The translations under genes were made by a program, and so were the position numbers. Shown here piece after piece: positions 1 to 64,000 of a stretch of 64,000 nt of DNA (positions within the stretch are counted from its first letter, which is position 1; every line of letters begins with the position of its first letter). The stretch lies in contig NZ_AP018365.1 of NCBI RefSeq assembly GCF_016756395.1, forward strand, positions 372,001 through 436,000, read 5' to 3'. The notes beneath the pieces are model-generated. The model had not been told where the DNA came from. It made no database searches and saw nothing but the letters and a program-made list of their open reading frames with translations. Source of the stretch: Streptomyces sp. SN-593 (GTDB taxonomy: Bacteria; Actinomycetota; Actinomycetes; Streptomycetales; Streptomycetaceae).

Positions 1-511
1 GGTGCGGCGGGGTGACGAGACCGCCGACCGAGCCGATCAGGGCGAGCCGGCCACCGCCGGCGCTGCGGCGCAGGTAGGGCAGCGACTCCAGGGCGGTGTG
101 CACCGAGCCCATGAACATCGTGTCGACCGCCGCGCGGAACTCGTCCGCGCCGATCGCCTCGACGGGGGCGACCTGGATGATGCCGGCGTTCGCGATCACG
201 ACGTCGAGTCCGCCGTGCGCCTCGGCCGCCGACCGTACGAGGTCCCGTACGGCCTCCCGGTCGGTCACGTCGCACACCTGGGTCCGTACCCGCGCCGTCG
301 GGTGCCGGCCGCTCAGCCGGCCGCCGGCCTCGGCCAGCTCCTCCCGGTCGCGGGCCGCGACGGTCACGTCGCAGCCGAGGTCGACCAGCCGCTCGGCCAG
401 CAGCAGGCCGAGGCCGCGGGAGCCGCCGGTGACCACCGCCGACCGCCCGGCGAGCGCGGACTCCGCACGGTCGCGGTCCTGACGGTTCCGGGGGTTCCGG
501 GCCTGGCTCAT
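1..511 (-). CDS. Short-chain dehydrogenase/reductase, 3' part cut by window edge
   Basis: Partial NAD(P)-dependent SDR oxidoreductase; the start is inside the window and the C-terminus runs off the left edge. The protein begins MSQARNPRN. It carries the cofactor-binding glycine motif TGGSRGLG near residue 30, a CDVTDRE segment that normally contacts the adenine ring, and the NAG motif (VVIANAGI) that closes the Rossmann beta-4 strand. The catalytic Ser/YxxxK region would begin at the very end of the visible part (IGSVGG). The substrate cannot be told. The start is the ATG at 511, and the gene is transcribed away from the regulator at 623-1051, about 110 bases apart. Confidence 0.85.
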   Translation of the reverse strand, partial: MSQARNPRNRQDRDRAESALAGRSAVVTGGSRGLGLLLAERLVDLGCDVTVAARDREELAEAGGRLSGRHPTARVRTQVCDVTDREAVRDLVRSAAEAHGGLDVVIANAGIIQVAPVEAIGADEFRAAVDTMFMGSVHTALESLPYLRRSAGGGRLALIGSVGGLVTPPH

Positions 512-622
512 GGTGTGACCTCTCACGACAGCGGATGCCGGGTACACGGCGGGGAACCTCCGGGTACCCGCATCCGCGCCGGACTACCACGGGACACGGC
601 GCCGGGCCGGTGGGGCCGCCGG

Positions 623-1051
623 TCACCTCGTGTCGGCGCGCGCCTCCGCGTCGGCGTCCACGTCGTCGGTGTCGGCTTCCGCGTCGTGGGTGCCGGCGTC
701 GTGGGTACCCGCGTCGTCGGTGCCCGGGTCGGCAGCGGCGTCGTCCGTGTCGGACTCCAGGGCCAGCACGGCGAGCAGGTCGGCGACCGTCGGGCCGGAG
801 TCGGCCGGGTGCCGGAGCGGCGTGCCCGGCGCGATCTCGTAGCGGTTCGAGCGCCCGCTGCGGGTGTGGGAGAGGTACCCGGCCCCTTCCAGGTCCGCGA
901 TGATCTTCTGCACGGCGCGCTCGGTCAGCAGACAGCGGGCGGCGATGTCCCGCACCCGCACTCCGGGATCACGGGCGATGGTCGCCAGCACCCTGGCGTG
1001 GTTGGTCAGGAAGGTCCAGGTAGGGCGTGAGTCGGCTGGTTCGGACACCAC
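623..1051 (-). CDS. Winged-helix (MarR/ArsR-like) transcriptional regulator
   Basis: Cytoplasmic DNA-binding protein of about 142 residues. A winged helix-turn-helix occupies roughly the first 75 residues: FLTNHARVLATIARDPG, then a recognition helix in LLTERAVQKIIADLE and a wing ending in NRYEIAPG. The remaining 65 residues are a low-complexity acidic tail rich in Asp, Ala, Thr and His with repeated DAGTH units, probably disordered. I chose the GTG at 1051 (or the adjacent GTG at 1048), because the protein is conserved-looking only from SEPADSRPT onward. The frame stays open upstream to 1162, but that would run over the inverted repeat at 1086-1105. The gene is divergent from the STAS gene at 1171. 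The ligand is unknown. Confidence 0.75.
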   Translation of the reverse strand: MVSEPADSRPTWTFLTNHARVLATIARDPGVRVRDIAARCLLTERAVQKIIADLEGAGYLSHTRSGRSNRYEIAPGTPLRHPADSGPTVADLLAVLALESDTDDAAADPGTDDAGTHDAGTHDAEADTDDVDADAEARADTR

Positions 1052-1085
1052 CTCACCATACGACGTCGAATTCACGTCACTCAAG

Positions 1086-1105
1086 ACACGAACTGTGTTT
1101 CGTGT
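1086..1105. promoter_or_regulatory. Inverted repeat, candidate operator
   Basis: ACACGAA and TTCGTGT form a perfect 7-bp inverted repeat with a 6-base spacer in the gap between the divergent regulator (start 1051) and the STAS gene (start 1171). It lies 35 to 55 bases upstream of the regulator start, where an autoregulatory operator is expected. The link to this regulator is inferred from position only. Confidence 0.4.
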
Positions 1106-1110
1106 ATTTA

Positions 1111-1139
1111 TTGACGTACTCGCGGTGGGCGGGCAAGCT
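1111..1139 (+). promoter_or_regulatory. Possible promoter for the STAS gene
   Basis: TTGACG at 1111-1116 is followed after 17 bases by CAAGCT at 1134-1139, a plausible housekeeping-type -35/-10 pair 31 bases before the ATG at 1171. It adjoins the inverted repeat at 1086-1105. Confidence 0.3.
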
Positions 1140-1170
1140 CTTGGGTACAGCGTGCGGTGCAAGAGGAGGT

Positions 1171-1641
1171 ATGTCGTTGACCGTCACCCAGCCCTGGCCG
1201 GCCGCGAGCGGTAGGACGCGTGCGCACGGCGGCGGGACCCCGCCGAGGACCGCCACCTTCCAGGACTACGACTCCGGCCTCGCGGTCCGCACCCTGGAGA
1301 GCGCGGGCCGCACCCGGGCCGCCGTCTCCGGTGAGATCGACCTGGCCACCGCGCCGTTGGCGGGCGACATCCTCACGAGCTGCCTCGCGCTCTCCCCCGC
1401 GGGCCTGGACCTCGACCTCGGCGGTGTCGGGTTCTTCGACTGCGCGGGGCTGAACATGCTGCTGCGGCTGCGGGCCCGGGCGATCGACCTCGGCGTCGAG
1501 GTGACGGTCTCCGCGATGGCGCCCTGTGTCCTCCGCATACTCCGGTTGTCCGGGACCGGCGAGCTGTTCGCCGGGCCGGCCGAGACCGCGGGCCACGACC
1601 CGCGCGTCGTCCGCCCGGCCCGCCCCGCGCACCCCGCATGA
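1171..1641 (+). CDS. STAS-domain anti-sigma-factor antagonist
   Basis: Anti-anti-sigma factor type protein (156 aa), which would bind an anti-sigma kinase and release a sigma factor. After a 30-residue N-terminal extension, the STAS fold spans about residues 40-140: VSGEIDLATAPLAGDIL, then LDLDLGGVGFFDCAGLNMLL, where the position usually phosphorylated in SpoIIAA-type proteins falls at FFDCAGL. The usual DSSG serine is replaced by Asp-Cys-Ala-Gly, so classical Ser phosphorylation is doubtful. The ATG at 1171 has a strong AGAGGAGG site just upstream. Several SpoIIE phosphatases in this window (18433, 20522, 45940) could belong to the same kind of regulatory network, but no partner kinase is adjacent. 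Confidence 0.85.
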   Translation: MSLTVTQPWPAASGRTRAHGGGTPPRTATFQDYDSGLAVRTLESAGRTRAAVSGEIDLATAPLAGDILTSCLALSPAGLDLDLGGVGFFDCAGLNMLLRLRARAIDLGVEVTVSAMAPCVLRILRLSGTGELFAGPAETAGHDPRVVRPARPAHPA

Positions 1642-1736
1642 TCTCCGCCCGTACGGGCACCCGACCGCCACGGGAGGCCCCGTAGGGGCGCGGCCTCCCC
1701 GGTCCCGGGCCGTACGGCGAAGGAGAGCCAGCAGCG

Positions 1737-2240
1737 ATGAACGCCTCCGACCGGCAGCCGCCCCAGGACGCCGGGCGGCACGAGAGCGCGGAGGAGCGCG
1801 CCGACCGCAGGTGGGGTGACCTCCTCCAGGAGCTGCGCGTCGCCCAGACCGGCGTGCAGATCCTCTTCGGCTTCCTGCTCACCGTGGTCTTCCAGCCGCG
1901 CTTCACCTCGCTGTCCGACACCGACCGGCACATCTACGTGGCCACGGTCGTGCTGGGCGCCGCCACCACCGGCGCCCTCGTCGGACCGGTCGCCATGCAC
2001 CGCCTCCTCACCGGGCGGCGGCTGAAACCGGAGACGGTCACGCTCGCCTCGCGGCTGACCCTGCTGGGCCTGTGCCTCCTGCTGTGCACCATGACGTCGT
2101 CGCTCCTGCTGGTGCTGCGCGTCGCGATCCACGACCCGGGCGCCGCGTGGCTGGTCGGCGTGCTCGTCGCCTGGTTCGTCCTGTGCTGGATCGTGCTGCC
2201 GCTGTGGGCCCGGCACCGCAGCGAGGACCCGAAGCACTGA
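1737..2240 (+). CDS. Small four-helix membrane protein (DUF6328-like)
   Basis: Conserved actinobacterial membrane protein of 167 residues with unknown function. A charged cytoplasmic N-terminus (residues 1-36) contains RRWGDLLQELRVAQTGVQ, which matches what I recall of the DUF6328 family. Four hydrophobic segments follow at about residues 38-54, 66-87, 103-130 and 136-157, and a short basic tail ends the protein. The ATG at 1737 is preceded by GAAGGAGAG. It is a single gene facing the Rieske gene, with a hairpin between them. Confidence 0.75.
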   Translation: MNASDRQPPQDAGRHESAEERADRRWGDLLQELRVAQTGVQILFGFLLTVVFQPRFTSLSDTDRHIYVATVVLGAATTGALVGPVAMHRLLTGRRLKPETVTLASRLTLLGLCLLLCTMTSSLLLVLRVAIHDPGAAWLVGVLVAWFVLCWIVLPLWARHRSEDPKH

Positions 2241-2247
2241 CACCACC

Positions 2248-2285
2248 GGCCCGGCCGGGACGCGCCTCACGTCCCCGGCCGGGCC
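2248..2285. terminator. Bidirectional hairpin between convergent genes
   Basis: A 14-base GC arm at 2248-2261 pairs with 2271-2285 (one bulged base, 9-base loop). It lies between the ends of the genes at 2240 and 2329, which converge. There is no T-run, as is usual in streptomycetes. Confidence 0.6.
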
Positions 2286-2328
2286 GCCCACCCGCCTGCC
2301 CCCCGCCTGCCGCCCGCTCACCTGCCGC

Positions 2329-3321
2329 TCACCCGCCGGAGGGTCCTGCCCCCTCGGCGGAGGACGCGGCCTCCTCGTCGGACGGCGCCGCCTCCTCCGC
2401 CGGGGACGCGGCCGCGAGCCTCACCCACACCCGGTCGTCCCGCACGCGCGTCTCGAAGCAGGGCTGCGGGGCCGTGGCCGGGCCCGTGACGTTCCAGCCG
2501 TCCGACAGCCGGAAGGTGCTGCCGTGCCACGGGCAGCGGACGCAGCCGTCGGTGATCTCCCCCTCGGACAGCGGTCCGCCCAGGTGGCTGCACCGGTCGG
2601 CCAGGGCGGACAGGGTGCCGTCGGCGTCGCGCACCACCAGGACCGCGGTCTCGCCGACGAGCCGGCGCACCGGGCGCCCCGCCGGGAAGCCCGCGAGCGG
2701 GCCGACGTCCTGCCAGCCGGGCGGGGTGATCCGGGCCGTGGCCTCGCTGTGGTTGGCTCCGGCCGCCTGGTGGTAGGCCAGGTGGCCGCCCAGCGCGCCG
2801 CTCACCGCCAGGGCGACCAGCCCGGCCGCGGCCTGCTTCCGTCCGCGGTGGCCGGTCAGCCGGGAGGCCAGCGAGACGGTGTAGCAGGAGGTGGCGACCA
2901 CGTTCAGCAGCGCGTGCGCCAGCCCGACGCGGGCCTGCTCGTCCTCCAGCTCGGCCCAGTCCACCAGGCCGGCGGCGGCCGCGGGTGCCGCCCCGGCCAC
3001 CCCGAGGGCCACCAGCACCCCGGCGCTCCGCCGCCCGCCCGGGGTCCAGTCCAGCACCGCGGACGACATCCACGCGCCCATCGGCACCTGCACGAGCAGC
3101 GGGTGCACCGGGTGGCCGAGCCAGCGGCCGTGCAGGAGGTCGCGGAGACCGCCCAGCGGGACCGCGCGCACCCCCTTCCTCAGCACGCCGATCGCGCCGT
3201 CCAGCGCCGTGGTGCGCTCCAGCCGGCTGACGGCGTCGGCGACGCGGCCGGGCCGGGCCCGGTCCGGCGCCCAACGCAGAAGCGGCTGTGCCAGGGTCGT
3301 CGTCGCGCTCAACCGTGTCAT
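2329..3321 (-). CDS. Rieske 2Fe-2S protein with N-terminal DUF2231 membrane domain
   Basis: 330 aa. The N-terminal half (about 60-185) is a DUF2231-like membrane domain: HGRWLGHPVHPLLVQVP followed by three or four hydrophobic helices. The C-terminal half (about 200-310) is a Rieske ferredoxin domain with the cluster ligands C244-S-H246 and C263-P-W-H266. A Glu/Ser/Ala-rich tail follows. It is probably a membrane-anchored electron carrier; the partner is unknown. The start is the ATG at 3321, since the upstream frame is low-complexity. The gene is single and convergent with the one at 1737-2240. The family is common in actinobacteria. Confidence 0.88.
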   Translation of the reverse strand: MTRLSATTTLAQPLLRWAPDRARPGRVADAVSRLERTTALDGAIGVLRKGVRAVPLGGLRDLLHGRWLGHPVHPLLVQVPMGAWMSSAVLDWTPGGRRSAGVLVALGVAGAAPAAAAGLVDWAELEDEQARVGLAHALLNVVATSCYTVSLASRLTGHRGRKQAAAGLVALAVSGALGGHLAYHQAAGANHSEATARITPPGWQDVGPLAGFPAGRPVRRLVGETAVLVVRDADGTLSALADRCSHLGGPLSEGEITDGCVRCPWHGSTFRLSDGWNVTGPATAPQPCFETRVRDDRVWVRLAAASPAEEAAPSDEEAASSAEGAGPSGG

Positions 3322-3611
3322 GCCCCCGAGTGTGCGGTCGGCGCCGCGCTCCCGCCCCTCGTCGGCGGCGCGGCGGGGCGCTCCGGGACGGGACCTGCCA
3401 CCCCGCCGGCCGGCGGGAACCGCGCGCGGGCCCCGGTGTGGCCGCGCGTTGCCGGGGTACGCGGCCCCGCAACGAGGGCCGGGCGGTATCCCGCACGCCG
3501 GGCCGCTGCTGTTCGGGTGATGTCCGGCGCGGCGGAGGAGCGCGCGGGAGACCGGCCCCGGCGCGCTTCGAGAATGCACACAGCGGGCGTCGACGGCGGG
3601 AGGCCGCGGGC

Positions 3612-4292
3612 ATGGTGCGTACGGCGGTGGTCGAGGTGGCCGCCTGGTGGGCGCTGCTCGTCGCGCTCGACGTGGTGCTGATCAGCTCGGTCGGACCGGT
3701 CGAACTGCTGGTGGCCGCGGTGGCCGCGGCCGGCGGCGCCCTGGCCGCCCGCCGGGTCCGGCGGGCGGTCCGGCTCGGCCGCCCGCACGGCCGGGGCGCC
3801 CCGCGCGCGGTGGCCGCGCTGCCCTGGTCGCTCCTGCGCGGGACGGCGGTGCTGGCCCGCGCGGTGCTCCGCGGCGGGCGGCGGCCCGGCGGCGTGCGGC
3901 GCGTCGTGCTGCGCCCCGGCACCGGCGCCGGGTGGGCGGGCCTGCTGCTGGCGGCCTCCGCGGACACGTGCGTGCTCACCGTCGACGAGGACCGCCGGGC
4001 GGGAGCCGGTGCGGGCGCGGACACCGGTACGGACGGCGCGTCCGGCGCCGAATCCGGGACAGGGTCCGGGTCCGATGCGGGGTCCGACGTCGGGGCCGGG
4101 ACAAGGTCCGGGTCCGACGCGGGGTCCGGCGCCGAGTCCGGGACAAGGTCCGGGTCCGACGCCGCGTCCGATGCCGGGTCCGGGTCCGACGCCGTCAGCG
4201 GCCGCCCTGGCACGACGGTGCGGGTGCACACCCTGAGCCGCGGCCCCGGCGCGGTGGAGCGCGCGCTCGGCGGGCCGGGCGGTCGCCGGTGA
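3612..4292 (+). CDS. mnhE: Multisubunit cation/proton antiporter subunit E (MnhE/MrpE-like)
   Basis: First gene of a seven-gene antiporter operon. This small membrane subunit has two or three hydrophobic helices in residues 1-45 and a cytoplasmic domain ending in LLLAASADTCVLTVDED, typical of MrpE/MnhE. The family usually ends soon after this point with an H-x-L element. Here about 60 residues of Gly/Ser/Asp/Ala tandem repeat (bases about 4047-4195) are inserted before a final VRVHTLSRGPGAVERAL that does look like the normal end. The ATG at 3612 has GGGAGG upstream. The 3' end overlaps the next start in a GTGA. Confidence 0.85.
   Translation: MVRTAVVEVAAWWALLVALDVVLISSVGPVELLVAAVAAAGGALAARRVRRAVRLGRPHGRGAPRAVAALPWSLLRGTAVLARAVLRGGRRPGGVRRVVLRPGTGAGWAGLLLAASADTCVLTVDEDRRAGAGAGADTGTDGASGAESGTGSGSDAGSDVGAGTRSGSDAGSGAESGTRSGSDAASDAGSGSDAVSGRPGTTVRVHTLSRGPGAVERALGGPGGRR
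4047..4195 (+). repeat. In-frame tandem repeat, about 42 bases per unit
   Basis: Roughly three to three and a half imperfect copies of a 42-base unit built from GGGACAAGGTCCGGGTCCGA and GCGGGGTCCGGCGCCGA lie inside the subunit E gene. They encode a GSGSDAGS / GTRSGSDA low-complexity insert. All copies stay in frame. Confidence 0.75.
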
Positions 4293-4585
4293 ACGCCTGG
4301 ACGCTCGCGGCGCTGGTGCTGCTCGCCGGTGCGGGTCCCGCCTGCCTGTGGGGCGCCGCGGCCGGTTCGGCGGTGCGGCGGCTGCTCGCCCTGTCGCTGC
4401 TGTCCACCGTGGTGGGCGCGGTGTTCCTCGTGCTTCCCCAGGGGTACGGCCGGTCGTCGTACCAGGACCTGGCGCTGGTGCTGGCGGTGCTGTCGCCGGC
4501 CGGGACGCTCGTCTTCACCCGGTTCGTCGTGGCGGAGAGGAGCGGGGCCGTTGAGCAGGAGAGGAAGCGGCGTTCCGACGGCTGA
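4289..4585 (+). CDS. mnhF: Antiporter subunit F (MnhF/MrpF-like)
   Basis: 98-aa membrane protein with three predicted helices (about residues 4-22, 30-50, 58-80), the pattern of MrpF/MnhF. Sequence cues are VNAWTLAALVLLAGAGPA at the N-terminus and DLALVLAVLSPAGTLVFTRF near the C-terminus. It starts at the GTG at 4289, which overlaps the stop of subunit E (4290-4292), so translation is probably coupled. It is required for assembly of the Mrp/Mbh antiporter module in known systems. Confidence 0.85.
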   Translation: MNAWTLAALVLLAGAGPACLWGAAAGSAVRRLLALSLLSTVVGAVFLVLPQGYGRSSYQDLALVLAVLSPAGTLVFTRFVVAERSGAVEQERKRRSDG

Positions 4586-4642
4586 CCCGCGGGCACCGGA
4601 CGGGGCCCGCCCCCGGTGTGCGGGGCCCGCCGGGGAGAGCGG

Positions 4643-4969
4643 ATGACGGCCGGTCACGTGGTGGCGCTGACCCTGCTGTGGGCGGGCGTGGCCTGCGTAC
4701 TGCTGTCGGCGGCGGCCCTGGTGCGGCTGGACGGGACGGCGGCGCGCCTGCACGCGCTGGCCGCCTCCTCGGGCCTGGGCGTCCCGCTGATCGCCGTCGC
4801 GGTCGCCGTCGACCAGGGGCCCGGGCGCGCGGCGGTCAGGACGCTGTTCATCGGGCTGGTCTTCGCCGCGGGCGGCACCGCCGCCACGATCGCGGTCGGG
4901 AAGGCCGCCTGGGAGTCCGGCGAGGAGAGCGAAGAGGACGAGGAGGAGCAGCGGTGGACACGGCCCTGA
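4643..4969 (+). CDS. mnhG: Antiporter subunit G (MnhG/MrpG-like)
   Basis: 108 aa, three hydrophobic helices, with the family signature RLDGTAARLHALAASSGLGVPL in the first loop/helix (the usual form is DxxxRlHaatkastlG). The acidic C-terminal tail ESGEESEEDEEEQ is longer than usual. The ATG at 4643 is preceded by GGGAGAG. The last 16 bases overlap the start of the next gene. Confidence 0.87.
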   Translation: MTAGHVVALTLLWAGVACVLLSAAALVRLDGTAARLHALAASSGLGVPLIAVAVAVDQGPGRAAVRTLFIGLVFAAGGTAATIAVGKAAWESGEESEEDEEEQRWTRP

Positions 4970-5361
4970 TCGGCGTCGCGCTCGGTTTCGTGGTGGTGGC
5001 CGCCACGCTGGCGGTGCTGTGCCGCGAGCCGGTGCGGCAGGCGGTACTGCTCGGAGTCCTCGGGCTGGCCCTGGCCGTGCTGTTCGCGGTCCTCCAGGCG
5101 CCCGACGTGGCGCTGTCGCAGGTCGCGGTGGGCACCGTACTGACGCCGCTGCTCGTCCTGCTGACGGTCCGCAAGGTCAGACGGCGGTCGGTCCCCCGCG
5201 CCGCGGTCCCCGCGGCCACAGGCGGGTCCGGGAACGGCGGCCCCGGCCCGTCCGGCGGCGGCCCGTCCGGCGGCGGCCTCCCCGATGACGGGCCGTCCGG
5301 CGCCGGGCCTTCGGGCGGCGGGTCCTCCCGCGGCGGGCCGCACGGCGGGAGCGGGTCGTGA
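4954..5361 (+). CDS. MbhD-like antiporter subunit (DUF4040; equivalent of the MrpA C-terminal part)
   Basis: 135 aa. Residues 1-75 contain three hydrophobic helices and the motif LQAPDVALSQVAVGTVLTP, the hallmark of the MbhD/DUF4040 domain, which in bacterial MrpA is the region just after the large ND5-like part. The last 55 residues are a Gly/Ser/Pro low-complexity tail with PSGGG repeats. It starts at the GTG at 4954 inside the previous gene and ends 4 bases after the next start (5358), so the operon is tightly coupled. It is encoded here as a separate polypeptide, as in archaeal membrane-bound hydrogenase operons. Confidence 0.82.
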   Translation: MDTALIGVALGFVVVAATLAVLCREPVRQAVLLGVLGLALAVLFAVLQAPDVALSQVAVGTVLTPLLVLLTVRKVRRRSVPRAAVPAATGGSGNGGPGPSGGGPSGGGLPDDGPSGAGPSGGGSSRGGPHGGSGS

Positions 5362-6104
5362 GCGCGCGGACGCGGCTGCTGCTGTTCGCGGTCTCCGCGC
5401 TGGCCCTCGGGATCTGCTTCGCCCTGTCCTGCCGCGAACTGCCCCGCTTCGGCGGCGCGTCGCACCCCTACGGCGACCGCGCCGTGGCCGCGGCCCTGAG
5501 CCGCCGCACCGCGAACGTGATCTCGTCGGTCAACTTCGACCTGCGCGGCTTCGACACGCTCGGCGAGGAGTCGATCCTGTTCGCCACCGTCATGGGCGCG
5601 ACGCTGCTGCTGCGCCTGGCCCGCGACGAGCGCCAGCACGCCGCCGCGTCCGAGGACGTCCTGCCCACCACACGGCTGCTGGGGACGGTACTGCTCCCGA
5701 TCACCGTGCTGGTCGGTGTCTACGTCGTCGCGCACGGCCAGCTCAGCCCCGGGGGCGGCTTCCAGGGCGGGGTCGTCCTGGCCACCGCGCTCCACCTGGG
5801 CTACGTGGCGGCCGACTACCGGGTGCTGCGGCGGCTGCGGCCGCTGGCCGTGCTGGACGTGGCCGACTCGCTCGCGGCCGCGTCCTTCACGGCGATGGGC
5901 GTCGCCGGCCTCGCGGCGGGCGGCGCGTTCCTGAAGAACGTCCTCCCGCTGGGCACCTTCGACCAGATCACCTCGGGCGGCATGGTGCCGCTGTTCAACG
6001 CCGCCGTCGGCGTCGAGGTGGCGTCCGGGCTCATCGTGCTGGTCGCCCACTTCCTCGACCAGGCCGTCGAGGTCACCGGCACCGGAACACAGGAGGATGT
6101 CTGA
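5358..6104 (+). CDS. mnhB: Antiporter subunit B (MnhB/MrpB-like) with MbhE-like N-terminus
   Basis: 248 aa. Residues 1-90 carry the segment ISSVNFDLRGFDTLGEESILF, which marks the end of MrpA or the separate MbhE subunit. Residues 100-240 are MrpB/MbhF with LGTVLLPITVLVGVYVVAHGQLSPGGGFQGGVV and a later ITSGGMVPLFN. So MbhE and MbhF appear fused. GTG start at 5358 overlapping the preceding stop; the final TGA overlaps the ATG of the next gene at 6104. Confidence 0.87.
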   Translation: MSARTRLLLFAVSALALGICFALSCRELPRFGGASHPYGDRAVAAALSRRTANVISSVNFDLRGFDTLGEESILFATVMGATLLLRLARDERQHAAASEDVLPTTRLLGTVLLPITVLVGVYVVAHGQLSPGGGFQGGVVLATALHLGYVAADYRVLRRLRPLAVLDVADSLAAASFTAMGVAGLAAGGAFLKNVLPLGTFDQITSGGMVPLFNAAVGVEVASGLIVLVAHFLDQAVEVTGTGTQEDV

Positions 6105-6451
6105 TGGGTGTGTGGGCCTACCTGGCCGCGGGCTGGATCCTGCTGGTCGCGCTGTACGGGCTGGTGACCAGCAGGAACCTGATCCACGCGATCGGCTGCC
6201 TGGCCGTGGCGCAGTCCTCGACGTACGTGCTGCTGCTCACCGTCGGCTACCGCGACCACGGCACCGCGCCGGTGTTCTCCGACCTCCGGCCCGGCTCGCG
6301 CCCGGTGGTGGACCCGGTGGTGCAGGCGCTCGCGCTCACCGACATCGTCGTCGGCGCGACCGTCACCGCGCTGCTGCTGGCGCTGACGATCCAGTTGCGC
6401 AAGCGGCACGGCACGGTCGATCCGCAGGCCCTGACCGCGTTGCGGGGCTGA
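6104..6451 (+). CDS. mnhC: Antiporter subunit C (MnhC/MrpC, NuoK-like)
   Basis: 115-aa NuoK-type membrane subunit with three helices. GLVTSRNLIHAIGCLAVAQSSTYVLLLTVG covers helices one and two, and DPVVQALALTDIVVGATVTALLLAL covers helix three with the family DP(l)pQALvLTaIVIg signature. The ATG at 6104 sits in a TGATG overlap with subunit B and is preceded by AGGAGGA. It pairs with subunit D in the proton path in studied Mrp complexes. Confidence 0.88.
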   Translation: MGVWAYLAAGWILLVALYGLVTSRNLIHAIGCLAVAQSSTYVLLLTVGYRDHGTAPVFSDLRPGSRPVVDPVVQALALTDIVVGATVTALLLALTIQLRKRHGTVDPQALTALRG

Positions 6452-6455
6452 CCCG

Positions 6456-8264
6456 GTGACGGACGCGGCCCTGCTGCCGCTGGCCGTCGCGATCCCGCTG
6501 CTCGGCGCGCCGCTGCTGGCCGTCGCGGGCCGGGTGCTGCCGCGCGCCGGGTGCGACGCCCTGGCCACCGGGGCGGCCGCGGCCGACGTGGTGTGCCTGG
6601 CGCTGCTGTGGTCGCACCTGCACGGCGTGGCCGTCGCGCGCGTCGGCGGGTGGCCGGCCCGGATCGGGGTCGTGCTCGCCGCGGACCGGACCGGCGCGGG
6701 CCTGGCCCTGCTCGCCGCGTGCCTGGTGCTCGCGGTGCTCGGCTACTCCTGGCGGTACTTCGACGAGCCGAGCGGCGAACGCGCGGGCCTGTTCCCCGCG
6801 ATGGTGCTGACGTTCCAGGCCGGCATGGTCGGCTTCGCGCTGACCGGCGACCTGTTCAACGCGTTCGTGTGGTTCGAGCTGATGGGCGCCGCGGGCTACG
6901 CGCTGACCGGCTACCGCATCGAGGACCCGCGCCCGTTGCAGGGCGCCCTGACCTTCGGGATCGTCAACTCCCTCGCGGCGTACTGCTCGCTGCTGGGCAT
7001 CGGCCTGCTGTACGCCCGGACCGGCCAGCTCGACCTCGCCGCCATGGGGCGGTCGCTGGCGGGCCACCCCACCGACCTGCTGACGGTGACCGGGTTCGTG
7101 CTGGTGGTCACCGCCATGCTGGTCAAGGCGGCGGTGGTGCCCTTCCACTTCTGGCTGCCCGACGCGCACGCCGTCGCCCCCACCCCGGTGTGCATGCTGC
7201 TGTCCGGCGCGATGGTCGAGCTGGGCGTCTACGGCGTCGGCCGGGTGTACTGGACCGTCTTCGCCGGCGCCGGCGGCGTCCCGCACGACGCGTTCCGCCA
7301 CACCTTCACCGCGCTCGGCGTGCTCACCGCGCTCGTCGGCTCCGTGATGTGCTGGCAGCAGCGGCACATCAAGCGCATGCTCGCGTACTCCACGGTCGGC
7401 CACGTCGGGCTGTTCGTGGTGGGGATCGCCCTGCTCACGCCGGACGGCGCGGCCGGCACGGCGGTCTACGTCGCCGCGCACGCCTGCGCGAAGGCCGCGC
7501 TGTTCGGCCTCACCGGGGTGCTGCTCGACCGCTACGGCTCCGTCGACGAGCACGGGCTGCACGGACGCGGCCGCGAACTGCGGCTGGTGGGCGTGCTGTT
7601 CGTGCTCGGCGCGCTCGCCCTGGCCGGGCTGCCGCCGTTCGGCACCGGGCTGGGCAAGGCGCTCGGCGAGACGGCCGCGGGCCACGCGCAGCCCTGGCTG
7701 CCGGCGGTGTACGTGCTCACCTCCGCGCTCACCGGCGGGGCGGTGCTGCGGGTCGCGCTGCGGGTCTTCTGGGGAGCCGGTGCGGCCCCGGCGCAGCGCC
7801 CCGGCGAGGCCGAGATCAGCGGTGAGGGCGAGGAGCCCGAGATCCGGATGCCGGGACGGGCCCTGCCGCCGATGATGCTCGCCGTGCCGGCGGTGCTGCT
7901 CGGGCTCTGCGCGGTCGTGGGCTGCCTGCCCGCGGTGGGGCGCGCGATCGCCGCGGGGGCGGGCGTGTACACCGACCCGGCGGCCTACCGGGCGGCCGTC
8001 CTCGGCACGGCCGCGTCCCCGGCGCCGCACGTCGCGTCGGCGTGGACCGCGGACGGCCTGCTGCTGGGCGCGGTGTCCGCCGCGGCGGCGGCCGCGGCGG
8101 CCTGCCTGGCGGTCCTGCGGCCGTTCCGGCTGCCCTGCCACCGGGCGGTGCGCCGCGCGCTGACCGGGCTGCGCAGGCTGCACTCCGGCCACCTGGGCGA
8201 CTACGTCGCCTGGCTCACCTTCGGCGTGGCGGTGCTGTGCGCGGTGATGGCCGCGCAGACCTGA
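6456..8264 (+). CDS. mnhD: Antiporter large subunit D (MnhD/MrpD, NuoM/N-like)
   Basis: 602-aa proton-conducting membrane transporter with about 14 hydrophobic segments. The conserved helix Glu is in FNAFVWFELMGAAGYALTGY. The conserved Lys and broken helix lie in MLVKAAVVPFHFWLPDAHAVAPTPVCMLLSG. HIKRMLAYSTVGHVG is the later signature. It is about 100 residues longer than usual, with an extra C-terminal charged region and a final helix. It starts at a GTG 5 bases after subunit C. It is the only large antiporter-like subunit in the operon; no ND5-like MrpA is encoded. Confidence 0.9.
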   Translation: MTDAALLPLAVAIPLLGAPLLAVAGRVLPRAGCDALATGAAAADVVCLALLWSHLHGVAVARVGGWPARIGVVLAADRTGAGLALLAACLVLAVLGYSWRYFDEPSGERAGLFPAMVLTFQAGMVGFALTGDLFNAFVWFELMGAAGYALTGYRIEDPRPLQGALTFGIVNSLAAYCSLLGIGLLYARTGQLDLAAMGRSLAGHPTDLLTVTGFVLVVTAMLVKAAVVPFHFWLPDAHAVAPTPVCMLLSGAMVELGVYGVGRVYWTVFAGAGGVPHDAFRHTFTALGVLTALVGSVMCWQQRHIKRMLAYSTVGHVGLFVVGIALLTPDGAAGTAVYVAAHACAKAALFGLTGVLLDRYGSVDEHGLHGRGRELRLVGVLFVLGALALAGLPPFGTGLGKALGETAAGHAQPWLPAVYVLTSALTGGAVLRVALRVFWGAGAAPAQRPGEAEISGEGEEPEIRMPGRALPPMMLAVPAVLLGLCAVVGCLPAVGRAIAAGAGVYTDPAAYRAAVLGTAASPAPHVASAWTADGLLLGAVSAAAAAAAACLAVLRPFRLPCHRAVRRALTGLRRLHSGHLGDYVAWLTFGVAVLCAVMAAQT

Positions 8265-8306
8265 GGCGGCACGCCGGGCGGAGGACCGGGCGGGACCGGG
8301 CCGCGC

Positions 8307-9320
8307 TCACAGCGGGCGGCGCAGCGCCGACCGGTCCGCGCGCCAGGCCGCCAGCAGGTGCGCGGCGAGGCGGTCCGCCAGGAAGACGGTGGTGTCGGCG
8401 CCGAACGCGACGTCGGCCGCCAGCCCCGGCTCGTCGGCGAGCAGACCGCCGACCACCTCGTGGCGTACGACCTGTTCGTGGACCGCGTCGGCCTCAACGT
8501 GCTCGGTGTAGAAGCGCACCGCGGCGGGGCCGGCGTCGGTGCGGCGCATGGCGGCGGCGAGCCGGCGGGAGGCGGGCGAGGAGGTGACCTCGACGCAGCC
8601 GAAGTGGCCGACGAGCGCGCCCCGCAGGTCCCGGCGCAGGCCGAACAGGGTCATCAGGTTGACGTCGGCGAGCATCGGCGCGGGCGCGTGCTCGACGTAA
8701 CGGCCGTAGACGGTGTCGAGGCCGAGGTCGGCCATCAGGTCGGCGAAGAGCCGGGCGTGCACGTTCTCCGCGCGTCCGGCGCCGAACTCGTCGTACTCGA
8801 TGGCGACCATGCCGGCCTTCGCCCGACCGCGCAGCCGGGGGATGACCCAGGCGTGCGGGTCCGCCTCCTTGAGGTGGTAGAGCGAGCGCAGCGCCGCGTA
8901 CTCGCGCACCTGGCGCGCGTCGCCGTCGTGTTCGAGGTGGTACGGCACGCTGGAGCCGTGGTCGGCGCTCTCCACGAGCAGGTCGGCGAACGCCTCGTCG
9001 GGGGTGCGGCCGGGCACGTCGGTGTGCAGGGCGCGCAGGAAGCGCTGCTCCATCGCCGCCCGCAGCGGGGCGAGCAGCGGGGACCACTCCATGTCGTCGG
9101 CGACGGCGGCGAAGCCCCGGTAGTGCAGCTCGTACAGGACGTACAGCGCCAGTTGCAGGTCCTCGCCGTAGGGGTCGTCGGTCGTGTGGGCCAGCAGCAG
9201 GTCCCGCGGGCCGGGGGGCCGGTCGGCGGTCAGTGCCTCCAGCACCGCCTGGGACAACCGGCCGCGGGGAGCGGGCAGTTCGGGGGCGGTGAGGGTGCCG
9301 GCGGGTTCACGTGTCCGCAC
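8307..9320 (-). CDS. Iron-containing redox enzyme family protein (haem-oxygenase-like diiron fold)
   Basis: 337-aa, all-helical. The fold is that of haem-oxygenase-like diiron oxidases. Candidate metal ligands are in the stretches EDLQLALYVLYELHYRGF (E and H), VAIEYDEFGAGRAENVHARLF (E, E, H) and YTEHVEADAVHEQVVRHEV (E, H, H). It starts at the GTG at 9320, overlapping by 14 bases the end of the CDGSH gene upstream; such pairs are common in actinobacteria. It is probably cytoplasmic and the substrate is unknown. It converges on the antiporter operon. Confidence 0.85.
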   Translation of the reverse strand: MRTREPAGTLTAPELPAPRGRLSQAVLEALTADRPPGPRDLLLAHTTDDPYGEDLQLALYVLYELHYRGFAAVADDMEWSPLLAPLRAAMEQRFLRALHTDVPGRTPDEAFADLLVESADHGSSVPYHLEHDGDARQVREYAALRSLYHLKEADPHAWVIPRLRGRAKAGMVAIEYDEFGAGRAENVHARLFADLMADLGLDTVYGRYVEHAPAPMLADVNLMTLFGLRRDLRGALVGHFGCVEVTSSPASRRLAAAMRRTDAGPAAVRFYTEHVEADAVHEQVVRHEVVGGLLADEPGLAADVAFGADTTVFLADRLAAHLLAAWRADRSALRRPL

Positions 9321-9960
9321 GGGGCGGGCCTCCTTCGGGCGGGTCGGCGGGGCGGTGGGGCCCCGCTGCGGGTTCGGTGTGCTCCTCCGGGACCGGGGCG
9401 CCCGCGGAGGGCGCGGGGCGGGCGCGGTCCGGCGCGGGCGGGCGCCGGCGGCGCCGGTGGCTGGTGTCGCACCACGGCGCGGTGCGGGTACGGCGGCAGG
9501 TGCAGATCGCGACCATGAAGCGGTCGCTGGACGCCACCGTGCCGTCCTCGCGGACCACCTCGACCGGGCCCTCCACGAGGATCGGCCCGTCCCGCTCGAC
9601 GGTCACCCGCCGGGGCCGGGGGCGCTCGGACCCGTCGGACGGGGCGCCGGCCGGTGCCTCGTTGCCGCGGGGCTGCTCGCCGCCGGCGCGGTCGGTACCG
9701 GCCCGGTCGGTCGGGGGGCGATCGGCGCGGGGGCGGTCGGTACCGGCCCGGGGGCCGTCGCCGGCCCCCGCCTCCGGAGGCGGGCCCGCGGGGTCAACGG
9801 ACGCGCCGGGCGCGAAGAAGCGGGAATCGGGCGCATCCGCCCCGCCACGTCCGGGCGCGTCGGGCCCGTCCGGCCCACCCGGCGCGGACGCGCGCGCCGC
9901 CCGTCCGCCCGGGTCGGGCCCACCCGGTACGGGGCCTCGGGCGTCAGGTTCGCTCGGCAC
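9307..9960 (-). CDS. CDGSH-type iron-sulfur protein with long disordered N-terminus
   Basis: The recognisable domain is residues 119-175: VTVERDGPILVEGPVEVV and then AICTCRRTRTAPWCDTSH, which supplies the C-x-C-x8-C-x3-H type ligands of a 2Fe-2S CDGSH cluster. Residues 1-118 are Pro/Ala/Gly/Asp/Arg-rich with repeats such as TDRAGTDRAG. An internal GTG at 9606 (residue 119) sits exactly at the domain edge and may be the real start. The gene overlaps the downstream diiron-oxidase gene by 14 bases and the upstream methyltransferase gene by 17, so the three form one unit. Confidence 0.75.
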   Translation of the reverse strand: MPSEPDARGPVPGGPDPGGRAARASAPGGPDGPDAPGRGGADAPDSRFFAPGASVDPAGPPPEAGAGDGPRAGTDRPRADRPPTDRAGTDRAGGEQPRGNEAPAGAPSDGSERPRPRRVTVERDGPILVEGPVEVVREDGTVASSDRFMVAICTCRRTRTAPWCDTSHRRRRRPPAPDRARPAPSAGAPVPEEHTEPAAGPHRPADPPEGGPPRADT

Positions 9961-10630
9961 GGATGACCACCAACTCCTCGTACTCGTCGGCCGGTCCGAC
10001 CAGGCCCCGGGCGCGCAGCCACGGCAGGCGGCGGTGCAGCACCGGCCCGAACGGCACGTGGTCGCGGGCCACGACCTCGGCGGCGAGCCCGCCGGCCCGC
10101 AGCCGGCGCAGGCTCGCCTCGACGCCGCACAGCCCGGAGTGGACCATCAACAACACGCCCGTCGGCCGCAGCAGGGCGGGGGCGTCGGCGCACAGCCGGT
10201 CCACCACGTGCCGGCCGTCGTGTCCGGCGTCCCACGCCCGTGCGGCGCCGCCGGACGGCGGCGCGTGGGGCGCGGGCACGTACGGCGGGTTGGTGACGAC
10301 GACGTCGAAGGTGCGGCCGCCGCGCTCCCCCGCCAGGTCGCCGCGGCGCACCCGGACGCGCTGCCGCTGGCGGGCGGCGTTGGCCCGCGCGGTGAGCACC
10401 GCCCGCCAGGAGACGTCGGTGGCCGCGACCCGGGCGCCCATGCGGGCGGCGAGCACCGCCAGCGCCCCGCTGCCGGTCCCGATGTCGAGCACGTCCGCGC
10501 CGTCCAGCGGTCTTTCGGCCCGCAGCGCGCGCCCCAGCAGACGGGTGTCGGCCTGCGGGGCGTAGACACCCGGCAGGGTCCACAGCGCGCGGGGGCGGCG
10601 GTGGGGAAGGGAGACGGTCTCGGTAGCCAC
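9944..10630 (-). CDS. Class I SAM-dependent methyltransferase (HemK2/MTQ2-like)
   Basis: 228 aa. SAM-binding motif I is VLDIGTGSGALAVLAA (about residues 46-62). The catalytic NPPY tetrapeptide lies in VVVTNPPYVPAP, which marks N-methyltransferases acting on a planar amide or amine, as in the release-factor glutamine methyltransferases. The size fits the HemK2/MTQ2 group, which lacks the HemK N-terminal domain. GTG start at 10630 with GGGAGG directly upstream. It is the first gene of the unit ending in the diiron oxidase. The target (protein or small molecule) is not evident. Confidence 0.82.
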   Translation of the reverse strand: MATETVSLPHRRPRALWTLPGVYAPQADTRLLGRALRAERPLDGADVLDIGTGSGALAVLAARMGARVAATDVSWRAVLTARANAARQRQRVRVRRGDLAGERGGRTFDVVVTNPPYVPAPHAPPSGGAARAWDAGHDGRHVVDRLCADAPALLRPTGVLLMVHSGLCGVEASLRRLRAGGLAAEVVARDHVPFGPVLHRRLPWLRARGLVGPADEYEELVVIRAERT

Positions 10631-10687
10631 AGGGGACCTCCCGATGGGGGGTGGGGGCGCGGCCGGCGGGTGCGCACGCGCCTGCGG

Positions 10688-11650
10688 TCAGGGGGCGTCG
10701 GACAGTTCGGGCAGCACCTCGGTGCGGTAGAAGTCGAAGAACTGCCGCTGGTCGGGGCCGATCTGGTTGACGTAGACCTCGTCGAACCCGGCGTCGGCGT
10801 AGGCGCGGACGGTCCGCGCGTGGGCGTCGGCGTCGTCGCCGCAGGTGACCGCGTCGGCGACCATCTCCTCGGTGACGAGGGTGCTCGCCTGCTGGAAGTG
10901 TTCGGGGGTCGGCAGGATCTGGGGCAGCTCGCCGGGCAGTTGCTCGTTCGGCCACAGCCGGTGGACGGTCCGCACGGCGCGCTCGCGGTCGGTGTCCCAG
11001 CAGACCTTCACTCCCCCGACCACCGGCTTGGTACCGCCGCCGGCCCGGCGGAACTGCTCAACCAGGTCGGTGTCGGGCGCCATCGTCACGAAGCCGTCCC
11101 CGATCCGGCCGGCCAGCGCGGCGGCCTGCGGGCCGAACCCGGAGACGTACAGCGGGGCCGGCTGCTCGGGCACGGTGTACAGCCGGGCGTTCTGCACCGT
11201 GTAGTGGGCGCCGTGGTGGGTGACCCGGTCCCCGGTGAAGAGCTTCCTGATGACCTGGACGGCCTCTTCGAGCATCTCCAGGCGCTCGGGGGCCTCCGGC
11301 CAGGTGTCGCCGAGGACGTGCTCGTTGAGCGCCTCGCCGCTGCCGACGCCGAAGCGGAAGCGTCCGCCGGTCAGCACCCCGGCGGTGGCGGCCGCCTGCG
11401 CGTTGATCGCCGGGTGCAGCCGCACCGTCGGGCACGTCACCAGGGTGGTGATCGGCAGGGACGTGACCTGCGACAGCGCGCCGATCACGGACCAGACGAA
11501 CGAGCCCTCGCCCTGCTCGTCGTTCCAGGGGTGGAAGTGGTCGGAGATCGCGAGTGCCCCGAACCCGGCCTGCTCGGCCATGCGGGCCTGTTCCAGCAGC
11601 TCGCCGGGGGCGAACTCCTCCGACGACAGGAAGTAGCCGTAGGTCGTCAT
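10688..11650 (-). CDS. F420-dependent LLM-class oxidoreductase (G6PDH-related family)
   Basis: 320-aa luciferase-like TIM barrel. The N-terminus MTTYGYFLSSEEFAPGELL and the segments ALAISDHFHPW, GGRFRFGVGSGEALNEHVLG and YVNQIGPDQRQFFDFY are typical of the family related to F420-dependent glucose-6-phosphate dehydrogenase (TIGR03557 as I recall it). It would transfer hydride between a substrate alcohol and deazaflavin F420 in the cytoplasm. The substrate is unknown. The ATG at 11650 overlaps the stop of the upstream HAD gene, so the two are translated together. Confidence 0.88.
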   Translation of the reverse strand: MTTYGYFLSSEEFAPGELLEQARMAEQAGFGALAISDHFHPWNDEQGEGSFVWSVIGALSQVTSLPITTLVTCPTVRLHPAINAQAAATAGVLTGGRFRFGVGSGEALNEHVLGDTWPEAPERLEMLEEAVQVIRKLFTGDRVTHHGAHYTVQNARLYTVPEQPAPLYVSGFGPQAAALAGRIGDGFVTMAPDTDLVEQFRRAGGGTKPVVGGVKVCWDTDRERAVRTVHRLWPNEQLPGELPQILPTPEHFQQASTLVTEEMVADAVTCGDDADAHARTVRAYADAGFDEVYVNQIGPDQRQFFDFYRTEVLPELSDAP

Positions 11651-12405
11651 CGGTGCTCCTCCTTCGTGTCCGCCGAGCGCCGGCCGGCGGGGGCGGGAAC
11701 GGGGGCGGGGACGGCGGCCAGGGGGCTGTCGTCGAGCGCGGACAGCAGGTCCGCCGGGCCGTCGTAGACGCGCTCCGCGCCCGCGTCGACCAGTTCGGCG
11801 CGGGAGAAGGCGCCGCCGCTGAGCACGCCGAGGCAGCGCACGCCGGCCTTGCCCGCGGACTGCGCGTCCCAGACCGCGTCCCCGACGAAGACCGCGCGGT
11901 CCGCGGCCACACCGGCCTTGTCCAGCGCCTGCCGGACCAGGTCGGGCGCCGGTTTGCTGGCGTCCACGTCGTCGGCCGTGGTGGTGGCGAAGAGCACGTC
12001 GGCCACACCGAGCGCGTCGGTCATCACCTCCGCCTCGCCGCTCTTGGCCGACGAGGCGAGCACCACCCGCCAGCCGCGGTCGACGCAGGCGCGGACCAGG
12101 TCCGCGGCGCCGTCCAGCGGCGCGAGCCGTGACCAGTACTGCGCGTACAGCGCGTCGTGGGCGGCGCTGAGCCCCTCGTCGCCGCCGTGGTCGCGGTCCT
12201 CGCCCAGCAGCGCGTCCAGCAGGTGGTCGCTCCCCATGCCGACGCACCGGTGGACGCGGGTCATCGCCACCGCGTGGCCGCCCTGCCGCAGCGCCTCCCA
12301 CCAGCAGACGGTGTGCAGGTGCACGGTGTCCATCAGGGTGCCGTCCACGTCGAAGAGCACGGCGGCGGCCTCCCCGGGCCGATCGGTGCTCTCGGTGCCG
12401 CTCAT
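11647..12405 (-). CDS. HAD-family hydrolase (phosphoglycolate-phosphatase-like)
   Basis: 252 aa. Motif I is VLFDVDGTLMDT (nucleophile Asp near residue 19), motif II is VVLASSAKSGE, motif III Lys is in DASKPAPDL, and motif IV is VFVGDAVWDAQSAGKAG. A helical cap lies between motifs I and II, so this is a subclass I HAD phosphatase; small phosphate esters are likely substrates. It ends with a Pro/Ala-rich tail. ATG start at 12405; its end overlaps the F420-type gene by 4 bases. Confidence 0.9.
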   Translation of the reverse strand: MSGTESTDRPGEAAAVLFDVDGTLMDTVHLHTVCWWEALRQGGHAVAMTRVHRCVGMGSDHLLDALLGEDRDHGGDEGLSAAHDALYAQYWSRLAPLDGAADLVRACVDRGWRVVLASSAKSGEAEVMTDALGVADVLFATTTADDVDASKPAPDLVRQALDKAGVAADRAVFVGDAVWDAQSAGKAGVRCLGVLSGGAFSRAELVDAGAERVYDGPADLLSALDDSPLAAVPAPVPAPAGRRSADTKEEHR

Positions 12406-12525
12406 GGTGTGGCCTCCGGTTCCTCGTCGCTTGCCGGTGACGGAGCGGGCGCTCACGTCCGGCGCGCCTCCGGCGCGGGTGATGGGGGTGCGGGTCCGGG
12501 CCGGCGGAGCGGCGGGACCGCGGAT

Positions 12526-12594
12526 CGCGGGCCTCGGACCGCGGGCAATGGGCCACGGGCCGGACCGCGGGCCTCGGACCGCGGCCTCAGGCCG
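12526..12594. repeat. Short direct repeat in an intergenic gap
   Basis: CGCGGGCCTCGGACCGCGG occurs twice, about 40 bases apart, in the gap between the HAD gene and the FMN-reductase gene. Each copy is partly self-complementary (CCGCGG-type ends), so it may also act as a weak terminator for the upstream gene. Nothing else is seen in this 180-base gap. Confidence 0.5.
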
Positions 12595-13201
12595 ACGGGT
12601 AGGGCCGGTCGCGCAGCGCGCGGGCCAGGTGCGCGGTGTTGGCCGCCAGGGTCCTCGTGGTGGAGGCGACCGCCTCGGGCACCTTCTCCAGGTCCTGGTA
12701 GTCCGTGCCCTGCATGGCCTCGCCGACCCAGTACGTCTCGGCACCGGCGGCGAGGGAGAAGCCGACGTCGTTCAAACCCTGGAAGAGGTCCGCGCCGACC
12801 TTGTGGGCGCCGTCCTCGTTGCCGACCACGCACACCGCGGCGGCCTTGCCGTAGGTGAGCTGCCGGCCCTCGTCGTCGGTCTCGGACAGCTCGCCGTCCA
12901 GCCGCTCCAGCACGCGCTGGGCGACGCTGCACGGGTGGCCGAGCCAGATCGGCGTGGAGAGCACCAGGATGTCGGCGGCGAGCATCTTCTCCCTGATCGA
13001 GGGCCACGCGTCGCCCTCTCCCATGTCGACCGCGACGCCGGACCGCACGTCGTGGTCCGCGATCCGGACCGCCTCTCCGGTGACGCCGTGTGCGTGCAGG
13101 GCCTCCAGCGTCTGCTCGGCCAGCACCTGGGAGCTGGACCGGGCCGGGGAGGGGTTGAGGGTGCAAACCAGCGCCAAAGCCTTCAAATCCGTGTTCGCCA
13201 T
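12587..13201 (-). CDS. NAD(P)H-dependent FMN reductase / flavodoxin-fold protein
   Basis: 204 aa with a flavodoxin fold. LALVCTLNPSPARSSSQVL is the phosphate-binding loop after strand one; ILVLSTPIWLGHPCSVAQRVLERLD is the usual second flavin-contact segment (STPIWxGxP). GKAAAVCVVGNEDGAHKV and FSLAAGAETYWVGEAMQG complete the family pattern. It is a cytoplasmic flavoprotein that reduces quinones, nitro compounds or metals, but the substrate cannot be told. ATG at 13201. The gene stands alone between gaps of about 180 bases. Confidence 0.88.
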   Translation of the reverse strand: MANTDLKALALVCTLNPSPARSSSQVLAEQTLEALHAHGVTGEAVRIADHDVRSGVAVDMGEGDAWPSIREKMLAADILVLSTPIWLGHPCSVAQRVLERLDGELSETDDEGRQLTYGKAAAVCVVGNEDGAHKVGADLFQGLNDVGFSLAAGAETYWVGEAMQGTDYQDLEKVPEAVASTTRTLAANTAHLARALRDRPYPSA

Positions 13202-13373
13202 GTCCGGTCGGCTACCCCGCTGACGGAAATGACACGTGGCGGGCGCGATCGATCGGCTCGGACGGCGCGATCAGGGCACGGACGGTGCGGACACGGTCAC
13301 CGGCGGCGACCCCCGCAGGACAGCCGCGGGCAGCGCTCCCCCGCTCCCCGGCTCCCCCGAAACGCCCGGCGCC

Positions 13374-13928
13374 TCACCACGCGAGGTCCGCCGCCCGCAC
13401 CAGCCGCGCGCCCATGTTGCGTTCCATCATCCGCAGCGCCGGCTCCGCCAGGTCGCGCTGGATGGGGGCCACCGCGTCGCGCACCACCGTGACGTCGAAG
13501 TGGCGGATGTGCGCGTCGAGGGCGGAGTAGAGCACGCACTGCTCGGTCACCTGTCCGCACAGCACCACGTGCCCGACGCCGGTCTGCTGGAGCAGGTACT
13601 CCAGAGGGGTCTGGTAGAAGATCGAGTGCCGGGCCTTCACCACGAACAGCGAGTCGGCGTCGGGCAGGACGGGCTCGACCAGCTCCGGGTGCGCGCCGCC
13701 GAGCGCGGTCTCCACCAGCTCGTCGTGGTGCGAGCGCCAGCGGCCGAAGTTGTCGTTGACGTAGACGACGTCCACGCCCGCCTCCCGTGCCGAGGCCAGC
13801 GCGCGGCGCACCCCCGGCAGGGCCTCCCGCACCGCGTTGACCAACAGCTCGGCGTCGGGGTGGTCGTAGGTGTTGATCATGTCGATGACCACGAGTGCGG
13901 ACTGCCGGTCGGTACCCATAGTCCGCAT
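13374..13928 (-). CDS. Isochorismatase-family cysteine hydrolase
   Basis: 184 aa. ALVVIDMINTYDHPD gives the family Asp near residue 14, VVKARHSIFYQTPLEYLL supplies the Lys, and HVVLCGQVTEQCVLYSALDA carries the nucleophile Cys in the TEQCV motif. The family hydrolyses amides such as nicotinamide or vinyl ethers such as isochorismate; the real substrate is unknown. The start at 13928 (MRTMGTD) has GGGGGGAG six bases upstream; the alternative ATG at 13919 lacks one. It lies 104 bases downstream of the YbdK-type gene in the same direction. Confidence 0.9.
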   Translation of the reverse strand: MRTMGTDRQSALVVIDMINTYDHPDAELLVNAVREALPGVRRALASAREAGVDVVYVNDNFGRWRSHHDELVETALGGAHPELVEPVLPDADSLFVVKARHSIFYQTPLEYLLQQTGVGHVVLCGQVTEQCVLYSALDAHIRHFDVTVVRDAVAPIQRDLAEPALRMMERNMGARLVRAADLAW

Positions 13929-14032
13929 GGTCGCTCCCCCCGCCCGGTGCCGCGACCGCGCCGGGGCCCCGGTACGTCTCCGGGACCTGGTCGCCGGGGC
14001 CGGACCGGTCTCCGCGGGGATGACCCGGTAGG

Positions 14033-15139
14033 TCAGGCGGGGCGGTCCTCGGAGATCAGGGCGAGCACGGCCGCCATGCCGCCCTCCCGCTCGGCGGCCC
14101 GCTGCCGGTCGGCGCCGGTGCCCTTGTCGAGGAAGCGCCGTACCCCGGCGGCGACCTGCTCGGCGTCGCCGGACTCCTTGAGCGCGGCCGAGGTGTGGTC
14201 GAGCAGGGCGCGCACCACGTCCGCCGCGTCGGCCTGGGTGCCGTGCCGGGGGTCCACCAGGGTTCCGGACAGCCCGTGCCGCGCGGCGTGCCACTCGGCG
14301 GCGTGCATGACGCTCGCCGGCGGGTCGAGCGCCCGTTCGGCGTGCTGCGCCTCCCGGATCGCGGTGCTGACCAGCGCCCGGGCCAGACCGGCGATGGTCA
14401 CCGCGTCCTCGACGTCCAACTGCACGTCGGGGGCCCGCACCTCGAGGGTCGGGTAGCGCTCGGAGAGGCGCGCGAGCCAGTAGAGCTGCTTGCGGTCGGG
14501 GATCACACCGGTGGCCGTCAGCGCCTCGACCCGCTCGTCGTAGTCGGCGGCGTCGGCGACGAACGGCGGGGAGCCGCTGACCGGCCACCGTCCGAACACG
14601 ACGGTGCGCCAACTGCTGAACCCGGTGTCCTGGCCCTGCCAGAACGGGGAGTTGCCGCCGAGGGCGAGCAGGACGGGCAGCCAGGGCCGGACCCGGCCCA
14701 GCGCGGACGCCCCCACCGAACGGCTCGGCACGGCCACGTGGATGTGCATGCCGCAGATGAGCTGTTCGTCGACCAGGCGGCGCGCCTCGGCGTGCATCTT
14801 CTGGTAGCGCCGCTCGCGGGTCACCGGCACGTCCCGCCACGCGGGCGTCGGCAGGCCGCCCACGGCGGCAAGGTGGCAGCCCGCGCGGTCGGCGGCGCCC
14901 GTGACCGCCTCCCGCAGCCGCGTCAGGTGGTCGCGGACCTCGTCCAGGCTGCCGCACACCGGCGTGGCGATCTCCATCTGGGCCTGGAGGAGTTCCCTGT
15001 CGACCTCCTCGTGTCCCAGTCCGGACTCGATCCTGGCGTCGTCGTGCACCCGCTGGGCGCACGGCGCCGGCAGACCCGTCTCCTGCTCCAGGAGCAGGTA
15101 CTCCTCCTCGACGCCCAGCGTCACCTCGTCCTCTCCCAT
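14033..15139 (-). CDS. Carboxylate-amine ligase, YbdK/GCS2 type
   Basis: 368-aa ATP-dependent ligase of the glutamate-cysteine ligase type 2 family. It has LGVEEEYLLLEQETG at the N-terminus (the GVEEE metal/ATP motif), HIHVAVPSR in the centre and NSPFWQGQDTGFSSWRTVVF with the usual NSPFW. YbdK-type enzymes have weak gamma-glutamyl-cysteine ligase activity; the natural substrate is often unknown. In this block it may belong to thiol or stress metabolism, which is inference only. ATG at 15139; 51 bases separate it from the enolase-family gene upstream. Confidence 0.88.
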   Translation of the reverse strand: MGEDEVTLGVEEEYLLLEQETGLPAPCAQRVHDDARIESGLGHEEVDRELLQAQMEIATPVCGSLDEVRDHLTRLREAVTGAADRAGCHLAAVGGLPTPAWRDVPVTRERRYQKMHAEARRLVDEQLICGMHIHVAVPSRSVGASALGRVRPWLPVLLALGGNSPFWQGQDTGFSSWRTVVFGRWPVSGSPPFVADAADYDERVEALTATGVIPDRKQLYWLARLSERYPTLEVRAPDVQLDVEDAVTIAGLARALVSTAIREAQHAERALDPPASVMHAAEWHAARHGLSGTLVDPRHGTQADAADVVRALLDHTSAALKESGDAEQVAAGVRRFLDKGTGADRQRAAEREGGMAAVLALISEDRPA

Positions 15140-15190
15140 GGCCCTCGTCTACCCGCCGTTCCCGCGGGCATGGGTCTGGGGACGGCCCCG

Positions 15191-16360
15191 TCAGCCCGAC
15201 CGGTACCGCTCGGCGCGGTCGGCCCGCAGGGCCATGCCGTGTCCCGGCTCGCCCCCGGCGCCGGGCCGCACGGCGCCGCCCGAGGGGTCCAGTCCGCCGG
15301 AGAAGAGCAGGTTCTCGATCCGCACGTGGTCGTGGAACCACTCCAGGTGGCGGAGGTTGGGCACGGCCGCCGCGGCGTGGGCGTGCAGGTGGGGGGCGCA
15401 GTGCCCGGAGACCTGCGTGCCGTGCGCCTCGGCGAGGGCGGCGACCCGCAGCCACACGGTGATCCCGCCGCAGCGGGTGACGTCGGCCTGGAGGCAGTCG
15501 ACGGCGCCCGCGGCGAGCAGGTGGCGGAAGTACGGGAGCGTGTAGCCGTACTCGCCGGCGGTGACGTCGGGCAGCACGGCGGCGCGGACCTGCGCGAGGC
15601 CGGCCGGGTGGTCGGAGGAGACGGGCTCCTCGAACCAGGTGACGCCCTCCGCGTCGAGGTGCCGCGCGAGGCGGACGGCCTGCTTGGCGGTGTAGGCGCC
15701 GTTGGCGTCCACGTAGAGTTCGGCGCCCTCACCGATGGTGCGCCTGGCTCGGCTGACGCGCTCCAGGTCGCGGGCCGGCTCACTCCCCCAGGACTCGCCG
15801 ATCTTGATCTTCACCCGGGGGATGCCCGACCCGGCGGTCCAGTCGCGCAGTTGGCGCTCCTGGTCCCGGTCGCCGTACGTCGTGAACCCGCCGCTGCCGT
15901 AGACGGGGACCTCGCTGCGGGCCGTGCCGAGCAGGTGGACCAGCGGCAGGCCCAGCAGGCGGGCCTTGAGGTCCCACAGGGCGATGTCCACCGCGGAGAT
16001 CGCGTGCGCGGCGATGCCGGGCCGGGCGGCGTTGCGCACCGCCCGGCTCATGGCCTCGTTGGCGGCGGGCACGTCCCAGGCGGAGCGGCCGGTGACGACG
16101 CCGGCGAGGTGGTCGCGGATCACCCCTGCCGCGGCGGGCGAGCCGTAGGTCCAGCCGAGCCCCTGAGCGCCGCCGGCCCGGACGTGCGCGACCACGACGG
16201 TGGTGGCGTCCCAGGCCAGTGTCCCGTCCGCCTCGGGCATCTCGGTGGGGACGGTGAGGACGGCCGTCTCCACCGCCTGCACGACCGGCGGGTCACCGGG
16301 CGCGGGCGCCGCGCCGGCGGCCCCGGCGCCCGGCCGGCCCGCCGCGGCGCCGGCGCTCAC
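15191..16360 (-). CDS. Enolase-superfamily (mandelate racemase/muconate lactonising) enzyme
   Basis: 389 aa. After a 25-residue Ala/Gly/Pro extension, the capping domain is followed by a TIM barrel with KIKIGESWGSEPARDLERV (the K-x-K catalytic pair), VDANGAYTAKQAVRL (metal Asp), WFEEPVSSDHP (metal Glu), TAGEYGYTL (metal Glu) and SGHCAPHLHAHAAAA (candidate general acid/base His). All three metal ligands are present. Members dehydrate or racemise sugar acids; the substrate is not clear. GTG start at 16360 overlaps the stop of the TPP-enzyme gene upstream, so the two are coupled. Confidence 0.87.
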   Translation of the reverse strand: MSAGAAAGRPGAGAAGAAPAPGDPPVVQAVETAVLTVPTEMPEADGTLAWDATTVVVAHVRAGGAQGLGWTYGSPAAAGVIRDHLAGVVTGRSAWDVPAANEAMSRAVRNAARPGIAAHAISAVDIALWDLKARLLGLPLVHLLGTARSEVPVYGSGGFTTYGDRDQERQLRDWTAGSGIPRVKIKIGESWGSEPARDLERVSRARRTIGEGAELYVDANGAYTAKQAVRLARHLDAEGVTWFEEPVSSDHPAGLAQVRAAVLPDVTAGEYGYTLPYFRHLLAAGAVDCLQADVTRCGGITVWLRVAALAEAHGTQVSGHCAPHLHAHAAAAVPNLRHLEWFHDHVRIENLLFSGGLDPSGGAVRPGAGGEPGHGMALRADRAERYRSG

Positions 16361-18180
16361 TCCTCGTCCCCGGCCCCCGGCCGGTCGTCGCGGTGGCGGC
16401 GGCCGGGGAGCATCTCCTGGACCTTCGCCTTGAACCCCTGCTTCACCATGTCGGCGCGGTCGGGGTCGCCGTGCAGGACGGAGGAGGCCGCGGCCTCGAT
16501 CTGGTCGAGCGAGGCGTGCGGGGGGATCGGCGGCACGGCCGGGTCGGTCCGGAAGTCGATGACGTAGGGCCGGTCGGCGGCCAGCGCGCGCTGCCAGGCG
16601 CCGCGCACCTCGCCGGGCTCCTCGACGCGCTCACCGCCGAGGCCGATCGACCGGGCGAAGTCGGCGTAGCGCACGTCGGGCAGGGACTGGGACGCCTCAA
16701 ACTGCGGCGCCCCCTCCATGGCGCGCATCTCCCAGGTGACCTGGTTGAGGTCCTGGTTGTTCAGCACCGCGACGACCAGGCGCGGGTCGCGCCACTGCGG
16801 GTGGTACTTGGCCGCGGTGATCAGCTCGGCCATGCCGTTCATCTGCATGGCGCCGTCGCCGACGATGGCCAGCGCGGGCCGGTCCGGATGGGCGAACTTC
16901 GCGCCGATCACGTACGGCACGCCCGGGCCCATGGTGGCCAGGGTGCCGGACAGCGATCCGCGCATGGCGCCGCGCATCCGCAGGTGCCGGGCGTACCAGT
17001 TGGCCGAGGAACCGGAGTCCGCGGCCAGCATGACGTCCTCGGGCAGCAGTTCGTCCAGGGCGTGCACGACGTACTCGGGGTTGATCGGGTCGGCGTCCAC
17101 CGCGGCCCGGCGCTGCATGACCTCCCACCACCGGGCGGTGTCCTTCTCGATCTTCCTCCGCCACGCGCCGTGCTTCTTCTCCTTCAGCAGCGGGATGAGC
17201 GCCTTGAGCGTCTGCGCCGCGTCGCCGACGAGGTTGACCTCGAACGGGTAGCGCAGCCCCACCATGAACGGGTCGATGTCGATCTGCACCGCCCGGGCCT
17301 GGTCCAGGTCCGGCAGGAACTGGGTGTAGGGGAAGCTGGAGCCGATGACCAGGAGCGTGTCGCAGCCCTGCATCAGCTCGTAGGAGGGGCGGGTGCCCAG
17401 CAGTCCGATGGAGCCGGTGACGTAGGGCAGTTCGTCGGACAGGGCGTCCTTGCCGAGCAGTGCCTTGGCGACGCCGGCGCCGAGCAGGTCGGCGACCTGC
17501 TCCACCTCGGCGCGCGCGCCGCGCGCCCCCTGGCCGACGAGGACGGCCACCTTCTCGCCGGCGTTGAGCACCTCGGCCGCGTGGCCGAGGTCGGCGGCCG
17601 AGGGGGTGGGGGCGTAGGAGGAGACGCCGAGGCTGGAGGGCACCATCTTGAAGGCGTGCGTCGGCGCGGAGTAGTCGAGTTCCTGCACGTCGGCGGGGAT
17701 GATGACGGCGGTGACGGTGCGCCGGGCGTACGCGGTGCGCATCGCACGGTCGATGACGTTGGGCAGTTGCTCGGGGACGGTGACCATCTCGCAGAACTCG
17801 GAGGCCACGTCCTTGTAGAGGCTGAGCAGGTCCACCTCCTGCTGGTAGGAGCCGCCCATGGCGCTGCGGTTGGTCTGGCCGACGATCGCGACGACCGGCA
17901 CGTGGTCGAGCTTCGCGTCGTACAGGCCGTTGAGCAGGTGGATCGCGCCGGGGCCGGACGTGGCCGCGCAGACTCCCACCTTGCCGGAGAACTTGGCGTA
18001 GCCGACGGCCTCGAAGGCGGCCATCTCCTCGTGGCGGGCCTGGACGAACTCCGGTTTGTCATCGGCCCGCCCCCAGGCGGCGAGCAGGCCGTTGATGCCG
18101 TCGCCGGCGTAGGCGAAGATCTGCTCCACGTCCCACTCACGCAGACGCTGCAGGACGTAGTCGGACACCTTGATCGACAC
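16357..18180 (-). CDS. Thiamine-pyrophosphate-requiring enzyme (pyruvate oxidase/dehydrogenase-like)
   Basis: 607 aa, full length for the PoxB/acetolactate-synthase family. The N-terminal pyrimidine-binding domain has the activating Glu in QARHEEMAAFEAVGYAKF; a central domain follows (about 190-340). The C-terminal TPP domain has the metal motif GDGAMQMNGMAELITA ending in NNQDLN. It probably decarboxylates pyruvate or a related 2-oxo acid in the cytoplasm, though a distal membrane-binding helix is not obvious. I chose the GTG at 18180 (SIKVSDYVLQRL) because AAAGGACG lies just upstream; the frame is open to 18210. It shares an overlap with the enolase-family gene downstream. Confidence 0.87.
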   Translation of the reverse strand: MSIKVSDYVLQRLREWDVEQIFAYAGDGINGLLAAWGRADDKPEFVQARHEEMAAFEAVGYAKFSGKVGVCAATSGPGAIHLLNGLYDAKLDHVPVVAIVGQTNRSAMGGSYQQEVDLLSLYKDVASEFCEMVTVPEQLPNVIDRAMRTAYARRTVTAVIIPADVQELDYSAPTHAFKMVPSSLGVSSYAPTPSAADLGHAAEVLNAGEKVAVLVGQGARGARAEVEQVADLLGAGVAKALLGKDALSDELPYVTGSIGLLGTRPSYELMQGCDTLLVIGSSFPYTQFLPDLDQARAVQIDIDPFMVGLRYPFEVNLVGDAAQTLKALIPLLKEKKHGAWRRKIEKDTARWWEVMQRRAAVDADPINPEYVVHALDELLPEDVMLAADSGSSANWYARHLRMRGAMRGSLSGTLATMGPGVPYVIGAKFAHPDRPALAIVGDGAMQMNGMAELITAAKYHPQWRDPRLVVAVLNNQDLNQVTWEMRAMEGAPQFEASQSLPDVRYADFARSIGLGGERVEEPGEVRGAWQRALAADRPYVIDFRTDPAVPPIPPHASLDQIEAAASSVLHGDPDRADMVKQGFKAKVQEMLPGRRHRDDRPGAGDEE

Positions 18181-18432
18181 GGGGTTCGTCCTTTCTGTCT
18201 TTCTGTGCACGGGGGTTCGGAGGGCTTGCCGGGGCTTCGGGGACCGGCCCGGAAGGGACAGGACCCGGATCAGCCACGGCCGCGCCGCGCGGTCCTCGGC
18301 CCGTTCCCCGGTGACGGCGACCGCGGCCGGTGGGCGCCGCCGCCCCGACGGGTGGAAGGTTCCGGACGGGCGGGAGGTCTTCGAGGGGCGCCTGACACCG
18401 TGACCAGGAAGGCGCCCTGGTGACGGCGAGGG

Positions 18433-19668
18433 CTACGGCTTCGAGCGGGCGGCCGAGGCCTGGCGGGTGTCGGCTCCGGAGCTGACGTGTCGCTCGATCA
18501 CCTGGGGGCCGTGCCAGTCCAGGCACATCACCGTGGCGTCGTCTTCGAGCCGGCCGCCGGCGGCGTCCAGGACCGCGGACGTCAGCATCAGCGCGGTCTC
18601 CCGCGGGTGCAGGTCCCGTGTGCGTTCCAGCAGGGCGGGCAGGTCGACCGTCTCCGCGTGCCGTTCGAGCATGCCGTCGGTGAACATGAGCAGGCGGTCG
18701 CCGGGGCGCAGGTCGATGTCCTGGACACGGTAGGGGGGGTGGGGCGCGGGGACGGACAGCCCGAAGGGATGGTCTATCTCGCAGGTGATCGCTTCCGCGA
18801 CCCCTTCGCGCATGCGCAGCGGCCAGGGATGGCCGGCGTTGACGAGCCGGGCCCGCCCGGTGTGGAGGTCGATGCGCAGCAGCTGACCGGTGGCGTGACC
18901 GGCTCCGTGGTCGGACAGGGCCTGGTCGGCCCGCCGGGCCTGCTCGGCCAGGTCGACTCCTGCGCGGCGGGCGCCGCGCAGGGCGCCCACCAGGACCGTG
19001 GCGGCCAGGGCGGCGTCGATGTCGTGGCCCATCGGGTCGGTCACGGACACGTGCAGCGTGCCGCGGTCCAAGGCGTAGTCGAAGGTGTCGCCGCTCAGGT
19101 CCTCCGAGGGCTCCAGGCTCCCGCACAGCGTGAACTGCGCGGCCTCGCAGGACAGCGACGTCGGCAGCAGCTGGTACTGGATCTCCGCGGCCAGGGTGGG
19201 CGGCCTGGAGCGTTTGCCCCAGGTGTACAGATCGGTGAACCGCCCGTTGGCGATCACGATGTAGGCCAGGATGTGGGCTGCTTCCCCGATCTCGGCGAGG
19301 ACGTCCTCGCCGAGGTCGCTCGGCAGGAGCAGTTCGAGCAGCCCGATGGCATCCCCCCGGTTGGTGACCGGAACGATCACCCGCTGTTCCCGGCCGAACG
19401 CCTCCTGATGGAGCCGCTGGGTGCGGATCACCTGTTCGTAGACGCTGCCCGGGAGGGGGATACGCTCCGCTTCCCGCCCGTCCCGCCCGGCGTCGGTGGT
19501 GGACAGCCGTGCCACCGCCTTCCCCGTCAGGTCCACGATGAGGAAGGAGACCTTCGTCGCCTCGAACCGCCGCCGCAGGTCGTCCGCGACGACGTCGACG
19601 GCATCCACCGGGGCCGCGGTCTCCGCCGCCGTCAGCAGCCGGGGAAGTCCGCTGTGGCCATCTCTCAC
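18433..19668 (-). CDS. GAF plus SpoIIE (PP2C) serine phosphatase
   Basis: 411 aa. Residues 15-140 form a GAF-like sensor: [16 protein letters not shown] and [24 protein letters not shown]. Residues 160-390 form the PP2C/SpoIIE phosphatase with [31 protein letters not shown] (metal Asps), GHPWPLRMR and [14 protein letters not shown]. It likely dephosphorylates an anti-sigma antagonist. ATG start at 19668. It lies 169 bases downstream of the small basic protein at 19838, same direction. It is closely similar in design to the phosphatase at 20522. Confidence 0.87.
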
Positions 19669-19837
19669 GACCGGCTCCCTTCCCCCCTCCTCCTACCAGC
19701 TTCGGAAACTTCGCGGTGGGCGTCAATCCGTGACCGGCCGCCCCGGTCTCCGGTCCCACTTCCCGGTGTCGGGGTCCGGTGGGCGGTTCCTGGCGACGTG
19801 GGTCCGACGGGGGCCCTTGTGGGTCCCGGAGGTGTGC

Positions 19838-20161
19838 TCAGCGGCCCAGGGCCCTGCTCAGCTCGGCCTTGGTCATGTGCGAGCGGCCCTTGACGTTGCG
19901 CTGCCTCGCCTCGTTGTAGAGCTGGTCCCTGGTCGGGCCCTGGGCGCCGGAGTGGGAGCGCCGGCCGCCCCGCCGGGAGGACGACATGTCCCGGGTGGAG
20001 GTGCGGCTGGCGGTCTTCGACTCGCCCGCGCGCGCCCGCTCCTTGTTCACCGTCCGCGCGGCGATCTCCTTCGCCCGGCCGGGCGACTCTCCGCGCTCGC
20101 GCGCGCTGTCCTTGATGTGCTCGTACTGGCGTTCGCGCTTGGCGTTCGCACCTCGGGGCAT
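19838..20161 (-). CDS. Small basic protein with C-terminal Rho-N/SAP-like helix pair
   Basis: 107 aa, highly basic. It begins MPRGANAKRERQYEHIKDSA, continues with an Arg/Ser-rich middle, and ends TRDQLYNEARQRNVKGRSHM followed by TKAELSRALGR, which resembles the Rho N-terminal or SAP-like helix-extended-helix fold that binds nucleic acid. Similar streptomycete proteins are often labelled plasmid stabilisation protein, without evidence known to me. The start is the ATG at 20161. The role is unknown; nucleic-acid binding is inferred from charge and fold. Confidence 0.75.
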   Translation of the reverse strand: MPRGANAKRERQYEHIKDSARERGESPGRAKEIAARTVNKERARAGESKTASRTSTRDMSSSRRGGRRSHSGAQGPTRDQLYNEARQRNVKGRSHMTKAELSRALGR

Positions 20162-20521
20162 GACTGCCACCTTTCCCACTCTCGGTTCGGCACGGGCGCA
20201 CCGCCCCGCCCCAGGGCCCGCGACACGGTTCGGGTGCCCACGAAGGCGGGGCGCATTCCTCCCCGAGCGGCGTGATCCGCCGAGTCGCCGTGCCGGGTCC
20301 ACGGCGCCCCCAGCGGTGGGGCGCGTGGGGCCGAACGCCACTGCCGGACCGGTCCCTCGCCCGCACCCGGTACGACTGCCGGGGGCGGACGGCCGCGGCG
20401 CGCGGGGACGCGGACATCCGCGCCCCGGCGTCCGCGCGGGGGGCGCGGACGCCGGGGCGCCGATACCGTGGAGGGAGAGGGTGCGGGTCGACCAGCTCAC
20501 CACGAGAAGAGGCGCCGGATC
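20162..20521. other. Divergent intergenic region (360 bases)
   Basis: The gap lies between the small basic protein gene (minus) and the SpoIIE phosphatase gene (plus). It holds the perfect hairpin at 20421-20459 and a GGAGGGAGAGG purine run at about 20470. No convincing -35/-10 pair was recognised. Confidence 0.6.
20421..20459. repeat. Perfect 17-bp inverted repeat (hairpin) upstream of a phosphatase gene
   Basis: Arms at 20421-20437 and 20443-20459 are exactly complementary with a GGGGG loop. No plus-strand gene precedes it, so it is not an ordinary terminator. It lies 62 bases before the ATG at 20522 and could act in the 5' untranslated region. Confidence 0.7.
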
Positions 20522-21859
20522 ATGAGCACCGATGCGCGGACGCGGGTGCTGGGCGAGCTGATCACGGCCAGCCACCTGATGACGCTGGAGCAGGTCCCCC
20601 GCACGGTCAGCGCGTACGCGGCGCGGGCCGGGTGGCCGGGCGTGCTGATCTACGTGAGCGACCTCCAGCAGGACCAGTTGTACCTCCTGACCGGCCCCGG
20701 CGGTGCCTCGGACGACTCGGACGACTCGGGCGACTCGGGCGGGGAGGCCGAGGGCGCGCCCGCTGAGCTGGCGGTCGAGGGCACCGTGGCGGGCCGCGCC
20801 TTCCAGATCGGCGAGGTGCTGCCCGCCTCGGCGTCCTCGACCGGCCAGTGGTGGATACCGCTGCTGGACGGCAGCGAGCGCTTGGGGGTACTGCGGGTCG
20901 GCCTGCCCGGTGCGGCCGTCGAGGCCGACGCGGACGTCGGCGCGCTCGCGGGCCTGGTCGCGCTGCTGTTGGTCAGCAAGCGCGGCACCAGTGACTCGTA
21001 CGGGCGGCTGGTACGCCGGCGGCGCATGGAGGTGGCCGCGGAGATGGAGTGGCGCCTCATGCCGCCGCGGACCTTCGCCGCCGACCGGGTGCTGATCAGC
21101 GCGATCATGGAGCCTGCGTACGAGATCAGCGGTGACGCCTTCGACTACGCGGTGTCCGGCGACACCGTGCACCTGTCGGTCTTCGACGCGATGGGCCACG
21201 ACACCGCCGCCGGCCTCACCGCGAACCTGGCCGTGGCGACCTGCCGCAAGTACCGCCGCCAGGGCGCCGACCTCGGGCAGACCGCTGACCGGATCGAGCA
21301 GACGCTGACCGAGCAGTTCGGCACCAGTCGCTACACCACCGGCATCCTGGCCGAACTGAGCATGGCCACCGGCACGTTGTCGTGGACCAGCCGCGGCCAC
21401 CACCCGCCGGTGGTCATCCGGGGCCGCCGCACCATCGTCCCCCTCGCCTGCCCGCCCGCCGGACCGATGGGCACCGGCCTGGGACTGCCCACCACGATCT
21501 GCCACGACCGGCTGGAGCCCGGCGACCGGCTGCTGTTCTTCACCGACGGCATCACCGAGGCCCGCAACGACCGGGGGGAGGAGTTCGGGCTCGACCGCCT
21601 GACCGACTTCCTGATCCGGCACCACGCCGACGACCTGTCCGTCCCGGAGACGCTGCGCCGACTGGTCCGCCACCACCTCGACTACCACGACGGACGGCTG
21701 CGCGACGACGCCACCGTCATGCTCGTCGAATGGCACGGCCCGACTCCCTACTCCCCTTCGGCACTCCAGGAACGTGTCGGGCTGCCCCCTTCCATCACGC
21801 CGGACGATCCGCTGGCCACCGCGTGGTCCACCCCGCCGCCCACCCCCGCGGGCAGCTGA
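20522..21859 (+). CDS. GAF plus SpoIIE (PP2C) serine phosphatase
   Basis: 445 aa. The N-terminal sensor domain (about 10-165) is GAF-like (GVLIYVSDLQQDQLYLL; STGQWWIPLLDGSERLGVL) with a Ser/Asp/Gly loop. The phosphatase (about 190-410) has ISGDAFDYAVSGDTVHLSVF, then DAMGHDTAAG (metal Asps), SRGHHPPVVIRGR and GDRLLFFTDGITEARND, and ends DDATVMLVEWHG. The start is the ATG at 20522, after GAGAAGAGG. It is divergent from the gene at 19838 and parallel in architecture to the phosphatase at 18433. A Pro-rich tail of 35 residues follows the catalytic domain. Confidence 0.88.
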   Translation: MSTDARTRVLGELITASHLMTLEQVPRTVSAYAARAGWPGVLIYVSDLQQDQLYLLTGPGGASDDSDDSGDSGGEAEGAPAELAVEGTVAGRAFQIGEVLPASASSTGQWWIPLLDGSERLGVLRVGLPGAAVEADADVGALAGLVALLLVSKRGTSDSYGRLVRRRRMEVAAEMEWRLMPPRTFAADRVLISAIMEPAYEISGDAFDYAVSGDTVHLSVFDAMGHDTAAGLTANLAVATCRKYRRQGADLGQTADRIEQTLTEQFGTSRYTTGILAELSMATGTLSWTSRGHHPPVVIRGRRTIVPLACPPAGPMGTGLGLPTTICHDRLEPGDRLLFFTDGITEARNDRGEEFGLDRLTDFLIRHHADDLSVPETLRRLVRHHLDYHDGRLRDDATVMLVEWHGPTPYSPSALQERVGLPPSITPDDPLATAWSTPPPTPAGS

Positions 21860-22116
21860 ACCCGGCCTCCTCGATGGGTCGGCGGCCGCCCGTGGCCGGG
21901 GCGCGGTCCGCCTGCCGAGCCCGGGTGTCCCTGTTCCCCCCACCAGGACCCATGCCCAGATGCGGTTCCCCGCGAGCGGAGGACACTGGAAAGGGGTGGC
22001 CAGCGCGCGCCACGCCCACGGCGCCGTCGGAGCGTACGGCGTTCGCCGCTCCGTGCACCTGATGTGCGCACGTGCTGTCCCAACCCACGCAGTCGACACC
22101 GAGAAGGCGAAGCGTG

Positions 22117-22833
22117 ATGGGCGAACCGCAGAACATGAGCCTGGCCGCGGCCGTCGCGGGAGGCTACCTGATGGGCCGGGCGAAGAAGGGGCGGATGGCG
22201 CTGACCGCCGCGGCGCTCCTGGCCGGCAAGGGCATACGGCCCGGCGCTTTGCTGGCGGGCGGCGTGCGCAGGATTCCCGGCGTACCCGCGGGCCGCAAGG
22301 GCAAGGACAAGGACGGCGGAGACCGCTCCGACGGCGGCACGAAACGCGGGCACGGCGGCGGCCTGCTGCGCCACGCGGCGGGTTCCGTGGCAGGCCGCGG
22401 CGTCAGTGCCGCGGCCACAGCCCTGCACAAGCGGGCGCTCGCTCTCGGCAGCGGGGACGAGGATCAGGACGACGGTTCGAACCCCCGCCCCACCGATGCG
22501 CGACCGGACGGGGACGAGCAGGCCGAAGAGCGTCCCGACGCCGAATCCGGACCGCCGGCCGGCGAGCGGAAGCCCGGCGGGTCGGAAGAAACGCCCGCCC
22601 GCGCGAAACGGAACTCCGCGCCCGCCCGACGCCGGTCCGGCGGACGGCAGCCCGCGGACGGCAAGCCCGAGGCGAAGAAGCCCGCACAGCAGAAGAGGGC
22701 GGAGAAGGCGGCGCCGACGAGCTCGTCGTCGACGCGCGCCGCGACGGCGAGGAAGCCGCGCCCCGCCGCCACGACCGGGACCGGCAGCGGCCGACCCGGG
22801 AAGTCCACCCCGCGTACCCGACGGGAGAGGTGA
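22117..22833 (+). CDS. GvpY-like low-complexity protein of the gas vesicle accessory type
   Basis: 238 aa. The first 100 residues are the only structured-looking part: MSLAAAVAGGYLMGRAKKGRM, LTAAALLAGKGIRPGALL and HAAGSVAGRGVSAAATALHKRAL, short hydrophobic stretches with Gly-x-Gly spacing. The rest is an Arg/Lys/Pro/Glu/Ser-rich disordered tail ending in basic residues. I recall this pattern from the gene called gvpY in streptomycete gas vesicle clusters, where it precedes an SRPBCC gene as it does here. ATG start at 22117 after GAGAAGG. It is first of three genes; function unproven. Confidence 0.6.
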   Translation: MGEPQNMSLAAAVAGGYLMGRAKKGRMALTAAALLAGKGIRPGALLAGGVRRIPGVPAGRKGKDKDGGDRSDGGTKRGHGGGLLRHAAGSVAGRGVSAAATALHKRALALGSGDEDQDDGSNPRPTDARPDGDEQAEERPDAESGPPAGERKPGGSEETPARAKRNSAPARRRSGGRQPADGKPEAKKPAQQKRAEKAAPTSSSSTRAATARKPRPAATTGTGSGRPGKSTPRTRRER

Positions 22834-22840
22834 CCCACCC

Positions 22841-23812
22841 ATGGCGACAGACCAGAAGCCCGAGGCGACCGAACCGGCCCCGCTGGCGCTGCTCCGGCGA
22901 GAACTGGGGCGCTACGTCAGCGCCCGCGCCAAGAAGGCGGCCCGCGCTGCCGGCGGCAAGCTGACCGACGCGACCGACCGGCTCATGGACGTCGACGAGG
23001 ACAGCGGCACCGTACCGAAGGTCGGCAAGCGGGTCCTGCACGGCGAGTCGCCCGCCGCGGCGATCGCCGCCGAGAAGGGCCAGGACCTCAAGAGCGGTGT
23101 CACCGGCAAGATCAAGGACGCCGTGTCCGGGGGCGGCGGCTCGGACGGAGGTTCGGGCGGCGGCGGTTCGGGTGGCGGCGACGCGTCCATCGACGTCAAG
23201 GCCACGAACATCGTCGAGGTGATCGACGTCGGCGTCCCGCTGCGCACGGCGTACGACCACTGGACCGAGTACGAGAACTTCAGCGGTTTCACCAAGGGCG
23301 TCCGGCAGGCCGAACGGGGCGAGGAGGCCACCAGCGAGTGGACGGTCAAGGTCGGCCCGTCCACCCGGAAGTGGAAGGCCACCGTGCAGGAACAGCTTCC
23401 CGACGACCGCATCGTCTGGACGTCGGAAGGGGCGCTGGGGACCACACAGGGCGCCGTCAGCTTCCACGAGATCGCCCCGACGCTCACCAGGATCATCCTC
23501 GTCCTCGTCTACTACCCGACCGGCATCGTGGAGAAGACGGGCAACCTCTGGCGCGCCCAGGGCCGCCGCGCCCGACTGGACTTCAAGAACTTCCAGCGGT
23601 ACGTGACCTTCGCCGAGGAGGAGGCCGAGGGCTGGCGCGGCGAGATCCGCGAGGGTGAGGTCGTGCAGAGCCACGAGGAGGCGATGGAGCAGGAGCAGGA
23701 CGAGGGAGAGGGAGAGGATGAGGAGGAGGACACGGACGAGACGGACGAGGACGAGGACGAGACGCCCGACGAAGAGGACGAAGAGGACGATGAGGACGAT
23801 GAGGACGAGTGA
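22841..23812 (+). CDS. SRPBCC (START-like) protein with acidic tail, GvpZ-like
   Basis: 323 aa. Residues 20-110 are helical and charged, ending in a Gly/Ser linker (about 105-120). Residues 124-275 form an SRPBCC polyketide-cyclase/START-like fold: VVEVIDVGVPLRTAYDHWTE-like start, FSGFTKGVRQAERG, TVKVGPSTRKWKATVQEQLP and RIVWTSEGALGTTQGAVSFHE. The final 45 residues are almost entirely Glu and Asp. The domain plan matches the SRPBCC gene (gvpZ) of streptomycete gas vesicle loci as I remember them. ATG at 22841, 7 bases after the previous gene; the TGA at 23810-23812 overlaps the next ATG. Confidence 0.75.
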   Translation: MATDQKPEATEPAPLALLRRELGRYVSARAKKAARAAGGKLTDATDRLMDVDEDSGTVPKVGKRVLHGESPAAAIAAEKGQDLKSGVTGKIKDAVSGGGGSDGGSGGGGSGGGDASIDVKATNIVEVIDVGVPLRTAYDHWTEYENFSGFTKGVRQAERGEEATSEWTVKVGPSTRKWKATVQEQLPDDRIVWTSEGALGTTQGAVSFHEIAPTLTRIILVLVYYPTGIVEKTGNLWRAQGRRARLDFKNFQRYVTFAEEEAEGWRGEIREGEVVQSHEEAMEQEQDEGEGEDEEEDTDETDEDEDETPDEEDEEDDEDDEDE

Positions 23813-24735
23813 TGATCTCCGGTGACAGCAGGGCCGAAGCGGGCCGGCACGCCTCGTCGGAGACGACGGTACGTGACGCGCGCGCTTCCGACGGCGATCC
23901 GGACGTGCTGCTCGATGTCCCCGACCTGCATGTCGACCGGATCCAGCTCGACGTGCAGGACCTACGGGCCCGGGTGGCGCTCCACGCGGAGGTGCTCGAC
24001 CTGCTCAAGCTGGACGTCGGCGTGGACGCGGTGCTCGGACGGGTCCAGCTTGGCATCGACGGGGTGCAGGCCCAGGCCCTGTTGAAGGTCCGGCTCGACA
24101 ACGTCGCCGAGATCATCCGCGACGTGCTGCGCACCATCGACGACAACCCGCAGATCATCGAGCAGATCACCCGCCCGGTGGGCGAGGCGGCCCGATCGGT
24201 GGGCCAGGGCGCCGGCCGCGCGGTGGGCGAGTTGGGGCAGGGCGCGGGCGAGGCGGTGCAGGACGTCGGCGCGAACGCCGGAAAGGCGGTCGGCGATGTC
24301 GGCGAGGCCGCCGGTGAGGCGGTGGACGACGCGGGCCGGGCCGCCGGCCGCGCGGTCGACGACGTCGCCGAGAGCGCCGGTGGGGCGGTCGGCGACGCGG
24401 GCGAGGCGGTGCAGGACGTCGGCGCGAACGCCGGGAAGGCGGTGGACGACGCCGGGGAAGCCGCCGGCTCCGCCGCGCGCGACGCCGCGGGCACGGCGCC
24501 GGCCGCGACCGGGGAGGCCGCCGGCACCGCGACCTCCGGCGCCGGGGACGGCAGCGGGGACCGGAACAGGGACGGGGACGACCGCCCCGACGACGGGGGC
24601 GGCGAGGGCGGCCCGGCGGAGGCCGGCCGGCACCGCGCGCCCGAGCACGCCGGCACGTCCGGACACCGCCGGCGGCCCCGTCGCCCCTCCCCCTCCCGCC
24701 ACACCGCGGCCGCCCGCCGCCACGCGCGCCGGTGA
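23812..24735 (+). CDS. Amphipathic-repeat protein associated with the gvpY/gvpZ-like pair
   Basis: 307 aa. Residues 28-115 are a conserved-looking module: VLLDVPDLHVDRIQLDVQDL, then ARVALHAEVLDLLKLDVGVD and QAQALLKVRLDNVAEIIRDVL. Residues 120-225 consist of helical 11-residue repeats (GEAVQDVGANAGKAV occurs twice) similar in periodicity to apolipoprotein or LEA-type amphipathic helices. The tail is disordered and basic. It probably lies on a membrane or hydrophobic surface, by analogy only. TGATG overlap with the preceding gene, start at the ATG at 23812. A strong double hairpin follows. Confidence 0.65.
   Translation: MISGDSRAEAGRHASSETTVRDARASDGDPDVLLDVPDLHVDRIQLDVQDLRARVALHAEVLDLLKLDVGVDAVLGRVQLGIDGVQAQALLKVRLDNVAEIIRDVLRTIDDNPQIIEQITRPVGEAARSVGQGAGRAVGELGQGAGEAVQDVGANAGKAVGDVGEAAGEAVDDAGRAAGRAVDDVAESAGGAVGDAGEAVQDVGANAGKAVDDAGEAAGSAARDAAGTAPAATGEAAGTATSGAGDGSGDRNRDGDDRPDDGGGEGGPAEAGRHRAPEHAGTSGHRRRPRRPSPSRHTAAARRHARR
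24180..24480 (+). repeat. 33-base in-frame repeats coding amphipathic 11-mers
   Basis: Alternating units such as GEAVQDVGANAGKAV and GEAAGEAVDDAGRAAGRAV. The segment at about 24247-24290 is repeated almost exactly at about 24409-24450. The units keep phase with an 11-residue helical repeat. Confidence 0.65.
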
Positions 24736-24791
24736 GGTGCCGCGCCGAGCGGTGCGGCACCACCCCGTCCCCGCCACGGGGCGGGGACGGG
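24736..24791. terminator. Double hairpin between convergent genes
   Basis: Two adjacent stems: 24736-24743 with 24754-24761, and a perfect 12-bp stem 24764-24775 with 24780-24791 (4-base loop). They lie between the ends at 24735 and 24806 and would stop transcription from both sides. Confidence 0.75.
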
Positions 24792-24805
24792 CGGGGGCTA
24801 CGGGG

Positions 24806-26779
24806 TCAGCAGGGGAAGGTGCCGCTGTAGAGGGCGTGGCCGGAGGAGGAGGTCCCGGAGCCGAACCCGTAGATCCCGTCGTCGCTCCACACCGCCTCGC
24901 GGGAGCCGGCCACGCAGGTCGAGGTCGGGGCGATCGCGAAGCCCTCCAGGTTGTCGACCGGCATGACGGTCGGGTTCGTGTACGTCACGTCCGGGACGAT
25001 CGCGCCGCCGGAGCCGACCTTCAGGAAGGTGTGCGTCTCGCCGCAGGTGTTGTCGCAGGTCGCGACGATCCGCTGGGTACCCGCGTCGTAGGTCACGTCC
25101 ATCACGGAGCGCTCGCCGGTGGCGACGGTGCCGAAGGTGGTGAAGGTGCCGTCCGAGTTGAGGCCGTAGACGTGCAGCGTGCCGTCCCACTCCAGGCCGG
25201 CGAAGAACAGGCCCGAACCGTGCAGCGGGTAGTTCGCGGGGTTGTAGGCGGCACCGGTGAGCGGGTCGGTCCAGCCGTTCGCGGTCAGCCAGCTGTCAGG
25301 CACGTAGCCGACGCCCTCGAAGCCCAGGTTGGCGTCGTCCTTGCTGCCGGTGTCGAGCTGCGGGAACTGCGCGGTCATGTCCCACTGGTGGATCGGCGTC
25401 AGGGTCGATCCGCTCGCGCTCGGGTCGAACTCCATGATGGTGTCCTCGGGGACCGAGTTGTCGTCGTTGTCCCGCTCCGAGGTCACGTAGAGGTGGCCGT
25501 TGGGGCCGACCGTCAGCCCCTCGGAGTCCGGCTCGCCGGAGCCGCCCGCGAACCGGATCTGCTTGCCGGTCGCGCTCCACGACGCGTCCGGGATCCACTT
25601 GCCGCCGCTCTTGACCAGCTTGAACAGCCAGTTCTTGTTCTTGGCGGCCCACAGCACGGACGGGTTCGACGGGTCGAAGGCCAGCCCGCTCAGGTCCCGG
25701 CCCTCGGGGCCGGTGGACGTGGTGAACGCGCAGACGTTGTCGGCGATCGTGACGTCCTGCCCGCCCGGCCAGGGCTGGGTGCCCGACGGCGCGGACCCCG
25801 TGCCCGAGGGCTCCTCGGGGGTGCAGCCGCTGGTCAGTGAGCCGCCGCCGCCCAGCAGTTGGCCGCCCCCGCCGCCTCCGCCTCCGCCGCTGCCCGGGCA
25901 GGAGTTGGCGGCGCCGAGCGTCGCGGTCGTGGCGGTGGCGAACCCTCCGGTGCCGTTCGCGCACCGCTGGTCCGACGGCTTGGCGCCGTCGGTCGCCCAG
26001 GTCACCGAGTCGACGGTGTCCCCGCTGCCGTCGAGCAGGAAGACCGAATCGTTGTCGCCCAGGCCGATGGTGGAGTCGAAGGTGACGTACCCGCCTGCGG
26101 GGATGCTGGTCGCGCTCGGCGAGGAGGAGGAGATCGTGGCCGCGGAGTGGCCGGTGTCCCCGTCGACGTAGCGCCAGGAGGCGAGGGAGACGGCGCTGGT
26201 GCCGCCGTTGTACAGCTCCACGGTGTCCGCGCCACTGGAGGTGACCTCGTTGATCCGCACCCTGCTCGCCGCCGGGACCGACGAGGGGCAGCCCGGGGCG
26301 TTCACGAAGCCGAACGTGGTGGCCGAGGTCTCGGTCACCCATCCACCGGTCCCGTCGCCGCCGCACCGGGCCATCGCCGGCTTAGCCTCGTCGGTGGCCC
26401 AGTCGACGCGGTCGACCACGGTGCCGCCGGAGGTGTAGAGCACCAGCGTGTCCGCGTCGCCCAGCCCCTTGGGCGAGTCGAAGGTGACGAAGCCGCCGGC
26501 CGCGATCGTGCCGGCGGACGGGCTGAACGCCTGCGGCGAGAAGCCGTTGTCGGACATCTTCCAGCCGCTGAGGCTCACCGGCGCGGAGCCGGAGTTGTAC
26601 AACTCCACCGTGTCGCTGTTCGACGAGGTGACTTCGTTGATCCGTACGTTCTGGTAGCCGGCCGGGTCCGCGGCGGCCGCGGGATCGGCGGCGATCACCC
26701 CGGTGACGAGCAGTCCTGAGAGCGTCAGAGCCGAGGCGCACACTGAGGCGACGCCGGCGCGCGAGCGTGTAGTAGGCAC
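24806..26779 (-). CDS. Secreted protein with two lamin-tail domains and a C-terminal propeller-like domain
   Basis: 657 aa from the GTG at 26779. A signal peptide covers residues 1-37 (RSRAGVASVCASALTLSGLL, cleavage after AAAA). Two lamin-tail (LTD) domains follow, each with an INEVTSS.DTVELYN opening (about 45-150 and 155-265). A Gly-rich linker (about 275-290) leads to a C-terminal domain of about 340 residues with DLSGLAFDPSNPSVLWAAKN, SEGLTVGPNGHLYVTSERDN and VDNLEGFAIAPT, the look of an esterase-like-phytase or SdiA-regulated beta-propeller. It is extracellular; LTDs often occur with secreted nucleases or phosphatases. The start is not certain; no strong ribosome site is seen. Confidence 0.78.
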   Translation of the reverse strand: MPTTRSRAGVASVCASALTLSGLLVTGVIAADPAAAADPAGYQNVRINEVTSSNSDTVELYNSGSAPVSLSGWKMSDNGFSPQAFSPSAGTIAAGGFVTFDSPKGLGDADTLVLYTSGGTVVDRVDWATDEAKPAMARCGGDGTGGWVTETSATTFGFVNAPGCPSSVPAASRVRINEVTSSGADTVELYNGGTSAVSLASWRYVDGDTGHSAATISSSSPSATSIPAGGYVTFDSTIGLGDNDSVFLLDGSGDTVDSVTWATDGAKPSDQRCANGTGGFATATTATLGAANSCPGSGGGGGGGGGQLLGGGGSLTSGCTPEEPSGTGSAPSGTQPWPGGQDVTIADNVCAFTTSTGPEGRDLSGLAFDPSNPSVLWAAKNKNWLFKLVKSGGKWIPDASWSATGKQIRFAGGSGEPDSEGLTVGPNGHLYVTSERDNDDNSVPEDTIMEFDPSASGSTLTPIHQWDMTAQFPQLDTGSKDDANLGFEGVGYVPDSWLTANGWTDPLTGAAYNPANYPLHGSGLFFAGLEWDGTLHVYGLNSDGTFTTFGTVATGERSVMDVTYDAGTQRIVATCDNTCGETHTFLKVGSGGAIVPDVTYTNPTVMPVDNLEGFAIAPTSTCVAGSREAVWSDDGIYGFGSGTSSSGHALYSGTFPC

Positions 26780-26888
26780 GAGGCGGGATTCTGGCACCGC
26801 GGGCTTGCCGCGGCGTGTACTGCGGCTGAACTCCACCCGATGGGCCCGGCCGCAGATAACCGGGGCCGGGGAGGGGAAGGATGTCCGG

Positions 26889-27827
26889 GTGGGCGATGGC
26901 GAACTTGGGCGGAACGTCGGGCTGTTCGTGCTGATGCCGGACGCGATGGTGGTGGACGCGTGGGACGCGCTGGCCGAACGGCTCGCGCCCCTGCGGCTGG
27001 ACGTCCTCGCCACGACCGCGCTGATGCTGCGGCCGCCGACGCTGGCGGCGCTCTACGCGCACGGCACCTTCAAGAAGCCGCCCGCGGCCGGGCGCCGCCC
27101 GGGGGCATGGCTGTCGTACGAACTGGGCGCACTCGACATGGCGATCCCCGCGGTCGTCCGCACCCCCTACGACGTGGACCTTCCGGGGCTGTTCGACGCC
27201 TGGAAGGGCGGCAGCTCGCACGACGGGCGGCGGGCCGGCGACCTGCGCGCGGTCTCCCCCGCGGCGCAGCGCTGCTTCTCCGTCCTGCACACGCCCGACG
27301 ACGCGGCGCAGACCGCGCTCGACGTCCGCACGCTGTTCGGCGAGGCCACCGCCGCGGCGGTCGGCGGCGCCGACGCGGTCGCCCGGTGCTCCGTGGCCGA
27401 CCTGCGCCGGCTGCGCATGCCGGGGATACCGCGCGGCGGTTCCGAGCCGTACGGCATGGTGCGCGGGTGTGCGGCGCGGGCGGCCGCGCTGCTCGCCTAC
27501 GACCATCTGCTGGCGCCGTCGCGCCCGTGGTCCCGGTTCGCCGACCGGTGCGCCTCGGCGGCCGGGTCGGCGGAGCCGTGGTCCGTCGCCGTGGCGGGGC
27601 TGGCGGCGGAGCTGCCGCCCGCCCCGCGGCCCGCCGGACCGGGCACGATGGCCGGAACCCGTCCCCGGGCCGCGCTCCACGACGCGCTGGCCGCGCTGCT
27701 CGACCCGGCGTCCTACCGGCCGGAGACCAGCCAGGTCGTGGAGCGGGCGTTCGACGACAACGACCTCTTCCTGGACGGCTGGGAGCGCCACATGCTGCGG
27801 GTCGCCCTCTCCTTCCACACGGTCTGA
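26889..27827 (+). CDS. Nucleoside-diphosphate-kinase-like domain protein
   Basis: 312 aa from the GTG at 26889 (AGGGGAAGGA upstream). Residues 1-150 follow the NDK fold: NVGLFVLMPDAMVVDAWDAL in place of the usual LIKPDG, and AAQRCFSVLHTPDDAAQTAL, where the His of FSVLHTPDD matches the phosphorylated His of NDK (HGSDS). The remaining 160 residues are helical with no recognised motif. The phosphate-binding Lys of true NDKs (KPD) is Met (MPD) here, so kinase activity is doubtful. It may be a nucleotide-binding protein of a specialised pathway. Divergent from the lamin-tail gene. Confidence 0.6.
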   Translation: MGDGELGRNVGLFVLMPDAMVVDAWDALAERLAPLRLDVLATTALMLRPPTLAALYAHGTFKKPPAAGRRPGAWLSYELGALDMAIPAVVRTPYDVDLPGLFDAWKGGSSHDGRRAGDLRAVSPAAQRCFSVLHTPDDAAQTALDVRTLFGEATAAAVGGADAVARCSVADLRRLRMPGIPRGGSEPYGMVRGCAARAAALLAYDHLLAPSRPWSRFADRCASAAGSAEPWSVAVAGLAAELPPAPRPAGPGTMAGTRPRAALHDALAALLDPASYRPETSQVVERAFDDNDLFLDGWERHMLRVALSFHTV

Positions 27828-27895
27828 GCCGGCCACAAAGTCCCAGCCGCCGCACGGTCCGGGCCGGCGGGGGCGCGATCGGTCGGCGACCGGCG

Positions 27896-28064
27896 CTAGG
27901 GCCTGTCCGGCGGATCGTGCCGGTCGAGCTCGCGGCGTCCGGTGCCGTACATCGCAAGGCGGAGAAACATCCTCGTACCGGGTCGTACATGGATGATTCG
28001 ACAACGCAGGGAGGTGCGGTGCCGGGCGCCGCGAGCCCGGCAGGATCCGCCGGACAGGGCCTAG
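27896..28064. mobile_element. MITE-like element with 21-bp terminal inverted repeats
   Basis: About 169 bp without coding capacity, bounded by CTAGGGCCTGTCCGGCGGAT(C) at 27896-27916 and its inverted copy at 28044-28064 (20 of 21 bases complementary). The CTA(G) at both ends fits a short target duplication. GGGCCTGTCCGG ends are, from memory, typical of IS5-family elements and their MITE derivatives in streptomycetes. The right end overlaps the stop codon (28061-28063) of the ComB-like gene. Confidence 0.82.
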
Positions 28065-28882
28065 TCGGCAACCGGGACCGGCGGCGCGGTGAAGACCCGG
28101 CCGCTCGGATCGCCGGGCAGGCGGGTCGGCACCACGCCGCTGACGTCGACCTGGAGCGCGAGGGCCACGTCGTCGTCGAAGCCCGCCGCGACCAGTTCGC
28201 GGGCCGAGACGCAGTCGGCCAGGACGGCGGGCCCGGGCGAGCGGGCGGCCCCGGCGGCGACCTGCGCCTCGGGCGAGAGGGTGCGGCCCTCCTGGGCGAG
28301 CCGGTCGCAGATCACGCCCGCGCCGATCCAGTCCTCCAGCGAGGGGCGCATGCCCTCGACGTGCGGCTGGGTGGAACTCCAGTGCTCGCCGCACGCGACC
28401 ACCGTCACGCGCCGTGCCACCTGCTCGTCGAGGAGCCGGGCGACGGCCCGCGCGCAGGCGGTCGCGTTGCGCAGCCCGCCGACCAGCAGCGCGGGGGCCG
28501 CGGCGGCGGCGCCGGCGGCCGCGGCGCCGTTGAGCGAGGTGAACAGCACGCGCTGCCCCGGCTCCGCGTGCAGCAGGCTCTGCGGGGAGAGCGAGACCTG
28601 GCCGGGCGGGACCCGGCGCCGTTTGCTCAGCGGCCGGGCTCCCATGCTGTCCGCGGCGGCCTGCAACCCGCCCATGGCGTCGATCTCGGCGCCGCTGTAG
28701 ACGTGGCAGGTGAAGTCGCGCGAGACCGCGACGTCCAGCGTGGTGGAGAACGACAGCACGTCCACCACGACCACCGCGTCCCCCCGCTCGGCCGCCAGCC
28801 GGGCGCCCAACGGCCCCCACTCGACGTGGACGTGCTGATCCGGCCAGGGATCGAAGGAAGACGGGGCACCAACGTCGGTCAT
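28061..28882 (-). CDS. 2-phosphosulfolactate phosphatase family protein (ComB-like)
   Basis: 273 aa, the usual length for the ComB family, which hydrolyses 2-phosphosulfolactate to sulfolactate in coenzyme M synthesis; many bacterial members have unknown substrates. Family cues are AVVVVDVLSFSTTLDVAVSR near residue 38 and GQRVLFTSLNGAAAAGAAAA about residue 115, with GGLRNATACARAV after it. ATG at 28882. It is the last of a ten-gene minus-strand operon, 59 bases after the PEP-barrel gene. The TAG stop lies inside the terminal repeat of the MITE, so the natural C-terminus may have been altered by the insertion. Confidence 0.85.
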   Translation of the reverse strand: MTDVGAPSSFDPWPDQHVHVEWGPLGARLAAERGDAVVVVDVLSFSTTLDVAVSRDFTCHVYSGAEIDAMGGLQAAADSMGARPLSKRRRVPPGQVSLSPQSLLHAEPGQRVLFTSLNGAAAAGAAAAAPALLVGGLRNATACARAVARLLDEQVARRVTVVACGEHWSSTQPHVEGMRPSLEDWIGAGVICDRLAQEGRTLSPEAQVAAGAARSPGPAVLADCVSARELVAAGFDDDVALALQVDVSGVVPTRLPGDPSGRVFTAPPVPVAD

Positions 28883-28941
28883 GGACTCGGCATCCTCAAC
28901 TGCGGAAGGGGGGCGTGCGCAGGGCACCGGGCCCGCTGAGC

Positions 28942-29865
28942 CTAGGGGGTGGCCGTGACCGGTCGGGTGTTCTCGGCCACCGTCAGCGCGGCCTGGCGTT
29001 CGGCCAGGTCACGGTCCTGGGCCCGGGAGATCTGGCGGCGGGTGTACACCTTGGTGCGCTGCACGAAGTCCAGGTCCGGCAGGTCGGCCGCCGGAATCCC
29101 GTGCAGCTCCGGCAGGTCGGAGTAGTGCACCGAGACGTAGGGGACGCCGGCCGCCTCCGCCCGTTCCAGGACCGGACGGCCGAGGTTGCCGGCCACGCCC
29201 CACTCCGCCGACCCGTCGACGGCCTCCCCCAGGACCTCGACCGCCCGCCACACGCTCGGGTGCAGCTTCATGTCCTGGTCCTGGCGGGAGGTGCCGGTCA
29301 GCAGGGACGACAGGTCGTTGAGCCCGAGCATCAGGTTGGACGCGCCCATGGACACGAACTTCGCGGCGTCCAGCAGGGCCGACGGGATCTCGATCATCGA
29401 CCCGAAGCGGTTCGGCCACCCGACCCGCTCCAGGACGTCGGTGGCGAAGCCGAGGTCGGCGGCGTCGCGCACGAACGGCATGAGCACGTGGAGGTGGGGG
29501 TGGTCGGCGGCCACCTCGGCGAGCACCCGCAGTTCCGTCTCGAACGCCTCGGGGAGTTCCAGCGCGCGGCGCAGCCCGCGGCGGCCCTTCATGAAGTCCG
29601 CCTCGTGGTAGATCCGGTCGACGCCGTCGAGGGTGTTCGCCTCCTGGGTGGTGAACTCCGACGTCCGGTACCACAGCGGACGGTCGCCGCACGCCGCGGC
29701 CACCGCGCGCAGGTAGTCCGCCAGCGCGGTGCGGGCCTCGGGCCGGGTGATGAACTGCCCGCGGTGGCGCAGCACGTACTCGCTGCGGATGAGCCCCACG
29801 GCGTCGAACAGCTCCGCGACCGCCGGGGGCGGGATCTCGCCACTGAGGGTGAGGCGCTGGCGCAT
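28942..29865 (-). CDS. Stand-alone PEP-utilising-enzyme C-terminal barrel
   Basis: 307 aa, matching only the PEP-binding TIM barrel of PEP synthase/PPDK/enzyme I. Matching segments are AVGLIRSEYVLRHRG (family GLxRtEf), LWYRTSEFTTQEANTLDG (vRtsDfktNEyanl), LHVLMPFVRD, FGSMIEIPSALLDAAKFV and LMLGLNDLSSL (igtNDLtq). The phosphohistidine and ATP-grasp domains are absent. The catalytic Cys expected near the end (GMCGE) is replaced in WGVAGNLGRP. It may bind PEP or another enolpyruvate or phospho-acid and act as an aldolase or transferase; this is inference. ATG at 29865 with GGAGGACG upstream. Confidence 0.78.
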   Translation of the reverse strand: MRQRLTLSGEIPPPAVAELFDAVGLIRSEYVLRHRGQFITRPEARTALADYLRAVAAACGDRPLWYRTSEFTTQEANTLDGVDRIYHEADFMKGRRGLRRALELPEAFETELRVLAEVAADHPHLHVLMPFVRDAADLGFATDVLERVGWPNRFGSMIEIPSALLDAAKFVSMGASNLMLGLNDLSSLLTGTSRQDQDMKLHPSVWRAVEVLGEAVDGSAEWGVAGNLGRPVLERAEAAGVPYVSVHYSDLPELHGIPAADLPDLDFVQRTKVYTRRQISRAQDRDLAERQAALTVAENTRPVTATP

Positions 29866-29894
29866 GGTCGTCCTCCAAGCGGTAGGGGTCCTGC

Positions 29895-30563
29895 TCAGTG
29901 GTGGTAGAAGTAGGCGTCGCCGACCGGGGTCCACTCCAGGGCGGCGAAGAAGCGGTCGGAGCCCGATCCCGGTTCCAGCAGCGCGGCGGCGCCGGCGCCG
30001 CCGGCCACGGCCCGCACGCAGGCGCGGGCGACCCCGGTCCGGCGCCGTGCCGGGTCGCTGACGACGGAGCACACCAGTCGGCGGGCACCGGTGGCACCGA
30101 GCGGCGCCATCAACTGCTGGGCGCTGGCGCAGCCGGCGAGTTCGGTGCCCTGCCCCCGTCCGGCGTGCCGCCAGTCGGCGGCCGAGCGGGCGGAGGGCGG
30201 CAGCGGTGTCAGCCCGGCCGCCGTCCACAGGCCGGTCATCCGCTCCCAGCACGGACGGTCCGGCGTCTGCGTCCACACGCCTTGCGGGGGCGCCTCGGCG
30301 CCGGGCCCGCCCCAGACCGCCAGCCGGACCGGCTGCGGGGCGCGCCGCGCCGGGACCGGCAGGGGCGCGCCGAGGCTGAGCAGCCGGGTGCCGGTGAACA
30401 GCAGGCTGCCGACCCACGCCGCGCCGGCGGCGCCGAGCAGGTCGGGCCACACCAGCAGCGAGCGCTGGTGGGACTGGATGCCCGGCAGGCCGTGCAGCCA
30501 GCAGCCGGGGGGTGCGGCAGCCGGCGCCGGCACCGGCGGGCGGGAGACATGCGCACCGGGCAT
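29895..30563 (-). CDS. GNAT-like protein of the biosynthetic operon
   Basis: 222 aa, not confidently recognised. The C-terminal 75 residues resemble the acetyl-CoA-binding end of GNAT acetyltransferases: RRLVCSVVSDPARRRTGVAR (RRxGvAr loop) and FFAALEWTPVGDAYFYHH. The N-terminal part is Pro/Ala/Trp-rich (WLHGLPGIQSHQRSLLVWPD) without a known motif. ATG at 30563, two bases after the stop of the diiron gene, with GGGGGAG upstream. An acyl transfer step is possible but unproven. Confidence 0.5.
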   Translation of the reverse strand: MPGAHVSRPPVPAPAAAPPGCWLHGLPGIQSHQRSLLVWPDLLGAAGAAWVGSLLFTGTRLLSLGAPLPVPARRAPQPVRLAVWGGPGAEAPPQGVWTQTPDRPCWERMTGLWTAAGLTPLPPSARSAADWRHAGRGQGTELAGCASAQQLMAPLGATGARRLVCSVVSDPARRRTGVARACVRAVAGGAGAAALLEPGSGSDRFFAALEWTPVGDAYFYHH

Positions 30564-30565
30564 GG

Positions 30566-31747
30566 TCACTCCCCCAGCAGCGCGAAGATCTGCCGCTCGT
30601 CGAGCGCGGCGTACTGTTCCTCGGACAGCAGGCCGAGTTCCGCCAGCAGCGCGCCGGCGCGCTTCCTGGCCGCCTCGCCCGCCGCCGCGAGTCCGCCGGC
30701 GGGGTGGTGGCGGTCCAGGAGGTGCCGCGAGTCCTTCAGGTGCATCGTCTCGTCGCGGCAGACGTAGTGGAAGGCGGTGGCCGTGCGGGTGTCGCCGCGT
30801 CGGCGCGCCTCGCGCTCCAGGGCGCGCATCGGGCCGATGATGCCGAGTTCGCCGAAGAGGGTGATCTGGGTCCAGGCGTCCCAGCCGGCCATGGCCCCCC
30901 GCACCCGTATCCCGATCATGCTGCACGCGTAGCGGTACGGGTCGGTGCCGTCCTCGGCGAGCAGGGCGTGGCCGATCGCGGCGTGCCGGGCCTCGTCCCA
31001 GGCGAGCCGGGCGAGGTGGCGCAGGACTTCCAGCGGGGCCTCCTCCACCAGGTCGAACAGCGCGAGGGCGAAGGTCTCCAGGGCGTCGATCTCGTCGCGG
31101 TTGATCCGCAGCAGCTCCACGCGGTCGTCGTCGTAGGCGGACCCGGAGGACGTCCAGTCGTCGGCCCTGCGGTAGTCGCGGGTGTGCTCGAAGAGCCGGA
31201 AGCGGGCGTCGCGCGCGCCCATGGCCGGCCGCCCGACCCGGAGAGCCGATCCGGCCGCGGGGGGTGGGGCGGGGGTGTCGCCGTAGGTGTCGGTGAGCCA
31301 GCCGAAGGCGTCCCGCAGGTCGGCCAAGGCCCGGCGGCGGACGCGCTCGGTGGGGCCGTCGAGCAGCGGGTCGAAGCCGGCGGCCGCGAAGCGGTCGGCC
31401 AGCGGGCCGCACCAGCGGTGGAGCAGCGCGGGCGGACGGTCCGCGGGCGGCAGGGCCAGGTCGGCGGCGAGCCGGTCGGCCAGCGGCTCCGGGAGGGTGC
31501 GGTCCGGGGCGGAGCCCAGTTCCGCGAGCCGCTCCTCGATCGCCGCGGCCACCTCCGTCAGGGTGAACAGGGCCTCGCCGAGCGCGAGTTTGACCTCGAA
31601 GTCCGGCAGGTCGAGGATGCTCGCCGCGACGATCCGGGCGGTGGCCCACACCTCGCGGCCCAGCCGCCGCAGCGCGGCGAGTCCGGCGTCCGGATCGGTG
31701 TCCGGAAGGGGCGCGAACCGCGGCGGCCAGGGAAGCTGCGGTGCCAT
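30566..31747 (-). CDS. Ferritin-like diiron protein (DUF455-like)
   Basis: 393 aa, all-helical. EALFTLTEVAAAIEERLAEL and INRDEIDALETFALALFDLV contribute Glu ligands. LARLAWDEARHAAIGHALLA contains an ExxH (EARH) and FHYVCRDETMHLKDSRHLLD a second (ETMH), the carboxylate/His set of a diiron ferritin-like centre. Such proteins oxidise amines, thiols or C-H bonds with O2. In this operon it is the best candidate oxygenase. The ATG at 31747 shares one base with the stop of the PLP-enzyme gene (TGATG). Confidence 0.8.
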   Translation of the reverse strand: MAPQLPWPPRFAPLPDTDPDAGLAALRRLGREVWATARIVAASILDLPDFEVKLALGEALFTLTEVAAAIEERLAELGSAPDRTLPEPLADRLAADLALPPADRPPALLHRWCGPLADRFAAAGFDPLLDGPTERVRRRALADLRDAFGWLTDTYGDTPAPPPAAGSALRVGRPAMGARDARFRLFEHTRDYRRADDWTSSGSAYDDDRVELLRINRDEIDALETFALALFDLVEEAPLEVLRHLARLAWDEARHAAIGHALLAEDGTDPYRYACSMIGIRVRGAMAGWDAWTQITLFGELGIIGPMRALEREARRRGDTRTATAFHYVCRDETMHLKDSRHLLDRHHPAGGLAAAGEAARKRAGALLAELGLLSEEQYAALDERQIFALLGE

Positions 31748-33126
31748 CAGCCGATCACCTCCCGGGCCGCCTCGGCCAGGTGGCCGGCGGCCCGCTCGAC
31801 GTCCTCGGGCGGTTCGATGCCGACGCTCACCCGCGTGAAGCACTCGCCCAGACCGGTGTTGAGGGTGTCGCGCCCGTACGCCCGGCAGGTGGTGCGGGTC
31901 CAGCCGAAGCCGGCCCTCACCCCGGGGGCGCCCGTGCGCCGCGCCCAGTCGGCGACGATCGCGCGGTGCGCCTCCTCGTGGTCGCCGCCGCGGCCCTCCG
32001 GCAGGCGGACGAAGACCATGCAGCCGGACGCGCCGGCGAGCACCGCCCGGGCGGTCAGGTCGTCCCGGCCCGCCGCGCCGCTGGTGGCGTCGGTGACGAG
32101 CAGGTCGGGCGCCAGGCGGGAGAGGGTGCCGGCGAACCGCTCCCGGCGGGCGGCGTGGATCGCCAGGCGGCGCCGGCACGCGGCGACCTCGGCCGGGCGC
32201 AGGCGGTGCAGGGCCCGGCCCTGGAGCTGCTGGCCGGTCCTGCGCGCGCACAGCCTGGCCTGCGCGGCCCACTCGTCCCAGCCGTAGACCACGCCGGCGC
32301 CGGCCTGGCGGGTGAGGTACTTCATGCCGGACTCGACGTAGAGCACGTGCGGACCGGTCAGCAGCGCCGACGGCCGGACGCCGTGGCCGAGCGCCGAGCA
32401 GTCGAGCACGGTGCGCACGCCGGCGTCCCGCAGCGGTTCGAGGACCGGGACGTCGCAGCGCGGGCCGTTCAGGGCGAGTTCGGCCAGCGCGAGGGCCGGG
32501 CGGTGCTCGCCCACGGCGTCCGCCACGGCCTTCGGGTCGCGCAGGTCCGCCGCGACGATCCGCACCCCCCAGGGCGCGTAGAGCCCGTCGAGCAGGTCCC
32601 GGCTCTCGAAGTACATCCGGTCGTGGACCAGCATGCGGTCGCCGGGCCGGAGCCCGCTCGCCCGGACGGCGACGTCGAGCGCCGACATGCCGGCGTTGAC
32701 GAGCACCGCCTGCTCGCTGCCGAACGCCTCGGCGGCGACCCGCTCGGCCCTGCGCCGCCGGCCGTTCTCGTAGCTGTCCCAGTACGACCGGTCGCTGCGG
32801 CCCTCCTCCTGGGCCGCGGCGTCGTCCCAGAACTCGCGCATGGAGTGGTAGGCCGCCGCGGGTTCGAAGGACGCGTCGAGGTGCGCGGCGAGCCGGTCGC
32901 GGGCGGCCCGGTAGCCGTCGAGCGCGTCGCCGAAGGGGGCGCCGCCCGCGGCCAGCGCGGCGAGTCCGGGCGGCGCGGGCAGCCGTTCGTGCCGGTACTC
33001 CGCCAGCAGGCCGGCGGCGAGGCCCGCCAGGTGCGCGGCGCTGTCGGTGGCGGCGGGGTCGGTGGCGGCGGGGTCCGTGGCGGCGGGGTCCGTGGCGGCG
33101 CTGGCACCGCCGCGTGCGGCGCTCAC
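31747..33126 (-). CDS. PLP-dependent enzyme, Cys/Met-metabolism (gamma-synthase) fold
   Basis: 459 aa. Fold-type I features: AFGSEQAVLVNAGMSALDVA (phosphate-binding turn), VRTVLDCSALGHG (Asp contacting the pyridine N), and LYVESGMKYLTRQAGAGVVY with the Schiff-base Lys. These resemble cystathionine gamma-synthase/methionine gamma-lyase relatives, but the sequence is divergent. The N-terminus has four ATDPA-type repeats from a 15-base tandem repeat (about 33042-33105). GTG at 33126 overlaps the stop of the methyltransferase-like gene. It may perform beta- or gamma-replacement on an amino acid in the pathway product. Confidence 0.78.
   Translation of the reverse strand: MSAARGGASAATDPAATDPAATDPAATDSAAHLAGLAAGLLAEYRHERLPAPPGLAALAAGGAPFGDALDGYRAARDRLAAHLDASFEPAAAYHSMREFWDDAAAQEEGRSDRSYWDSYENGRRRRAERVAAEAFGSEQAVLVNAGMSALDVAVRASGLRPGDRMLVHDRMYFESRDLLDGLYAPWGVRIVAADLRDPKAVADAVGEHRPALALAELALNGPRCDVPVLEPLRDAGVRTVLDCSALGHGVRPSALLTGPHVLYVESGMKYLTRQAGAGVVYGWDEWAAQARLCARRTGQQLQGRALHRLRPAEVAACRRRLAIHAARRERFAGTLSRLAPDLLVTDATSGAAGRDDLTARAVLAGASGCMVFVRLPEGRGGDHEEAHRAIVADWARRTGAPGVRAGFGWTRTTCRAYGRDTLNTGLGECFTRVSVGIEPPEDVERAAGHLAEAAREVIG
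33042..33105 (-). repeat. 15-base tandem repeat at the 5' end of a PLP-enzyme gene
   Basis: Four in-frame copies of a 15-base unit (plus-strand form GTCGGTGGCGGCGGG or GTCCGTGGCGGCGGG) encode ATDPA repeats. The first and second pairs differ by one base each. Confidence 0.75.
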
Positions 33127-33908
33127 CGGTCGACCACGAAGAGCGTGTAGGGGAAGGGCATGCCGGGCACGTCCCGCCGGACCTGCTCGGCGGTGACGGT
33201 GCCGTAGTGGCCGAGCAGGTCGCGCCACCCGTCGACGGTGCGGTGCTGCGGGACGCAGGGGACCTCGAAGGTGTTGAGGCAGCGGTTGAAGAACTCGTCC
33301 ACGTACAGGTGGAAGTCCTCGTCGTTGTCGGCGTCGAGGCAGTTCTCCACCACGACCCAGCGCTCGGCGTCGAGTTCGGCCGCCGCGTCGAGCAGCGCGA
33401 CCACGTCGGGTTCGTGGTGCAGCACCGTGCTCATCAGCAGGCAGGCGTACGGCCCGGCGGGCAGTGCCAGGTCCGGCGGCACGTCGTGCACCGGGAAGGG
33501 CAGTTGCGACCAGTCGGTCTCGTAGGCGTAGGAGCGTTCGCAGCCGGTCAGCGCCTGCGACGCCAGGCCGTGGCGGAGCAGGGCGCGGCCGACGGTGAAG
33601 TCGCCGCCGAGCACGTCCAGCAGCGGACCGTGCAGGTGCTCGCCGAGCCAGCGGGCGAGGAAGTCGGAGCGCTCCTCGGCGAAGACCCGGTTCCACTCCG
33701 CCCGTACCCCACTGTCGGACAGCACGGTCGCGGTCGGGCCGAAGCCCTCCCGGTCCAGCAGGAGCCGTACCAGCCGGGCCGTTCCGGCCGGGTCCGGTAC
33801 GTCGAATCCGCCGCGGCGCCAGATGTCGGTCATGCGCTCCTCGAAGACGTCGAGGAGTTTCTCGCTCGGCCGTGGCTCCGAGGACTCCTGAATGTCGATC
33901 GCGGTCAT
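33123..33908 (-). CDS. Methyltransferase-like protein of the biosynthetic operon
   Basis: 261 aa. The size, the DLALPAGPYACLLMSTVLHH segment (the usual loop after SAM motif II with a His pair) and DAERWVVVENCLDADND suggest a class I SAM-dependent O- or N-methyltransferase with a helical N-terminal dimerisation region (PDPAGTARLVRLLLDREGFG). A clean GxGxG motif I is missing: LLDVLGGDFTVGRALLRHGL occupies its place, so SAM binding is uncertain. ATG at 33908, 6 bases downstream of the neighbouring gene; its stop overlaps the GTG of the PLP enzyme. Confidence 0.62.
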   Translation of the reverse strand: MTAIDIQESSEPRPSEKLLDVFEERMTDIWRRGGFDVPDPAGTARLVRLLLDREGFGPTATVLSDSGVRAEWNRVFAEERSDFLARWLGEHLHGPLLDVLGGDFTVGRALLRHGLASQALTGCERSYAYETDWSQLPFPVHDVPPDLALPAGPYACLLMSTVLHHEPDVVALLDAAAELDAERWVVVENCLDADNDEDFHLYVDEFFNRCLNTFEVPCVPQHRTVDGWRDLLGHYGTVTAEQVRRDVPGMPFPYTLFVVDR

Positions 33909-33914
33909 CGGTCG

Positions 33915-34727
33915 TCAGGCCGTGAGAGCCAGGCGGGAGGGCTGCGCGATGGCCGCGACGACCTCGTCGACCAGCCGGTCGGCCAGTCCGTCGTCGAGGT
34001 CGCGGTCGATCTCGTGCAGGAAGCCCAGCACGTAGTCGACGGTGCGGCGGTCGTAGGGCCAGCCGAACTTGGTACACAGGGTCAGCGCGGCGAAGTCCTC
34101 CGGGTGCGCGATGCCGGACGCCCACTCGCCGTACTCGCGCATGGTGCGGGACAGCATCGCGTCGGACTCCCTGGTGAAGCCGCCGGTCTCGGCGAACACC
34201 CGCGCGGCGAACTCCTCGGCGAACTCCGGGTCGGCGAAGCGGGCCAGGCTGGCGCGCAGCGCGGTCTCGCGGGGCGAGTCGGCGACGTGGCCGCCGACCC
34301 GCAGGTCGAGGGCGCACTCCACCGAGGTGTGCCCGAAGTCGCGTTCGAGGTGCGCGCGGGTGTCGTGGTCGCGGGGGTCCCGCTCGGCCAGGCCGGAGCG
34401 CAGGGCGGTGTCGATGAAGCGGTCCATCCGGTCGACCGCCAGGTGCATCTCCTGGTAGGCCCAGCCGATGCGCTGCGGGGTGGGGGTGAGCGTCGGACCG
34501 TAGTGGATGACCCAGTCGGTGATGATGTGGCCCTCGATCAGCTTGGCGGCGCGGCCGGCGGGCTGCTCCTCCTCAGGCCGGTCGACGGTCGCCCTCAGCC
34601 GGCCGTACGCCCACTCGTGGCAGTGCGCCAGGTTGGGGAAGAGGGCCAGCGCGGCGTCGTCCTCCCATACTTCGGAGCCGGCGGTGGCCGCGTGCTCCAC
34701 GACGGCGAGGTGACCGATGATGTCCAT
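33915..34727 (-). CDS. Zn-dependent phospholipase-C-like protein, copy 2
   Basis: 270 aa. Metal-site-like motifs: GHLAVVEHA at the N-terminus, NLAHCHEWAYGRL, IEGHIITDWVIHYGP and RIGWAYQEMH. The arrangement H ... HxW ... HxxxDxxxH ... E recalls the Zn_dep_PLPC family. The protein is a distant relative of the gene at 36808-37644 in the same operon (GHL, CH[DE]W[AG]Y, D.V[IV]HYG and GWAY are shared). No signal peptide is visible, so a cytoplasmic role is likely. ATG at 34727 with GAAAGGACG upstream; 79 bases from the preceding gene. Confidence 0.55.
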   Translation of the reverse strand: MDIIGHLAVVEHAATAGSEVWEDDAALALFPNLAHCHEWAYGRLRATVDRPEEEQPAGRAAKLIEGHIITDWVIHYGPTLTPTPQRIGWAYQEMHLAVDRMDRFIDTALRSGLAERDPRDHDTRAHLERDFGHTSVECALDLRVGGHVADSPRETALRASLARFADPEFAEEFAARVFAETGGFTRESDAMLSRTMREYGEWASGIAHPEDFAALTLCTKFGWPYDRRTVDYVLGFLHEIDRDLDDGLADRLVDEVVAAIAQPSRLALTA

Positions 34728-34806
34728 GCGACGTCCTTTCGGTGGTCCGGGTGCGAATCGTGTGGTGTGCGCCGCAGCCGATCGGTGCTTCCTGCCGGAG
34801 GGGCCT

Positions 34807-35655
34807 TCAGGACAGGCGCGGCTCGGGGGGCTCGGGCGAGAGCGGTTCGGTGCCGGCGTGGCGCCGCCAGGCGTCTCGCAGCACCCCGACGTGCCGGTCG
34901 AGCGCTTCGGGCGCAAGCTGCGGGGTGAAGCGGACCTCGCGGTACCAGTCGCCGAAGGAGGGCTCCAGCAGCGGCAGGTAGCGCAGCCGCCACTTCCAGC
35001 GGCTGATGGACAGGCCGTGGTGGAAGATCAGCCCGTCGGCGAGGCTGTCGGCGGCCCAGCAGAGTTTGAGGTAGGCCTCGTCCGGGCGGCCGACCCGCAG
35101 GCTCGCGGGGATGCCCTTGGTCGCGTCCCGGACGTTGACCAGGGCGCAGTCGCGCTTGAACGCCTGGTAGGTGCGCCACGGTACGGCCGAGCGCACCTCC
35201 CGCAGCCGCTCGGCGCCGTGTGCGGGCACGCCGCAGCGCAGCGCGTGGAAGAGGTCGGTGCCGACCTTGACGTCCAGTCCGCCGACCCGGGTGAAGTCGG
35301 CCTCGACCGCGTCGGCGTCGCGGATGCCGTCGCCCAGGGCCCGGCAGGCGGCCAGCACGCGGTCCTCGGGCCACACCTCGATGTCGATCTCCTCGCCGCC
35401 GGCGTCGAGGTAGCTCATGGCGTAGCCGTTGGCCAGTTGTTCGGTGCGCCGCTCCGGGTGCCGCCTCTCGGCGAAGGACCGGAAGCGGTCGTCGTACGGG
35501 GTGAGGAGGACCAGGTCGACGTCCCCGCCGCTGGTCTCGAAGGGCAGCACGCTGGACCCGGTGACCAGGAGGACCTCCCCGTCGCGGCAGCCGGTGCGCT
35601 CGGCGAACCGGCGCCCCTGGGCGAGGGCGGCCTCCAGGCGGTCGGTGACGGTCAT
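34807..35655 (-). CDS. Nucleotidyltransferase-domain protein
   Basis: 282 aa. Residues 25-100 show the minimal nucleotidyltransferase core LLVTGSSVLPFETSGGDVDL (GS motif, then DxD) and a third acidic residue in EEIDIEVWPED. The C-terminal 180 residues are helical with AYLKLCWAADSLADGLIFHH, like the accessory domain of aminoglycoside-type adenylyltransferases. It would transfer NMP from an NTP to a small molecule or peptide. ATG at 35655 overlaps the end of the cysteine-synthase-like gene. A second, unrelated-looking nucleotidyltransferase is encoded at 44384 in the facing operon. Confidence 0.8.
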   Translation of the reverse strand: MTVTDRLEAALAQGRRFAERTGCRDGEVLLVTGSSVLPFETSGGDVDLVLLTPYDDRFRSFAERRHPERRTEQLANGYAMSYLDAGGEEIDIEVWPEDRVLAACRALGDGIRDADAVEADFTRVGGLDVKVGTDLFHALRCGVPAHGAERLREVRSAVPWRTYQAFKRDCALVNVRDATKGIPASLRVGRPDEAYLKLCWAADSLADGLIFHHGLSISRWKWRLRYLPLLEPSFGDWYREVRFTPQLAPEALDRHVGVLRDAWRRHAGTEPLSPEPPEPRLS

Positions 35656-36692
35656 ACGGCGGCCTGCGCGTCTGCCTCGGCGTCCACCTCGGTGATGCCG
35701 TGCTCCGCGCGCCAGAGCGGGTCGTAGATCGTGGAGGTGTACCGGCTGCCGCCGTCCGGGAGCATGACGACGATCGTGGCCGGCGGCCCGGTCAGCGTGC
35801 CGGCGTACCGCACCGCCGCGGCCACCGCGCAGCCGGACGACCCGCCGACCCACAGCCCTTCCTCGCGCTGGAGGCGCAGGCACATGCGGACGGAGTCCCG
35901 GTCCTCCACGTTGATCGCGTGGTCCACCAGGGACAGGTCGAGCAGCCCGGGCACGAAGTCGCCCCCGATGCCCTCGACGAGGTACGGGCCCGGCCGCGCG
36001 TGTCCGCCGCGGGCCCGGGAGGCGAGGATGCTTCCCACGGGGTCGGCGAGCACGAGCTGCGCGCCGGGGACGGCGGCCCGCAGCGCCCGGCCGACGCCGG
36101 TGAACGTGCCGCCGGTGCCCGCGCCGCTGACGAAGGCGGCGATGGCGCCGCCGGTCTGCCGGACGAGTTCGGGGCCGGTGGTCAGCTCGTGGGCCTCGGC
36201 GTTCCAGGGGTTGTTGAACTGGTCGACGTAGTAGGAGTCGGGGGTTCCCTCGGCCAGGCGGCGGGCGGTGTTGATGAAGGACCGGGGGCTGTCCGGTGGG
36301 ACGTCGTAGGGGCAGCGGATGACCTCGGCCCCCCAGGCGCGCATCATCGCCTCCTTCTCCGGGCCCATCTTGCTGCTCATGGTGGTGACGAGGCGGTAGC
36401 GGCCGGCCGCGGCGGCGGCCAGGCCGACACCGGTGTTGCCCGCGGTGGCCTCGACCAGCGTGCTGCGCCCCGGGACGAGGAGTCCTGCCTCCTCGGCCCG
36501 CCGGACGATGTGGTGGCCGATCCGGTCCTTGACCGACCCGGCGGGGTTCATGAACTCGCACTTGGCCAGCAGTCGGTGCCGCAACCCGGCGCCGATGGAG
36601 GCGAGTTCGACGATCGGGGTGGTGCCGGTCGCCCGGTGGGCGGCGCTGCCGCCCGTGGTGGGCAGGGTCTCCGCAGCGGTCATGTCGGTCAC
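35652..36692 (-). CDS. Cysteine-synthase-like PLP enzyme (fold type II)
   Basis: 346 aa. NPAGSVKDRIGHHIV carries the Schiff-base Lys, TAGNTGVGLAA is the substrate loop, and SGAGTGGTFTGVGRAL is the PLP phosphate loop. Also EGIGGDFVPGLLDLSLVD and VGGSSGCAVAAAV, as in O-acetylserine sulfhydrylase/cystathionine beta-synthase. All catalytic elements are kept, so a beta-replacement on an activated serine with a sulfur or other nucleophile is likely. ATG at 36692 (or the ATG three codons later). Separated from the first operon gene by a 115-base G-rich gap. Confidence 0.88.
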   Translation of the reverse strand: MTDMTAAETLPTTGGSAAHRATGTTPIVELASIGAGLRHRLLAKCEFMNPAGSVKDRIGHHIVRRAEEAGLLVPGRSTLVEATAGNTGVGLAAAAAGRYRLVTTMSSKMGPEKEAMMRAWGAEVIRCPYDVPPDSPRSFINTARRLAEGTPDSYYVDQFNNPWNAEAHELTTGPELVRQTGGAIAAFVSGAGTGGTFTGVGRALRAAVPGAQLVLADPVGSILASRARGGHARPGPYLVEGIGGDFVPGLLDLSLVDHAINVEDRDSVRMCLRLQREEGLWVGGSSGCAVAAAVRYAGTLTGPPATIVVMLPDGGSRYTSTIYDPLWRAEHGITEVDAEADAQAAV

Positions 36693-36728
36693 TCGCTTCC
36701 CGCGGGGTCGGAATCGTGGCGAGGGTCT

Positions 36729-36800
36729 GGGGCGGGGTGGGGAGGGAGGTCCGGGTCGGGGTGGGAGCCCGGATGGGGAACGGGGCGGGGGCCGGTGGGG
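36729..36800 (+). other. G-tract cluster between operon genes
   Basis: Ten or more runs of three to five G in 72 bases on the plus strand (C-runs in the mRNA), between the genes ending at 36808 and starting at 36692. It could form a G-quadruplex in the template strand. Confidence 0.5.
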
Positions 36801-36807
36801 CGCACGC

Positions 36808-37644
36808 TCACACCGCGGGCGCGGACCGGGCGGCGGGCCAGCGCGGGGGCGGCGGATGGCCGGCGGTGAACCGGGAGATCTCCAGCGGGTAGCCGAAGCG
36901 CACGGGGTCGGCCGAGACCTCCGCGAGGGTGGCCATGACGTCGGCCATCTCCTCCTCGCCGACCCCGGCCCACACCTCGCGCAGCCAGCCGCGCAACCAC
37001 TCCAACACCTCGGGTTCCTCGGTGAGTCGGAACTTCAGCGCGAGGCCGCGCAGGTGCATCTCGTCCGGCTCGGTGGAGCGGGTGAGCGCCCCGCAGTAGC
37101 GGTAGGGCTGGGTCTCGATGGGCTTGCTCGGGGTGATGACGTGCTCGGCGACCAGGTCGGTGACCCAGGCGAGGTCGGCCGCGGTGCGGCCGGCCGCCGC
37201 GCGGACCCGCTCGTGCAGCGCGCCGAGGTCGCGGCGGTCGGCCAGCCACTGGTCGATGGAGTACTCGACGATGGTGTGGGCCCAGCCGCGGCGGCTGTCG
37301 CGCTCCAGGCCCGGGCGGCGCCAGCCCCGCTCCTCGGCGCGGGTGTGGAACTCGTCGTAGCGGCGGGCGACCAGCCCCATGCGCAGATAGGCCCAGCCGC
37401 TCTTGCGGACGTGGCCGCGCCAGTGGGCGCCGTAGTGCACGACGGCGTCGCCGAGCATGTGGGCGAGCACGAGTTCCGCGCGCTTGCCCTGGCCGGCCAG
37501 GGACCACGCGTCGTTGTAGCCCCAGTCGTGGCAACTGATCAGGTCCGGCAGCATCGTCGTCATGCCGAGTTCGCCGGCCGCCAGGTCGACGTCGGGAAAG
37601 GCTCCCGACTCCGCGAGGCTCACCAGGTGTCCCAGGACGAACAT
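36808..37644 (-). CDS. Zn-dependent phospholipase-C-like protein, copy 1
   Basis: 278 aa, first gene of the minus-strand operon. Motifs GHLVSLAE, LISCHDWGYNDAW, LAHMLGDAVVHYGAHWRGHV and SGWAYLRMGL show the H/D spacing of the Zn_dep_PLPC family. FHDWGY and HxxxDxVVH are, from memory, the usual forms. Related to the gene at 33915-34727. No signal peptide. ATG at 37644 after AAAGGAACC. A role as metallohydrolase or scaffold in the pathway is a guess. Confidence 0.55.
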   Translation of the reverse strand: MFVLGHLVSLAESGAFPDVDLAAGELGMTTMLPDLISCHDWGYNDAWSLAGQGKRAELVLAHMLGDAVVHYGAHWRGHVRKSGWAYLRMGLVARRYDEFHTRAEERGWRRPGLERDSRRGWAHTIVEYSIDQWLADRRDLGALHERVRAAAGRTAADLAWVTDLVAEHVITPSKPIETQPYRYCGALTRSTEPDEMHLRGLALKFRLTEEPEVLEWLRGWLREVWAGVGEEEMADVMATLAEVSADPVRFGYPLEISRFTAGHPPPPRWPAARSAPAV

Positions 37645-38050
37645 GGGTCATCGGTTCCTTTCGCCCGCGTGCGCGGCGGCCGGTACCGATAACGACCGGG
37701 ATAATCGGTGCTGCGTTCCGCCGGCCGGGGAAGGGAACTCCCGGCGGGCTTTGTCCGGCACATCTCGGCGAGCGCCGGTTCGTCCCGGCGGGCCTATTCG
37801 GAGTGACTTACATACCATCCGATAATCTCCCTCCGTCACCAAGGTGACTCGGTTCTTCACATCCGAACCTGGGGACCGCCGAAGACCGGCGTGCTGGTAT
37901 GGCAAAGCGAGGGCGCCATCGCAATGGACGCCCGAGGAACGTTAACCGACCACTGATCGCCCGTCAACAGAACCTTTTGGTGGCCGAAAAACATGTTTCC
38001 CCAGCCCATGTCTCATGTGGAGCGGCCAGAACTGGGCATGGTTCCTCTTC
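37645..38050. other. Intergenic region between two divergent operons
   Basis: About 400 bases, noticeably more AT-rich than the genes around it. It holds an ACCGAT/ATCGGT inverted repeat (37685-37690 and 37704-37709), a CCGATAATC motif at 37819-37827, a perfect palindrome at 37835-37848 and the left end of an IS remnant at 38008. The minus-strand operon promoter should be here, but no clear -35/-10 pair was fixed. Confidence 0.55.
37835..37848. promoter_or_regulatory. Palindrome GTCACC-AA-GGTGAC, candidate operator
   Basis: A perfect 6-bp inverted repeat with a two-base centre, about 190 bases upstream of the first gene of the minus-strand operon. A regulator that would use it is not encoded in the cluster. 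Confidence 0.4.
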
Positions 38051-38594
38051 ATGAACGCTGATCTGTCTCAGCGGCTGGTACCGGACGCCATGTGGGACCT
38101 GGTCGTGCCGCTGCTCCCCCCGTTCACCTCCCGTCCGCAGGGCGGCGGCACCGCGCCGCTGGGCGAGCGGGCGGTGTTCACCGCCGTGGTGTACGTCCTG
38201 ACCAGCGGGTGCGCCTGGCGGCACCTGCCGCAGGCGTTCGGTGTCTCACCCGCCACCGCACACCGCCGGTTCGCCTCCTGGACCACCGCCGGGCTGTGGC
38301 GCCGGCTGCACCAGGCCGTGCTGCGCGACCCCGGTGCGCGCGGCGAGTCGGGCTGGACGGAGGCCGTGGTCGACGCCGCCGCGGCAAGGGCACAGGAAAG
38401 GCATCCGACCGGAACAGAACAGGACCGACTCGGATGACGCCTGTGGAAAACCGTGAAATCCGGGTACGGACCGTTCGGACACCGCTTCCCCGCCATCCGG
38501 CACCCGTACGAAAGCAGCCACTTCCCCGCGTTCACCGTCCCGAGACCGCCCTGAAGTGCCGTAGAACGCGCCGGGAACGCACCACGTGAGACAT
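38008..38594 (+). mobile_element. Degenerate IS5-family element
   Basis: 587 bp bounded by ATGTCTCATGTGG (38008-38020) and its inverted copy CCACGTGAGACAT (38582-38594), 12 of 13 bases matching. Inside is the N-terminal third of an IS5-type transposase (38051-38437); the remaining 145 bases do not code for the missing part. It looks like an internally deleted copy sitting between the two divergent operons. Confidence 0.72.
38051..38437 (+). pseudogene. Truncated IS5-family transposase
   Basis: 128 codons remain. RLVPDAMWDLVVPLLPPFTS and GERAVFTAVVYVLTSGCAWR followed by HLPQAFGVSPATAHRRFASW match the N-terminal DUF4096-like region of IS5 (IS1647-like) transposases. The sequence then reads through DAAAARAQERHPTGTEQ to a stop where the DDE catalytic domain should begin, so no active transposase can be made. 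ATG at 38051. Confidence 0.85.
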
Positions 38595-38994
38595 CCTTCA
38601 TGCCTTGACGGGCCCCCGATCAGCCTGGCAGGGTGTGGTACTCGTCAGGCCGCGACGGGGTGGGAAAAGCGCCCCTCGCGGGGAGAATCGGTGACATTCA
38701 CGTCGACCCCGGCCGGCCCGTCCGCTGCATCGGCAACCGGACCCCGCCCGGACGTATACAAACGAATTCAGGCGGTCCGCTCCTCCGCGGTACGCAAACG
38801 CCGTTCCCGCGGACGGCCGGCGCTTCGCGCACCCGCCACGAATTCCCGCCCGGTCACAAAGAAGTTGCCCCCGCTGGTTCAACCCCTTCTCCCTGGCGCT
38901 TCGCCGCCGCCGGCTTCCCGCGTGCCCGCCCGTCGCGCGCCGCCCCGTCGGCGAGAACAGCGTCCCAGGAACGATCCCGGAGAGTGGTGAGTCG
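38438..38994. other. Right end of IS remnant and long leader of the exporter operon
   Basis: 38438-38594 is non-coding remainder of the IS remnant. 38595-38994 is a 400-base leader before the ABC transporter gene, with a possible promoter at 38605-38634 and a locally AT-richer stretch (GACGTATACAAACGAATTCA, 38751-38770). No open frame in it looks like a real gene. Confidence 0.55.
38605..38634 (+). promoter_or_regulatory. Possible promoter of the exporter operon
   Basis: TTGACG (38605-38610), 18 bases, then CAGGGT (38629-38634), ten bases beyond the right repeat of the IS remnant. It would give a leader of about 350 bases before the ATG at 38995. The pairing is weak at -10. Confidence 0.28.
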
Positions 38995-39942
38995 ATGAAC
39001 GCGATCGAAGTCAGACGATTGAGTCGTCGTTACGGCTCCGGCGCGCAGGTGCACACGGCACTCGACGACATCGAACTGGCCGTGCCGGAAGGCCAGATCA
39101 TCGGACTGCTGGGAGCCAACGGCGCGGGAAAGACCACCCTCATCAAAATCCTCTCGACGCTGTTGCTGCCGAGCTCCGGCAGCGCGTCGGTGGCGGGACT
39201 GGACGTGGTCTCCGCCGCGCGCGGGGTCCGCCGGCTGGTCTCGGTGGTGTACGGCGGGGACCGCGGCTTCTACGGGCGGCTCACCGGGCGGGCCAACCTG
39301 CGGTTCTTCGCGATGCTCCAGGGCCTGTCCCGGCACCGGCTGGCCGCCAGGACCGACGCCGTGCTGGCGGAGGTCGGCATGCTGGAGGCCGCCGACCAGC
39401 GGGTGGAGACCTACTCCCGCGGCATGCGGCAGCGCCTGCACATCGCCGTCGGGATGATCGCCGAGCCACGGGTGCTGCTGCTGGACGAACCGTCCATCGG
39501 GCTCGACCCGGTCGAGGCGCAGCGATTACGCGACGCCATCGGGGCGCTGCGCGGCTCCGGCGTCACCGTGCTGATCACCACTCACCAGCTCCTCGACATC
39601 GAGAGCCTGGCGGACCGCGTGGTCATGCTGCACCGCGGCCGCATCGTCCACGACCTGTCGCTGGACCAGTTCGCCGGCCGCTCCGGCCACGTCGCCACCG
39701 TGCGGGTCACCGGGCGGGGCCGCCCGCCCACCCCGGGGGACCAGGGGCCCGGCGCCCCGCAGGTCGCCGAGGTCACCGTGTCCGGCGGGCAGTGGACGGC
39801 CGACGTGACCATCGCGCGGTGGGGGCCGGAGACCTTCCGGTGGCTGAGCGGGCAACTCGGCCCGGACACGCTGATCGACATGCGGGTGCGCTCCTCCCGC
39901 CTGGAGGACGTCTACCGGCAACTGGCCGGTGACCTGCGGTGA
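38995..39942 (+). CDS. ABC transporter ATP-binding protein (exporter)
   Basis: 315 aa. Walker A GANGAGKT at residues 40-47, signature YSRGMRQRLHIAVGM near 140, Walker B VLLLDEPSIGLDP, and the His loop in VLITTHQLLD. The C-terminal 80 residues are the extension typical of drug or peptide exporters of the ABC-2 (DrrA/NatA) type. Residue 178 (ARQ-type stretch AQRLRDAI) uses a TTA codon at 39526-39528, which in streptomycetes requires the bldA tRNA. ATG at 38995 after GGAGAG. Two ABC-2 permease genes follow with overlaps, so this is the energising part of a heterodimeric exporter. Confidence 0.92.
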   Translation: MNAIEVRRLSRRYGSGAQVHTALDDIELAVPEGQIIGLLGANGAGKTTLIKILSTLLLPSSGSASVAGLDVVSAARGVRRLVSVVYGGDRGFYGRLTGRANLRFFAMLQGLSRHRLAARTDAVLAEVGMLEAADQRVETYSRGMRQRLHIAVGMIAEPRVLLLDEPSIGLDPVEAQRLRDAIGALRGSGVTVLITTHQLLDIESLADRVVMLHRGRIVHDLSLDQFAGRSGHVATVRVTGRGRPPTPGDQGPGAPQVAEVTVSGGQWTADVTIARWGPETFRWLSGQLGPDTLIDMRVRSSRLEDVYRQLAGDLR

Positions 39943-40754
39943 CGGCCACCCCCGCGGCCCCCGCCGCGTCCGTGGCGCGCCGCCGCGACGGGGCCGCCGA
40001 GCTGGCGACGGTGCTGGCCACCTCCGCCCGGGTGCAGCTTGCGATGCAGCGGGCGCACCCCATGTCGATCATGCTCGGCATCGTGCAGCCCGCCGTCCTG
40101 CTCGTCATCGGGTCGTCCTCGACCCACGGCGCCGCACTCGACGGCTTCGCCCTGGCGTCCGGGCTGTCGAGCCTGTGGGGAGGCAGCATCTGGACCGCGG
40201 GCGGCATCCTGCGCCGGGAGATCGAGTACGGCACGCTGCCCCGGCTGGTCTGCTCGCCGTGGAACATCCGCTTCCTGCTGCTGGCCAAGAGCCTGGCGGC
40301 CAGCATGTTCCAGACGCTGTGCATCACCGTCACGACCGTGGGCGTGCTGGCCTGCTCCGGCCACACGATCGCCGTCCGGGCGCCCGGGGCCCTCCTGCTC
40401 GGCATCCTGGTCGCGGTGCTGTCGGCCGCCGCCCTCGGCCTTCTGCTCAGTTCCCTGTTCGTGCTGACCCGGGCCGCCGTACGCATCTCCGAGGCGCTCA
40501 GCTACCCCGTGCTCCTGCTGGGCGGCATGCTCATCCCCTCCGCCTACCTGCCCGCCTGGCTGCGGTGGCCGTCGGCCGTGGTGAGCCTGAGCTGGATCCG
40601 CCGGGTCCTGCACGGCGCGCTCACCGGCTCCACCGACCTGCCCGCCCTGGCCGCCGCGCTCGCCCTGACGGCCGGTTACGCGGCCGCCGGCTGGCTGGTC
40701 TTCGACGCGGTGCTCGACCGCGCCCGGCTGAGGGGGACCCTTGAACTTCGCTGA
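39939..40754 (+). CDS. ABC-2 type permease, first
   Basis: 271 aa with six hydrophobic helices (about 45-62, 75-90, 115-135, 150-190, 195-215, 235-255). IEYGTLPRLVCSPWNIRFLL is the usual cytoplasmic loop (typically rGTle.ll.sPv). It begins at a GTG overlapping the ATPase stop by 4 bases and ends 14 bases inside the second permease gene. With 40741-41523 it would form the membrane channel of an exporter for the pathway product or modified peptide. Confidence 0.87.
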   Translation: MTATPAAPAASVARRRDGAAELATVLATSARVQLAMQRAHPMSIMLGIVQPAVLLVIGSSSTHGAALDGFALASGLSSLWGGSIWTAGGILRREIEYGTLPRLVCSPWNIRFLLLAKSLAASMFQTLCITVTTVGVLACSGHTIAVRAPGALLLGILVAVLSAAALGLLLSSLFVLTRAAVRISEALSYPVLLLGGMLIPSAYLPAWLRWPSAVVSLSWIRRVLHGALTGSTDLPALAAALALTAGYAAAGWLVFDAVLDRARLRGTLELR

Positions 40755-41523
40755 CCTGGGTTTCCGGCTCGGCCTCGCCTGCTCCTTCGGCGGCCGCGAG
40801 TACGCGGCGGTCTACAGCCGCAAGGTGGTGCTCACCTCGGTGCTGCCGCGGGCGGTCCTCCAGGCGGTGTTCTACACCCTGCTCGGACGGCTGCTGGCCG
40901 GACCGGGCGGCACGCGGCAGGCGTTCGTCGGGGCCGTGGGCTACGCCCTGGTGACCGCGACCGTGGTGCGGCTGCCGGACGTCCTCGCCGCGGACAAGCA
41001 GGAGGGCACGGCCTTCCGGCTGCGCACCGGGGTGCTGCCGCGGCCGGTGGTCGCCGCCTGCCGGTCCTGGCCCTACCTCGCGGAGGCACTGCTGTCGGCC
41101 GCCGCCGTCGTCGCGGTCGGTTCGCTGATGGTCGGCGAGGGCTCCGTCGCACTCCAACTGCTGCGCTACGTACCGCTGTTCGTCCTGAGCACGGTCGCGC
41201 TGGCGGCCTTCGGGCTGGCCGGGGCGGCGATGTCGGTGGGCCGGCGCTCCGACGTCCTGGTCGGCAACCTGCTGGCCGCCCTCCTGCTGGCGGGCTGCCA
41301 GATCGTCACGGCCAGGCCGATCGGCTGGCTCCGGGCGGTCGGCGAGGTGCTGCCGCTGCGGCACGCGCTGGAGGGGGTCCGGGCCGGGATCGACGGCCGG
41401 AGCCCCTGGCCGCAGGCCGGCGCCGAGGCGCTGGTCGGCGCGGGCTGGTTCGCCGTGGCCGCGGTCGCCCTCAAGGTGCAGGGGCACCGGGCCGCTCGGG
41501 AAGGGACGGACGACCATGACTGA
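40741..41523 (+). CDS. ABC-2 type permease, second
   Basis: 260 aa, about six helices. LAADKQEGTAFRLRTGVLPR is the loop equivalent to that of the first permease (E-x-GT). The start is the TTG at 40741, preceded by GAGGGGGAC and inside the end of the first permease gene. The end overlaps the TldD gene by 8 bases, so the exporter and protease genes are translationally coupled. Confidence 0.83.
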   Translation: MNFADLGFRLGLACSFGGREYAAVYSRKVVLTSVLPRAVLQAVFYTLLGRLLAGPGGTRQAFVGAVGYALVTATVVRLPDVLAADKQEGTAFRLRTGVLPRPVVAACRSWPYLAEALLSAAAVVAVGSLMVGEGSVALQLLRYVPLFVLSTVALAAFGLAGAAMSVGRRSDVLVGNLLAALLLAGCQIVTARPIGWLRAVGEVLPLRHALEGVRAGIDGRSPWPQAGAEALVGAGWFAVAAVALKVQGHRAAREGTDDHD

Positions 41524-42991
41524 CCTCCACCGCGCAGCGGGCGCCGGCGGGCTCGCGGACGCCCTGGGCGATCCGGCGCTGGCACGGCGCGTCCTGGACC
41601 GCGCGCTGGCGGGCCGGGCGGCCTGGGCCGAGGTGTACCACGAGGTGCGCACCGACGGCTCGGTCACGATGAACGACGGCGAGCGCACCAGCCGTTCGGC
41701 CAGCCTCACCGAGGGCGTCGGGCTGCGCGCCGTGGGACCGGCGGGCACCTGCAACGTCTACGGTCCCGCGCCCGACCCGGCCGCGCTGCTCCGCCTCGCG
41801 GAACGGGCCGCGGACGCCTACGACGCCCTGGCCGGCGGCGGCGCCCCGGGCGAACCGCCGACGGCGCCCGCCGGGCGCCCCGAGTCCGCCGCCCGCCTGT
41901 GGGCCGACGCCAACCCGGCCGACGCCAACCCGTGGGCCGACGCCCGCTGGGACGAGACGCTCGACCTGGGACGGCTGGAGGCGCATGCCGCGGCGGCACT
42001 CGCCGCCGCGACCGAGACGGACACGGACGGCGTACGGGTCCGGGCCACGACCTGGTCGCGTTCCGTGGTGGTCGTCAACTCGCTGGACGGGCGGGCGCGG
42101 TGGACCACGCGCGGCACCCGGTTCGCCGTGGACGCCTTCGCCCGGCGCGGCGCCGACCGGCGCAGGGGCCGCGCCAACCACTGCTCCGACCTGCCGGTCG
42201 GCGCGATCGACGCGGCGCCGGCGCAGGACGCGGGACGGCGGGCCGCGGCCCAGGCGCACCGCGTCCTGGGCACCTCGGCCGCCCCGCCGGCCGCGGTGCC
42301 CGTCGTCCTCGCGCCGGCCGCCGCGGCGCTGCTGGTCCACGAACTGCTCGGCCACCCCTGCGAGGCCGACATGGTGGCGGGCGGCACCTCGCCCCTGCGC
42401 CCCTCAGGACCAGCGCCGGCGCTCGACTCCTGCGTGACCGTGCTGGACGGCTGCCCGCCGCAGGGCGGCTGGGGCAGGGCCGACCGGGACGACGAGGGGA
42501 CGCCCAACGCGGAGACGGTGGTCATCGACCGCGGTGTGCCGAGCGGGGTCCTCACCGACCGCGCGAGTGCCGAGGCCCACGGCTGGGCGCTGACCGGCAA
42601 CGGCAGACGGCAGTCCTACGCGCATCCGGTACTCCCCCGGGTGAGCGGCACCCGTCTCGCGGCCGGCACGTCGTCCGCGGACGCGCTGGTGGCCGGGCTC
42701 GGCGACGGGCTGTGGGTCCTGGCCGCCCAGGGCGGATCGGTCAACGCCCGGACCGGGATGCTCACCATCGACGTCAAGGAGGCGCGGCTCGTGCGCGGCG
42801 GCGTCCCGGGCGAGCGGGTCTCCGCGACTGCGGTCGCCGCGCACGCCCGCGACGTGCTGCGCGGCATCCGGGCCGTCGCCGACGACCCGCTGACCTGCCC
42901 GATGATCTGCGGCAAGCACGGCCAGTGGATACCGGTGGCCGCGCAGGCGCCGTCCGTCCTGGTCGAACGCATGCAGACGGTGGGGGGCTGA
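41516..42991 (+). CDS. TldD-type metalloprotease subunit
   Basis: 491 aa. The zinc site HELLGH is at residues 275-280, and the later Cys ligand is C465 in MICGKHGQWIPVAAQAPS, exactly as in TldD (HExxxH plus a distal Cys). The N-terminal domain (about 20-220) with DGERTSRSASLTEGVGLRAV is the usual half-barrel. TldD works as a heterodimer with TldE/PmbA in a closed chamber that only admits unfolded peptides; in E. coli it matures microcin B17 and degrades CcdA. An Ala/Asp/Asn-rich insert (DANPADANPWADARW) lies near residue 130. ATG at 41516. Confidence 0.92.
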   Translation: MTDLHRAAGAGGLADALGDPALARRVLDRALAGRAAWAEVYHEVRTDGSVTMNDGERTSRSASLTEGVGLRAVGPAGTCNVYGPAPDPAALLRLAERAADAYDALAGGGAPGEPPTAPAGRPESAARLWADANPADANPWADARWDETLDLGRLEAHAAAALAAATETDTDGVRVRATTWSRSVVVVNSLDGRARWTTRGTRFAVDAFARRGADRRRGRANHCSDLPVGAIDAAPAQDAGRRAAAQAHRVLGTSAAPPAAVPVVLAPAAAALLVHELLGHPCEADMVAGGTSPLRPSGPAPALDSCVTVLDGCPPQGGWGRADRDDEGTPNAETVVIDRGVPSGVLTDRASAEAHGWALTGNGRRQSYAHPVLPRVSGTRLAAGTSSADALVAGLGDGLWVLAAQGGSVNARTGMLTIDVKEARLVRGGVPGERVSATAVAAHARDVLRGIRAVADDPLTCPMICGKHGQWIPVAAQAPSVLVERMQTVGG

Positions 42992-42992
42992 C

Positions 42993-44399
42993 GTGCGGGA
43001 CCCCGGCACGGTGGACCCGGCCCCGCTCCAGGACGCGCTGCCCGGCGAGCGCCTGGAACTCGTCACGCGCACCGCACTGCGCCGCCGCGTGCGGATGACC
43101 GACGGCGCGGTCGACTCGGTGGGCGACGCGACGACCACCACGACCATGGTGCGCAGCGTGGCGGACGGCTCCGTCGGCTGCGCGACGACCAGCGGCTTGA
43201 GCGCGACGGCCGTCGCCGAGGCGGTGCGGGTCGCGCGCCGGCTGCGCGCGCCGGGCGTCCTCGCGCCCGCCGACGACCGGACGCCGCCGGCGCGGGACCC
43301 GGCCGCGGAGCGCGCGGCGCAGCAGGCGTGGGAGCGGGTGGTGTCCTGCGGCACCGCCGAATCGATCGCCCGGCTGCGGGAGTTGTCGGCCCGCGTGCAC
43401 GGGGTGCGGCGCGCCCAGGCCACCTGGGACCAGGTCGCGCAGTTCGTGACGCTCGCCGACTCCGCCGGCCGGGTCGTCTCCTACCGGCACCCGGAGGTCA
43501 CCCTCGCCCTCACGGTGGTGGCCGCGGGCCGGACCGGCCGCTCCACCGGCACCGGTGGCCGCACCGCCGCCGGCCCCGACGGGCTGGACGCGGCGGGCAT
43601 CGCCGCCGAGGCCGTCGCGGAGGCAGCCGGCCGGATGCCCTCCGCCACCCGGCCGGAAGGGGCCCCGCCCCGGCGGCTCGACGCCGTGATCGCCCCGCGC
43701 GCCGCCTCCCGGCTGCTCGCCCAGATCGCCGCCGTCTTCTACGGCGACCGCGCCGACCTCGACCGCGCCGGAGCGTACGCCCCGGGCAGCCGTGTCCTCG
43801 CCGACGGGGTCGGCCTGGTCGACGACGCGGGCGCGCCCAGCGGGCTGGGCACCGTGCCGTGCGACGACGAGGGGACCCTGACCGCACGCACCGTGCTGGT
43901 GGACGACGGACGGGCCGGCGCCCTGCTGCACGACCGCAGTTCGCCCTCGCCGGGCTCCCGCAGCAGCGGCAACGGCTGGATGGTGCCCTTCGGATCGGGG
44001 GTGGGCAGCGGCATCGCGGTGGCCGGCACCCTGCTCGCGCTGCGCGGCCCGGTCCGCCCGCTCACCGACCTGCTGGGCGGGAGCGGCCCGGTGCTCTACG
44101 TCACCCGGATCGACGACGGCAGCGGCAGGGCGCTGGACGCGGCGCACGACTCGGTCCGCATGGCGCTGTCCGGCTGGCTGGTCCGGGACGGTGCGCCGTA
44201 CCTCCCCGTCGCCGGTGTGTCGGTCGGCATGCGCCTGCGCGACTTCCTCGCCCGGATCGAGGGCACCTCCGACGTCCGCGAGGACTACCGCGTCGCCGCC
44301 GGCTCCACCCTGCGCAAGGGGCCGGCCGTGCACTCCACCCACATCAGCCTGCGCGACCTGCCCGTCACCTTCCAGGAGGACTCATGGCAACGCCAGTGA
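42993..44399 (+). CDS. TldE/PmbA-type protease subunit
   Basis: 468 aa. Same fold as TldD but without HExxxH, as in all TldE/PmbA subunits. VRMTDGAVDSVGDATTTTTM, the AVIAPRAASRLLAQIAAVFY segment and ALSGWLVRDGAPYLPVAGVS mark the family. It would pair with the product of the previous gene, which ends one base before the GTG at 42993. The last 16 bases overlap the next gene. A chamber protease beside an exporter and two tiny peptides points to leader-peptide removal. Confidence 0.87.
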   Translation: MRDPGTVDPAPLQDALPGERLELVTRTALRRRVRMTDGAVDSVGDATTTTTMVRSVADGSVGCATTSGLSATAVAEAVRVARRLRAPGVLAPADDRTPPARDPAAERAAQQAWERVVSCGTAESIARLRELSARVHGVRRAQATWDQVAQFVTLADSAGRVVSYRHPEVTLALTVVAAGRTGRSTGTGGRTAAGPDGLDAAGIAAEAVAEAAGRMPSATRPEGAPPRRLDAVIAPRAASRLLAQIAAVFYGDRADLDRAGAYAPGSRVLADGVGLVDDAGAPSGLGTVPCDDEGTLTARTVLVDDGRAGALLHDRSSPSPGSRSSGNGWMVPFGSGVGSGIAVAGTLLALRGPVRPLTDLLGGSGPVLYVTRIDDGSGRALDAAHDSVRMALSGWLVRDGAPYLPVAGVSVGMRLRDFLARIEGTSDVREDYRVAAGSTLRKGPAVHSTHISLRDLPVTFQEDSWQRQ

Positions 44400-45469
44400 T
44401 CCCCGGGCCCGCCGGCCCGATCGCCGACGACCTGCGCGCGCTGGCCGGCCGCGCGCTGGAGCGGTACGCGCAGGGCGAGGTGCGGATCGGGTTCGCGATG
44501 GTGTCGGGGTCGCGGGCCATGGGCCTGGGCCACGCCCTGTCCGACCTCGACCTGTACGTCGTCCGCACGGACGACGCGCCGGCCCGCGCCGGGACGTTCG
44601 CCCTCGAAGGGCAGACGATCCAGGTCACCCCGCTGGACACCGCGCGGATACGGCGCCTGGCCGCCCAGGCGGACGGGTACCGCGTCACCGCGCGGGACCG
44701 CTCCCAGCAGGACTTCACGCAGTCGGACTACAAGGTGCTGCTGCGCCTGGCCAACGGGGCGCTGCTGTACGCCGACGCCGAGCACCGCGAGCTGTTCGAG
44801 CGGCTGGACCGCGAGACGGTCCGCAGGCTGGTCGTCATGCGCCACGCCACGTACGCCGTGGAGTTGCAGGAGGACGTGCGCGGCACCGTGGAGTCCGGGG
44901 ACCTGATGACCGCCATGGTCTCCTCCCAGCGCACCCTGATGCATGCCGTGGAGTGTGCTCTGGGCGGGGTGGGCGAGGTCTACGACCACGAGAAGGTCGC
45001 GCTGCGCCGGCTGGCCCGGCACCCCGGCACCGCCCACCTGCTGCCGGAGGTCTGGCGCCTGCTGCACCCCGGCGTGGCGGTGGACGCCCCCGCCGGGGAG
45101 CTGGCCGGGATCGCCCGGCGGCGCGCCCTGCTCGCCTCGCACCTGGTCGGCTACGCGGTGCTGGACGGGTGGGACGGCCCGGCGGCGCGGGTCCCGCCCT
45201 TCACGCCGGGCCAACGCGGCCCGGTCCGCCGCTACGACTACGGCTTGCTGCGCTTCGCCAACGGCATCGCCCTCACCGGCGAGGACAAGGGCGCCAGGGT
45301 GAGCGAGGCGATGGCCCGGCTGTGGCTCGCCCTGGACGGGCGGCCCTTCGACGAGATCGCCTCGTCGCCCGCGCTCCGGCCGCTCGACGCCGCACCGGCG
45401 GTGCTGGCGGGCGCCCTGGAGAAGCTGCGCGCGACGGGCGCCGTCGAACAGCCGCCGCCCGGCGCCTGA
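44384..45469 (+). CDS. Nucleotidyltransferase with possible PqqD-like C-terminal domain
   Basis: 361 aa. Residues 30-110 form a minimal nucleotidyltransferase: GFAMVSGSRAMGLGHALSDL then DLYVVR (GS and DxD), and QTIQVTPLDTARIRRL with a third acidic residue. The middle is helical. The last 75 residues, RFANGIALTGEDKGARVSEA and MARLWLALDGRPFDEIASSP and AGALEKLRATGAVE, have the look of a PqqD-like winged helix (RiPP recognition element). That likeness is by eye only. ATG at 44384 with CAGGAGGA upstream, overlapping the TldE gene. It precedes the two peptide genes by 67 bases. Confidence 0.75.
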   Translation: MATPVIPGPAGPIADDLRALAGRALERYAQGEVRIGFAMVSGSRAMGLGHALSDLDLYVVRTDDAPARAGTFALEGQTIQVTPLDTARIRRLAAQADGYRVTARDRSQQDFTQSDYKVLLRLANGALLYADAEHRELFERLDRETVRRLVVMRHATYAVELQEDVRGTVESGDLMTAMVSSQRTLMHAVECALGGVGEVYDHEKVALRRLARHPGTAHLLPEVWRLLHPGVAVDAPAGELAGIARRRALLASHLVGYAVLDGWDGPAARVPPFTPGQRGPVRRYDYGLLRFANGIALTGEDKGARVSEAMARLWLALDGRPFDEIASSPALRPLDAAPAVLAGALEKLRATGAVEQPPPGA

Positions 45470-45536
45470 GCGCGCCGGAAGGTCTCCCGCGCCGAGGCGG
45501 CGCGGGACCCGTCGTCACCGAGAGGAGGTGGGCGTC

Positions 45537-45593
45537 ATGGAGGACTTCGACATCGAGCAGGACGAGGACTTCGCGGGCGAGTCCAGCCTGTAG
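45537..45593 (+). CDS. 18-residue acidic peptide 1, candidate RiPP precursor
   Basis: The peptide reads MEDFDIEQDEDFAGESSL, then TAG. A near-consensus ribosome-binding site GAGAGGAGGTG (45520-45530) lies 6 bases before the ATG. The same site, start and 18-codon length recur 117 bases later in the second copy, with substitutions that keep length and character (D/E, G/A, S/A). Conservation of frame, site and length in a duplicated pair argues for real translation. The highly acidic N-terminal part could be a recognition region and the C-terminal FAGESSL the modified part; this split is a guess. No similar peptide is known to me. Confidence 0.72.
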   Translation: MEDFDIEQDEDFAGESSL

Positions 45594-45653
45594 GGCGGCC
45601 CCCGCACGCGAGGTCGCGCCGCGACCGACGAGCCACGAGAGGAGGTGCCGGCC

Positions 45654-45710
45654 ATGGAGGACTTCGACATCGAGCAGGAAGAGGACTTCGCCGCCGAGGC
45701 GAGCCTGTAA
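45654..45710 (+). CDS. 18-residue acidic peptide 2, candidate RiPP precursor
   Basis: The peptide reads MEDFDIEQEEDFAAEASL, then TAA. It has the same GAGAGGAGGTG site (45637-45647) and ATG spacing as copy 1. It differs at four residues from copy 1 (D9E, G14A, S16A and none in the first eight). The first eight residues and the final SL are identical. Between the copies lie 60 bases with little similarity, so the duplication is not recent or only the functional part is conserved. It closes the operon with the exporter, TldD/TldE and nucleotidyltransferase genes. Confidence 0.72.
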   Translation: MEDFDIEQEEDFAAEASL

Positions 45711-45733
45711 GGAGGAGGTCCCGGACGTCGAAG

Positions 45734-45761
45734 GCGCCCCACGACCATGGGGACGGGGCGC
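45734..45761. terminator. Hairpin after the peptide genes
   Basis: GCGCCCC (45734-45740) pairs with GGGGCGC (45755-45761) around a 14-base loop, 23 bases after the second peptide gene and facing the convergent phosphatase gene that ends at 45940. Confidence 0.45.
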
Positions 45762-45939
45762 GCGTCACGCAGGGCCTCGGCACCGCGCAGGACGAGGACG
45801 CCGCCGCCGGGCGGGCCTCTGAAGTCGTTGTGCGGGTCGGCCGGCGCCATCGGCCGACCCGCACCACGTCCCTGCCCGGTGCGCCGGACAGGCCGGGGCC
45901 GGCGGCGGGCGGCGGACCCGGAGGCACCGGCCCTGCGTG

Positions 45940-47181
45940 TCAGAGCCGGACCACGATCAGGGCGATGTCGTCCGGGCCGCCCTGGGCCACGCCCAGGCGG
46001 GAGAGCAGGACGTCCGCCAGGTCGTCCGGGCCGAGGGCGGTGTGACGGGCGAGGGTGCCGCCCAGGCGCCGCAGCCCGACGTCGATGTCCTCGCCGCGCC
46101 GCTCGACGAGCCCGTCGGTGTACAGGACCAGCGTGTCGCCCCGGTCGTACGGCACCGTGGCCTGGGGGCGCGGGTGGTCGTCGAGGCGGATGCCCAGCGG
46201 CGGGTCGGTGGCCTGGTCCAGGGTGATGACGGTGCCGTCCCGCCGGCACAGCATCGGCGGAGGGTGGCCCGCGCAGGTGTACGTGATCCGCCGGGTGCGG
46301 GTGTCCACGACGGCCTTGGCCGCGGTCGTGGCCAGCGCGCCCTCGAAGGTGCGCGCGTACCGGCTCAGGACGTCCATCGCGCGGCCCGGCTCGGGGATGG
46401 CCCGCACCGCGGCGGACAGCGCGCTGCGCAGCATGCCCATCACCGCGGCGGCCTCCAGCCCGTGGCCGACGACGTCGCCGACGGCCACGGTGAAGGTGTC
46501 CTCGCTCAGGTCCACCACGTCGTACCAGTCGCCGCAGACGTTCATCGAGCGGGCGGCCGGCATGTAGCGCAGGGCGATCTCGCGGTGCCCGGCGAGGTCC
46601 GGGGAGTGCAGCATCGCCCGCTGGAGGGTGAGGGCGATCAGCCGCTCCCGGTCGTGGGCCTCGCGCAACTCGTCGTTGAACTGCTGGAGTTCCTGTGCCC
46701 GCGCGTACAGCTCGGGCCCCATCGTCTCCCCTGCCAGGGCGGTCCCGCCGGTGTCCGGGCGACGGGAGCGGGCGCGCACGAACCCGGTCACGTCCTCCAC
46801 CCGGTGGATGATCCACGCCACCTCGCCGTCGGGTCCCAGCACCGGGGTGTTGATCGGCGACCACCACCGCTCCCGGAAGGCGTCGGTCCGGCCCGGCGCC
46901 GGGATGTCGTACTTCTGGACCGCCATGGTGTCGGGCCGCTTCGAGCGCAGCACCCGGCCCAGCGAGGCGCGCAGGTTGCGCACGCCGTCGGCCGCCGGGT
47001 CGGCGGGGTTGTCGGGGTGGACCTGGAAGATGTCGCGGCCCATCACCTCCTCCCGGGTGCGGCCGGTGACGCGCAGGTAGGCGTCGTTGACCTCCGCCAC
47101 GACGAAGTCCGGGGCGAGCAGCAGGTACGGGCTCGGTGTGACGGCGAAGACCGCCCGGAAGTCGATCCGCGGTGCGGTCAC
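45940..47181 (-). CDS. PAS plus SpoIIE (PP2C) serine phosphatase
   Basis: 413 aa. Residues 8-135 are a PAS sensor: YLLLAPDFVVAEVNDAYLRV, TGRTREEVMGRDIFQVHPDN and a PAC-like end WWSPINTPVLGPDGEVAWII. A linking helix (about 160-185) leads to the phosphatase (about 190-410) with CGDWYDVVDLSEDTFTVAVG, DVVGHGLEAAAVMG (metal Asps), CAGHPPPMLCRRDG and GDTLVLYTDGLVERRGEDID, ending GGPDDIALIVVRL. GTG at 47181. A stand-alone gene, third SpoIIE-type phosphatase in the window, likely acting on an unseen STAS partner. Confidence 0.9.
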   Translation of the reverse strand: MTAPRIDFRAVFAVTPSPYLLLAPDFVVAEVNDAYLRVTGRTREEVMGRDIFQVHPDNPADPAADGVRNLRASLGRVLRSKRPDTMAVQKYDIPAPGRTDAFRERWWSPINTPVLGPDGEVAWIIHRVEDVTGFVRARSRRPDTGGTALAGETMGPELYARAQELQQFNDELREAHDRERLIALTLQRAMLHSPDLAGHREIALRYMPAARSMNVCGDWYDVVDLSEDTFTVAVGDVVGHGLEAAAVMGMLRSALSAAVRAIPEPGRAMDVLSRYARTFEGALATTAAKAVVDTRTRRITYTCAGHPPPMLCRRDGTVITLDQATDPPLGIRLDDHPRPQATVPYDRGDTLVLYTDGLVERRGEDIDVGLRRLGGTLARHTALGPDDLADVLLSRLGVAQGGPDDIALIVVRL

Positions 47182-47323
47182 GGCGTCTCTCCTGTCCCCG
47201 CGTAGTCGTACCGGTGGCTGCTGGTACGACTATGCGGCCCGCCGGGCGCCGCCCGCCCGACGGCGCGCCGATCACGGACGCCTCCGCCCCACCCGGGCAC
47301 GCGGCCGCGGCGACGACCGCCGA

Positions 47324-47416
47324 CGGGGGCGGGCGGAGGTGGGGGCGGGCCGGGGCGGGCGGTGGTGCAGGGCGGGGGCGGGGTTCCCGGCGGGGCGGGC
47401 GGGGGCGGTGCGAGGG
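47324..47416 (+). other. G-rich tract upstream of the ROK gene
   Basis: At least twelve runs of three to five G within 93 bases, ending 18 bases before the ATG at 47434. In the mRNA or non-template strand it could fold into a G-quadruplex and affect initiation. The rest of the gap (47182-47323) shows no clear promoter. Confidence 0.5.
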
Positions 47417-47433
47417 CACGTAAGCTTTCGGCC

Positions 47434-48642
47434 ATGGACGTTTCCGCCCCGGCGCCGTGGTCCGCCGTGCGCATGTCGACCGCCGACATCCGCGAGGCCA
47501 ACGTCGCCGCCGTCTGCCGGACCCTGCGCGGCCACGGGGGTCTGACGCGCGCGCAGGTGGGGCGGCTGACCGGCCTGACCCGCCCCACCGTGATGGCCGT
47601 GGTGCAGCAACTGGTGGCCCAGGGGCTGGTCGTCGAGGAGGGGCAGCTCAAGGCGGCGTCCGGCGGCGGGCGGCCCGGCACCCTGCTGCACTTCCGCTCC
47701 CGCGCGCGGGTGGTGTCGGCGGTCCGGCTGCGCAACGCCCGCGTGGAGGTCACGCTCGCGGATATGGCGGGCAACGTGCTGGCCCACAGCCTGGCCCCAA
47801 CGGCGCCGGAACCGGGCGACTGGACGGATCTGGTCGCCTCCTTCGCCGGCCGCATCGCCGAACTGCGCGACGCGCACCCGGACCTCGGGCCGCTGGCCGC
47901 GGTGGCCATGACGCTGCCGGGCTCGATCGACCGCGCCCGGGGGCGGTGGACCGTGGTCCGGGTCGAGGGCTGGTCGGACCTGCCGGCCGCCGACGCGCTC
48001 GCCGACGCCGTCGGCGTTCCCGTCGGCATGGTGAACGTGGTGGCCGCGACCCTGATCGGCCGGCTCGCCCAGGAGCCCGCCCCCGCGCAGTCCGCGGCGC
48101 TCGTCTACGTGGGCCACGGCGTCGGCAGCGCGGCGACCGTGGGCGGGCGCCTGATCGACGGCGCGACCGGCAGCGCCGGCGAACTCGGGCACTGCGTCCT
48201 GCCCGGGGTCGAGGCGCTGTGCCGGTGCGGGCGGCGCGGCTGCGTGGAGAGCGTGACCTCGGTGCTGCACCTGCGCCGTGAGTTCGAGCGGATCACCGGG
48301 CGGCCCGCGCCGCCGACGCTGGCCGGGATGGAGGACAGCGGCGACCCGGCGGTGCTCGCCATGCTCGAACTCGCCGCGCGCCGGCTGGCGCTCGCCGCCT
48401 CCTGGCAGGTCAACATCGTCAACCCGGAGGTCGTCTACTTCGGCGGGAACCCCTTCACCGACGGCTGCACCCGCTTCTTCGGGTGGTTCGCCGAGGAACT
48501 GCGCGCGTCGGCCTACCGGCCCAACTCCGCCGGCCTGAGCGTGCTCCCGCTCTCCTCCGGCGCGACCTTGCGGGGGGCGATCCAGGTCGCCTCGGAGCTG
48601 CTCCCCCCGTTCCTCAGGCCCGAGCTGCGCCTGGTGTGCTGA
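47434..48642 (+). CDS. ROK-family transcriptional regulator
   Basis: 402 aa. An N-terminal winged helix (about 15-75) has GGLTRAQVGRLTGLTRPTVM. The C-terminal sugar-kinase-like ROK domain follows, with VYVGHGVGSAATVGGRLIDG, GSAGELGHCVLPG and the ROK zinc motif CRCGRRGCVE. These proteins repress sugar-use genes and respond to a sugar or sugar phosphate. ATG at 47434 lacks a strong ribosome site; the Met 13 codons later is an alternative. No neighbouring sugar operon is obvious. It converges on the esterase gene at 48692 with a strong hairpin between them. Confidence 0.9.
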   Translation: MDVSAPAPWSAVRMSTADIREANVAAVCRTLRGHGGLTRAQVGRLTGLTRPTVMAVVQQLVAQGLVVEEGQLKAASGGGRPGTLLHFRSRARVVSAVRLRNARVEVTLADMAGNVLAHSLAPTAPEPGDWTDLVASFAGRIAELRDAHPDLGPLAAVAMTLPGSIDRARGRWTVVRVEGWSDLPAADALADAVGVPVGMVNVVAATLIGRLAQEPAPAQSAALVYVGHGVGSAATVGGRLIDGATGSAGELGHCVLPGVEALCRCGRRGCVESVTSVLHLRREFERITGRPAPPTLAGMEDSGDPAVLAMLELAARRLALAASWQVNIVNPEVVYFGGNPFTDGCTRFFGWFAEELRASAYRPNSAGLSVLPLSSGATLRGAIQVASELLPPFLRPELRLVC

Positions 48643-48647
48643 CCGCG

Positions 48648-48685
48648 GGCCGGTGCCCCGCCGCCCGGGCGGCGGGGCACCGGCC
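48648..48685. terminator. 38-bp perfect palindrome between convergent genes
   Basis: Arms 48648-48666 and 48667-48685 are exactly complementary (19 bp each). It lies between the ends of the ROK gene (48642) and the esterase gene (48692) and should act in both directions. Confidence 0.85.
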
Positions 48686-48691
48686 GGTCCC

Positions 48692-50074
48692 TCACGCCGC
48701 GGCGGGCGGGAAGAAGGCGACCTTGGTCAGGAAGTCCCTGACCAGCAGCCGCCAGGCGTACCACGAGTGGCCGCCGTTGACGTAGTCGGGGGTGACGGGG
48801 ACGCCCACCGCGGCCAGGGTGGCCACCTCGCTCGCGTGGTAGTAGTGGCTCGGGTCCTGCCAGCCGCCGCCGACCATGATCCCGGCCTTCTTCATCGCCG
48901 CGACCTGGGCCGCGCTGAGCGACGCCGCGTCCGGCAGGGTGAAGTCGCCGTTGAGCCCGGGGCTCATCACGCCGTAGTAGGCGAACACCGACGGGTCGTC
49001 GAAGAGGAACGAGTTGGTGATCGAGGCGCCGTAGCCCAGGCCGCCGATCGCCCGCTGCCCGGCCGAGGTGGACACGTGGTAGTGCGCCTCGACGTACGGG
49101 ATCGCGCTGTCGACGAGGGCGGCGTCGAAGGAGGCGTAGGACGACGAGGCGGGGAAGCCCTGGGTGTTGGGCATCACCACGACCATCGGCTGGATCTCCC
49201 CGGTGGTGATCAGGTTGTCCAGGATGTTGCCGAGGTCGCCCTGCGTGCTCCAGTCCATCTCGTTGCTGCCGCCGCTGTTGAGGTACACGGTCGGGTAGGG
49301 CTTCGCGCGCTTCGGGTCGTACCCCGGCGGGGTGTAGACGGCCAGGTAGTTCCGGCCGACCGGGTCGGTGGAGGTGGGCGCCGGGTAGGCCACGTCGCGC
49401 AGGGTGCCGTGCTCGCGGCTCGGGCCCTGCCACGCCAGGTCGGCGGTGGCGAACTTCGGGTCGGAGGGGACGTAGACCTGGCTGAGGGACTCGGTGGAGC
49501 CGGTGACCTTTGTGCCCTGCTGGTTCCAGGGCTGGTTGGCCGGGTCCGACACCTCGGTGCAGCCGGTCTGGGTGGCGCTGGCGCAGTCCACGTAGAAGCC
49601 GTAGTTGAAGACGCCGGAGGGCAGCGGGACCGTGTACGACCAGATCCCGGTGTGCTTGTCCTTCGTCATGGCGGTCACCGGCCAGTTGGCCGCGGAGGAG
49701 TTGGGCGAGCCGATGGGGATGTCGCCGGGGCTCCAGTGCCCGGGGGTGGTGCCCGGCGTCTGCACCGTGGTGGTCGAGGTGCCCGCGAGCGCGGAGAGCC
49801 GGTAGGGGTCGGCGAAGTACCACTCCCCCTTGATCTGGACGGTGCGGGCCTCGGGCGCCCGGAACCGGAAGGTGACCTGGTAGCCGGTCGGGCCGGTTCC
49901 GGTGTGCACCACCTTCGGTGCCAGGGCGCTGCCGCCGGCCGCGGCGGAGTGCCCGGCACCCTTGGCGGCGGGGCCGCTCGCCGACGCGTCCGACGTCGCG
50001 CCGGTGACCAGCCAGGCGGCCAGGCCGCCCAGGCAGGCCAGCGTCGCCGCCGTCCGCCTTCCGTATCCGCGCAT
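48692..50074 (-). CDS. Secreted esterase-fold protein lacking the nucleophile serine
   Basis: 460 aa. The signal peptide is about residues 1-32 (RTAATLACLGGLAAWLVTGA). An E-set/CBM48-like domain (about 53-170) has YQVTFRFRAPEARTVQIKGE. The alpha/beta hydrolase (CE1/Fes-like) part has YLAVYTPPGYDPKRAKPYPT and the His in YVNGGHSWYAWR. Where the two related genes nearby have GLSxG, this one has GGLGYGAS: the codon for residue 347 (49034-49036) is GGC instead of AGC. It is therefore probably a non-catalytic binding protein or a pseudoenzyme. ATG at 50074; driven from the promoter at 50266-50297. Confidence 0.85.
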   Translation of the reverse strand: MRGYGRRTAATLACLGGLAAWLVTGATSDASASGPAAKGAGHSAAAGGSALAPKVVHTGTGPTGYQVTFRFRAPEARTVQIKGEWYFADPYRLSALAGTSTTTVQTPGTTPGHWSPGDIPIGSPNSSAANWPVTAMTKDKHTGIWSYTVPLPSGVFNYGFYVDCASATQTGCTEVSDPANQPWNQQGTKVTGSTESLSQVYVPSDPKFATADLAWQGPSREHGTLRDVAYPAPTSTDPVGRNYLAVYTPPGYDPKRAKPYPTVYLNSGGSNEMDWSTQGDLGNILDNLITTGEIQPMVVVMPNTQGFPASSSYASFDAALVDSAIPYVEAHYHVSTSAGQRAIGGLGYGASITNSFLFDDPSVFAYYGVMSPGLNGDFTLPDAASLSAAQVAAMKKAGIMVGGGWQDPSHYYHASEVATLAAVGVPVTPDYVNGGHSWYAWRLLVRDFLTKVAFFPPAAA

Positions 50075-50604
50075 GGGGCATCGTTCCTTTCCTCGGCACG
50101 CGAGATCGCCGCGCACGGCGGGGCCGGTGGGCGCCTCGCCCGGGCATGAAGTCGCCTGCGACGGCGGAGCCGGGGCGGCCCCTTCGTGGGCGCCCCACCG
50201 CTCCGCCCACTACGGACAGTGAAGGTGACGGCCCGTCGTACGACGCTCGACCGTCTGACGCAGGTAAAGCTATGATTACGTAAGGAGGTTGTCAATATCC
50301 TGAGCACGCCGCGGTCGGCCGCCCGCGGCGATCGACACTTCTTGAACGGCGCGCGCCGCGCCCGGCGGACGGGCAGCAGCGGAATTACCGTCAGGACCGT
50401 TGACACCCCGACGGCACAGGCGTTTGATCTGCCGTGGCCGACGGGCCCATGGCGTCCAAGTCGTGAACACGGCGCCCTGGCCGACCCGTTGCCCCCCGGG
50501 GTGTCGTGAGACCGCTCGACCGCATGTCAGGGCCGGTCGAACGCGGTCCACGAGCCCCGCACTTCCGCGCACGATCGTTGTCAGGCCGATCGAAAGGCGA
50601 AGCA
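50075..50604. other. Divergent promoter region of two esterase genes (530 bases)
   Basis: It contains the minus-strand promoter/operator at 50266-50297 and, on the plus strand, a TTGACA at 50400-50405 without a good -10 at the right distance. The plus gene begins at 50605 after CGAAAGGCGAAG. No other gene is seen. Confidence 0.6.
50266..50297 (-). promoter_or_regulatory. Promoter with embedded TTACGTAA operator
   Basis: On the minus strand: TTGACA at 50295-50290, a 17-base spacer, then TAGCTT at 50272-50267. The spacer includes the palindrome TTACGTAA (50276-50283). The sequence TTACGTAA-N5-TTGTCAATA (plus-strand sense, 50276-50297) recurs at 54097-54118 with identical spacing upstream of another esterase gene. 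A palindromic site overlapping the promoter suggests repression, plausibly by the GntR regulator at 54192. Confidence 0.72.
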
Positions 50605-52233
50605 GTGACTCCAAGTCATGAACACCAGGCGCGCTCAGGTTCCCCCGCACCGCACCCCTCCTCCCCCGGCCGCTCCGGCAGGAGCCGTGCCCGGGCCGCG
50701 GCCCTGGTGGCGGCGGCCGCGACGCTGTCCGCGGCCGCCGCGCTGACCGCCGGCCCCGCCCAGGCGAGCAGCGCCGCCCCCGCGGCGAAGGCCGCCACCC
50801 TGTCCCCCCAGGTCCGGCACACCGGCTCCGGGCCCACCGGATACACCGTCACGTTCCGTTACCGCGACCCCTCGGCGAGCCGGGTGCAGATCAAGGGCGA
50901 GTGGTACTTCTCCGACGCCGCCCACTCCAGCTCCACGTCGTCCCAGGGGCTGCTGCCCACGCAGTGGACGAAGGGCGACTTCCCGATCGCGTACCCGAAC
51001 GCCACCGCCGCCAACTGGCCGGTGCTGGACCTGACGCGCGGCAGCGCGGGGGTCTGGTCGCTGACCCTCCCGCTGCCGTCGGGCACCTTCACCTACGGGT
51101 TCTTCGTGAACTGCGCCGACGACACGGGCGCGGGCTGCACCGAGGTGGCCGACCCCGCCAACCCGCCGTGGAACTCCGCGGGCGGCACCAGCACCGGGTC
51201 GGTGGAGCCCGACAGCGAGGTCTACGTGCCCTCCGACCCGAGATTCGGCACCGCCGACTTCGGCTGGCAGGCCCCGGTGGCCCCGGGCCGGCGCGGTCGG
51301 CTCGTCGACGTGTCCTACCCGTCGCCGCAGTCGACCTCGCCGGCGGGCACGCACCCGCTCGCGGTGTACACCCCGCCCGGCTACGACCCGTCGCGCAAGC
51401 AGCCCTACCCCACGCTCTACCTCAGCCACGGAGGCGGCGGCCAGGAGGTCGACTGGTCCACCCAGGGCGCGGCCGGGAGCATCCTCGACAACCTCATCGC
51501 CTCCGGCAAGGTGCAGCCGATGGTCGTCGTGATGACGAACTTCAACGGCCTGCCCGACGGCAACGAGGGCTACGCCCAGGACGTCCTGCAGAACGTCATC
51601 CCCTACGTCCAGGCGCACTACCACGTCTCGGCCGACGCCGCCGACCGCGCCTTCGCGGGGCTGTCGGCGGGCGGTTCGCGCGCCAACACCCTGCTGTTCG
51701 ACCACACCTCCGCCTTCGGCTACTACAGCGTGATGAGCACCGGCGGCGGGGTTCCCACCACCGTCACGCCCGCACAGGTCGCCGCGCTGGACAGCCTGTC
51801 GGGCCTCCAGGTCGGCGGCGGGCTCCAGGACCCGATCCGAGCCAACACCCTCGGGGAACAGCAGTTGCTGACCGGCGCCGGGGTGCCGTTCACCGACGAC
51901 TCCGTCAACGGCGGCCACGAGTGGTACGTCTGGCGCATCCTGCTGCACGACTTCCTGGCCGGGCAGGCGTTCAAGGCCACCAGCACCTCGGTGGCCGCCG
52001 GCTCCGGCCGCGGCTCAGGCACCGTGACGGCGCGGGTCGCCGCCGCCAGCACCGGCCCGGCGCCGACCGGCACCGTCCGGTTCACCGTCGACGGACGCTC
52101 CACCACGGTCCGCCTGGTGCACGGCGCCGCGACCTTGAAGGTCGAGGTCCCGCGCGGCGGCGGCCACAGCGTGACGGCGGTCTACTCCGGCGACGCGCTG
52201 CACTCCGGCAGCCGCGCTACGGCCCGCCTGTGA
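50605..52233 (+). CDS. Secreted CE1-type esterase with C-terminal Ig-like domain
   Basis: 542 aa from the GTG at 50605. A long signal peptide (about 1-50, with ARAAALVAAAATLSAAAALT), an E-set/CBM48-like domain (YTVTFRYRDPSASRVQIKGE), then an alpha/beta hydrolase with the nucleophile S354 in GLSAGGS and the His in NGGHEWYVWR. The last 85 residues form an Ig-like (Big_3-type) repeat: TGTVRFTVDGRSTTVRLVHG and HSVTAVYSGDALHSGSR. Related to the feruloyl-, acetylxylan- and enterobactin-esterase group; the substrate is unknown. It converges with the third esterase gene. Confidence 0.87.
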   Translation: MTPSHEHQARSGSPAPHPSSPGRSGRSRARAAALVAAAATLSAAAALTAGPAQASSAAPAAKAATLSPQVRHTGSGPTGYTVTFRYRDPSASRVQIKGEWYFSDAAHSSSTSSQGLLPTQWTKGDFPIAYPNATAANWPVLDLTRGSAGVWSLTLPLPSGTFTYGFFVNCADDTGAGCTEVADPANPPWNSAGGTSTGSVEPDSEVYVPSDPRFGTADFGWQAPVAPGRRGRLVDVSYPSPQSTSPAGTHPLAVYTPPGYDPSRKQPYPTLYLSHGGGGQEVDWSTQGAAGSILDNLIASGKVQPMVVVMTNFNGLPDGNEGYAQDVLQNVIPYVQAHYHVSADAADRAFAGLSAGGSRANTLLFDHTSAFGYYSVMSTGGGVPTTVTPAQVAALDSLSGLQVGGGLQDPIRANTLGEQQLLTGAGVPFTDDSVNGGHEWYVWRILLHDFLAGQAFKATSTSVAAGSGRGSGTVTARVAAASTGPAPTGTVRFTVDGRSTTVRLVHGAATLKVEVPRGGGHSVTAVYSGDALHSGSRATARL

Positions 52234-52250
52234 CCTGCTGACTCCCGGCG

Positions 52251-52284
52251 CCGGTGGGGCGCGCTGCCCACGGCGCCCCACCGG
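52251..52284. terminator. Hairpin between convergent esterase genes
   Basis: A perfect 12-bp stem, 52251-52262 with 52273-52284, and a 10-base loop, between the ends at 52233 and 52315. Confidence 0.7.
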
Positions 52285-52314
52285 TCCGGGAGGAACAGGA
52301 CGGCCGGCGACCGC

Positions 52315-53844
52315 CTACGCGGCGCTGCCGTTGTAGAGCCGGTCACCGCTGTAGACGGCGGTGACGGTGCCGGTGGTGCGGTGCGGGAGCACCACGGTGG
52401 CCGAGCCGCCGTGCAGGGCGACGGGACGGCCGAACGCCTTGCCGTCGATCCGGAACTGCACCGTGCCGGTGGCCGTCGCGGGCTGGCCGCTCGCGGAGGC
52501 CACGGTGGCGGTCGCGCTCTGCCCGTGCGTGCGCACCCCGACCGTGGTGGCCCGGAAGTCGACCCTGGTCAGGGCGTCGCGCAGCGCCTGGCGCCAGTAG
52601 GCCCAGTTGTGGCCGCCGTCGACGTTGAAGGAGGTGAAGGGCACGCCGGCGGACTTCAGCAACTGCTGCTCCGCGGTGGTGTTGCCCTGGGCGAGCCCGC
52701 CGAGGTCCTGGACGGCGACGCCGATGTGCAGGCCGAGCAGTTGCTTGAGCTGCGGGTTGGCGGCCTGCTCCGCGGTCGGCAGGCCGCGCGGCGCGGACCA
52801 GACGCTGTAGTACCCGAAGGTGGGCGTCTCGCCGAACAGCAGGTCCTGGACGACGGTGGCGCCGCCCGACAGCCCGGCGAACGCCCGGCCGGCCGCGTCG
52901 GTCTGCACGTTGAGGTGCTGCTGGACGTACGGGATGACGTCGTCGGTCATCTCGTCGTCGGTGGGGTTGTTCGGCATCACGACGACCGCCGGCTGGATCT
53001 CACCGTCGGCGATCAGGTTGTCCATGATGTTCTTCAGGTCGCCCTGGGTGGACCAGTCCATCTCGTTCCCGCCGCCGCCGTGCACCAGGTACAGCGTGGG
53101 GTAGGCCTGCTTGCGGTGGGCGTTGTAGCCGGGCGGGGTGTAGACCGACAGGTAGTTCTGGTCGGTCGGGTCCACGTGGCCGGGCGAGCTGTAGGTCAGG
53201 TGCGTCAGCGTGCCCTGGTCGCGGGAGGCTGCCGGGCCCTGCCAGGAGTAGTCCGTGGTCTTGAACCGCGGGTCCGAGGGGACGTAGACCTGGCTGCTCG
53301 GCTCGGCCGAACCGGCGGTGGTCCACGGCGGGTTGGCCGGGTCGGCCGTCGCGGTGCAGCCGGTCAGGGCCGGCGCGGCGGCGGTGCAGTCGCGGTAGAA
53401 GGCGTAGTTGAAGACGCCGGACGGCAGGGGCGTGGTGTAGGACCACACGCCGGTGCGGTCGTTCTTCGTCATCTCCGTCACCGGCCAGTTCGCGGCCGAG
53501 CCGGCGTTGGGCGTCGACAGCGGGAAGTCGCCGGGCTTCCAGTCGTAGCCGTAGCTCGGGGTCGAGTTGGTCGGGTCGGCCGCGATCTCGGCGGCCGAGG
53601 CGAAGGACCACTCCCCCTTGATCCGCTCGCTCGTCGCCGTGGGGTCGTAGATCCGGAAGGTGACCGAGTAGCCGGTCGGGCCCTTGCCGGTGTGGACGAC
53701 CTGGGGGCTGAGGTCCGCGGCCGCCGGCGGTCCGGAGTGGCCGGGGGCGGTGTGGGCCTGGGCCGCGGGTGCCGCGACGAGCAGTGCGGCCGCCGCGGCC
53801 GTGCCGGCCGTGAGCCACCGGCGTCGTTGCCGTCTGAGGGTCAT
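52315..53844 (-). CDS. Secreted CE1-type esterase with C-terminal Ig-like domain
   Basis: 509 aa. Signal peptide about 1-30 (RRWLTAGTAAAAALLVAAPA, cleavage after AQA), an E-set/CBM48-like domain (YSVTFRIYDPTATSERIKGE), then a hydrolase with S326 in GLSGGAT and His in DGGHNWAYWR, and an Ig-like C-terminal repeat (TGTVQFRIDGKAFGRPVALH). Related along its whole length to the genes at 48692 and 50605. Start ATG 53844. Its promoter (54091-54118) carries the same operator-like motif as that of the 48692 gene, so the two are probably co-regulated. Confidence 0.87.
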   Translation of the reverse strand: MTLRRQRRRWLTAGTAAAAALLVAAPAAQAHTAPGHSGPPAAADLSPQVVHTGKGPTGYSVTFRIYDPTATSERIKGEWSFASAAEIAADPTNSTPSYGYDWKPGDFPLSTPNAGSAANWPVTEMTKNDRTGVWSYTTPLPSGVFNYAFYRDCTAAAPALTGCTATADPANPPWTTAGSAEPSSQVYVPSDPRFKTTDYSWQGPAASRDQGTLTHLTYSSPGHVDPTDQNYLSVYTPPGYNAHRKQAYPTLYLVHGGGGNEMDWSTQGDLKNIMDNLIADGEIQPAVVVMPNNPTDDEMTDDVIPYVQQHLNVQTDAAGRAFAGLSGGATVVQDLLFGETPTFGYYSVWSAPRGLPTAEQAANPQLKQLLGLHIGVAVQDLGGLAQGNTTAEQQLLKSAGVPFTSFNVDGGHNWAYWRQALRDALTRVDFRATTVGVRTHGQSATATVASASGQPATATGTVQFRIDGKAFGRPVALHGGSATVVLPHRTTGTVTAVYSGDRLYNGSAA

Positions 53845-54191
53845 GGGTGTGCGCTCCTTGCGTGCGGGGCCGCCGGTCGACCGGACCGTCGGGCGGAGGC
53901 GCGGTCCCGCCGCGGACGGTCGAACGCGGTGGAGGACCGAGCGGCCGCCCGCCGGCCGGAGGACAGGCGGTTGCGGGTCACGCCGGCACACGGGCTGCGC
54001 CCGGGGCCGGCCCGTCGCCACTGCGGAGGCGGCGCGCGCCCCGACCGGAGCCGGGGCAAGCATGTCGCCTCTGTCGACGTGGAGGCGAATCTAGAGTTAC
54101 GTAATGACCTTGTCAATAATCACCGGCCGGGTGTCTCCCCCGGCGCCGGGCGTGCTCTCCGCGGCGCCGCCGGCCGGTGCCGAGCGCGCCG
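53845..54191. other. Gap holding the promoter of the third esterase gene
   Basis: 347 bases between the esterase start and the end of the GntR gene. The promoter/operator at 54087-54118 is the only feature recognised. The rest is GC-rich leader without a likely gene. Confidence 0.55.
54087..54118 (-). promoter_or_regulatory. Promoter with embedded TTACGTAA operator
   Basis: On the minus strand: TTGACA at 54116-54111, a 17-base spacer, then TAGATT at 54093-54088. TTACGTAA (54097-54104) lies in the spacer. Compared with the site at 50266-50297, the -35, spacer length, palindrome and the TAGxTT -10 are the same. It is about 245 bases from the ATG at 53844. Confidence 0.72.
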
Positions 54192-54890
54192 CTACCAGCC
54201 GTTCAGTCCGTTCGGCGGGGCGCTGACCCGCAACTGCTCGATGACGCCGGCCAGTTGCGCCTCGGCCGCCGCTTCGGCGGCGTCGGGGTCGCCCGAGGTC
54301 ACCGCGTCCACGATGGCCAGCAGTTGCGGCAGGGACTCCTGGGGTCGGCCGGGCCGCATGGCCAGCCGGAACTGGAAGCGCACCATCTGCGTGTTGAGCC
54401 GCTCGAGCTGGCGTCGGGCGACGGCCTGGCCGCTGAAGTCGATGATCATGTCGTGCAGCCCGCGGTTGAGCGTGGAGTACGCCTCGAAGTCCCCCTCGGC
54501 CACCGCCTTGCGCAACTGCTCGCCGACCTCGGCGAGCGCCGCGCGCTGCGCCTCGTCGGCATGCTCGGCCACCCTGCGCGCGCACAGCCGCTCCAGCGCG
54601 GAGCGGCACTCGGTGATCTGGATGGCCTCCTCGACCGAGACCACCCTGATCCGGGCGCCGCGGTTGGGCACCAGTTCCACCAGGTCGTCCGAGGCGAGGT
54701 CGAGCAGCGCCTCGCGCACCGAACTGCGCGTCACCCCCAGTCGATCGGCAAGATCCTGTTCCACCAGTCGCTGCCCCGGCACGAGTTCGCCCACCCACAG
54801 GGCGCGCCGGATCTGCTCGCCGACGTGAAGTCGCCCGGCCGCGCCCCTGATTCGAGTACTGGTCACCTGCTGCTGGCTCCTCTCGCTCAC
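54192..54890 (-). CDS. GntR-family (FCD subfamily) transcriptional regulator
   Basis: 232 aa. The winged helix (about 22-90) has LVEQDLADRLGVTRSSVREA and PNRGARIRVVS. The C-terminal all-helical FCD domain (about 95-215) has the metal/ligand residues E..R in ITECRSALERLCARRVAEHA, and a His in LNRGLHDMIIDF. FCD regulators sense small organic acids, often aromatic or sugar acids. ATG at 54890. It sits between the esterase genes and the catabolic operon at 55522, with overlapping divergent promoter-like elements at 54966-54993. Confidence 0.9.
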   Translation of the reverse strand: MSERSQQQVTSTRIRGAAGRLHVGEQIRRALWVGELVPGQRLVEQDLADRLGVTRSSVREALLDLASDDLVELVPNRGARIRVVSVEEAIQITECRSALERLCARRVAEHADEAQRAALAEVGEQLRKAVAEGDFEAYSTLNRGLHDMIIDFSGQAVARRQLERLNTQMVRFQFRLAMRPGRPQESLPQLLAIVDAVTSGDPDAAEAAAEAQLAGVIEQLRVSAPPNGLNGW

Positions 54891-54965
54891 GGGCTCAGCG
54901 TGCCGCTCGTCGGGCTCAGCCCGGCGGCTCGCGGCCTCACGTCACCGTAGGGGTCGCCTGCAGGG

Positions 54966-54993
54966 TTGGCAATCTTATCACCGGCACTATTGT
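54966..54993 (+). promoter_or_regulatory. Divergent promoter-like elements
   Basis: Plus strand: TTGGCA (54966-54971), 16 bases, TATTGT (54988-54993). Minus strand in the same stretch: TTGCTG followed after 16 bases by TAAGAT, facing the GntR gene. This is a local AT-rich island in GC-rich DNA. Confidence 0.4.
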
Positions 54994-55153
54994 CAGCAAT
55001 TCATTCAGGGGCTACGGTGCGGATCACAGCGCGGCGGGAGGACGCCCCGGCCCGCTCCTCACGAGGACATCCTGACCTGCTGCCACGACCAGCGGGCGGG
55101 ACATCCTCACCGAGATTCACCAACGGCTTTCCCAAAGACGAGGAGGCTCCGCG

Positions 55154-55312
55154 TTGATCGTCGAGGCAAACAAGCTGCCGCAGATGGACGACCGCGGCGC
55201 CGACCACGACACCGGGCACCCCTTCGACGACACCCGCCGCCTCCGGCCGGCGGAGCCGTCATCCCCTACCTCCTTCGCGGCGAGCGCCGCGGGCACCGCC
55301 CGCGGCGTCTGA
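55154..55312 (+). CDS. Short reading frame of unknown function
   Basis: 52 residues from a TTG at 55154 with GAGGAGG eight bases upstream. It begins MIVEANKLPQMDDRGADHDT and continues with polar, Pro/Ala/Ser-rich sequence; no domain or signal is seen. It could be a leader peptide gene or the remnant of an older gene displaced by the two foreign-looking genes downstream. Weakly supported. Confidence 0.3.
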   Translation: MIVEANKLPQMDDRGADHDTGHPFDDTRRLRPAEPSSPTSFAASAAGTARGV

Positions 55313-55450
55313 CCCCGCCTCGACCACACGCCTCCGCGCACCGGGCCCCGAGCGGGTGCCCCGGCACTCCGCGGCACCCACGCCACGGCACCGCACACGC
55401 ACGCGATCGAACCCGAGTGCGTCACCGGTGCGCGCAAGGAAGGAAGAACC

Positions 55451-55531
55451 ATGTACGGACCCGGCATCGCCGCCCCGGCGACCGAGCGGGCGGACTCCCC
55501 GGCAAGGAACCGTGACCGCTCATGCTGGTGA
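55451..55531 (+). CDS. Short upstream reading frame overlapping the amidohydrolase start
   Basis: 26 residues (MYGPGIAAPATERADSPARN, ending RDRSCW) with an excellent AAGGAAGGAAG site 3 to 13 bases before the ATG at 55451. Its stop (55529-55531) lies inside the amidohydrolase gene (ATG 55522), which has only a weak ribosome site of its own, so translation of the enzyme may depend on this leader. Function otherwise unknown. Confidence 0.4.
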   Translation: MYGPGIAAPATERADSPARNRDRSCW

Positions 55532-56406
55532 TCGACACCCACACCCACGTCATCTCGCCCGACGAGGACCGCTACCCCACCGACCCGATCGGCGGACACC
55601 GCTCCACCTGGTCACAAGACCACCCCGTCGACCTCGACGGACTCCTGCACGCCCTCGACGACGCCGGCATCGACCGCGCCGTCGTCGTCCAAGCCTCCAC
55701 CGTCTACGGACACGACAACCGCTACCTCGCCGACTCCGTCGCCGCCCACCCCGACCGCCTCACCGGCGTCTACTCCCTCGACGCCACCGCACCCGACGCC
55801 GTCGACCGCATCAACCACTGGCAATCCCGCGGCCTCAACGGCTTCCGCCTGTTCACCACCGGCACCACCATGCCCGGACAAGCCGACTGGCTCGGCCACC
55901 CCGACAGCTACCCCGCCTGGGAACACGCCGAAAAACACGACATCCCCATCTGCCTCCAGATGACCATCCACGGCATCCCCGCCCTACGCACCACCCTCGA
56001 CCACTACCCCCGCACCCGCGTCCTCCTCGACCACTGCGCCCGCCCCGACCTCACCGACGGACCCCCCTACCACACCTCCCAAGCCCTCCTCGACCTCGCC
56101 CAATACCCCGGCGTCCACCTCAAACTCACCCACCGCGCCCTCGACGCCGCCACCCAAGGCGCCTCCACCATCCCCGACTTCCTCACCACCCTCCACACCA
56201 CCTACGGACCCTCCCGCATCATGTGGGGATCCAACTACCCCGCCGCCCAAGGCCCCCTCACCGACCTCCTCACCCAAGCCCGCACCCACCTCACCACCCT
56301 CCCCGAAACCGCCACCACCGCCATCCTCGGCGGCACCGCCAACACCTTCTACTTCCACACCCCAGCAACCCCCGCAACCGCCACCCCCGGGGCCCACCAT
56401 GCCTGA
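55522..56406 (+). CDS. Amidohydrolase-family protein (PF04909-like, decarboxylase/lactonase type)
   Basis: 294 aa TIM barrel. DTHTHV supplies H7 and H9, further metal or active-site candidates are LQMTIHG and LLDHCARPDL, and the closing MWGSNYP matches the family's GsD/NyP. Members decarboxylate aromatic acids (ACMSD, gamma-resorcylate) or hydrolyse lactones such as 2-pyrone-4,6-dicarboxylate. With the next gene it shows codon use unlike the rest of the window (Leu CTC over CTG, Lys AAA, Glu GAA, Gln CAA). ATG 55522; ends 8 bases inside the next gene. Confidence 0.85.
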   Translation: MLVIDTHTHVISPDEDRYPTDPIGGHRSTWSQDHPVDLDGLLHALDDAGIDRAVVVQASTVYGHDNRYLADSVAAHPDRLTGVYSLDATAPDAVDRINHWQSRGLNGFRLFTTGTTMPGQADWLGHPDSYPAWEHAEKHDIPICLQMTIHGIPALRTTLDHYPRTRVLLDHCARPDLTDGPPYHTSQALLDLAQYPGVHLKLTHRALDAATQGASTIPDFLTTLHTTYGPSRIMWGSNYPAAQGPLTDLLTQARTHLTTLPETATTAILGGTANTFYFHTPATPATATPGAHHA

Positions 56407-57304
56407 CACCCACCTGCGCACCGCCCTGGACACCCACCCCATCGGCACCCTCCTGCGCACCGGCACCCTCACCCACCCCGACGTCACCCTCGACTTCGCC
56501 GACGTCACCCCCATCCACCACGCCTTCGCCCCCATGGTCCGCACCCAGACCTACGACCTCAGCGAACTCGCCGTCGTCACCGCCCTCCAAGCCATCGCCC
56601 ACGGCCACCCCCTCACCCTCCTACCCGTCGTGGTCGCCGCACGCTTCCAACGCAAATGCCTCATCACCCACCGCGACCACCCCCTCACCCACCCCACCCA
56701 ACTCCGCGGCCTCCGCATCGGCGTCCGCTCCTACACCCAGACCACCGGCATGTGGATCCGCAGCCACCTCACCGAGGACTACGGCATCACCGCCGAAGAA
56801 TCCCACTGGATCACCCAGGACGAAGCCCACGTCCCCGAACACCACGACCCCCCCTACGTCCACCGCACCCTCACCGGCAGCCTCACCGACGCCCTCCGCA
56901 ACGGCACCATCGACGCCGCCGTCCTCGGCAACGACCTCCCCGAAGGCGACGAATTCCGCCCCGTCTTCGACCACCCCACCGAACGCGACCACACCTGGTA
57001 CACCACCCACGGCTACGCCCCCGTCAACCACCTCGTCGCCGTCGCCAACACCACCCTCCACCACCACCCCGACGCCGTCCGCGCCGCCTACACCCTCCTC
57101 ACCCGCGCCGAACACGACACCACCACCCACCAACCCCCCCACACCCCCCACCTCACCCGCTCCGGCATCGACCACCTCACCACCCCCCTCAACGAGATCG
57201 CCGACGCCTGCCACGCCCAGGGCCTCCTCCCCCGCCGCCTCACCGCCGACGAACTCCTCACCCCCGCCCACCAACTCCTCGACACCACCCCCGCCACAAG
57301 CTGA
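56399..57304 (+). CDS. 4,5-dihydroxyphthalate-decarboxylase-like / substrate-binding-fold protein
   Basis: 301 aa, periplasmic-binding-protein fold without signal peptide or lipobox. YDLSELAVVTALQAIAHGHP, LLPVVVAARFQRKCLITHRD and LRGLRIGVRSYTQTTGMWIR match my recollection of the 4,5-dihydroxyphthalate decarboxylase (Pht5) family, which removes one carboxyl group to give protocatechuate. No signal sequence favours an enzyme over a transporter component. Codon use is foreign-looking like the preceding gene. ATG at 56399, overlapping the amidohydrolase gene. Confidence 0.72.
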   Translation: MPDTHLRTALDTHPIGTLLRTGTLTHPDVTLDFADVTPIHHAFAPMVRTQTYDLSELAVVTALQAIAHGHPLTLLPVVVAARFQRKCLITHRDHPLTHPTQLRGLRIGVRSYTQTTGMWIRSHLTEDYGITAEESHWITQDEAHVPEHHDPPYVHRTLTGSLTDALRNGTIDAAVLGNDLPEGDEFRPVFDHPTERDHTWYTTHGYAPVNHLVAVANTTLHHHPDAVRAAYTLLTRAEHDTTTHQPPHTPHLTRSGIDHLTTPLNEIADACHAQGLLPRRLTADELLTPAHQLLDTTPATS

Positions 57305-57407
57305 ACCACAGCGGGGTCGACTCCCCGAGCCACCACCCCGAGGCCCCGCCCCGTCCGGTCCGGGCACATGCCTCTGTCACATGCACAGCACGTCCGAGAG
57401 GATTGAA

Positions 57408-58334
57408 ATGCACACGTCCGAGAAGATCGTCACCATCTACGAGGCGCCGGAGCGCGTCAAGGACCAGTACGCCGAGGTGGACGGCTACCGCACCCACTAC
57501 CTGGAGGCCGGCGACCCCGCCGCGCCGCCGCTGCTGCTGGTGCACGGCGGGTCGGTCAAGATCGGCATGGGCGTGGACCGGTGGTACCCGACGATCCTGC
57601 CGCTGTCGGAGACCTTCCACGTGTACGCCATCGACCAGCTCGGCCACGGCGACACGGACGCGCCGCGCGACCCGCGCGACCTGGGCATGGTCACCGCACG
57701 GGCCGAACACGTCATCAAGTTCATCGAGCAGCTCGGGCTGGGCCCGGTGAACCTGGTCGGCCAGTCGCAGGGCGGCTGGATCATCACCTACATCACGCTG
57801 AAGCGGCCGGAGCTGGTGGCGAACCTGGTCATCATCGACTCCGCGAGCCTGTCGGGTTCGGCGGTCGGCGGGAAGCTGCCGTTCTTCAAGGACGCGTTCC
57901 GCCCGGGCACCATGATCCCCAAGGCCGACCTCACGTCGCGCCAGGGCATCCACGACCACGTCAGCAAGTTCACCCACACCCCCGACGTCGTCACCGACGA
58001 CCTGCTCGACCGTCTCGTCGCGCTGTCGGGGAAGTGGTTCCAGCGCTACCGCGACCACGACCTGGAGTTCTGGCAGGACGCCGGCTGGGACCGGCACCAG
58101 GCGATGTACTCCATCGACGGCACCTACATCAGCGAGCTGGTCCACGAACTCACGATCCCGCCGCTGCTGCTGTGCGCGAAGCAGTCGAACAAGGGGATCG
58201 ACGCGAGCGTCGAGCTCTACAAGAAGATCCCCGGGGCCCAGATGCACATCATCGACAAGGCCAACCACTTCCTGTGGCTGGACCAGCCCGGCGAGGTCAA
58301 CAGCCTCATCACCTGGTACCTCAGTGAGCACTAG
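57408..58334 (+). CDS. Alpha/beta hydrolase (meta-cleavage-product hydrolase-like)
   Basis: 308 aa. LLLVHGGSVKIGMGVDRWYP forms the oxyanion region, the nucleophile S120 is in GQSQGG, and H287 is in KANHFLW; the acid is probably in the DASVELYK region or just before. The composition is that of C-C bond hydrolases such as BphD or MhpC, which act after aromatic ring cleavage, but esterase activity is equally possible. The ATG at 57408 is chosen for GAGAGG six bases upstream; an in-frame ATG at 57381 is an alternative. Codon use returns to the local norm here. Confidence 0.82.
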   Translation: MHTSEKIVTIYEAPERVKDQYAEVDGYRTHYLEAGDPAAPPLLLVHGGSVKIGMGVDRWYPTILPLSETFHVYAIDQLGHGDTDAPRDPRDLGMVTARAEHVIKFIEQLGLGPVNLVGQSQGGWIITYITLKRPELVANLVIIDSASLSGSAVGGKLPFFKDAFRPGTMIPKADLTSRQGIHDHVSKFTHTPDVVTDDLLDRLVALSGKWFQRYRDHDLEFWQDAGWDRHQAMYSIDGTYISELVHELTIPPLLLCAKQSNKGIDASVELYKKIPGAQMHIIDKANHFLWLDQPGEVNSLITWYLSEH

Positions 58335-58382
58335 ACAGCCCGCTCGCAACCGCCGACCCCCTCGACGCAGAGGAGACATCTC

Positions 58383-59228
58383 ATGAGCGAATCCGGGCGA
58401 ACTCCGCTGCTCCAGGCGAAGAACCTCCGGCTGGGACACCGCACCGGGCGTACCCGCGAATTCGTCGTCGCCATCGATTCCATCGACCTGACGATCGACA
58501 CCGGGGAGTTCATCTCCGTCGTGGGCCCGAGCGGCTGCGGAAAGACCACCTTCCTGGAGGCCGTGGCCGGGCTGGTGCCGGTCGCCTCCGGGGACCTGCT
58601 CGTCAACGGGACGCCGATCAAGGGTCCGGCCCGCAACCGGGCGATCGTCTTCCAGAGCGCGTCCCTCTTCCCCTGGCGGACGGTCGAGCAGAACGTCTGG
58701 TTCGGGCTGGAGGTCCAGGGACGCCTCGACGAGGCGGCCCGGCAGCGCACCCGGCAACTGCTGCACACCGTGGGGCTGGAGAAGTACATGAAGGCCCGGC
58801 CGGACGAGCTGTCCGGCGGCATGCGGCAGCGGGTCAACCTGGCCCGCGCGCTGGCGGTCTCCCCCGACGTGCTGCTGTTCGACGAGCCGTTCGGCGCACT
58901 CGACGCGATGACCCGGGAGTCGCTCCAGGACGAGCTGCTGCGCATCTGGCAGGCCGATCCCGACGGGCCGAAGACCACCGCGGTCTTCATCACCCACGAC
59001 GTCACCGAGAGCGTCCTGCTCTCCGACCGGGTGATCGTGCTCTCGCGCAACCCGGGGCGGATCGTCGCCGACGTCGCCATCAAGGCGCCGCGGCCCCGGA
59101 CCAGTGCGCAGTGGCGCCTGGACCCGAAGTTCACCGAGTACTGCTCCGAGATCCTCGACGCGCTGCATCCGGAGCAGAAAGCGGCCCGGCAGTCCGTGAC
59201 CGCCACCTCAACGGAATCCAGTGTTTAG
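58383..59228 (+). CDS. ABC importer ATP-binding protein, NitT/TauT type
   Basis: 281 aa. Walker A GPSGCGKT (48-55), Q-loop VFQSASLFPWRTVEQNVWFG, signature LSGGMRQRVNLARAL, Walker B VLLFDEPFGALD and switch His in FITHDV; the hallmarks of SsuB/TauB/NrtD. Drives uptake of a small organic anion with the permease and binding protein that follow. ATG at 58383 with GAGGAG upstream; 12 bases to the permease gene. Confidence 0.92.
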   Translation: MSESGRTPLLQAKNLRLGHRTGRTREFVVAIDSIDLTIDTGEFISVVGPSGCGKTTFLEAVAGLVPVASGDLLVNGTPIKGPARNRAIVFQSASLFPWRTVEQNVWFGLEVQGRLDEAARQRTRQLLHTVGLEKYMKARPDELSGGMRQRVNLARALAVSPDVLLFDEPFGALDAMTRESLQDELLRIWQADPDGPKTTAVFITHDVTESVLLSDRVIVLSRNPGRIVADVAIKAPRPRTSAQWRLDPKFTEYCSEILDALHPEQKAARQSVTATSTESSV

Positions 59229-59240
59229 GAGCCGATCCGA

Positions 59241-60107
59241 ATGAACGACACGGTGACGAAGACGTCCGCCGACCGGGCGGCCCCGGACGTGGACGCCGCG
59301 AAGCGGCAGAAGCCGGCGCGCGCGCCCCGCATGACGTGGTCGGACCGGCTGCGCAACCTGCAGAGCCCGCTGTACAACCTGCTGGGCATCGTGATCCTCC
59401 TCGCCGCCTGGCAGATCTGCTCGGCGACCCACCTGGTGGACCCCACGTTCGCCAGCTCGCCGTGGAAGATCCTCGTGGCCGGCAAGCACCTCTACTCCCA
59501 GGGCGACATCTACACCGCGCTCGGCCAGACCGGGAAGGAGTTCGGGATCGGCGAGCTGATATCGATCGTCGCCGGCACGATCATCGGGCTCGTCATCGGC
59601 GCCAGCCGGGTGCTCTACGACATGACGCGCGGCCTCATCGACATCCTCTACTCCGTCCCGCACGTGCTGTTCCTGCCGGTGATCATCTTCTGGTTCGGGA
59701 TCGGCAGCACCTCCCGGGTGATCATCGTCATCTGGTCGGGCATCCTGCCGCTGGTCATCAACACCGTCGCCGGCAGCCGGGCCCTGAACGCCGACTACCG
59801 CCGGGTCTCCACCGCCTTCTGCACCCCGAAGCTGAAGCGCTTCTACAAGGTCGCGCTGCCGGCGAGCCTGCCGTTCATCCTCAGCGGCATCCGGCTGTCG
59901 GTCGGCCGCGGGCTGATCGGCATCATCGTCGCCGAGTTCTTCATGGGCAGCGGCGGCATCGGCTTCATGGTCCAGTTCCACATGTCGCAGCTCGACACCA
60001 GCGGCGCGATGGCCGTCATCGTCACGCTCTGCGTGGCGGCCCTGCTGCTGAACTCGTTCGTCGCCTGGTGCGAGAAGCGGTTCGCCAACTGGTCCATCAA
60101 CGACTGA
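59241..60107 (+). CDS. ABC importer permease, NitT/TauT type
   Basis: 288 aa, six hydrophobic helices after a charged 40-residue N-terminus. The cytoplasmic EAA-like loop is STAFCTPKLKRFYKVALPAS, contacting the ATPase. IVAEFFMGSGGIGFMVQFHM is a family signature (typically ..aE...a..GLG..i). ATG at 59241 after AGGAG. Second gene of the importer operon. Confidence 0.9.
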   Translation: MNDTVTKTSADRAAPDVDAAKRQKPARAPRMTWSDRLRNLQSPLYNLLGIVILLAAWQICSATHLVDPTFASSPWKILVAGKHLYSQGDIYTALGQTGKEFGIGELISIVAGTIIGLVIGASRVLYDMTRGLIDILYSVPHVLFLPVIIFWFGIGSTSRVIIVIWSGILPLVINTVAGSRALNADYRRVSTAFCTPKLKRFYKVALPASLPFILSGIRLSVGRGLIGIIVAEFFMGSGGIGFMVQFHMSQLDTSGAMAVIVTLCVAALLLNSFVAWCEKRFANWSIND

Positions 60108-60181
60108 CCGGCAGCTCCGCTCCTCCCCTCCTGCTCTCTCCACCCCTCCTCATACACAGCGCTCATTGACGAAAGGCTTCC

Positions 60182-61198
60182 ATGATGTCTGCCGCCAGAC
60201 CCACCACCAGAGGCACCCGCCGCCCCCGCCTGATGGCCGCCGGAGCGGTCGCCGCCGCGGTCACCTTCACCGTCGCCGGGTGTTCCAGCTCCTCGGGCGG
60301 ATCGTCCTCGGGCGCGTCCGCGTCCCACAGCATCAACATCGTCTTCGGGTCGAACTCGGCCAGCTACACCGACCTGTTCGTCGGGATCGACCAGGGGATC
60401 TTCAAGAAGCACGGCCTCAACGTCAAGCTGACCACCCTGTCGGGCGGCGCCACCGCCTCGACCTCCGCGCTGGCCGGCGGCCACGCCGACATGGCCTACG
60501 CCCAGGGGTCGAACATCGCCTCGGCGATCCTCGAAGGCGGCAAGTTCACCGTCATCGGGATGACCCAGTCCCACTACAACCTCCAGCTCTGGACGAACCC
60601 GTCCGTCACCTCCGCCCAGGGCCTGAAGGGCAAGAAGGTCTCCTCCGGCCAGCCGGGGACGGAGAGCGACGAGGGCTGGACCGCCTACCTCGAGGCGAAC
60701 GGGATGCAGCGGTCCGACGTGACGACCGTGTACACCGGCGGCGCCAACACCGGCCAGTTCACCGCGCTGGAGACCGGCGGTGTACAGGGCACGCTGAGCA
60801 CGCCCCCCGACGACCTGGTGCTGCGCACCCACGGCATGCGGCTGCTGGGCGACCTGACCGACCTGCCCAACGCGACCGACTCCGTCGTGGTGTCGGACAA
60901 GTGGCTGAGCGCCAATCCGACCATCGCCAAGAGCTTCATCGAGGCCGACAAGGAAGCCCTCGAGTACGCCCGGTCGCACAAGACCGAGGCCGTCAAGAGC
61001 ATCGAGAAGCACACCCGCAGCGCCAACACCGCCGACGCGACCGAGGCGTACGAGTTCTACCTCAAGGTGCTCAACCCGACCCCGGTGCTGGACGCGGCGG
61101 ACATCGCCACGCTGAAGACCGCCTTCGCGACCGCCGCCAAGAGCAAGGGCAAGACGGCCCCCGCGGACATCACCCCGTACTACAAGGTCATCTCCTGA
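60182..61198 (+). CDS. ABC importer substrate-binding lipoprotein, NitT/TauT (SsuA/THI5) type
   Basis: 338 aa. Lipoprotein signal with lipobox VAGC (C34). INIVFGSNSASYTDLFVGID and GIFKKHGLNVKLTTLSGGAT begin the PBP2 fold, and GGHADMAYAQGSNIASAI is the usual hinge region of the SsuA/NMT1 family. It is exposed outside the membrane and selects the substrate; the rest of the operon suggests an aromatic or other organic acid. Two adjacent ATGs (60182, 60185) after GAAAGG. Confidence 0.9.
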   Translation: MMSAARPTTRGTRRPRLMAAGAVAAAVTFTVAGCSSSSGGSSSGASASHSINIVFGSNSASYTDLFVGIDQGIFKKHGLNVKLTTLSGGATASTSALAGGHADMAYAQGSNIASAILEGGKFTVIGMTQSHYNLQLWTNPSVTSAQGLKGKKVSSGQPGTESDEGWTAYLEANGMQRSDVTTVYTGGANTGQFTALETGGVQGTLSTPPDDLVLRTHGMRLLGDLTDLPNATDSVVVSDKWLSANPTIAKSFIEADKEALEYARSHKTEAVKSIEKHTRSANTADATEAYEFYLKVLNPTPVLDAADIATLKTAFATAAKSKGKTAPADITPYYKVIS

Positions 61199-61267
61199 CC
61201 GTACGGCGACGGGTCTGAGCCACCGAGCGCCGGACGCGTGGAACTGCGAGAGAACGGATCGATAGCT

Positions 61268-62350
61268 GTGGAAAGTTCAGCCGCCCTTTACGCGCTGCCC
61301 CCGCTGCGCACGTTCGTGACCGGGGTGCTGACGTCGAACGGTGTCGCGCCGAAGGACGCGGACGTCGTGGCCGAGCGGATGCTGGAGGCGGACGCCCGGG
61401 GCGTCCCCTCCCACGGGATCACCCGGCTGGCACCGTACGTGGAACGGGTGCGGGCCGGCGGGTACAACCTCGACGCGAAGCCGCGGGCCGTCCGGGAGTC
61501 GCCGGTGAGCGCGCTCGTGGACGGCGACAACGGCTTCGGCCAGGTCGTGATGACCTACGCGGCCGATCTCGCCGCGGAGAAGGCCGCCGCCTCCGGCCTG
61601 GCCTGGGTGGGGGTGCGCAACTCCAACCACGCCGGCGCGGGCGGTGTCTACGCCGCCCGCGCCCTGGAGCACGACCTGATCGGCCTGTACGGCGCGATCG
61701 GCAACGCCAACCACATGGCGCCGTGGGGCGGGGTGGCACCGCTGCTGAGCACCAACCCGCTGGCCGTGGCGATCCCGGCGGGCGAGCAGCCGCCGGTGGT
61801 GCTGGACATGGCGACCACGGTGGTCTCCTTCGGCCGGCTGAAGCTCGCCTCCCAACGCGGCGAGCAGATCCCGGACAACTGGGTGATGGACACCGCCACC
61901 GGTGAGCCGGTCACCGACCCGGCTCAGGCGATGCACGGACTGCTGCTGCCGATCGGCGGCTACAAGGGCTACGGCCTGAACCTGGTCATCGGCATGCTGG
62001 CGGGCACCCTCAACGGGGCGGCCTTCGGCAGCGAGACGATCGACTTCAACCACGACCACGCCTCGCCGACCAACACCGGGAACATGATCCTGATGGTCCG
62101 GCCCGACCTGTTCCGTCCGCTGGAGGAGTTCAAGGCCAGCGCCGACGCCCGGATCAGGGAACTGCGCGAGTCCCGCCCGGTGGACCCGGCGCGCCCGGTG
62201 CGCACGCCGGGCGACGCGTGGGAGTCCCGGCAGCGCCGCAGCAGGGAGCGGGGCGTGCCGATCGAGCCGGGCACCGTGGCGAAGCTGACCGCCCTCGGCG
62301 CGGCCCACGGCATCGCGCTGCCGGCGCCGGCCGGGGAGGACGACCGATGA
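61268..62350 (+). CDS. Malate/L-lactate dehydrogenase-family oxidoreductase
   Basis: 360 aa from the GTG at 61268 (GAGAGAACGG upstream; the frame is open from a GTG at 61238 without such a site). ADARGVPSHGITRLAPYVER carries the conserved Ser-His-Gly of the YlbC/ComC/MdH type II family. VGVRNSNHAGAGGVYAARAL has the catalytic His, and MVRPDLFRPLEEFKASAD is the C-terminal signature. It is a NAD(P)-dependent 2-hydroxy acid dehydrogenase, unrelated to classical LDH/MDH, probably acting on a 2-oxo or 2-hydroxy dicarboxylate of the pathway. Confidence 0.88.
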   Translation: MESSAALYALPPLRTFVTGVLTSNGVAPKDADVVAERMLEADARGVPSHGITRLAPYVERVRAGGYNLDAKPRAVRESPVSALVDGDNGFGQVVMTYAADLAAEKAAASGLAWVGVRNSNHAGAGGVYAARALEHDLIGLYGAIGNANHMAPWGGVAPLLSTNPLAVAIPAGEQPPVVLDMATTVVSFGRLKLASQRGEQIPDNWVMDTATGEPVTDPAQAMHGLLLPIGGYKGYGLNLVIGMLAGTLNGAAFGSETIDFNHDHASPTNTGNMILMVRPDLFRPLEEFKASADARIRELRESRPVDPARPVRTPGDAWESRQRRSRERGVPIEPGTVAKLTALGAAHGIALPAPAGEDDR

Positions 62351-62357
62351 GAACGAC

Positions 62358-62849
62358 GTGCGGACCTACGAAGCGGACGATGCGATGACGGTGAACGATC
62401 GACTGGTGATGCGGCGTGCCGAGCGGACCGAGGTGACCCGCGGCGGCGCCGTCCACAGCCTGCCGTACCTCGGCGAGTGGAACTCGGAGACGGCCGTGGT
62501 CACCACCGGCCAGACCGTCTTCCAGCCCGGCGGTGAGCTGCAACTGCACAGCCACAACGTGGACGAGTCGGTCCTCGTCCTGGAAGGCGAGGCGCAGGTC
62601 CAGATCGGCGAGGAGTACACCGATCTCGTGGCCGGCGACGCGACCTGGGTGAAGGCGGGCACGCCGCACCGCTTCCTGAACCGGGGTACCGGTGTCATGC
62701 GGATCTACTGGGTCTACGCCGGGCGCACGGTGACGCGCACCCTCGCCGCGACCGGGGAGACCGTCTCGCACCTGGACGAGATGGTGCGGGGCGGGCTGGT
62801 CCCCGAACTGCCGGCCGACCGGAGCGGCGGTGCGCGCGATGACGGCTAG
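62358..62849 (+). CDS. Cupin-domain protein
   Basis: 163 aa. Cupin motif 1 is GGELQLHSHNVDESVLVLEG, and motif 2 is AGDATWVKAGTPHRFLN (His). The metal ligands H, H, E and H are present, so a metal site is likely. It may be a dioxygenase, isomerase or decarboxylase in the pathway. Start uncertain: GTG at 62358 or ATG at 62385; both precede the conserved region. It overlaps the next gene by 20 bases. Confidence 0.83.
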   Translation: MRTYEADDAMTVNDRLVMRRAERTEVTRGGAVHSLPYLGEWNSETAVVTTGQTVFQPGGELQLHSHNVDESVLVLEGEAQVQIGEEYTDLVAGDATWVKAGTPHRFLNRGTGVMRIYWVYAGRTVTRTLAATGETVSHLDEMVRGGLVPELPADRSGGARDDG

Positions 62850-63414
62850 CCGGACGTACCGGGCCCCGCGGCCGGCGGAGCTGGACGAGGAGCAGCGCGG
62901 TGTCCGCGCGACCGTGCTGGAGGGCTCCCGGGCCCCGCAGCGCGCGCTGCTCCGCCTGGAGGACGACGAGGAGCGGCTGCTCGGCCCCTTCGGCCTGGCG
63001 CTGCTCTCTCCCGGGATCGGCAGCCGCTCGCTGGCGGTGGGGGCGGCGTTCCGCGCGGCGTCGGTACTCACCGCCCGCGGGCGGGAGATCGCGATCCTGA
63101 CCGTCGCGGCGGTCACCGGGTGCTCCTACGAGCGCTACGCGCACGCGGCGGTCGGCCGGTCTGCCGGGTTGACCGAGGAGGAGGTCGCCGCGCTCCTGGA
63201 CGGCCGCTTCCCCGGCCGCGACGCGGTGGAGCGGGCGGTCCACGGCATCGCCCTGGCGTACCTGGCCGCCTCCTCCGGCGAGGGCCCGGCCCTGCCGGAG
63301 GAGGCGGTGGCGGTCCTCGACGACCGCGCCCTGTACGAACTGGTCATGCTTCTCGGCCACTACCGGAGCCTCGCCCTGGCGATGGACGTGTTCGGCGTCG
63401 GGGCGCCGCGGTGA
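62830..63414 (+). CDS. Carboxymuconolactone-decarboxylase (AhpD-fold) family protein
   Basis: 194 aa. The AhpD-like core contains RGREIAILTVAAVTGCSYER followed by YAHAAVG and ELVMLLGHYRSLALAMDVFG. A single Cys is present instead of the CxxC of peroxidase members, so it is closer to the decarboxylase group of the protocatechuate pathway; activity is not proven. GTG at 62830 has GGAG at correct spacing; ATG at 62839 is the alternative. Confidence 0.85.
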   Translation: MRAMTASRTYRAPRPAELDEEQRGVRATVLEGSRAPQRALLRLEDDEERLLGPFGLALLSPGIGSRSLAVGAAFRAASVLTARGREIAILTVAAVTGCSYERYAHAAVGRSAGLTEEEVAALLDGRFPGRDAVERAVHGIALAYLAASSGEGPALPEEAVAVLDDRALYELVMLLGHYRSLALAMDVFGVGAPR

Positions 63415-63469
63415 CGTCCACCGGGTCGCGGGCGACGCAGAACAGACAGCACTCACACGGAAGGCAGTC

Positions 63470-64000
63470 ATGACCGCCATCGCGGAACCGGTCCTCGGCA
63501 GGCACGGAAGCTTCGTCTCGGGTGCGGAGGTGGGCGGCGGCGCCGGGCGGTACCGCGCCGTCGTCAACCCCGCGGACGGCTCCGTGGTGGGCGAGGTGGC
63601 CGACGGCACGCCCGAGACCGTCGACGAGGCCGTACGCGCCGCCACCGACCAGGCCCGGGTGTGGCGCTCGACGCCGCCGGCCCGGCGCAGCCGCATCCTG
63701 CTCGACATCGCCGCGGCGATCAGGGCCGACGCGGAGTCGATCGCGCGCGCCGAGACGCTGGACAACGGCAAGCCGCTCGCCCAGGCCGCCTCGGACGTCG
63801 AGTCCGCGGCGAGGTACTTCGAGTTCTTCGGCGGGTACGCCGACAAGTTCAACGGCGACGCGATCCCGCTGAGCCAGGCGTACGTCTCCTACACCGTGCA
63901 CGAGCCGTTCGGCGTGGTCGGCCACATCCTGCCGTGGAACGCGCCGCTCCAGCAGGCGGCCCGGGGCATCGCCCCGTGCCTGGCGGCGGGCAACGCGGTG
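63470..64000 (+). CDS. Aldehyde dehydrogenase, N-terminal part (cut by window edge)
   Basis: 177 residues visible. NPADGSVVGEVADGTPETVD, VWRSTPPARRSRILLDIAAA, ETLDNGKPLAQAASDVESAA and EPFGVVGHILPWNAPLQQAA (conserved PWN) are diagnostic of NAD(P)-dependent aldehyde dehydrogenases. The catalytic Cys lies beyond the edge. The ATG at 63470 is preceded by GGAAGGC. Last gene in the window; probably continues the catabolic operon. Confidence 0.93.
   Translation, partial: MTAIAEPVLGRHGSFVSGAEVGGGAGRYRAVVNPADGSVVGEVADGTPETVDEAVRAATDQARVWRSTPPARRSRILLDIAAAIRADAESIARAETLDNGKPLAQAASDVESAARYFEFFGGYADKFNGDAIPLSQAYVSYTVHEPFGVVGHILPWNAPLQQAARGIAPCLAAGNAV

Follow-up and report, generated by a model that had tools for sequence, protein, structure and literature searches.

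The window, the whole stretch of 64,000 nucleotides that we analyzed, contains a locus built of two divergent operons, which the preliminary description had called facing. The ten minus-strand genes, running from 37644 to 28061, are all intact open reading frames and tightly packed, with intergenic gaps of -4 to 115 bp. The plus-strand operon (38995-45710) is likewise an array of tightly packed open frames, with gaps of -16 to 67 bp, and carries two 18-codon genes at its 3' end. The gene at 26703-27827, outside the range originally given, is also part of the locus; in both actinobacterial relatives, too, it lies next to the comB-like gene. The features are:

26703-27827, plus strand: NDK-like protein (our reading), convergent with the comB-like gene and conserved along with the locus
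28061-28882, minus strand: 2-phosphosulfolactate-phosphatase (ComB)-type protein, by family match
28942-29865, minus strand: stand-alone PEP-binding barrel
29895-30563, minus strand: small GNAT-like protein (our reading)
30566-31747, minus strand: ferritin-like diiron protein
31747-33126, minus strand: Cys/Met-metabolism-type PLP enzyme
33123-33908, minus strand: methyltransferase-like protein with an unusual SAM-motif region, also found in an Erythrobacter MAG
33915-34727, minus strand: unk7, paralogue of unk10
34807-35655, minus strand: nt1, nucleotidyltransferase-like, with GS..DVD and EIDIEV motifs
35652-36692, minus strand: PALP, cystathionine-beta-synthase/cysteine-synthase-like
36808-37644, minus strand: unk10, His/Asp-rich, family unassigned, paralogue of unk7
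38015-38437: IS4/5-type transposase fragment between the two operons
38995-39942, plus strand: ABC ATPase, DrrA-like
39939-40754, plus strand: ABC-2 permease
40741-41523, plus strand: ABC-2 permease
41516-42991, plus strand: TldD-like metalloprotease subunit, with HExxxH present as HELLGH
42993-44399, plus strand: TldE-like subunit, without HExxxH
44384-45469, plus strand: nt2, aminoglycoside-adenylyltransferase-like nucleotidyltransferase with HEPN-like helices and a C-terminal RRE-like domain
45537-45593, plus strand: peptide gene 1, 18 amino acids, MEDFDIEQDEDFAGESSL, with a AGGAGGTG Shine-Dalgarno sequence 6 nt 5' of the ATG
45654-45710, plus strand: peptide gene 2, 18 amino acids, MEDFDIEQEEDFAAEASL, with a AGGAGGTG Shine-Dalgarno sequence at the same 6-nt spacing
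45734-45761, plus strand: inverted repeat GCGCCCC/GGGGCGC directly 3' of peptide 2, a possible terminator

Much of the gene content proposed earlier is borne out by Pfam and NCBIfam matches: the two PLP enzymes (PALP, 3e-68; Cys/Met type, 2e-10, in a scan begun at 33123, one codon short), the PEP-utiliser barrel (1e-23), both TldD and TldE, and the exporter with its ABC ATPase and two ABC-2 permeases. The ComB-type protein matched at 2e-18, and the barrel retains its PEP-binding residues and has an Ala at the usual catalytic Cys position. The methyltransferase-like protein gave a weak match only (E 0.024), and there are two nucleotidyltransferases, the first of which, nt1, has a Pfam E of 0.026 only and is too short to hold an RRE part. 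We base the diiron label on two conserved ExxH motifs, together with additional invariant Glu, across an alignment of 22 homologues; a search with this protein found 36 protein clusters (its own included), and it shows only a weak symerythrin match among solved structures (E 0.006) and had no match in a plasmid search. The GNAT-like label is our reading of a motif, and no Pfam acetyltransferase matched this protein. The NDK-like assignment is likewise our reading, with a Pfam NDK match in the L026 homologue only (E 0.022, under the cut-off). A search of solved structures returned nothing useful for unk7 and unk10, the methyltransferase-like and NDK-like proteins, or nt2 and nt3; the unk10 family is present in 2 of 121 family genomes.

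A second copy of the arrangement lies in genome G115, which we take to be Kitasatospora atroaurantiaca. There, at the one other locus where this could be checked, both operons are neighbors and are accompanied by three tandem 17-19-mers that share a DFDIEQ(D/E)ED core and are each preceded, six bases 5' of the start, by AGGAGGTG. In that locus, neither of the findings that the preliminary description set as refuting it, missing peptides or operons lying apart, was observed. Across 116 kb (the window, L026, L028 and L029), AGGAGGTG-N6-(A/G/T)TG was found only at the five peptide genes. The DNA pattern of the core occurs in two of six genomes, with two copies in the window's genome, three in K. 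atroaurantiaca and none in four same-genus genomes; a looser pattern hit only the window's own genome among 394 class genomes, a sample that did not include K. atroaurantiaca. Because common core and ribosome site are both conserved, the twin 18-mers are, on sequence grounds, conserved genes of the short precursor type that adjoin enzymes. Their conserved part is leader-like, and the tail consists of a few variable residues ending in SSL, ASL, SPL or TA across the two species; the 18-mers contain no Cys, and Ser/Thr are confined to the peptide end. Leader-peptide attenuation is ruled out, as no plus-strand gene follows the peptides before the minus-strand gene at 45940-47181.

In a confident structure model, nt2 adopts a nucleotidyltransferase fold whose closest whole-domain relatives are aminoglycoside adenylyltransferases, and its C-terminus (residues about 278-361) has a predicted fold and topology that fit a RiPP recognition element (RRE), with RRE scores that are individually weak. 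An AlphaFold in-cis test gave no support for docking of the peptide. The protein lacks the third acidic residue, has no Pfam match above cut-offs, and found no relative in a scan of viral contigs. As far as the accessible text of the open-licence PMC literature goes, neither this locus nor an RRE-fused pol-beta-type nucleotidyltransferase is described, and the latter may stand as an unnamed entry in supplementary tables. In the available portions of the sources, it was not found in PMC7470986, is not named in the main text of PMC12710340, where RRE proteins are reported to contain 1,158 Pfam domains, and nucleotidyltransferases appear in the daptide paper only as ancillary genes (PMC10036551).

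Full-length relatives of nt2 occur in 5 of 121 family genomes, the window's counted, and TldD/E adjoins them in all five. In G123 and G057, a precursor of 41 or 62 residues with an acidic leader and an Asn-triplet core sits next to the nt2 homologue, and the features found in common between the two 20-kb loci are limited to the peptide, the RRE-nucleotidyltransferase, TldD/E and three ABC genes, with none of the minus-operon enzymes within that distance. The module of peptide, RRE-nucleotidyltransferase, TldD/E and ABC genes recurs in other genomes. Comparison of the 18-mers with these longer leaders yielded no significance beyond composition. Small-ORF scans of L055 (whole contig, which ends 145 bp past tldE) and of parts of L059 and L060 gave no convincing acidic peptide; what acidic ORFs were listed were few, and all overlap other genes, either within them or on the opposite strand. 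Two plasmid relatives of nt2 lack TldD/E, and no peptide was seen beside them. Of eight genomes with partial matches only, the one whose locus was inspected (G092) showed no TldD, and in G067 the nt2-type enzyme is adjoined by what we read as aminocyclitol-type genes. K. atroaurantiaca additionally carries A, A-T-C and T-C proteins, PhyH, an MFS-like protein (our reading) and a third nucleotidyltransferase, which matches nt2. Of these extras only the last has a match in the window, and an NRPS role for the window is ruled out. In an Erythrobacter MAG, three of the minus-operon enzymes adjoin an ACP and a ketosynthase; TldD found no match in this one genome.

The preliminary description had cast the 18-mers as precursors or scaffolds. 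The RRE-like domain on nt2 and the full-size precursors beside its homologues make such a role more likely, and the minus operon may yield a small molecule for which the peptide serves only at the attachment or release step. We consider it somewhat more likely than not that this is a RiPP-type locus of leader-like acidic peptide, RRE-nucleotidyltransferase, TldD/E and ABC module, with a precursor reduced here to a leader-only peptide of 18 residues in two copies. The RRE-like domain would dock the MEDFDIEQDED stretch, and the nucleotidyltransferase domain of nt2 would activate the peptide end, at the carboxylate or at a Ser/Thr near the C-terminus. The enzymes of the minus operon (both PLP enzymes, the diiron oxidase, the PEP barrel with the ComB-type phosphatase, and nt1), along with the NDK-like protein, would supply a building block, whether an unusual amino acid or a phosphorylated unit, to be attached or finished on the peptide. 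TldD/TldE would then trim the peptide and free the product, which the ABC system would carry out.

An unlikely alternative is a microcin C-like peptide-nucleotide, in which nt2 nucleotidylates the peptide, TldD/E trims its N-terminus in the producer, the exporter moves the conjugate, and the minus operon provides enzymes that modify the nucleotide or phosphate moiety. Microcin C shares with our locus a very short precursor, an RRE-like domain joined to nucleotidyl transfer, and an exporter. Several RRE-nucleotidyltransferase loci also carry NDK-like or nucleotide-kinase genes, annotated as such in S. virginiae and S. durmitorensis and, in the window, K. atroaurantiaca and G067, presumed by us from family matches that are weak or absent. 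By contrast, MccB is ThiF-like, no ThiF-like enzyme matched among the 16 locus proteins scanned with Pfam (10 from the minus operon, 5 from the plus operon, and nt2), and nt2 combines an aminoglycoside-adenylyltransferase fold, without the third acidic residue, with a C-terminal RRE-like part. Microcin C precursors carry a C-terminal Asn, whereas the locus peptides end in Leu or Ala, and a ten-gene minus operon far exceeds what nucleotide decoration requires. The module in G123 and G057 recalls the minimal mcc set of precursor, nucleotidyltransferase and exporter, as given in PMC9239234, where the N. vaccinii precursor has 21 residues; PMC6495379 puts most other precursors at 7, and PMC10885120 has TldD/E maturing a Yersinia mcc product.

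It is more doubtful still that the peptides are not substrates and that the locus makes a small molecule with TldD/E as N-deacetylase, nt2 conferring self-resistance like other aminoglycoside-adenylyltransferase-type enzymes, and the 18-mers otherwise used, for example as regulators that bind nt2. N-deacetylation by TldD/E occurs in lincosamide pathways, and the closest folds of nt2, the aminocyclitol-type genes that we read in G067 and the plasmid relatives in which no peptide was seen all fit. Against this stand the RRE-like domain, the clear repeat-core precursors in G123 and G057, and the tandem peptide copies with perfect ribosome sites at an operon end with no same-strand gene 3' of them.

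That the modified 18-mer is itself exported, rather than a small molecule cut from it, would accord with the adjoining exporter and TldD/E and with the longer precursors of relatives, but is very improbable given that the conserved residues form the leader-like part and the tail only a few variable ones. Least probable is a LysW-type amino-group carrier, in which a side-chain carboxylate of the peptide would bear an amino acid: a small acidic peptide does adjoin enzymes that form amino acids, but that pathway uses an ATP-grasp ligase, absent from the 16 proteins, and an acidic carrier of about 55 residues, versus 17-19 without Cys and with a variable C-terminus here.

The RiPP-type reading can be placed among known systems. 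Pearlins (ammosamides, 3-thiaglutamate) resemble the locus in their small ribosomal peptide, a peptide-binding domain on an enzyme, putative here, and an amino-acid-derived product, as we expect here, and the ammosamide case also has a TldD/E-like protease; their PEARL, a LanB-like aminoacyl-tRNA ligase, has no Pfam counterpart in the 16 proteins, and a nucleotidyltransferase is found instead. Pearlin scaffolds are extended at the C-terminus. The scaffold TglA has 50 residues (PMC9016710), versus 17-19 for the locus peptides. Microcin B17 and the linear azole peptides share the TldD/E protease and, putatively, RRE-type recognition but are YcaO-based, whereas none of the 16 proteins is a YcaO cyclodehydratase and the peptides lack Cys. 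With the coenzyme M/sulfolactate enzymes the locus shares its ComB-type phosphatase, which adjoins a PEP-binding barrel and a PLP enzyme of the beta-replacement kind; it differs in its peptide-linked context and in having no ComA match among the proteins scanned.

More tentatively, the locus might represent a new peptide-guided class with an RRE-fused pol-beta-type nucleotidyltransferase, TldD/E and a three-gene ABC exporter as its hallmark. It would have two or more branches, one with Asn-triplet full precursors (G123, G057) and one with leader-only carriers of 17-19 residues (the window, K. atroaurantiaca), the latter serving as scaffolds for small-molecule assembly without PEARLs. The 18-mers would then be, to our knowledge, the smallest scaffold peptides. 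Aminoglycoside-type nucleotidyltransferases would be an unexpected addition to the leader-steered catalysts. An RRE-nucleotidyltransferase beside TldD/E would also offer a handle for genome mining, one easily missed by keyword-based searches because nt2 escapes Pfam cut-offs and open frames of 18 codons lie below the range of gene finders, which usually skip them.

The two-operon locus with twin peptides outlined in the preliminary description was confirmed. Both operons are tightly spaced. The minus operon (37644 to 28061) reads unk10, PALP, nt1, unk7, methyltransferase-like, Cys/Met PLP enzyme, diiron, GNAT-like (our reading of the small protein upstream of the PEP barrel), PEP barrel and ComB-like; the convergent gene at 26703-27827, which we read as NDK-like, belongs with it. 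The plus operon (38995 to 45710) reads ABC ATPase, two ABC-2 permeases, TldD, TldE, nt2 (an RRE-like nucleotidyltransferase), peptide 1 and peptide 2. Between the operons lies a mobile-element trace:

38015-38437, truncated IS4/5-family transposase remnant (DUF4096 part only)

The 64-kb window also holds three SpoIIE-type phosphatase genes (18433-19668, 20468-21859 and 45940-47181), the last of which follows the peptide genes immediately but on the opposite strand, and three esterase-type genes at 48692-54063, two with bacterial Ig-like domains. A second TldD/TldE-type match pair in the genome (G000:C1:1583476-1585208) is presumably the general one, and the pair in the locus would be an extra copy.

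G115, which we take to be Kitasatospora atroaurantiaca, keeps both operons in the same order and divergence, with 60-78% identity for 16 of the 17 genes compared and 52% for the GNAT-like gene. Its extra genes, encoding A-domain, A-T-C and T-C proteins, PhyH, an MFS-like protein (our reading) and a third nucleotidyltransferase, are all absent from the window. Among 200 family genomes, the PEP barrel scored above 61 bits only in these two, and of 121 Streptomycetaceae genomes two contain the family of unk7 and unk10 (paralogous His/Asp-rich proteins), each time confined to this locus. Searching proteins with the diiron sequence (5.8 billion proteins, 8000 candidates scored) gave 36 clusters including its own, with Kitasatospora, Streptomyces, Nonomuraea and Micromonospora as named genera; its alignment against 84,980 species genomes led to two loci. 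In Nonomuraea lactucae the NDK-like gene is present together with the minus-operon genes from PALP to comB-like, nine of the ten, on a contig that stops beyond PALP and does not cover the plus-operon region. In the Erythrobacter MAG (L027:1-7911), diiron, PALP and methyltransferase-like homologues adjoin SRPBCC, nucleotidyltransferase, fatty-acid hydroxylase, ACP and ketosynthase genes. This trio thus occurs in both peptide-linked and ACP-linked contexts.

In the window and G115, the peptides close the operon on their strand within the sequence read. Behind nt2, G115 has three tandem peptide genes: MDDFDIEQDEDMAAEPSPL, VDDFDIEQDEDMAAEPSPL (GTG start) and MEDFDIEQDEDMAAETA. All five peptides have AGGAGGTG precisely 6 bases upstream of the start codon, and AGGAGGTG-N6-(A/G/T)TG was found nowhere else in 116 kb of four loci. 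The five genes differ in start and stop codons, vary in length by whole codons and show a few synonymous changes. Their core DNA pattern is confined to these sites among 6 genomes, and a looser pattern hit a single genome among 394 of the class, a set that did not include G115. Because the out-of-frame tail of P0044, an nt2 homologue with 47% identity (...WTTSTSSRT...), equals the +1-frame reading of ATGGACGACTTCGACATCGAGCAGGAC, a third lineage seems, in our reading of the protein sequence, to carry the peptide right behind nt2.

An nt2-type alignment search matched 13 of 121 family genomes. Near-full-length relatives occur in the window's genome, G115 (two genes) and three other Streptomycetaceae (G067, G123 and G057), and TldD and TldE adjoin the enzyme in all five. 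The gene preceding it encodes MENLDVIEVEDDIVEFESDSDNAANVANIGNIGNIGNIGNIANIGNIANIGNIANIANIANI in G123 and MEDLNVIEVDEDIVEFDSDEENAAAAANVVNVVNVVNVVNV in G057; after this precursor come the RRE-like nucleotidyltransferase, TldD, TldE and three ABC genes in that order, and this seven-gene module is the sole content common to the two loci (ORFs of at least 120 aa, 20 kb read). It looks like an undescribed RiPP family of its own. The loci compared were:

L056:9196-15918 and L057:8855-15439, seven-gene module of G123 and G057, 62- and 41-aa precursors with Asn-triplet repeat cores (NIG/NIA and NVV)
L055 (G067:C76:1-15317), RRE-like nucleotidyltransferase, TldD/E, DHQ-synthase-like, class III aminotransferase, dehydrogenase-like and NDK-like (our reading) genes
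L059:4669-14991 (NZ_CP097290.1), S. durmitorensis plasmid cluster, RRE-like nucleotidyltransferase, PEP/pyruvate-binding protein, P450, thymidylate kinase and two KAS III, no TldD/E annotated
L060:10633-13044 (NZ_CP108865.1), S. virginiae plasmid, RRE-like nucleotidyltransferase divergent from an annotated nucleoside-diphosphate kinase gene, amid IS elements

Past its module, L057 encodes an enolase, a TtcA-like protein (our reading) and PhyH; just upstream of the precursor, on the opposite strand, lies a further nucleotidyltransferase-like ORF (L057:7906-8817; 25% to nt2 over 180 aa). Among the five nt2-type enzymes scanned, only that of G057 gave matches to NCBIfam PqqD-type models, at its end and with values (4e-4 and 8e-4) that fall short of the model cut-offs.

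Several observations count against the module pattern. In both plasmid relatives alignment shows the RRE-like end, yet no TldD/E or acidic peptide was seen. The 15.3-kb contig of G067, which we read as an aminocyclitol-type cluster, has no peptide gene. The 18-mers resemble the longer G123 and G057 leaders no more than composition predicts, and the link between the two branches therefore rests on the homologous enzyme, its neighbors and the peptide position, not on peptide sequence.

Since nt2 and the first peptide gene of G115 share a reading frame, we folded nt2, a linker and the peptide as a single chain. The peptide was predicted to be disordered (pLDDT about 30) with no strand, which does not support docking on nt2; with an alignment of 10 sequences and a linker not found in nature, the test is a weak one. 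The ammosamide scaffold loses a dipeptide from its C-terminus through the TldD/E-like Amm12/13 (PMC12715798), and modeling of the microcin B17 enzyme indicates that access needs at least 15 residues (PMC10885120). By analogy, the 17- to 19-mers would just suffice.

Aligned with PEP synthase and enzyme I, the PEP barrel keeps R27, R67, E159, N183, D184 and R194, which we take to be their PEP-site residues. What is presumably the usual catalytic-cysteine position (placed by its motif; the alignments as printed stop short of the site) reads GVAGN in the window and N. lactucae and GLAGN in G115, with alanine in all three. Because the barrel lacks a phosphohistidine domain and has a ComB-type phosphatase as its neighbor, a reasonable guess is that addition to C3 of PEP would leave the phosphate in place and dephosphorylation would follow. 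PALP would fit β-replacement, and the Cys/Met PLP enzyme a transsulfuration-type step.

The earlier proposal of a modified peptide precursor or scaffold is thus partly supported and sharpened: what defines the locus is the combination of RRE-like nucleotidyltransferase, TldD/E, ABC exporter and acidic peptide, and not its set of minus-operon enzymes. Tested on the hallmark enzyme of each, it falls outside the azole peptides, the pearlins and microcin C, but by analogy it would plausibly work like the latter two.
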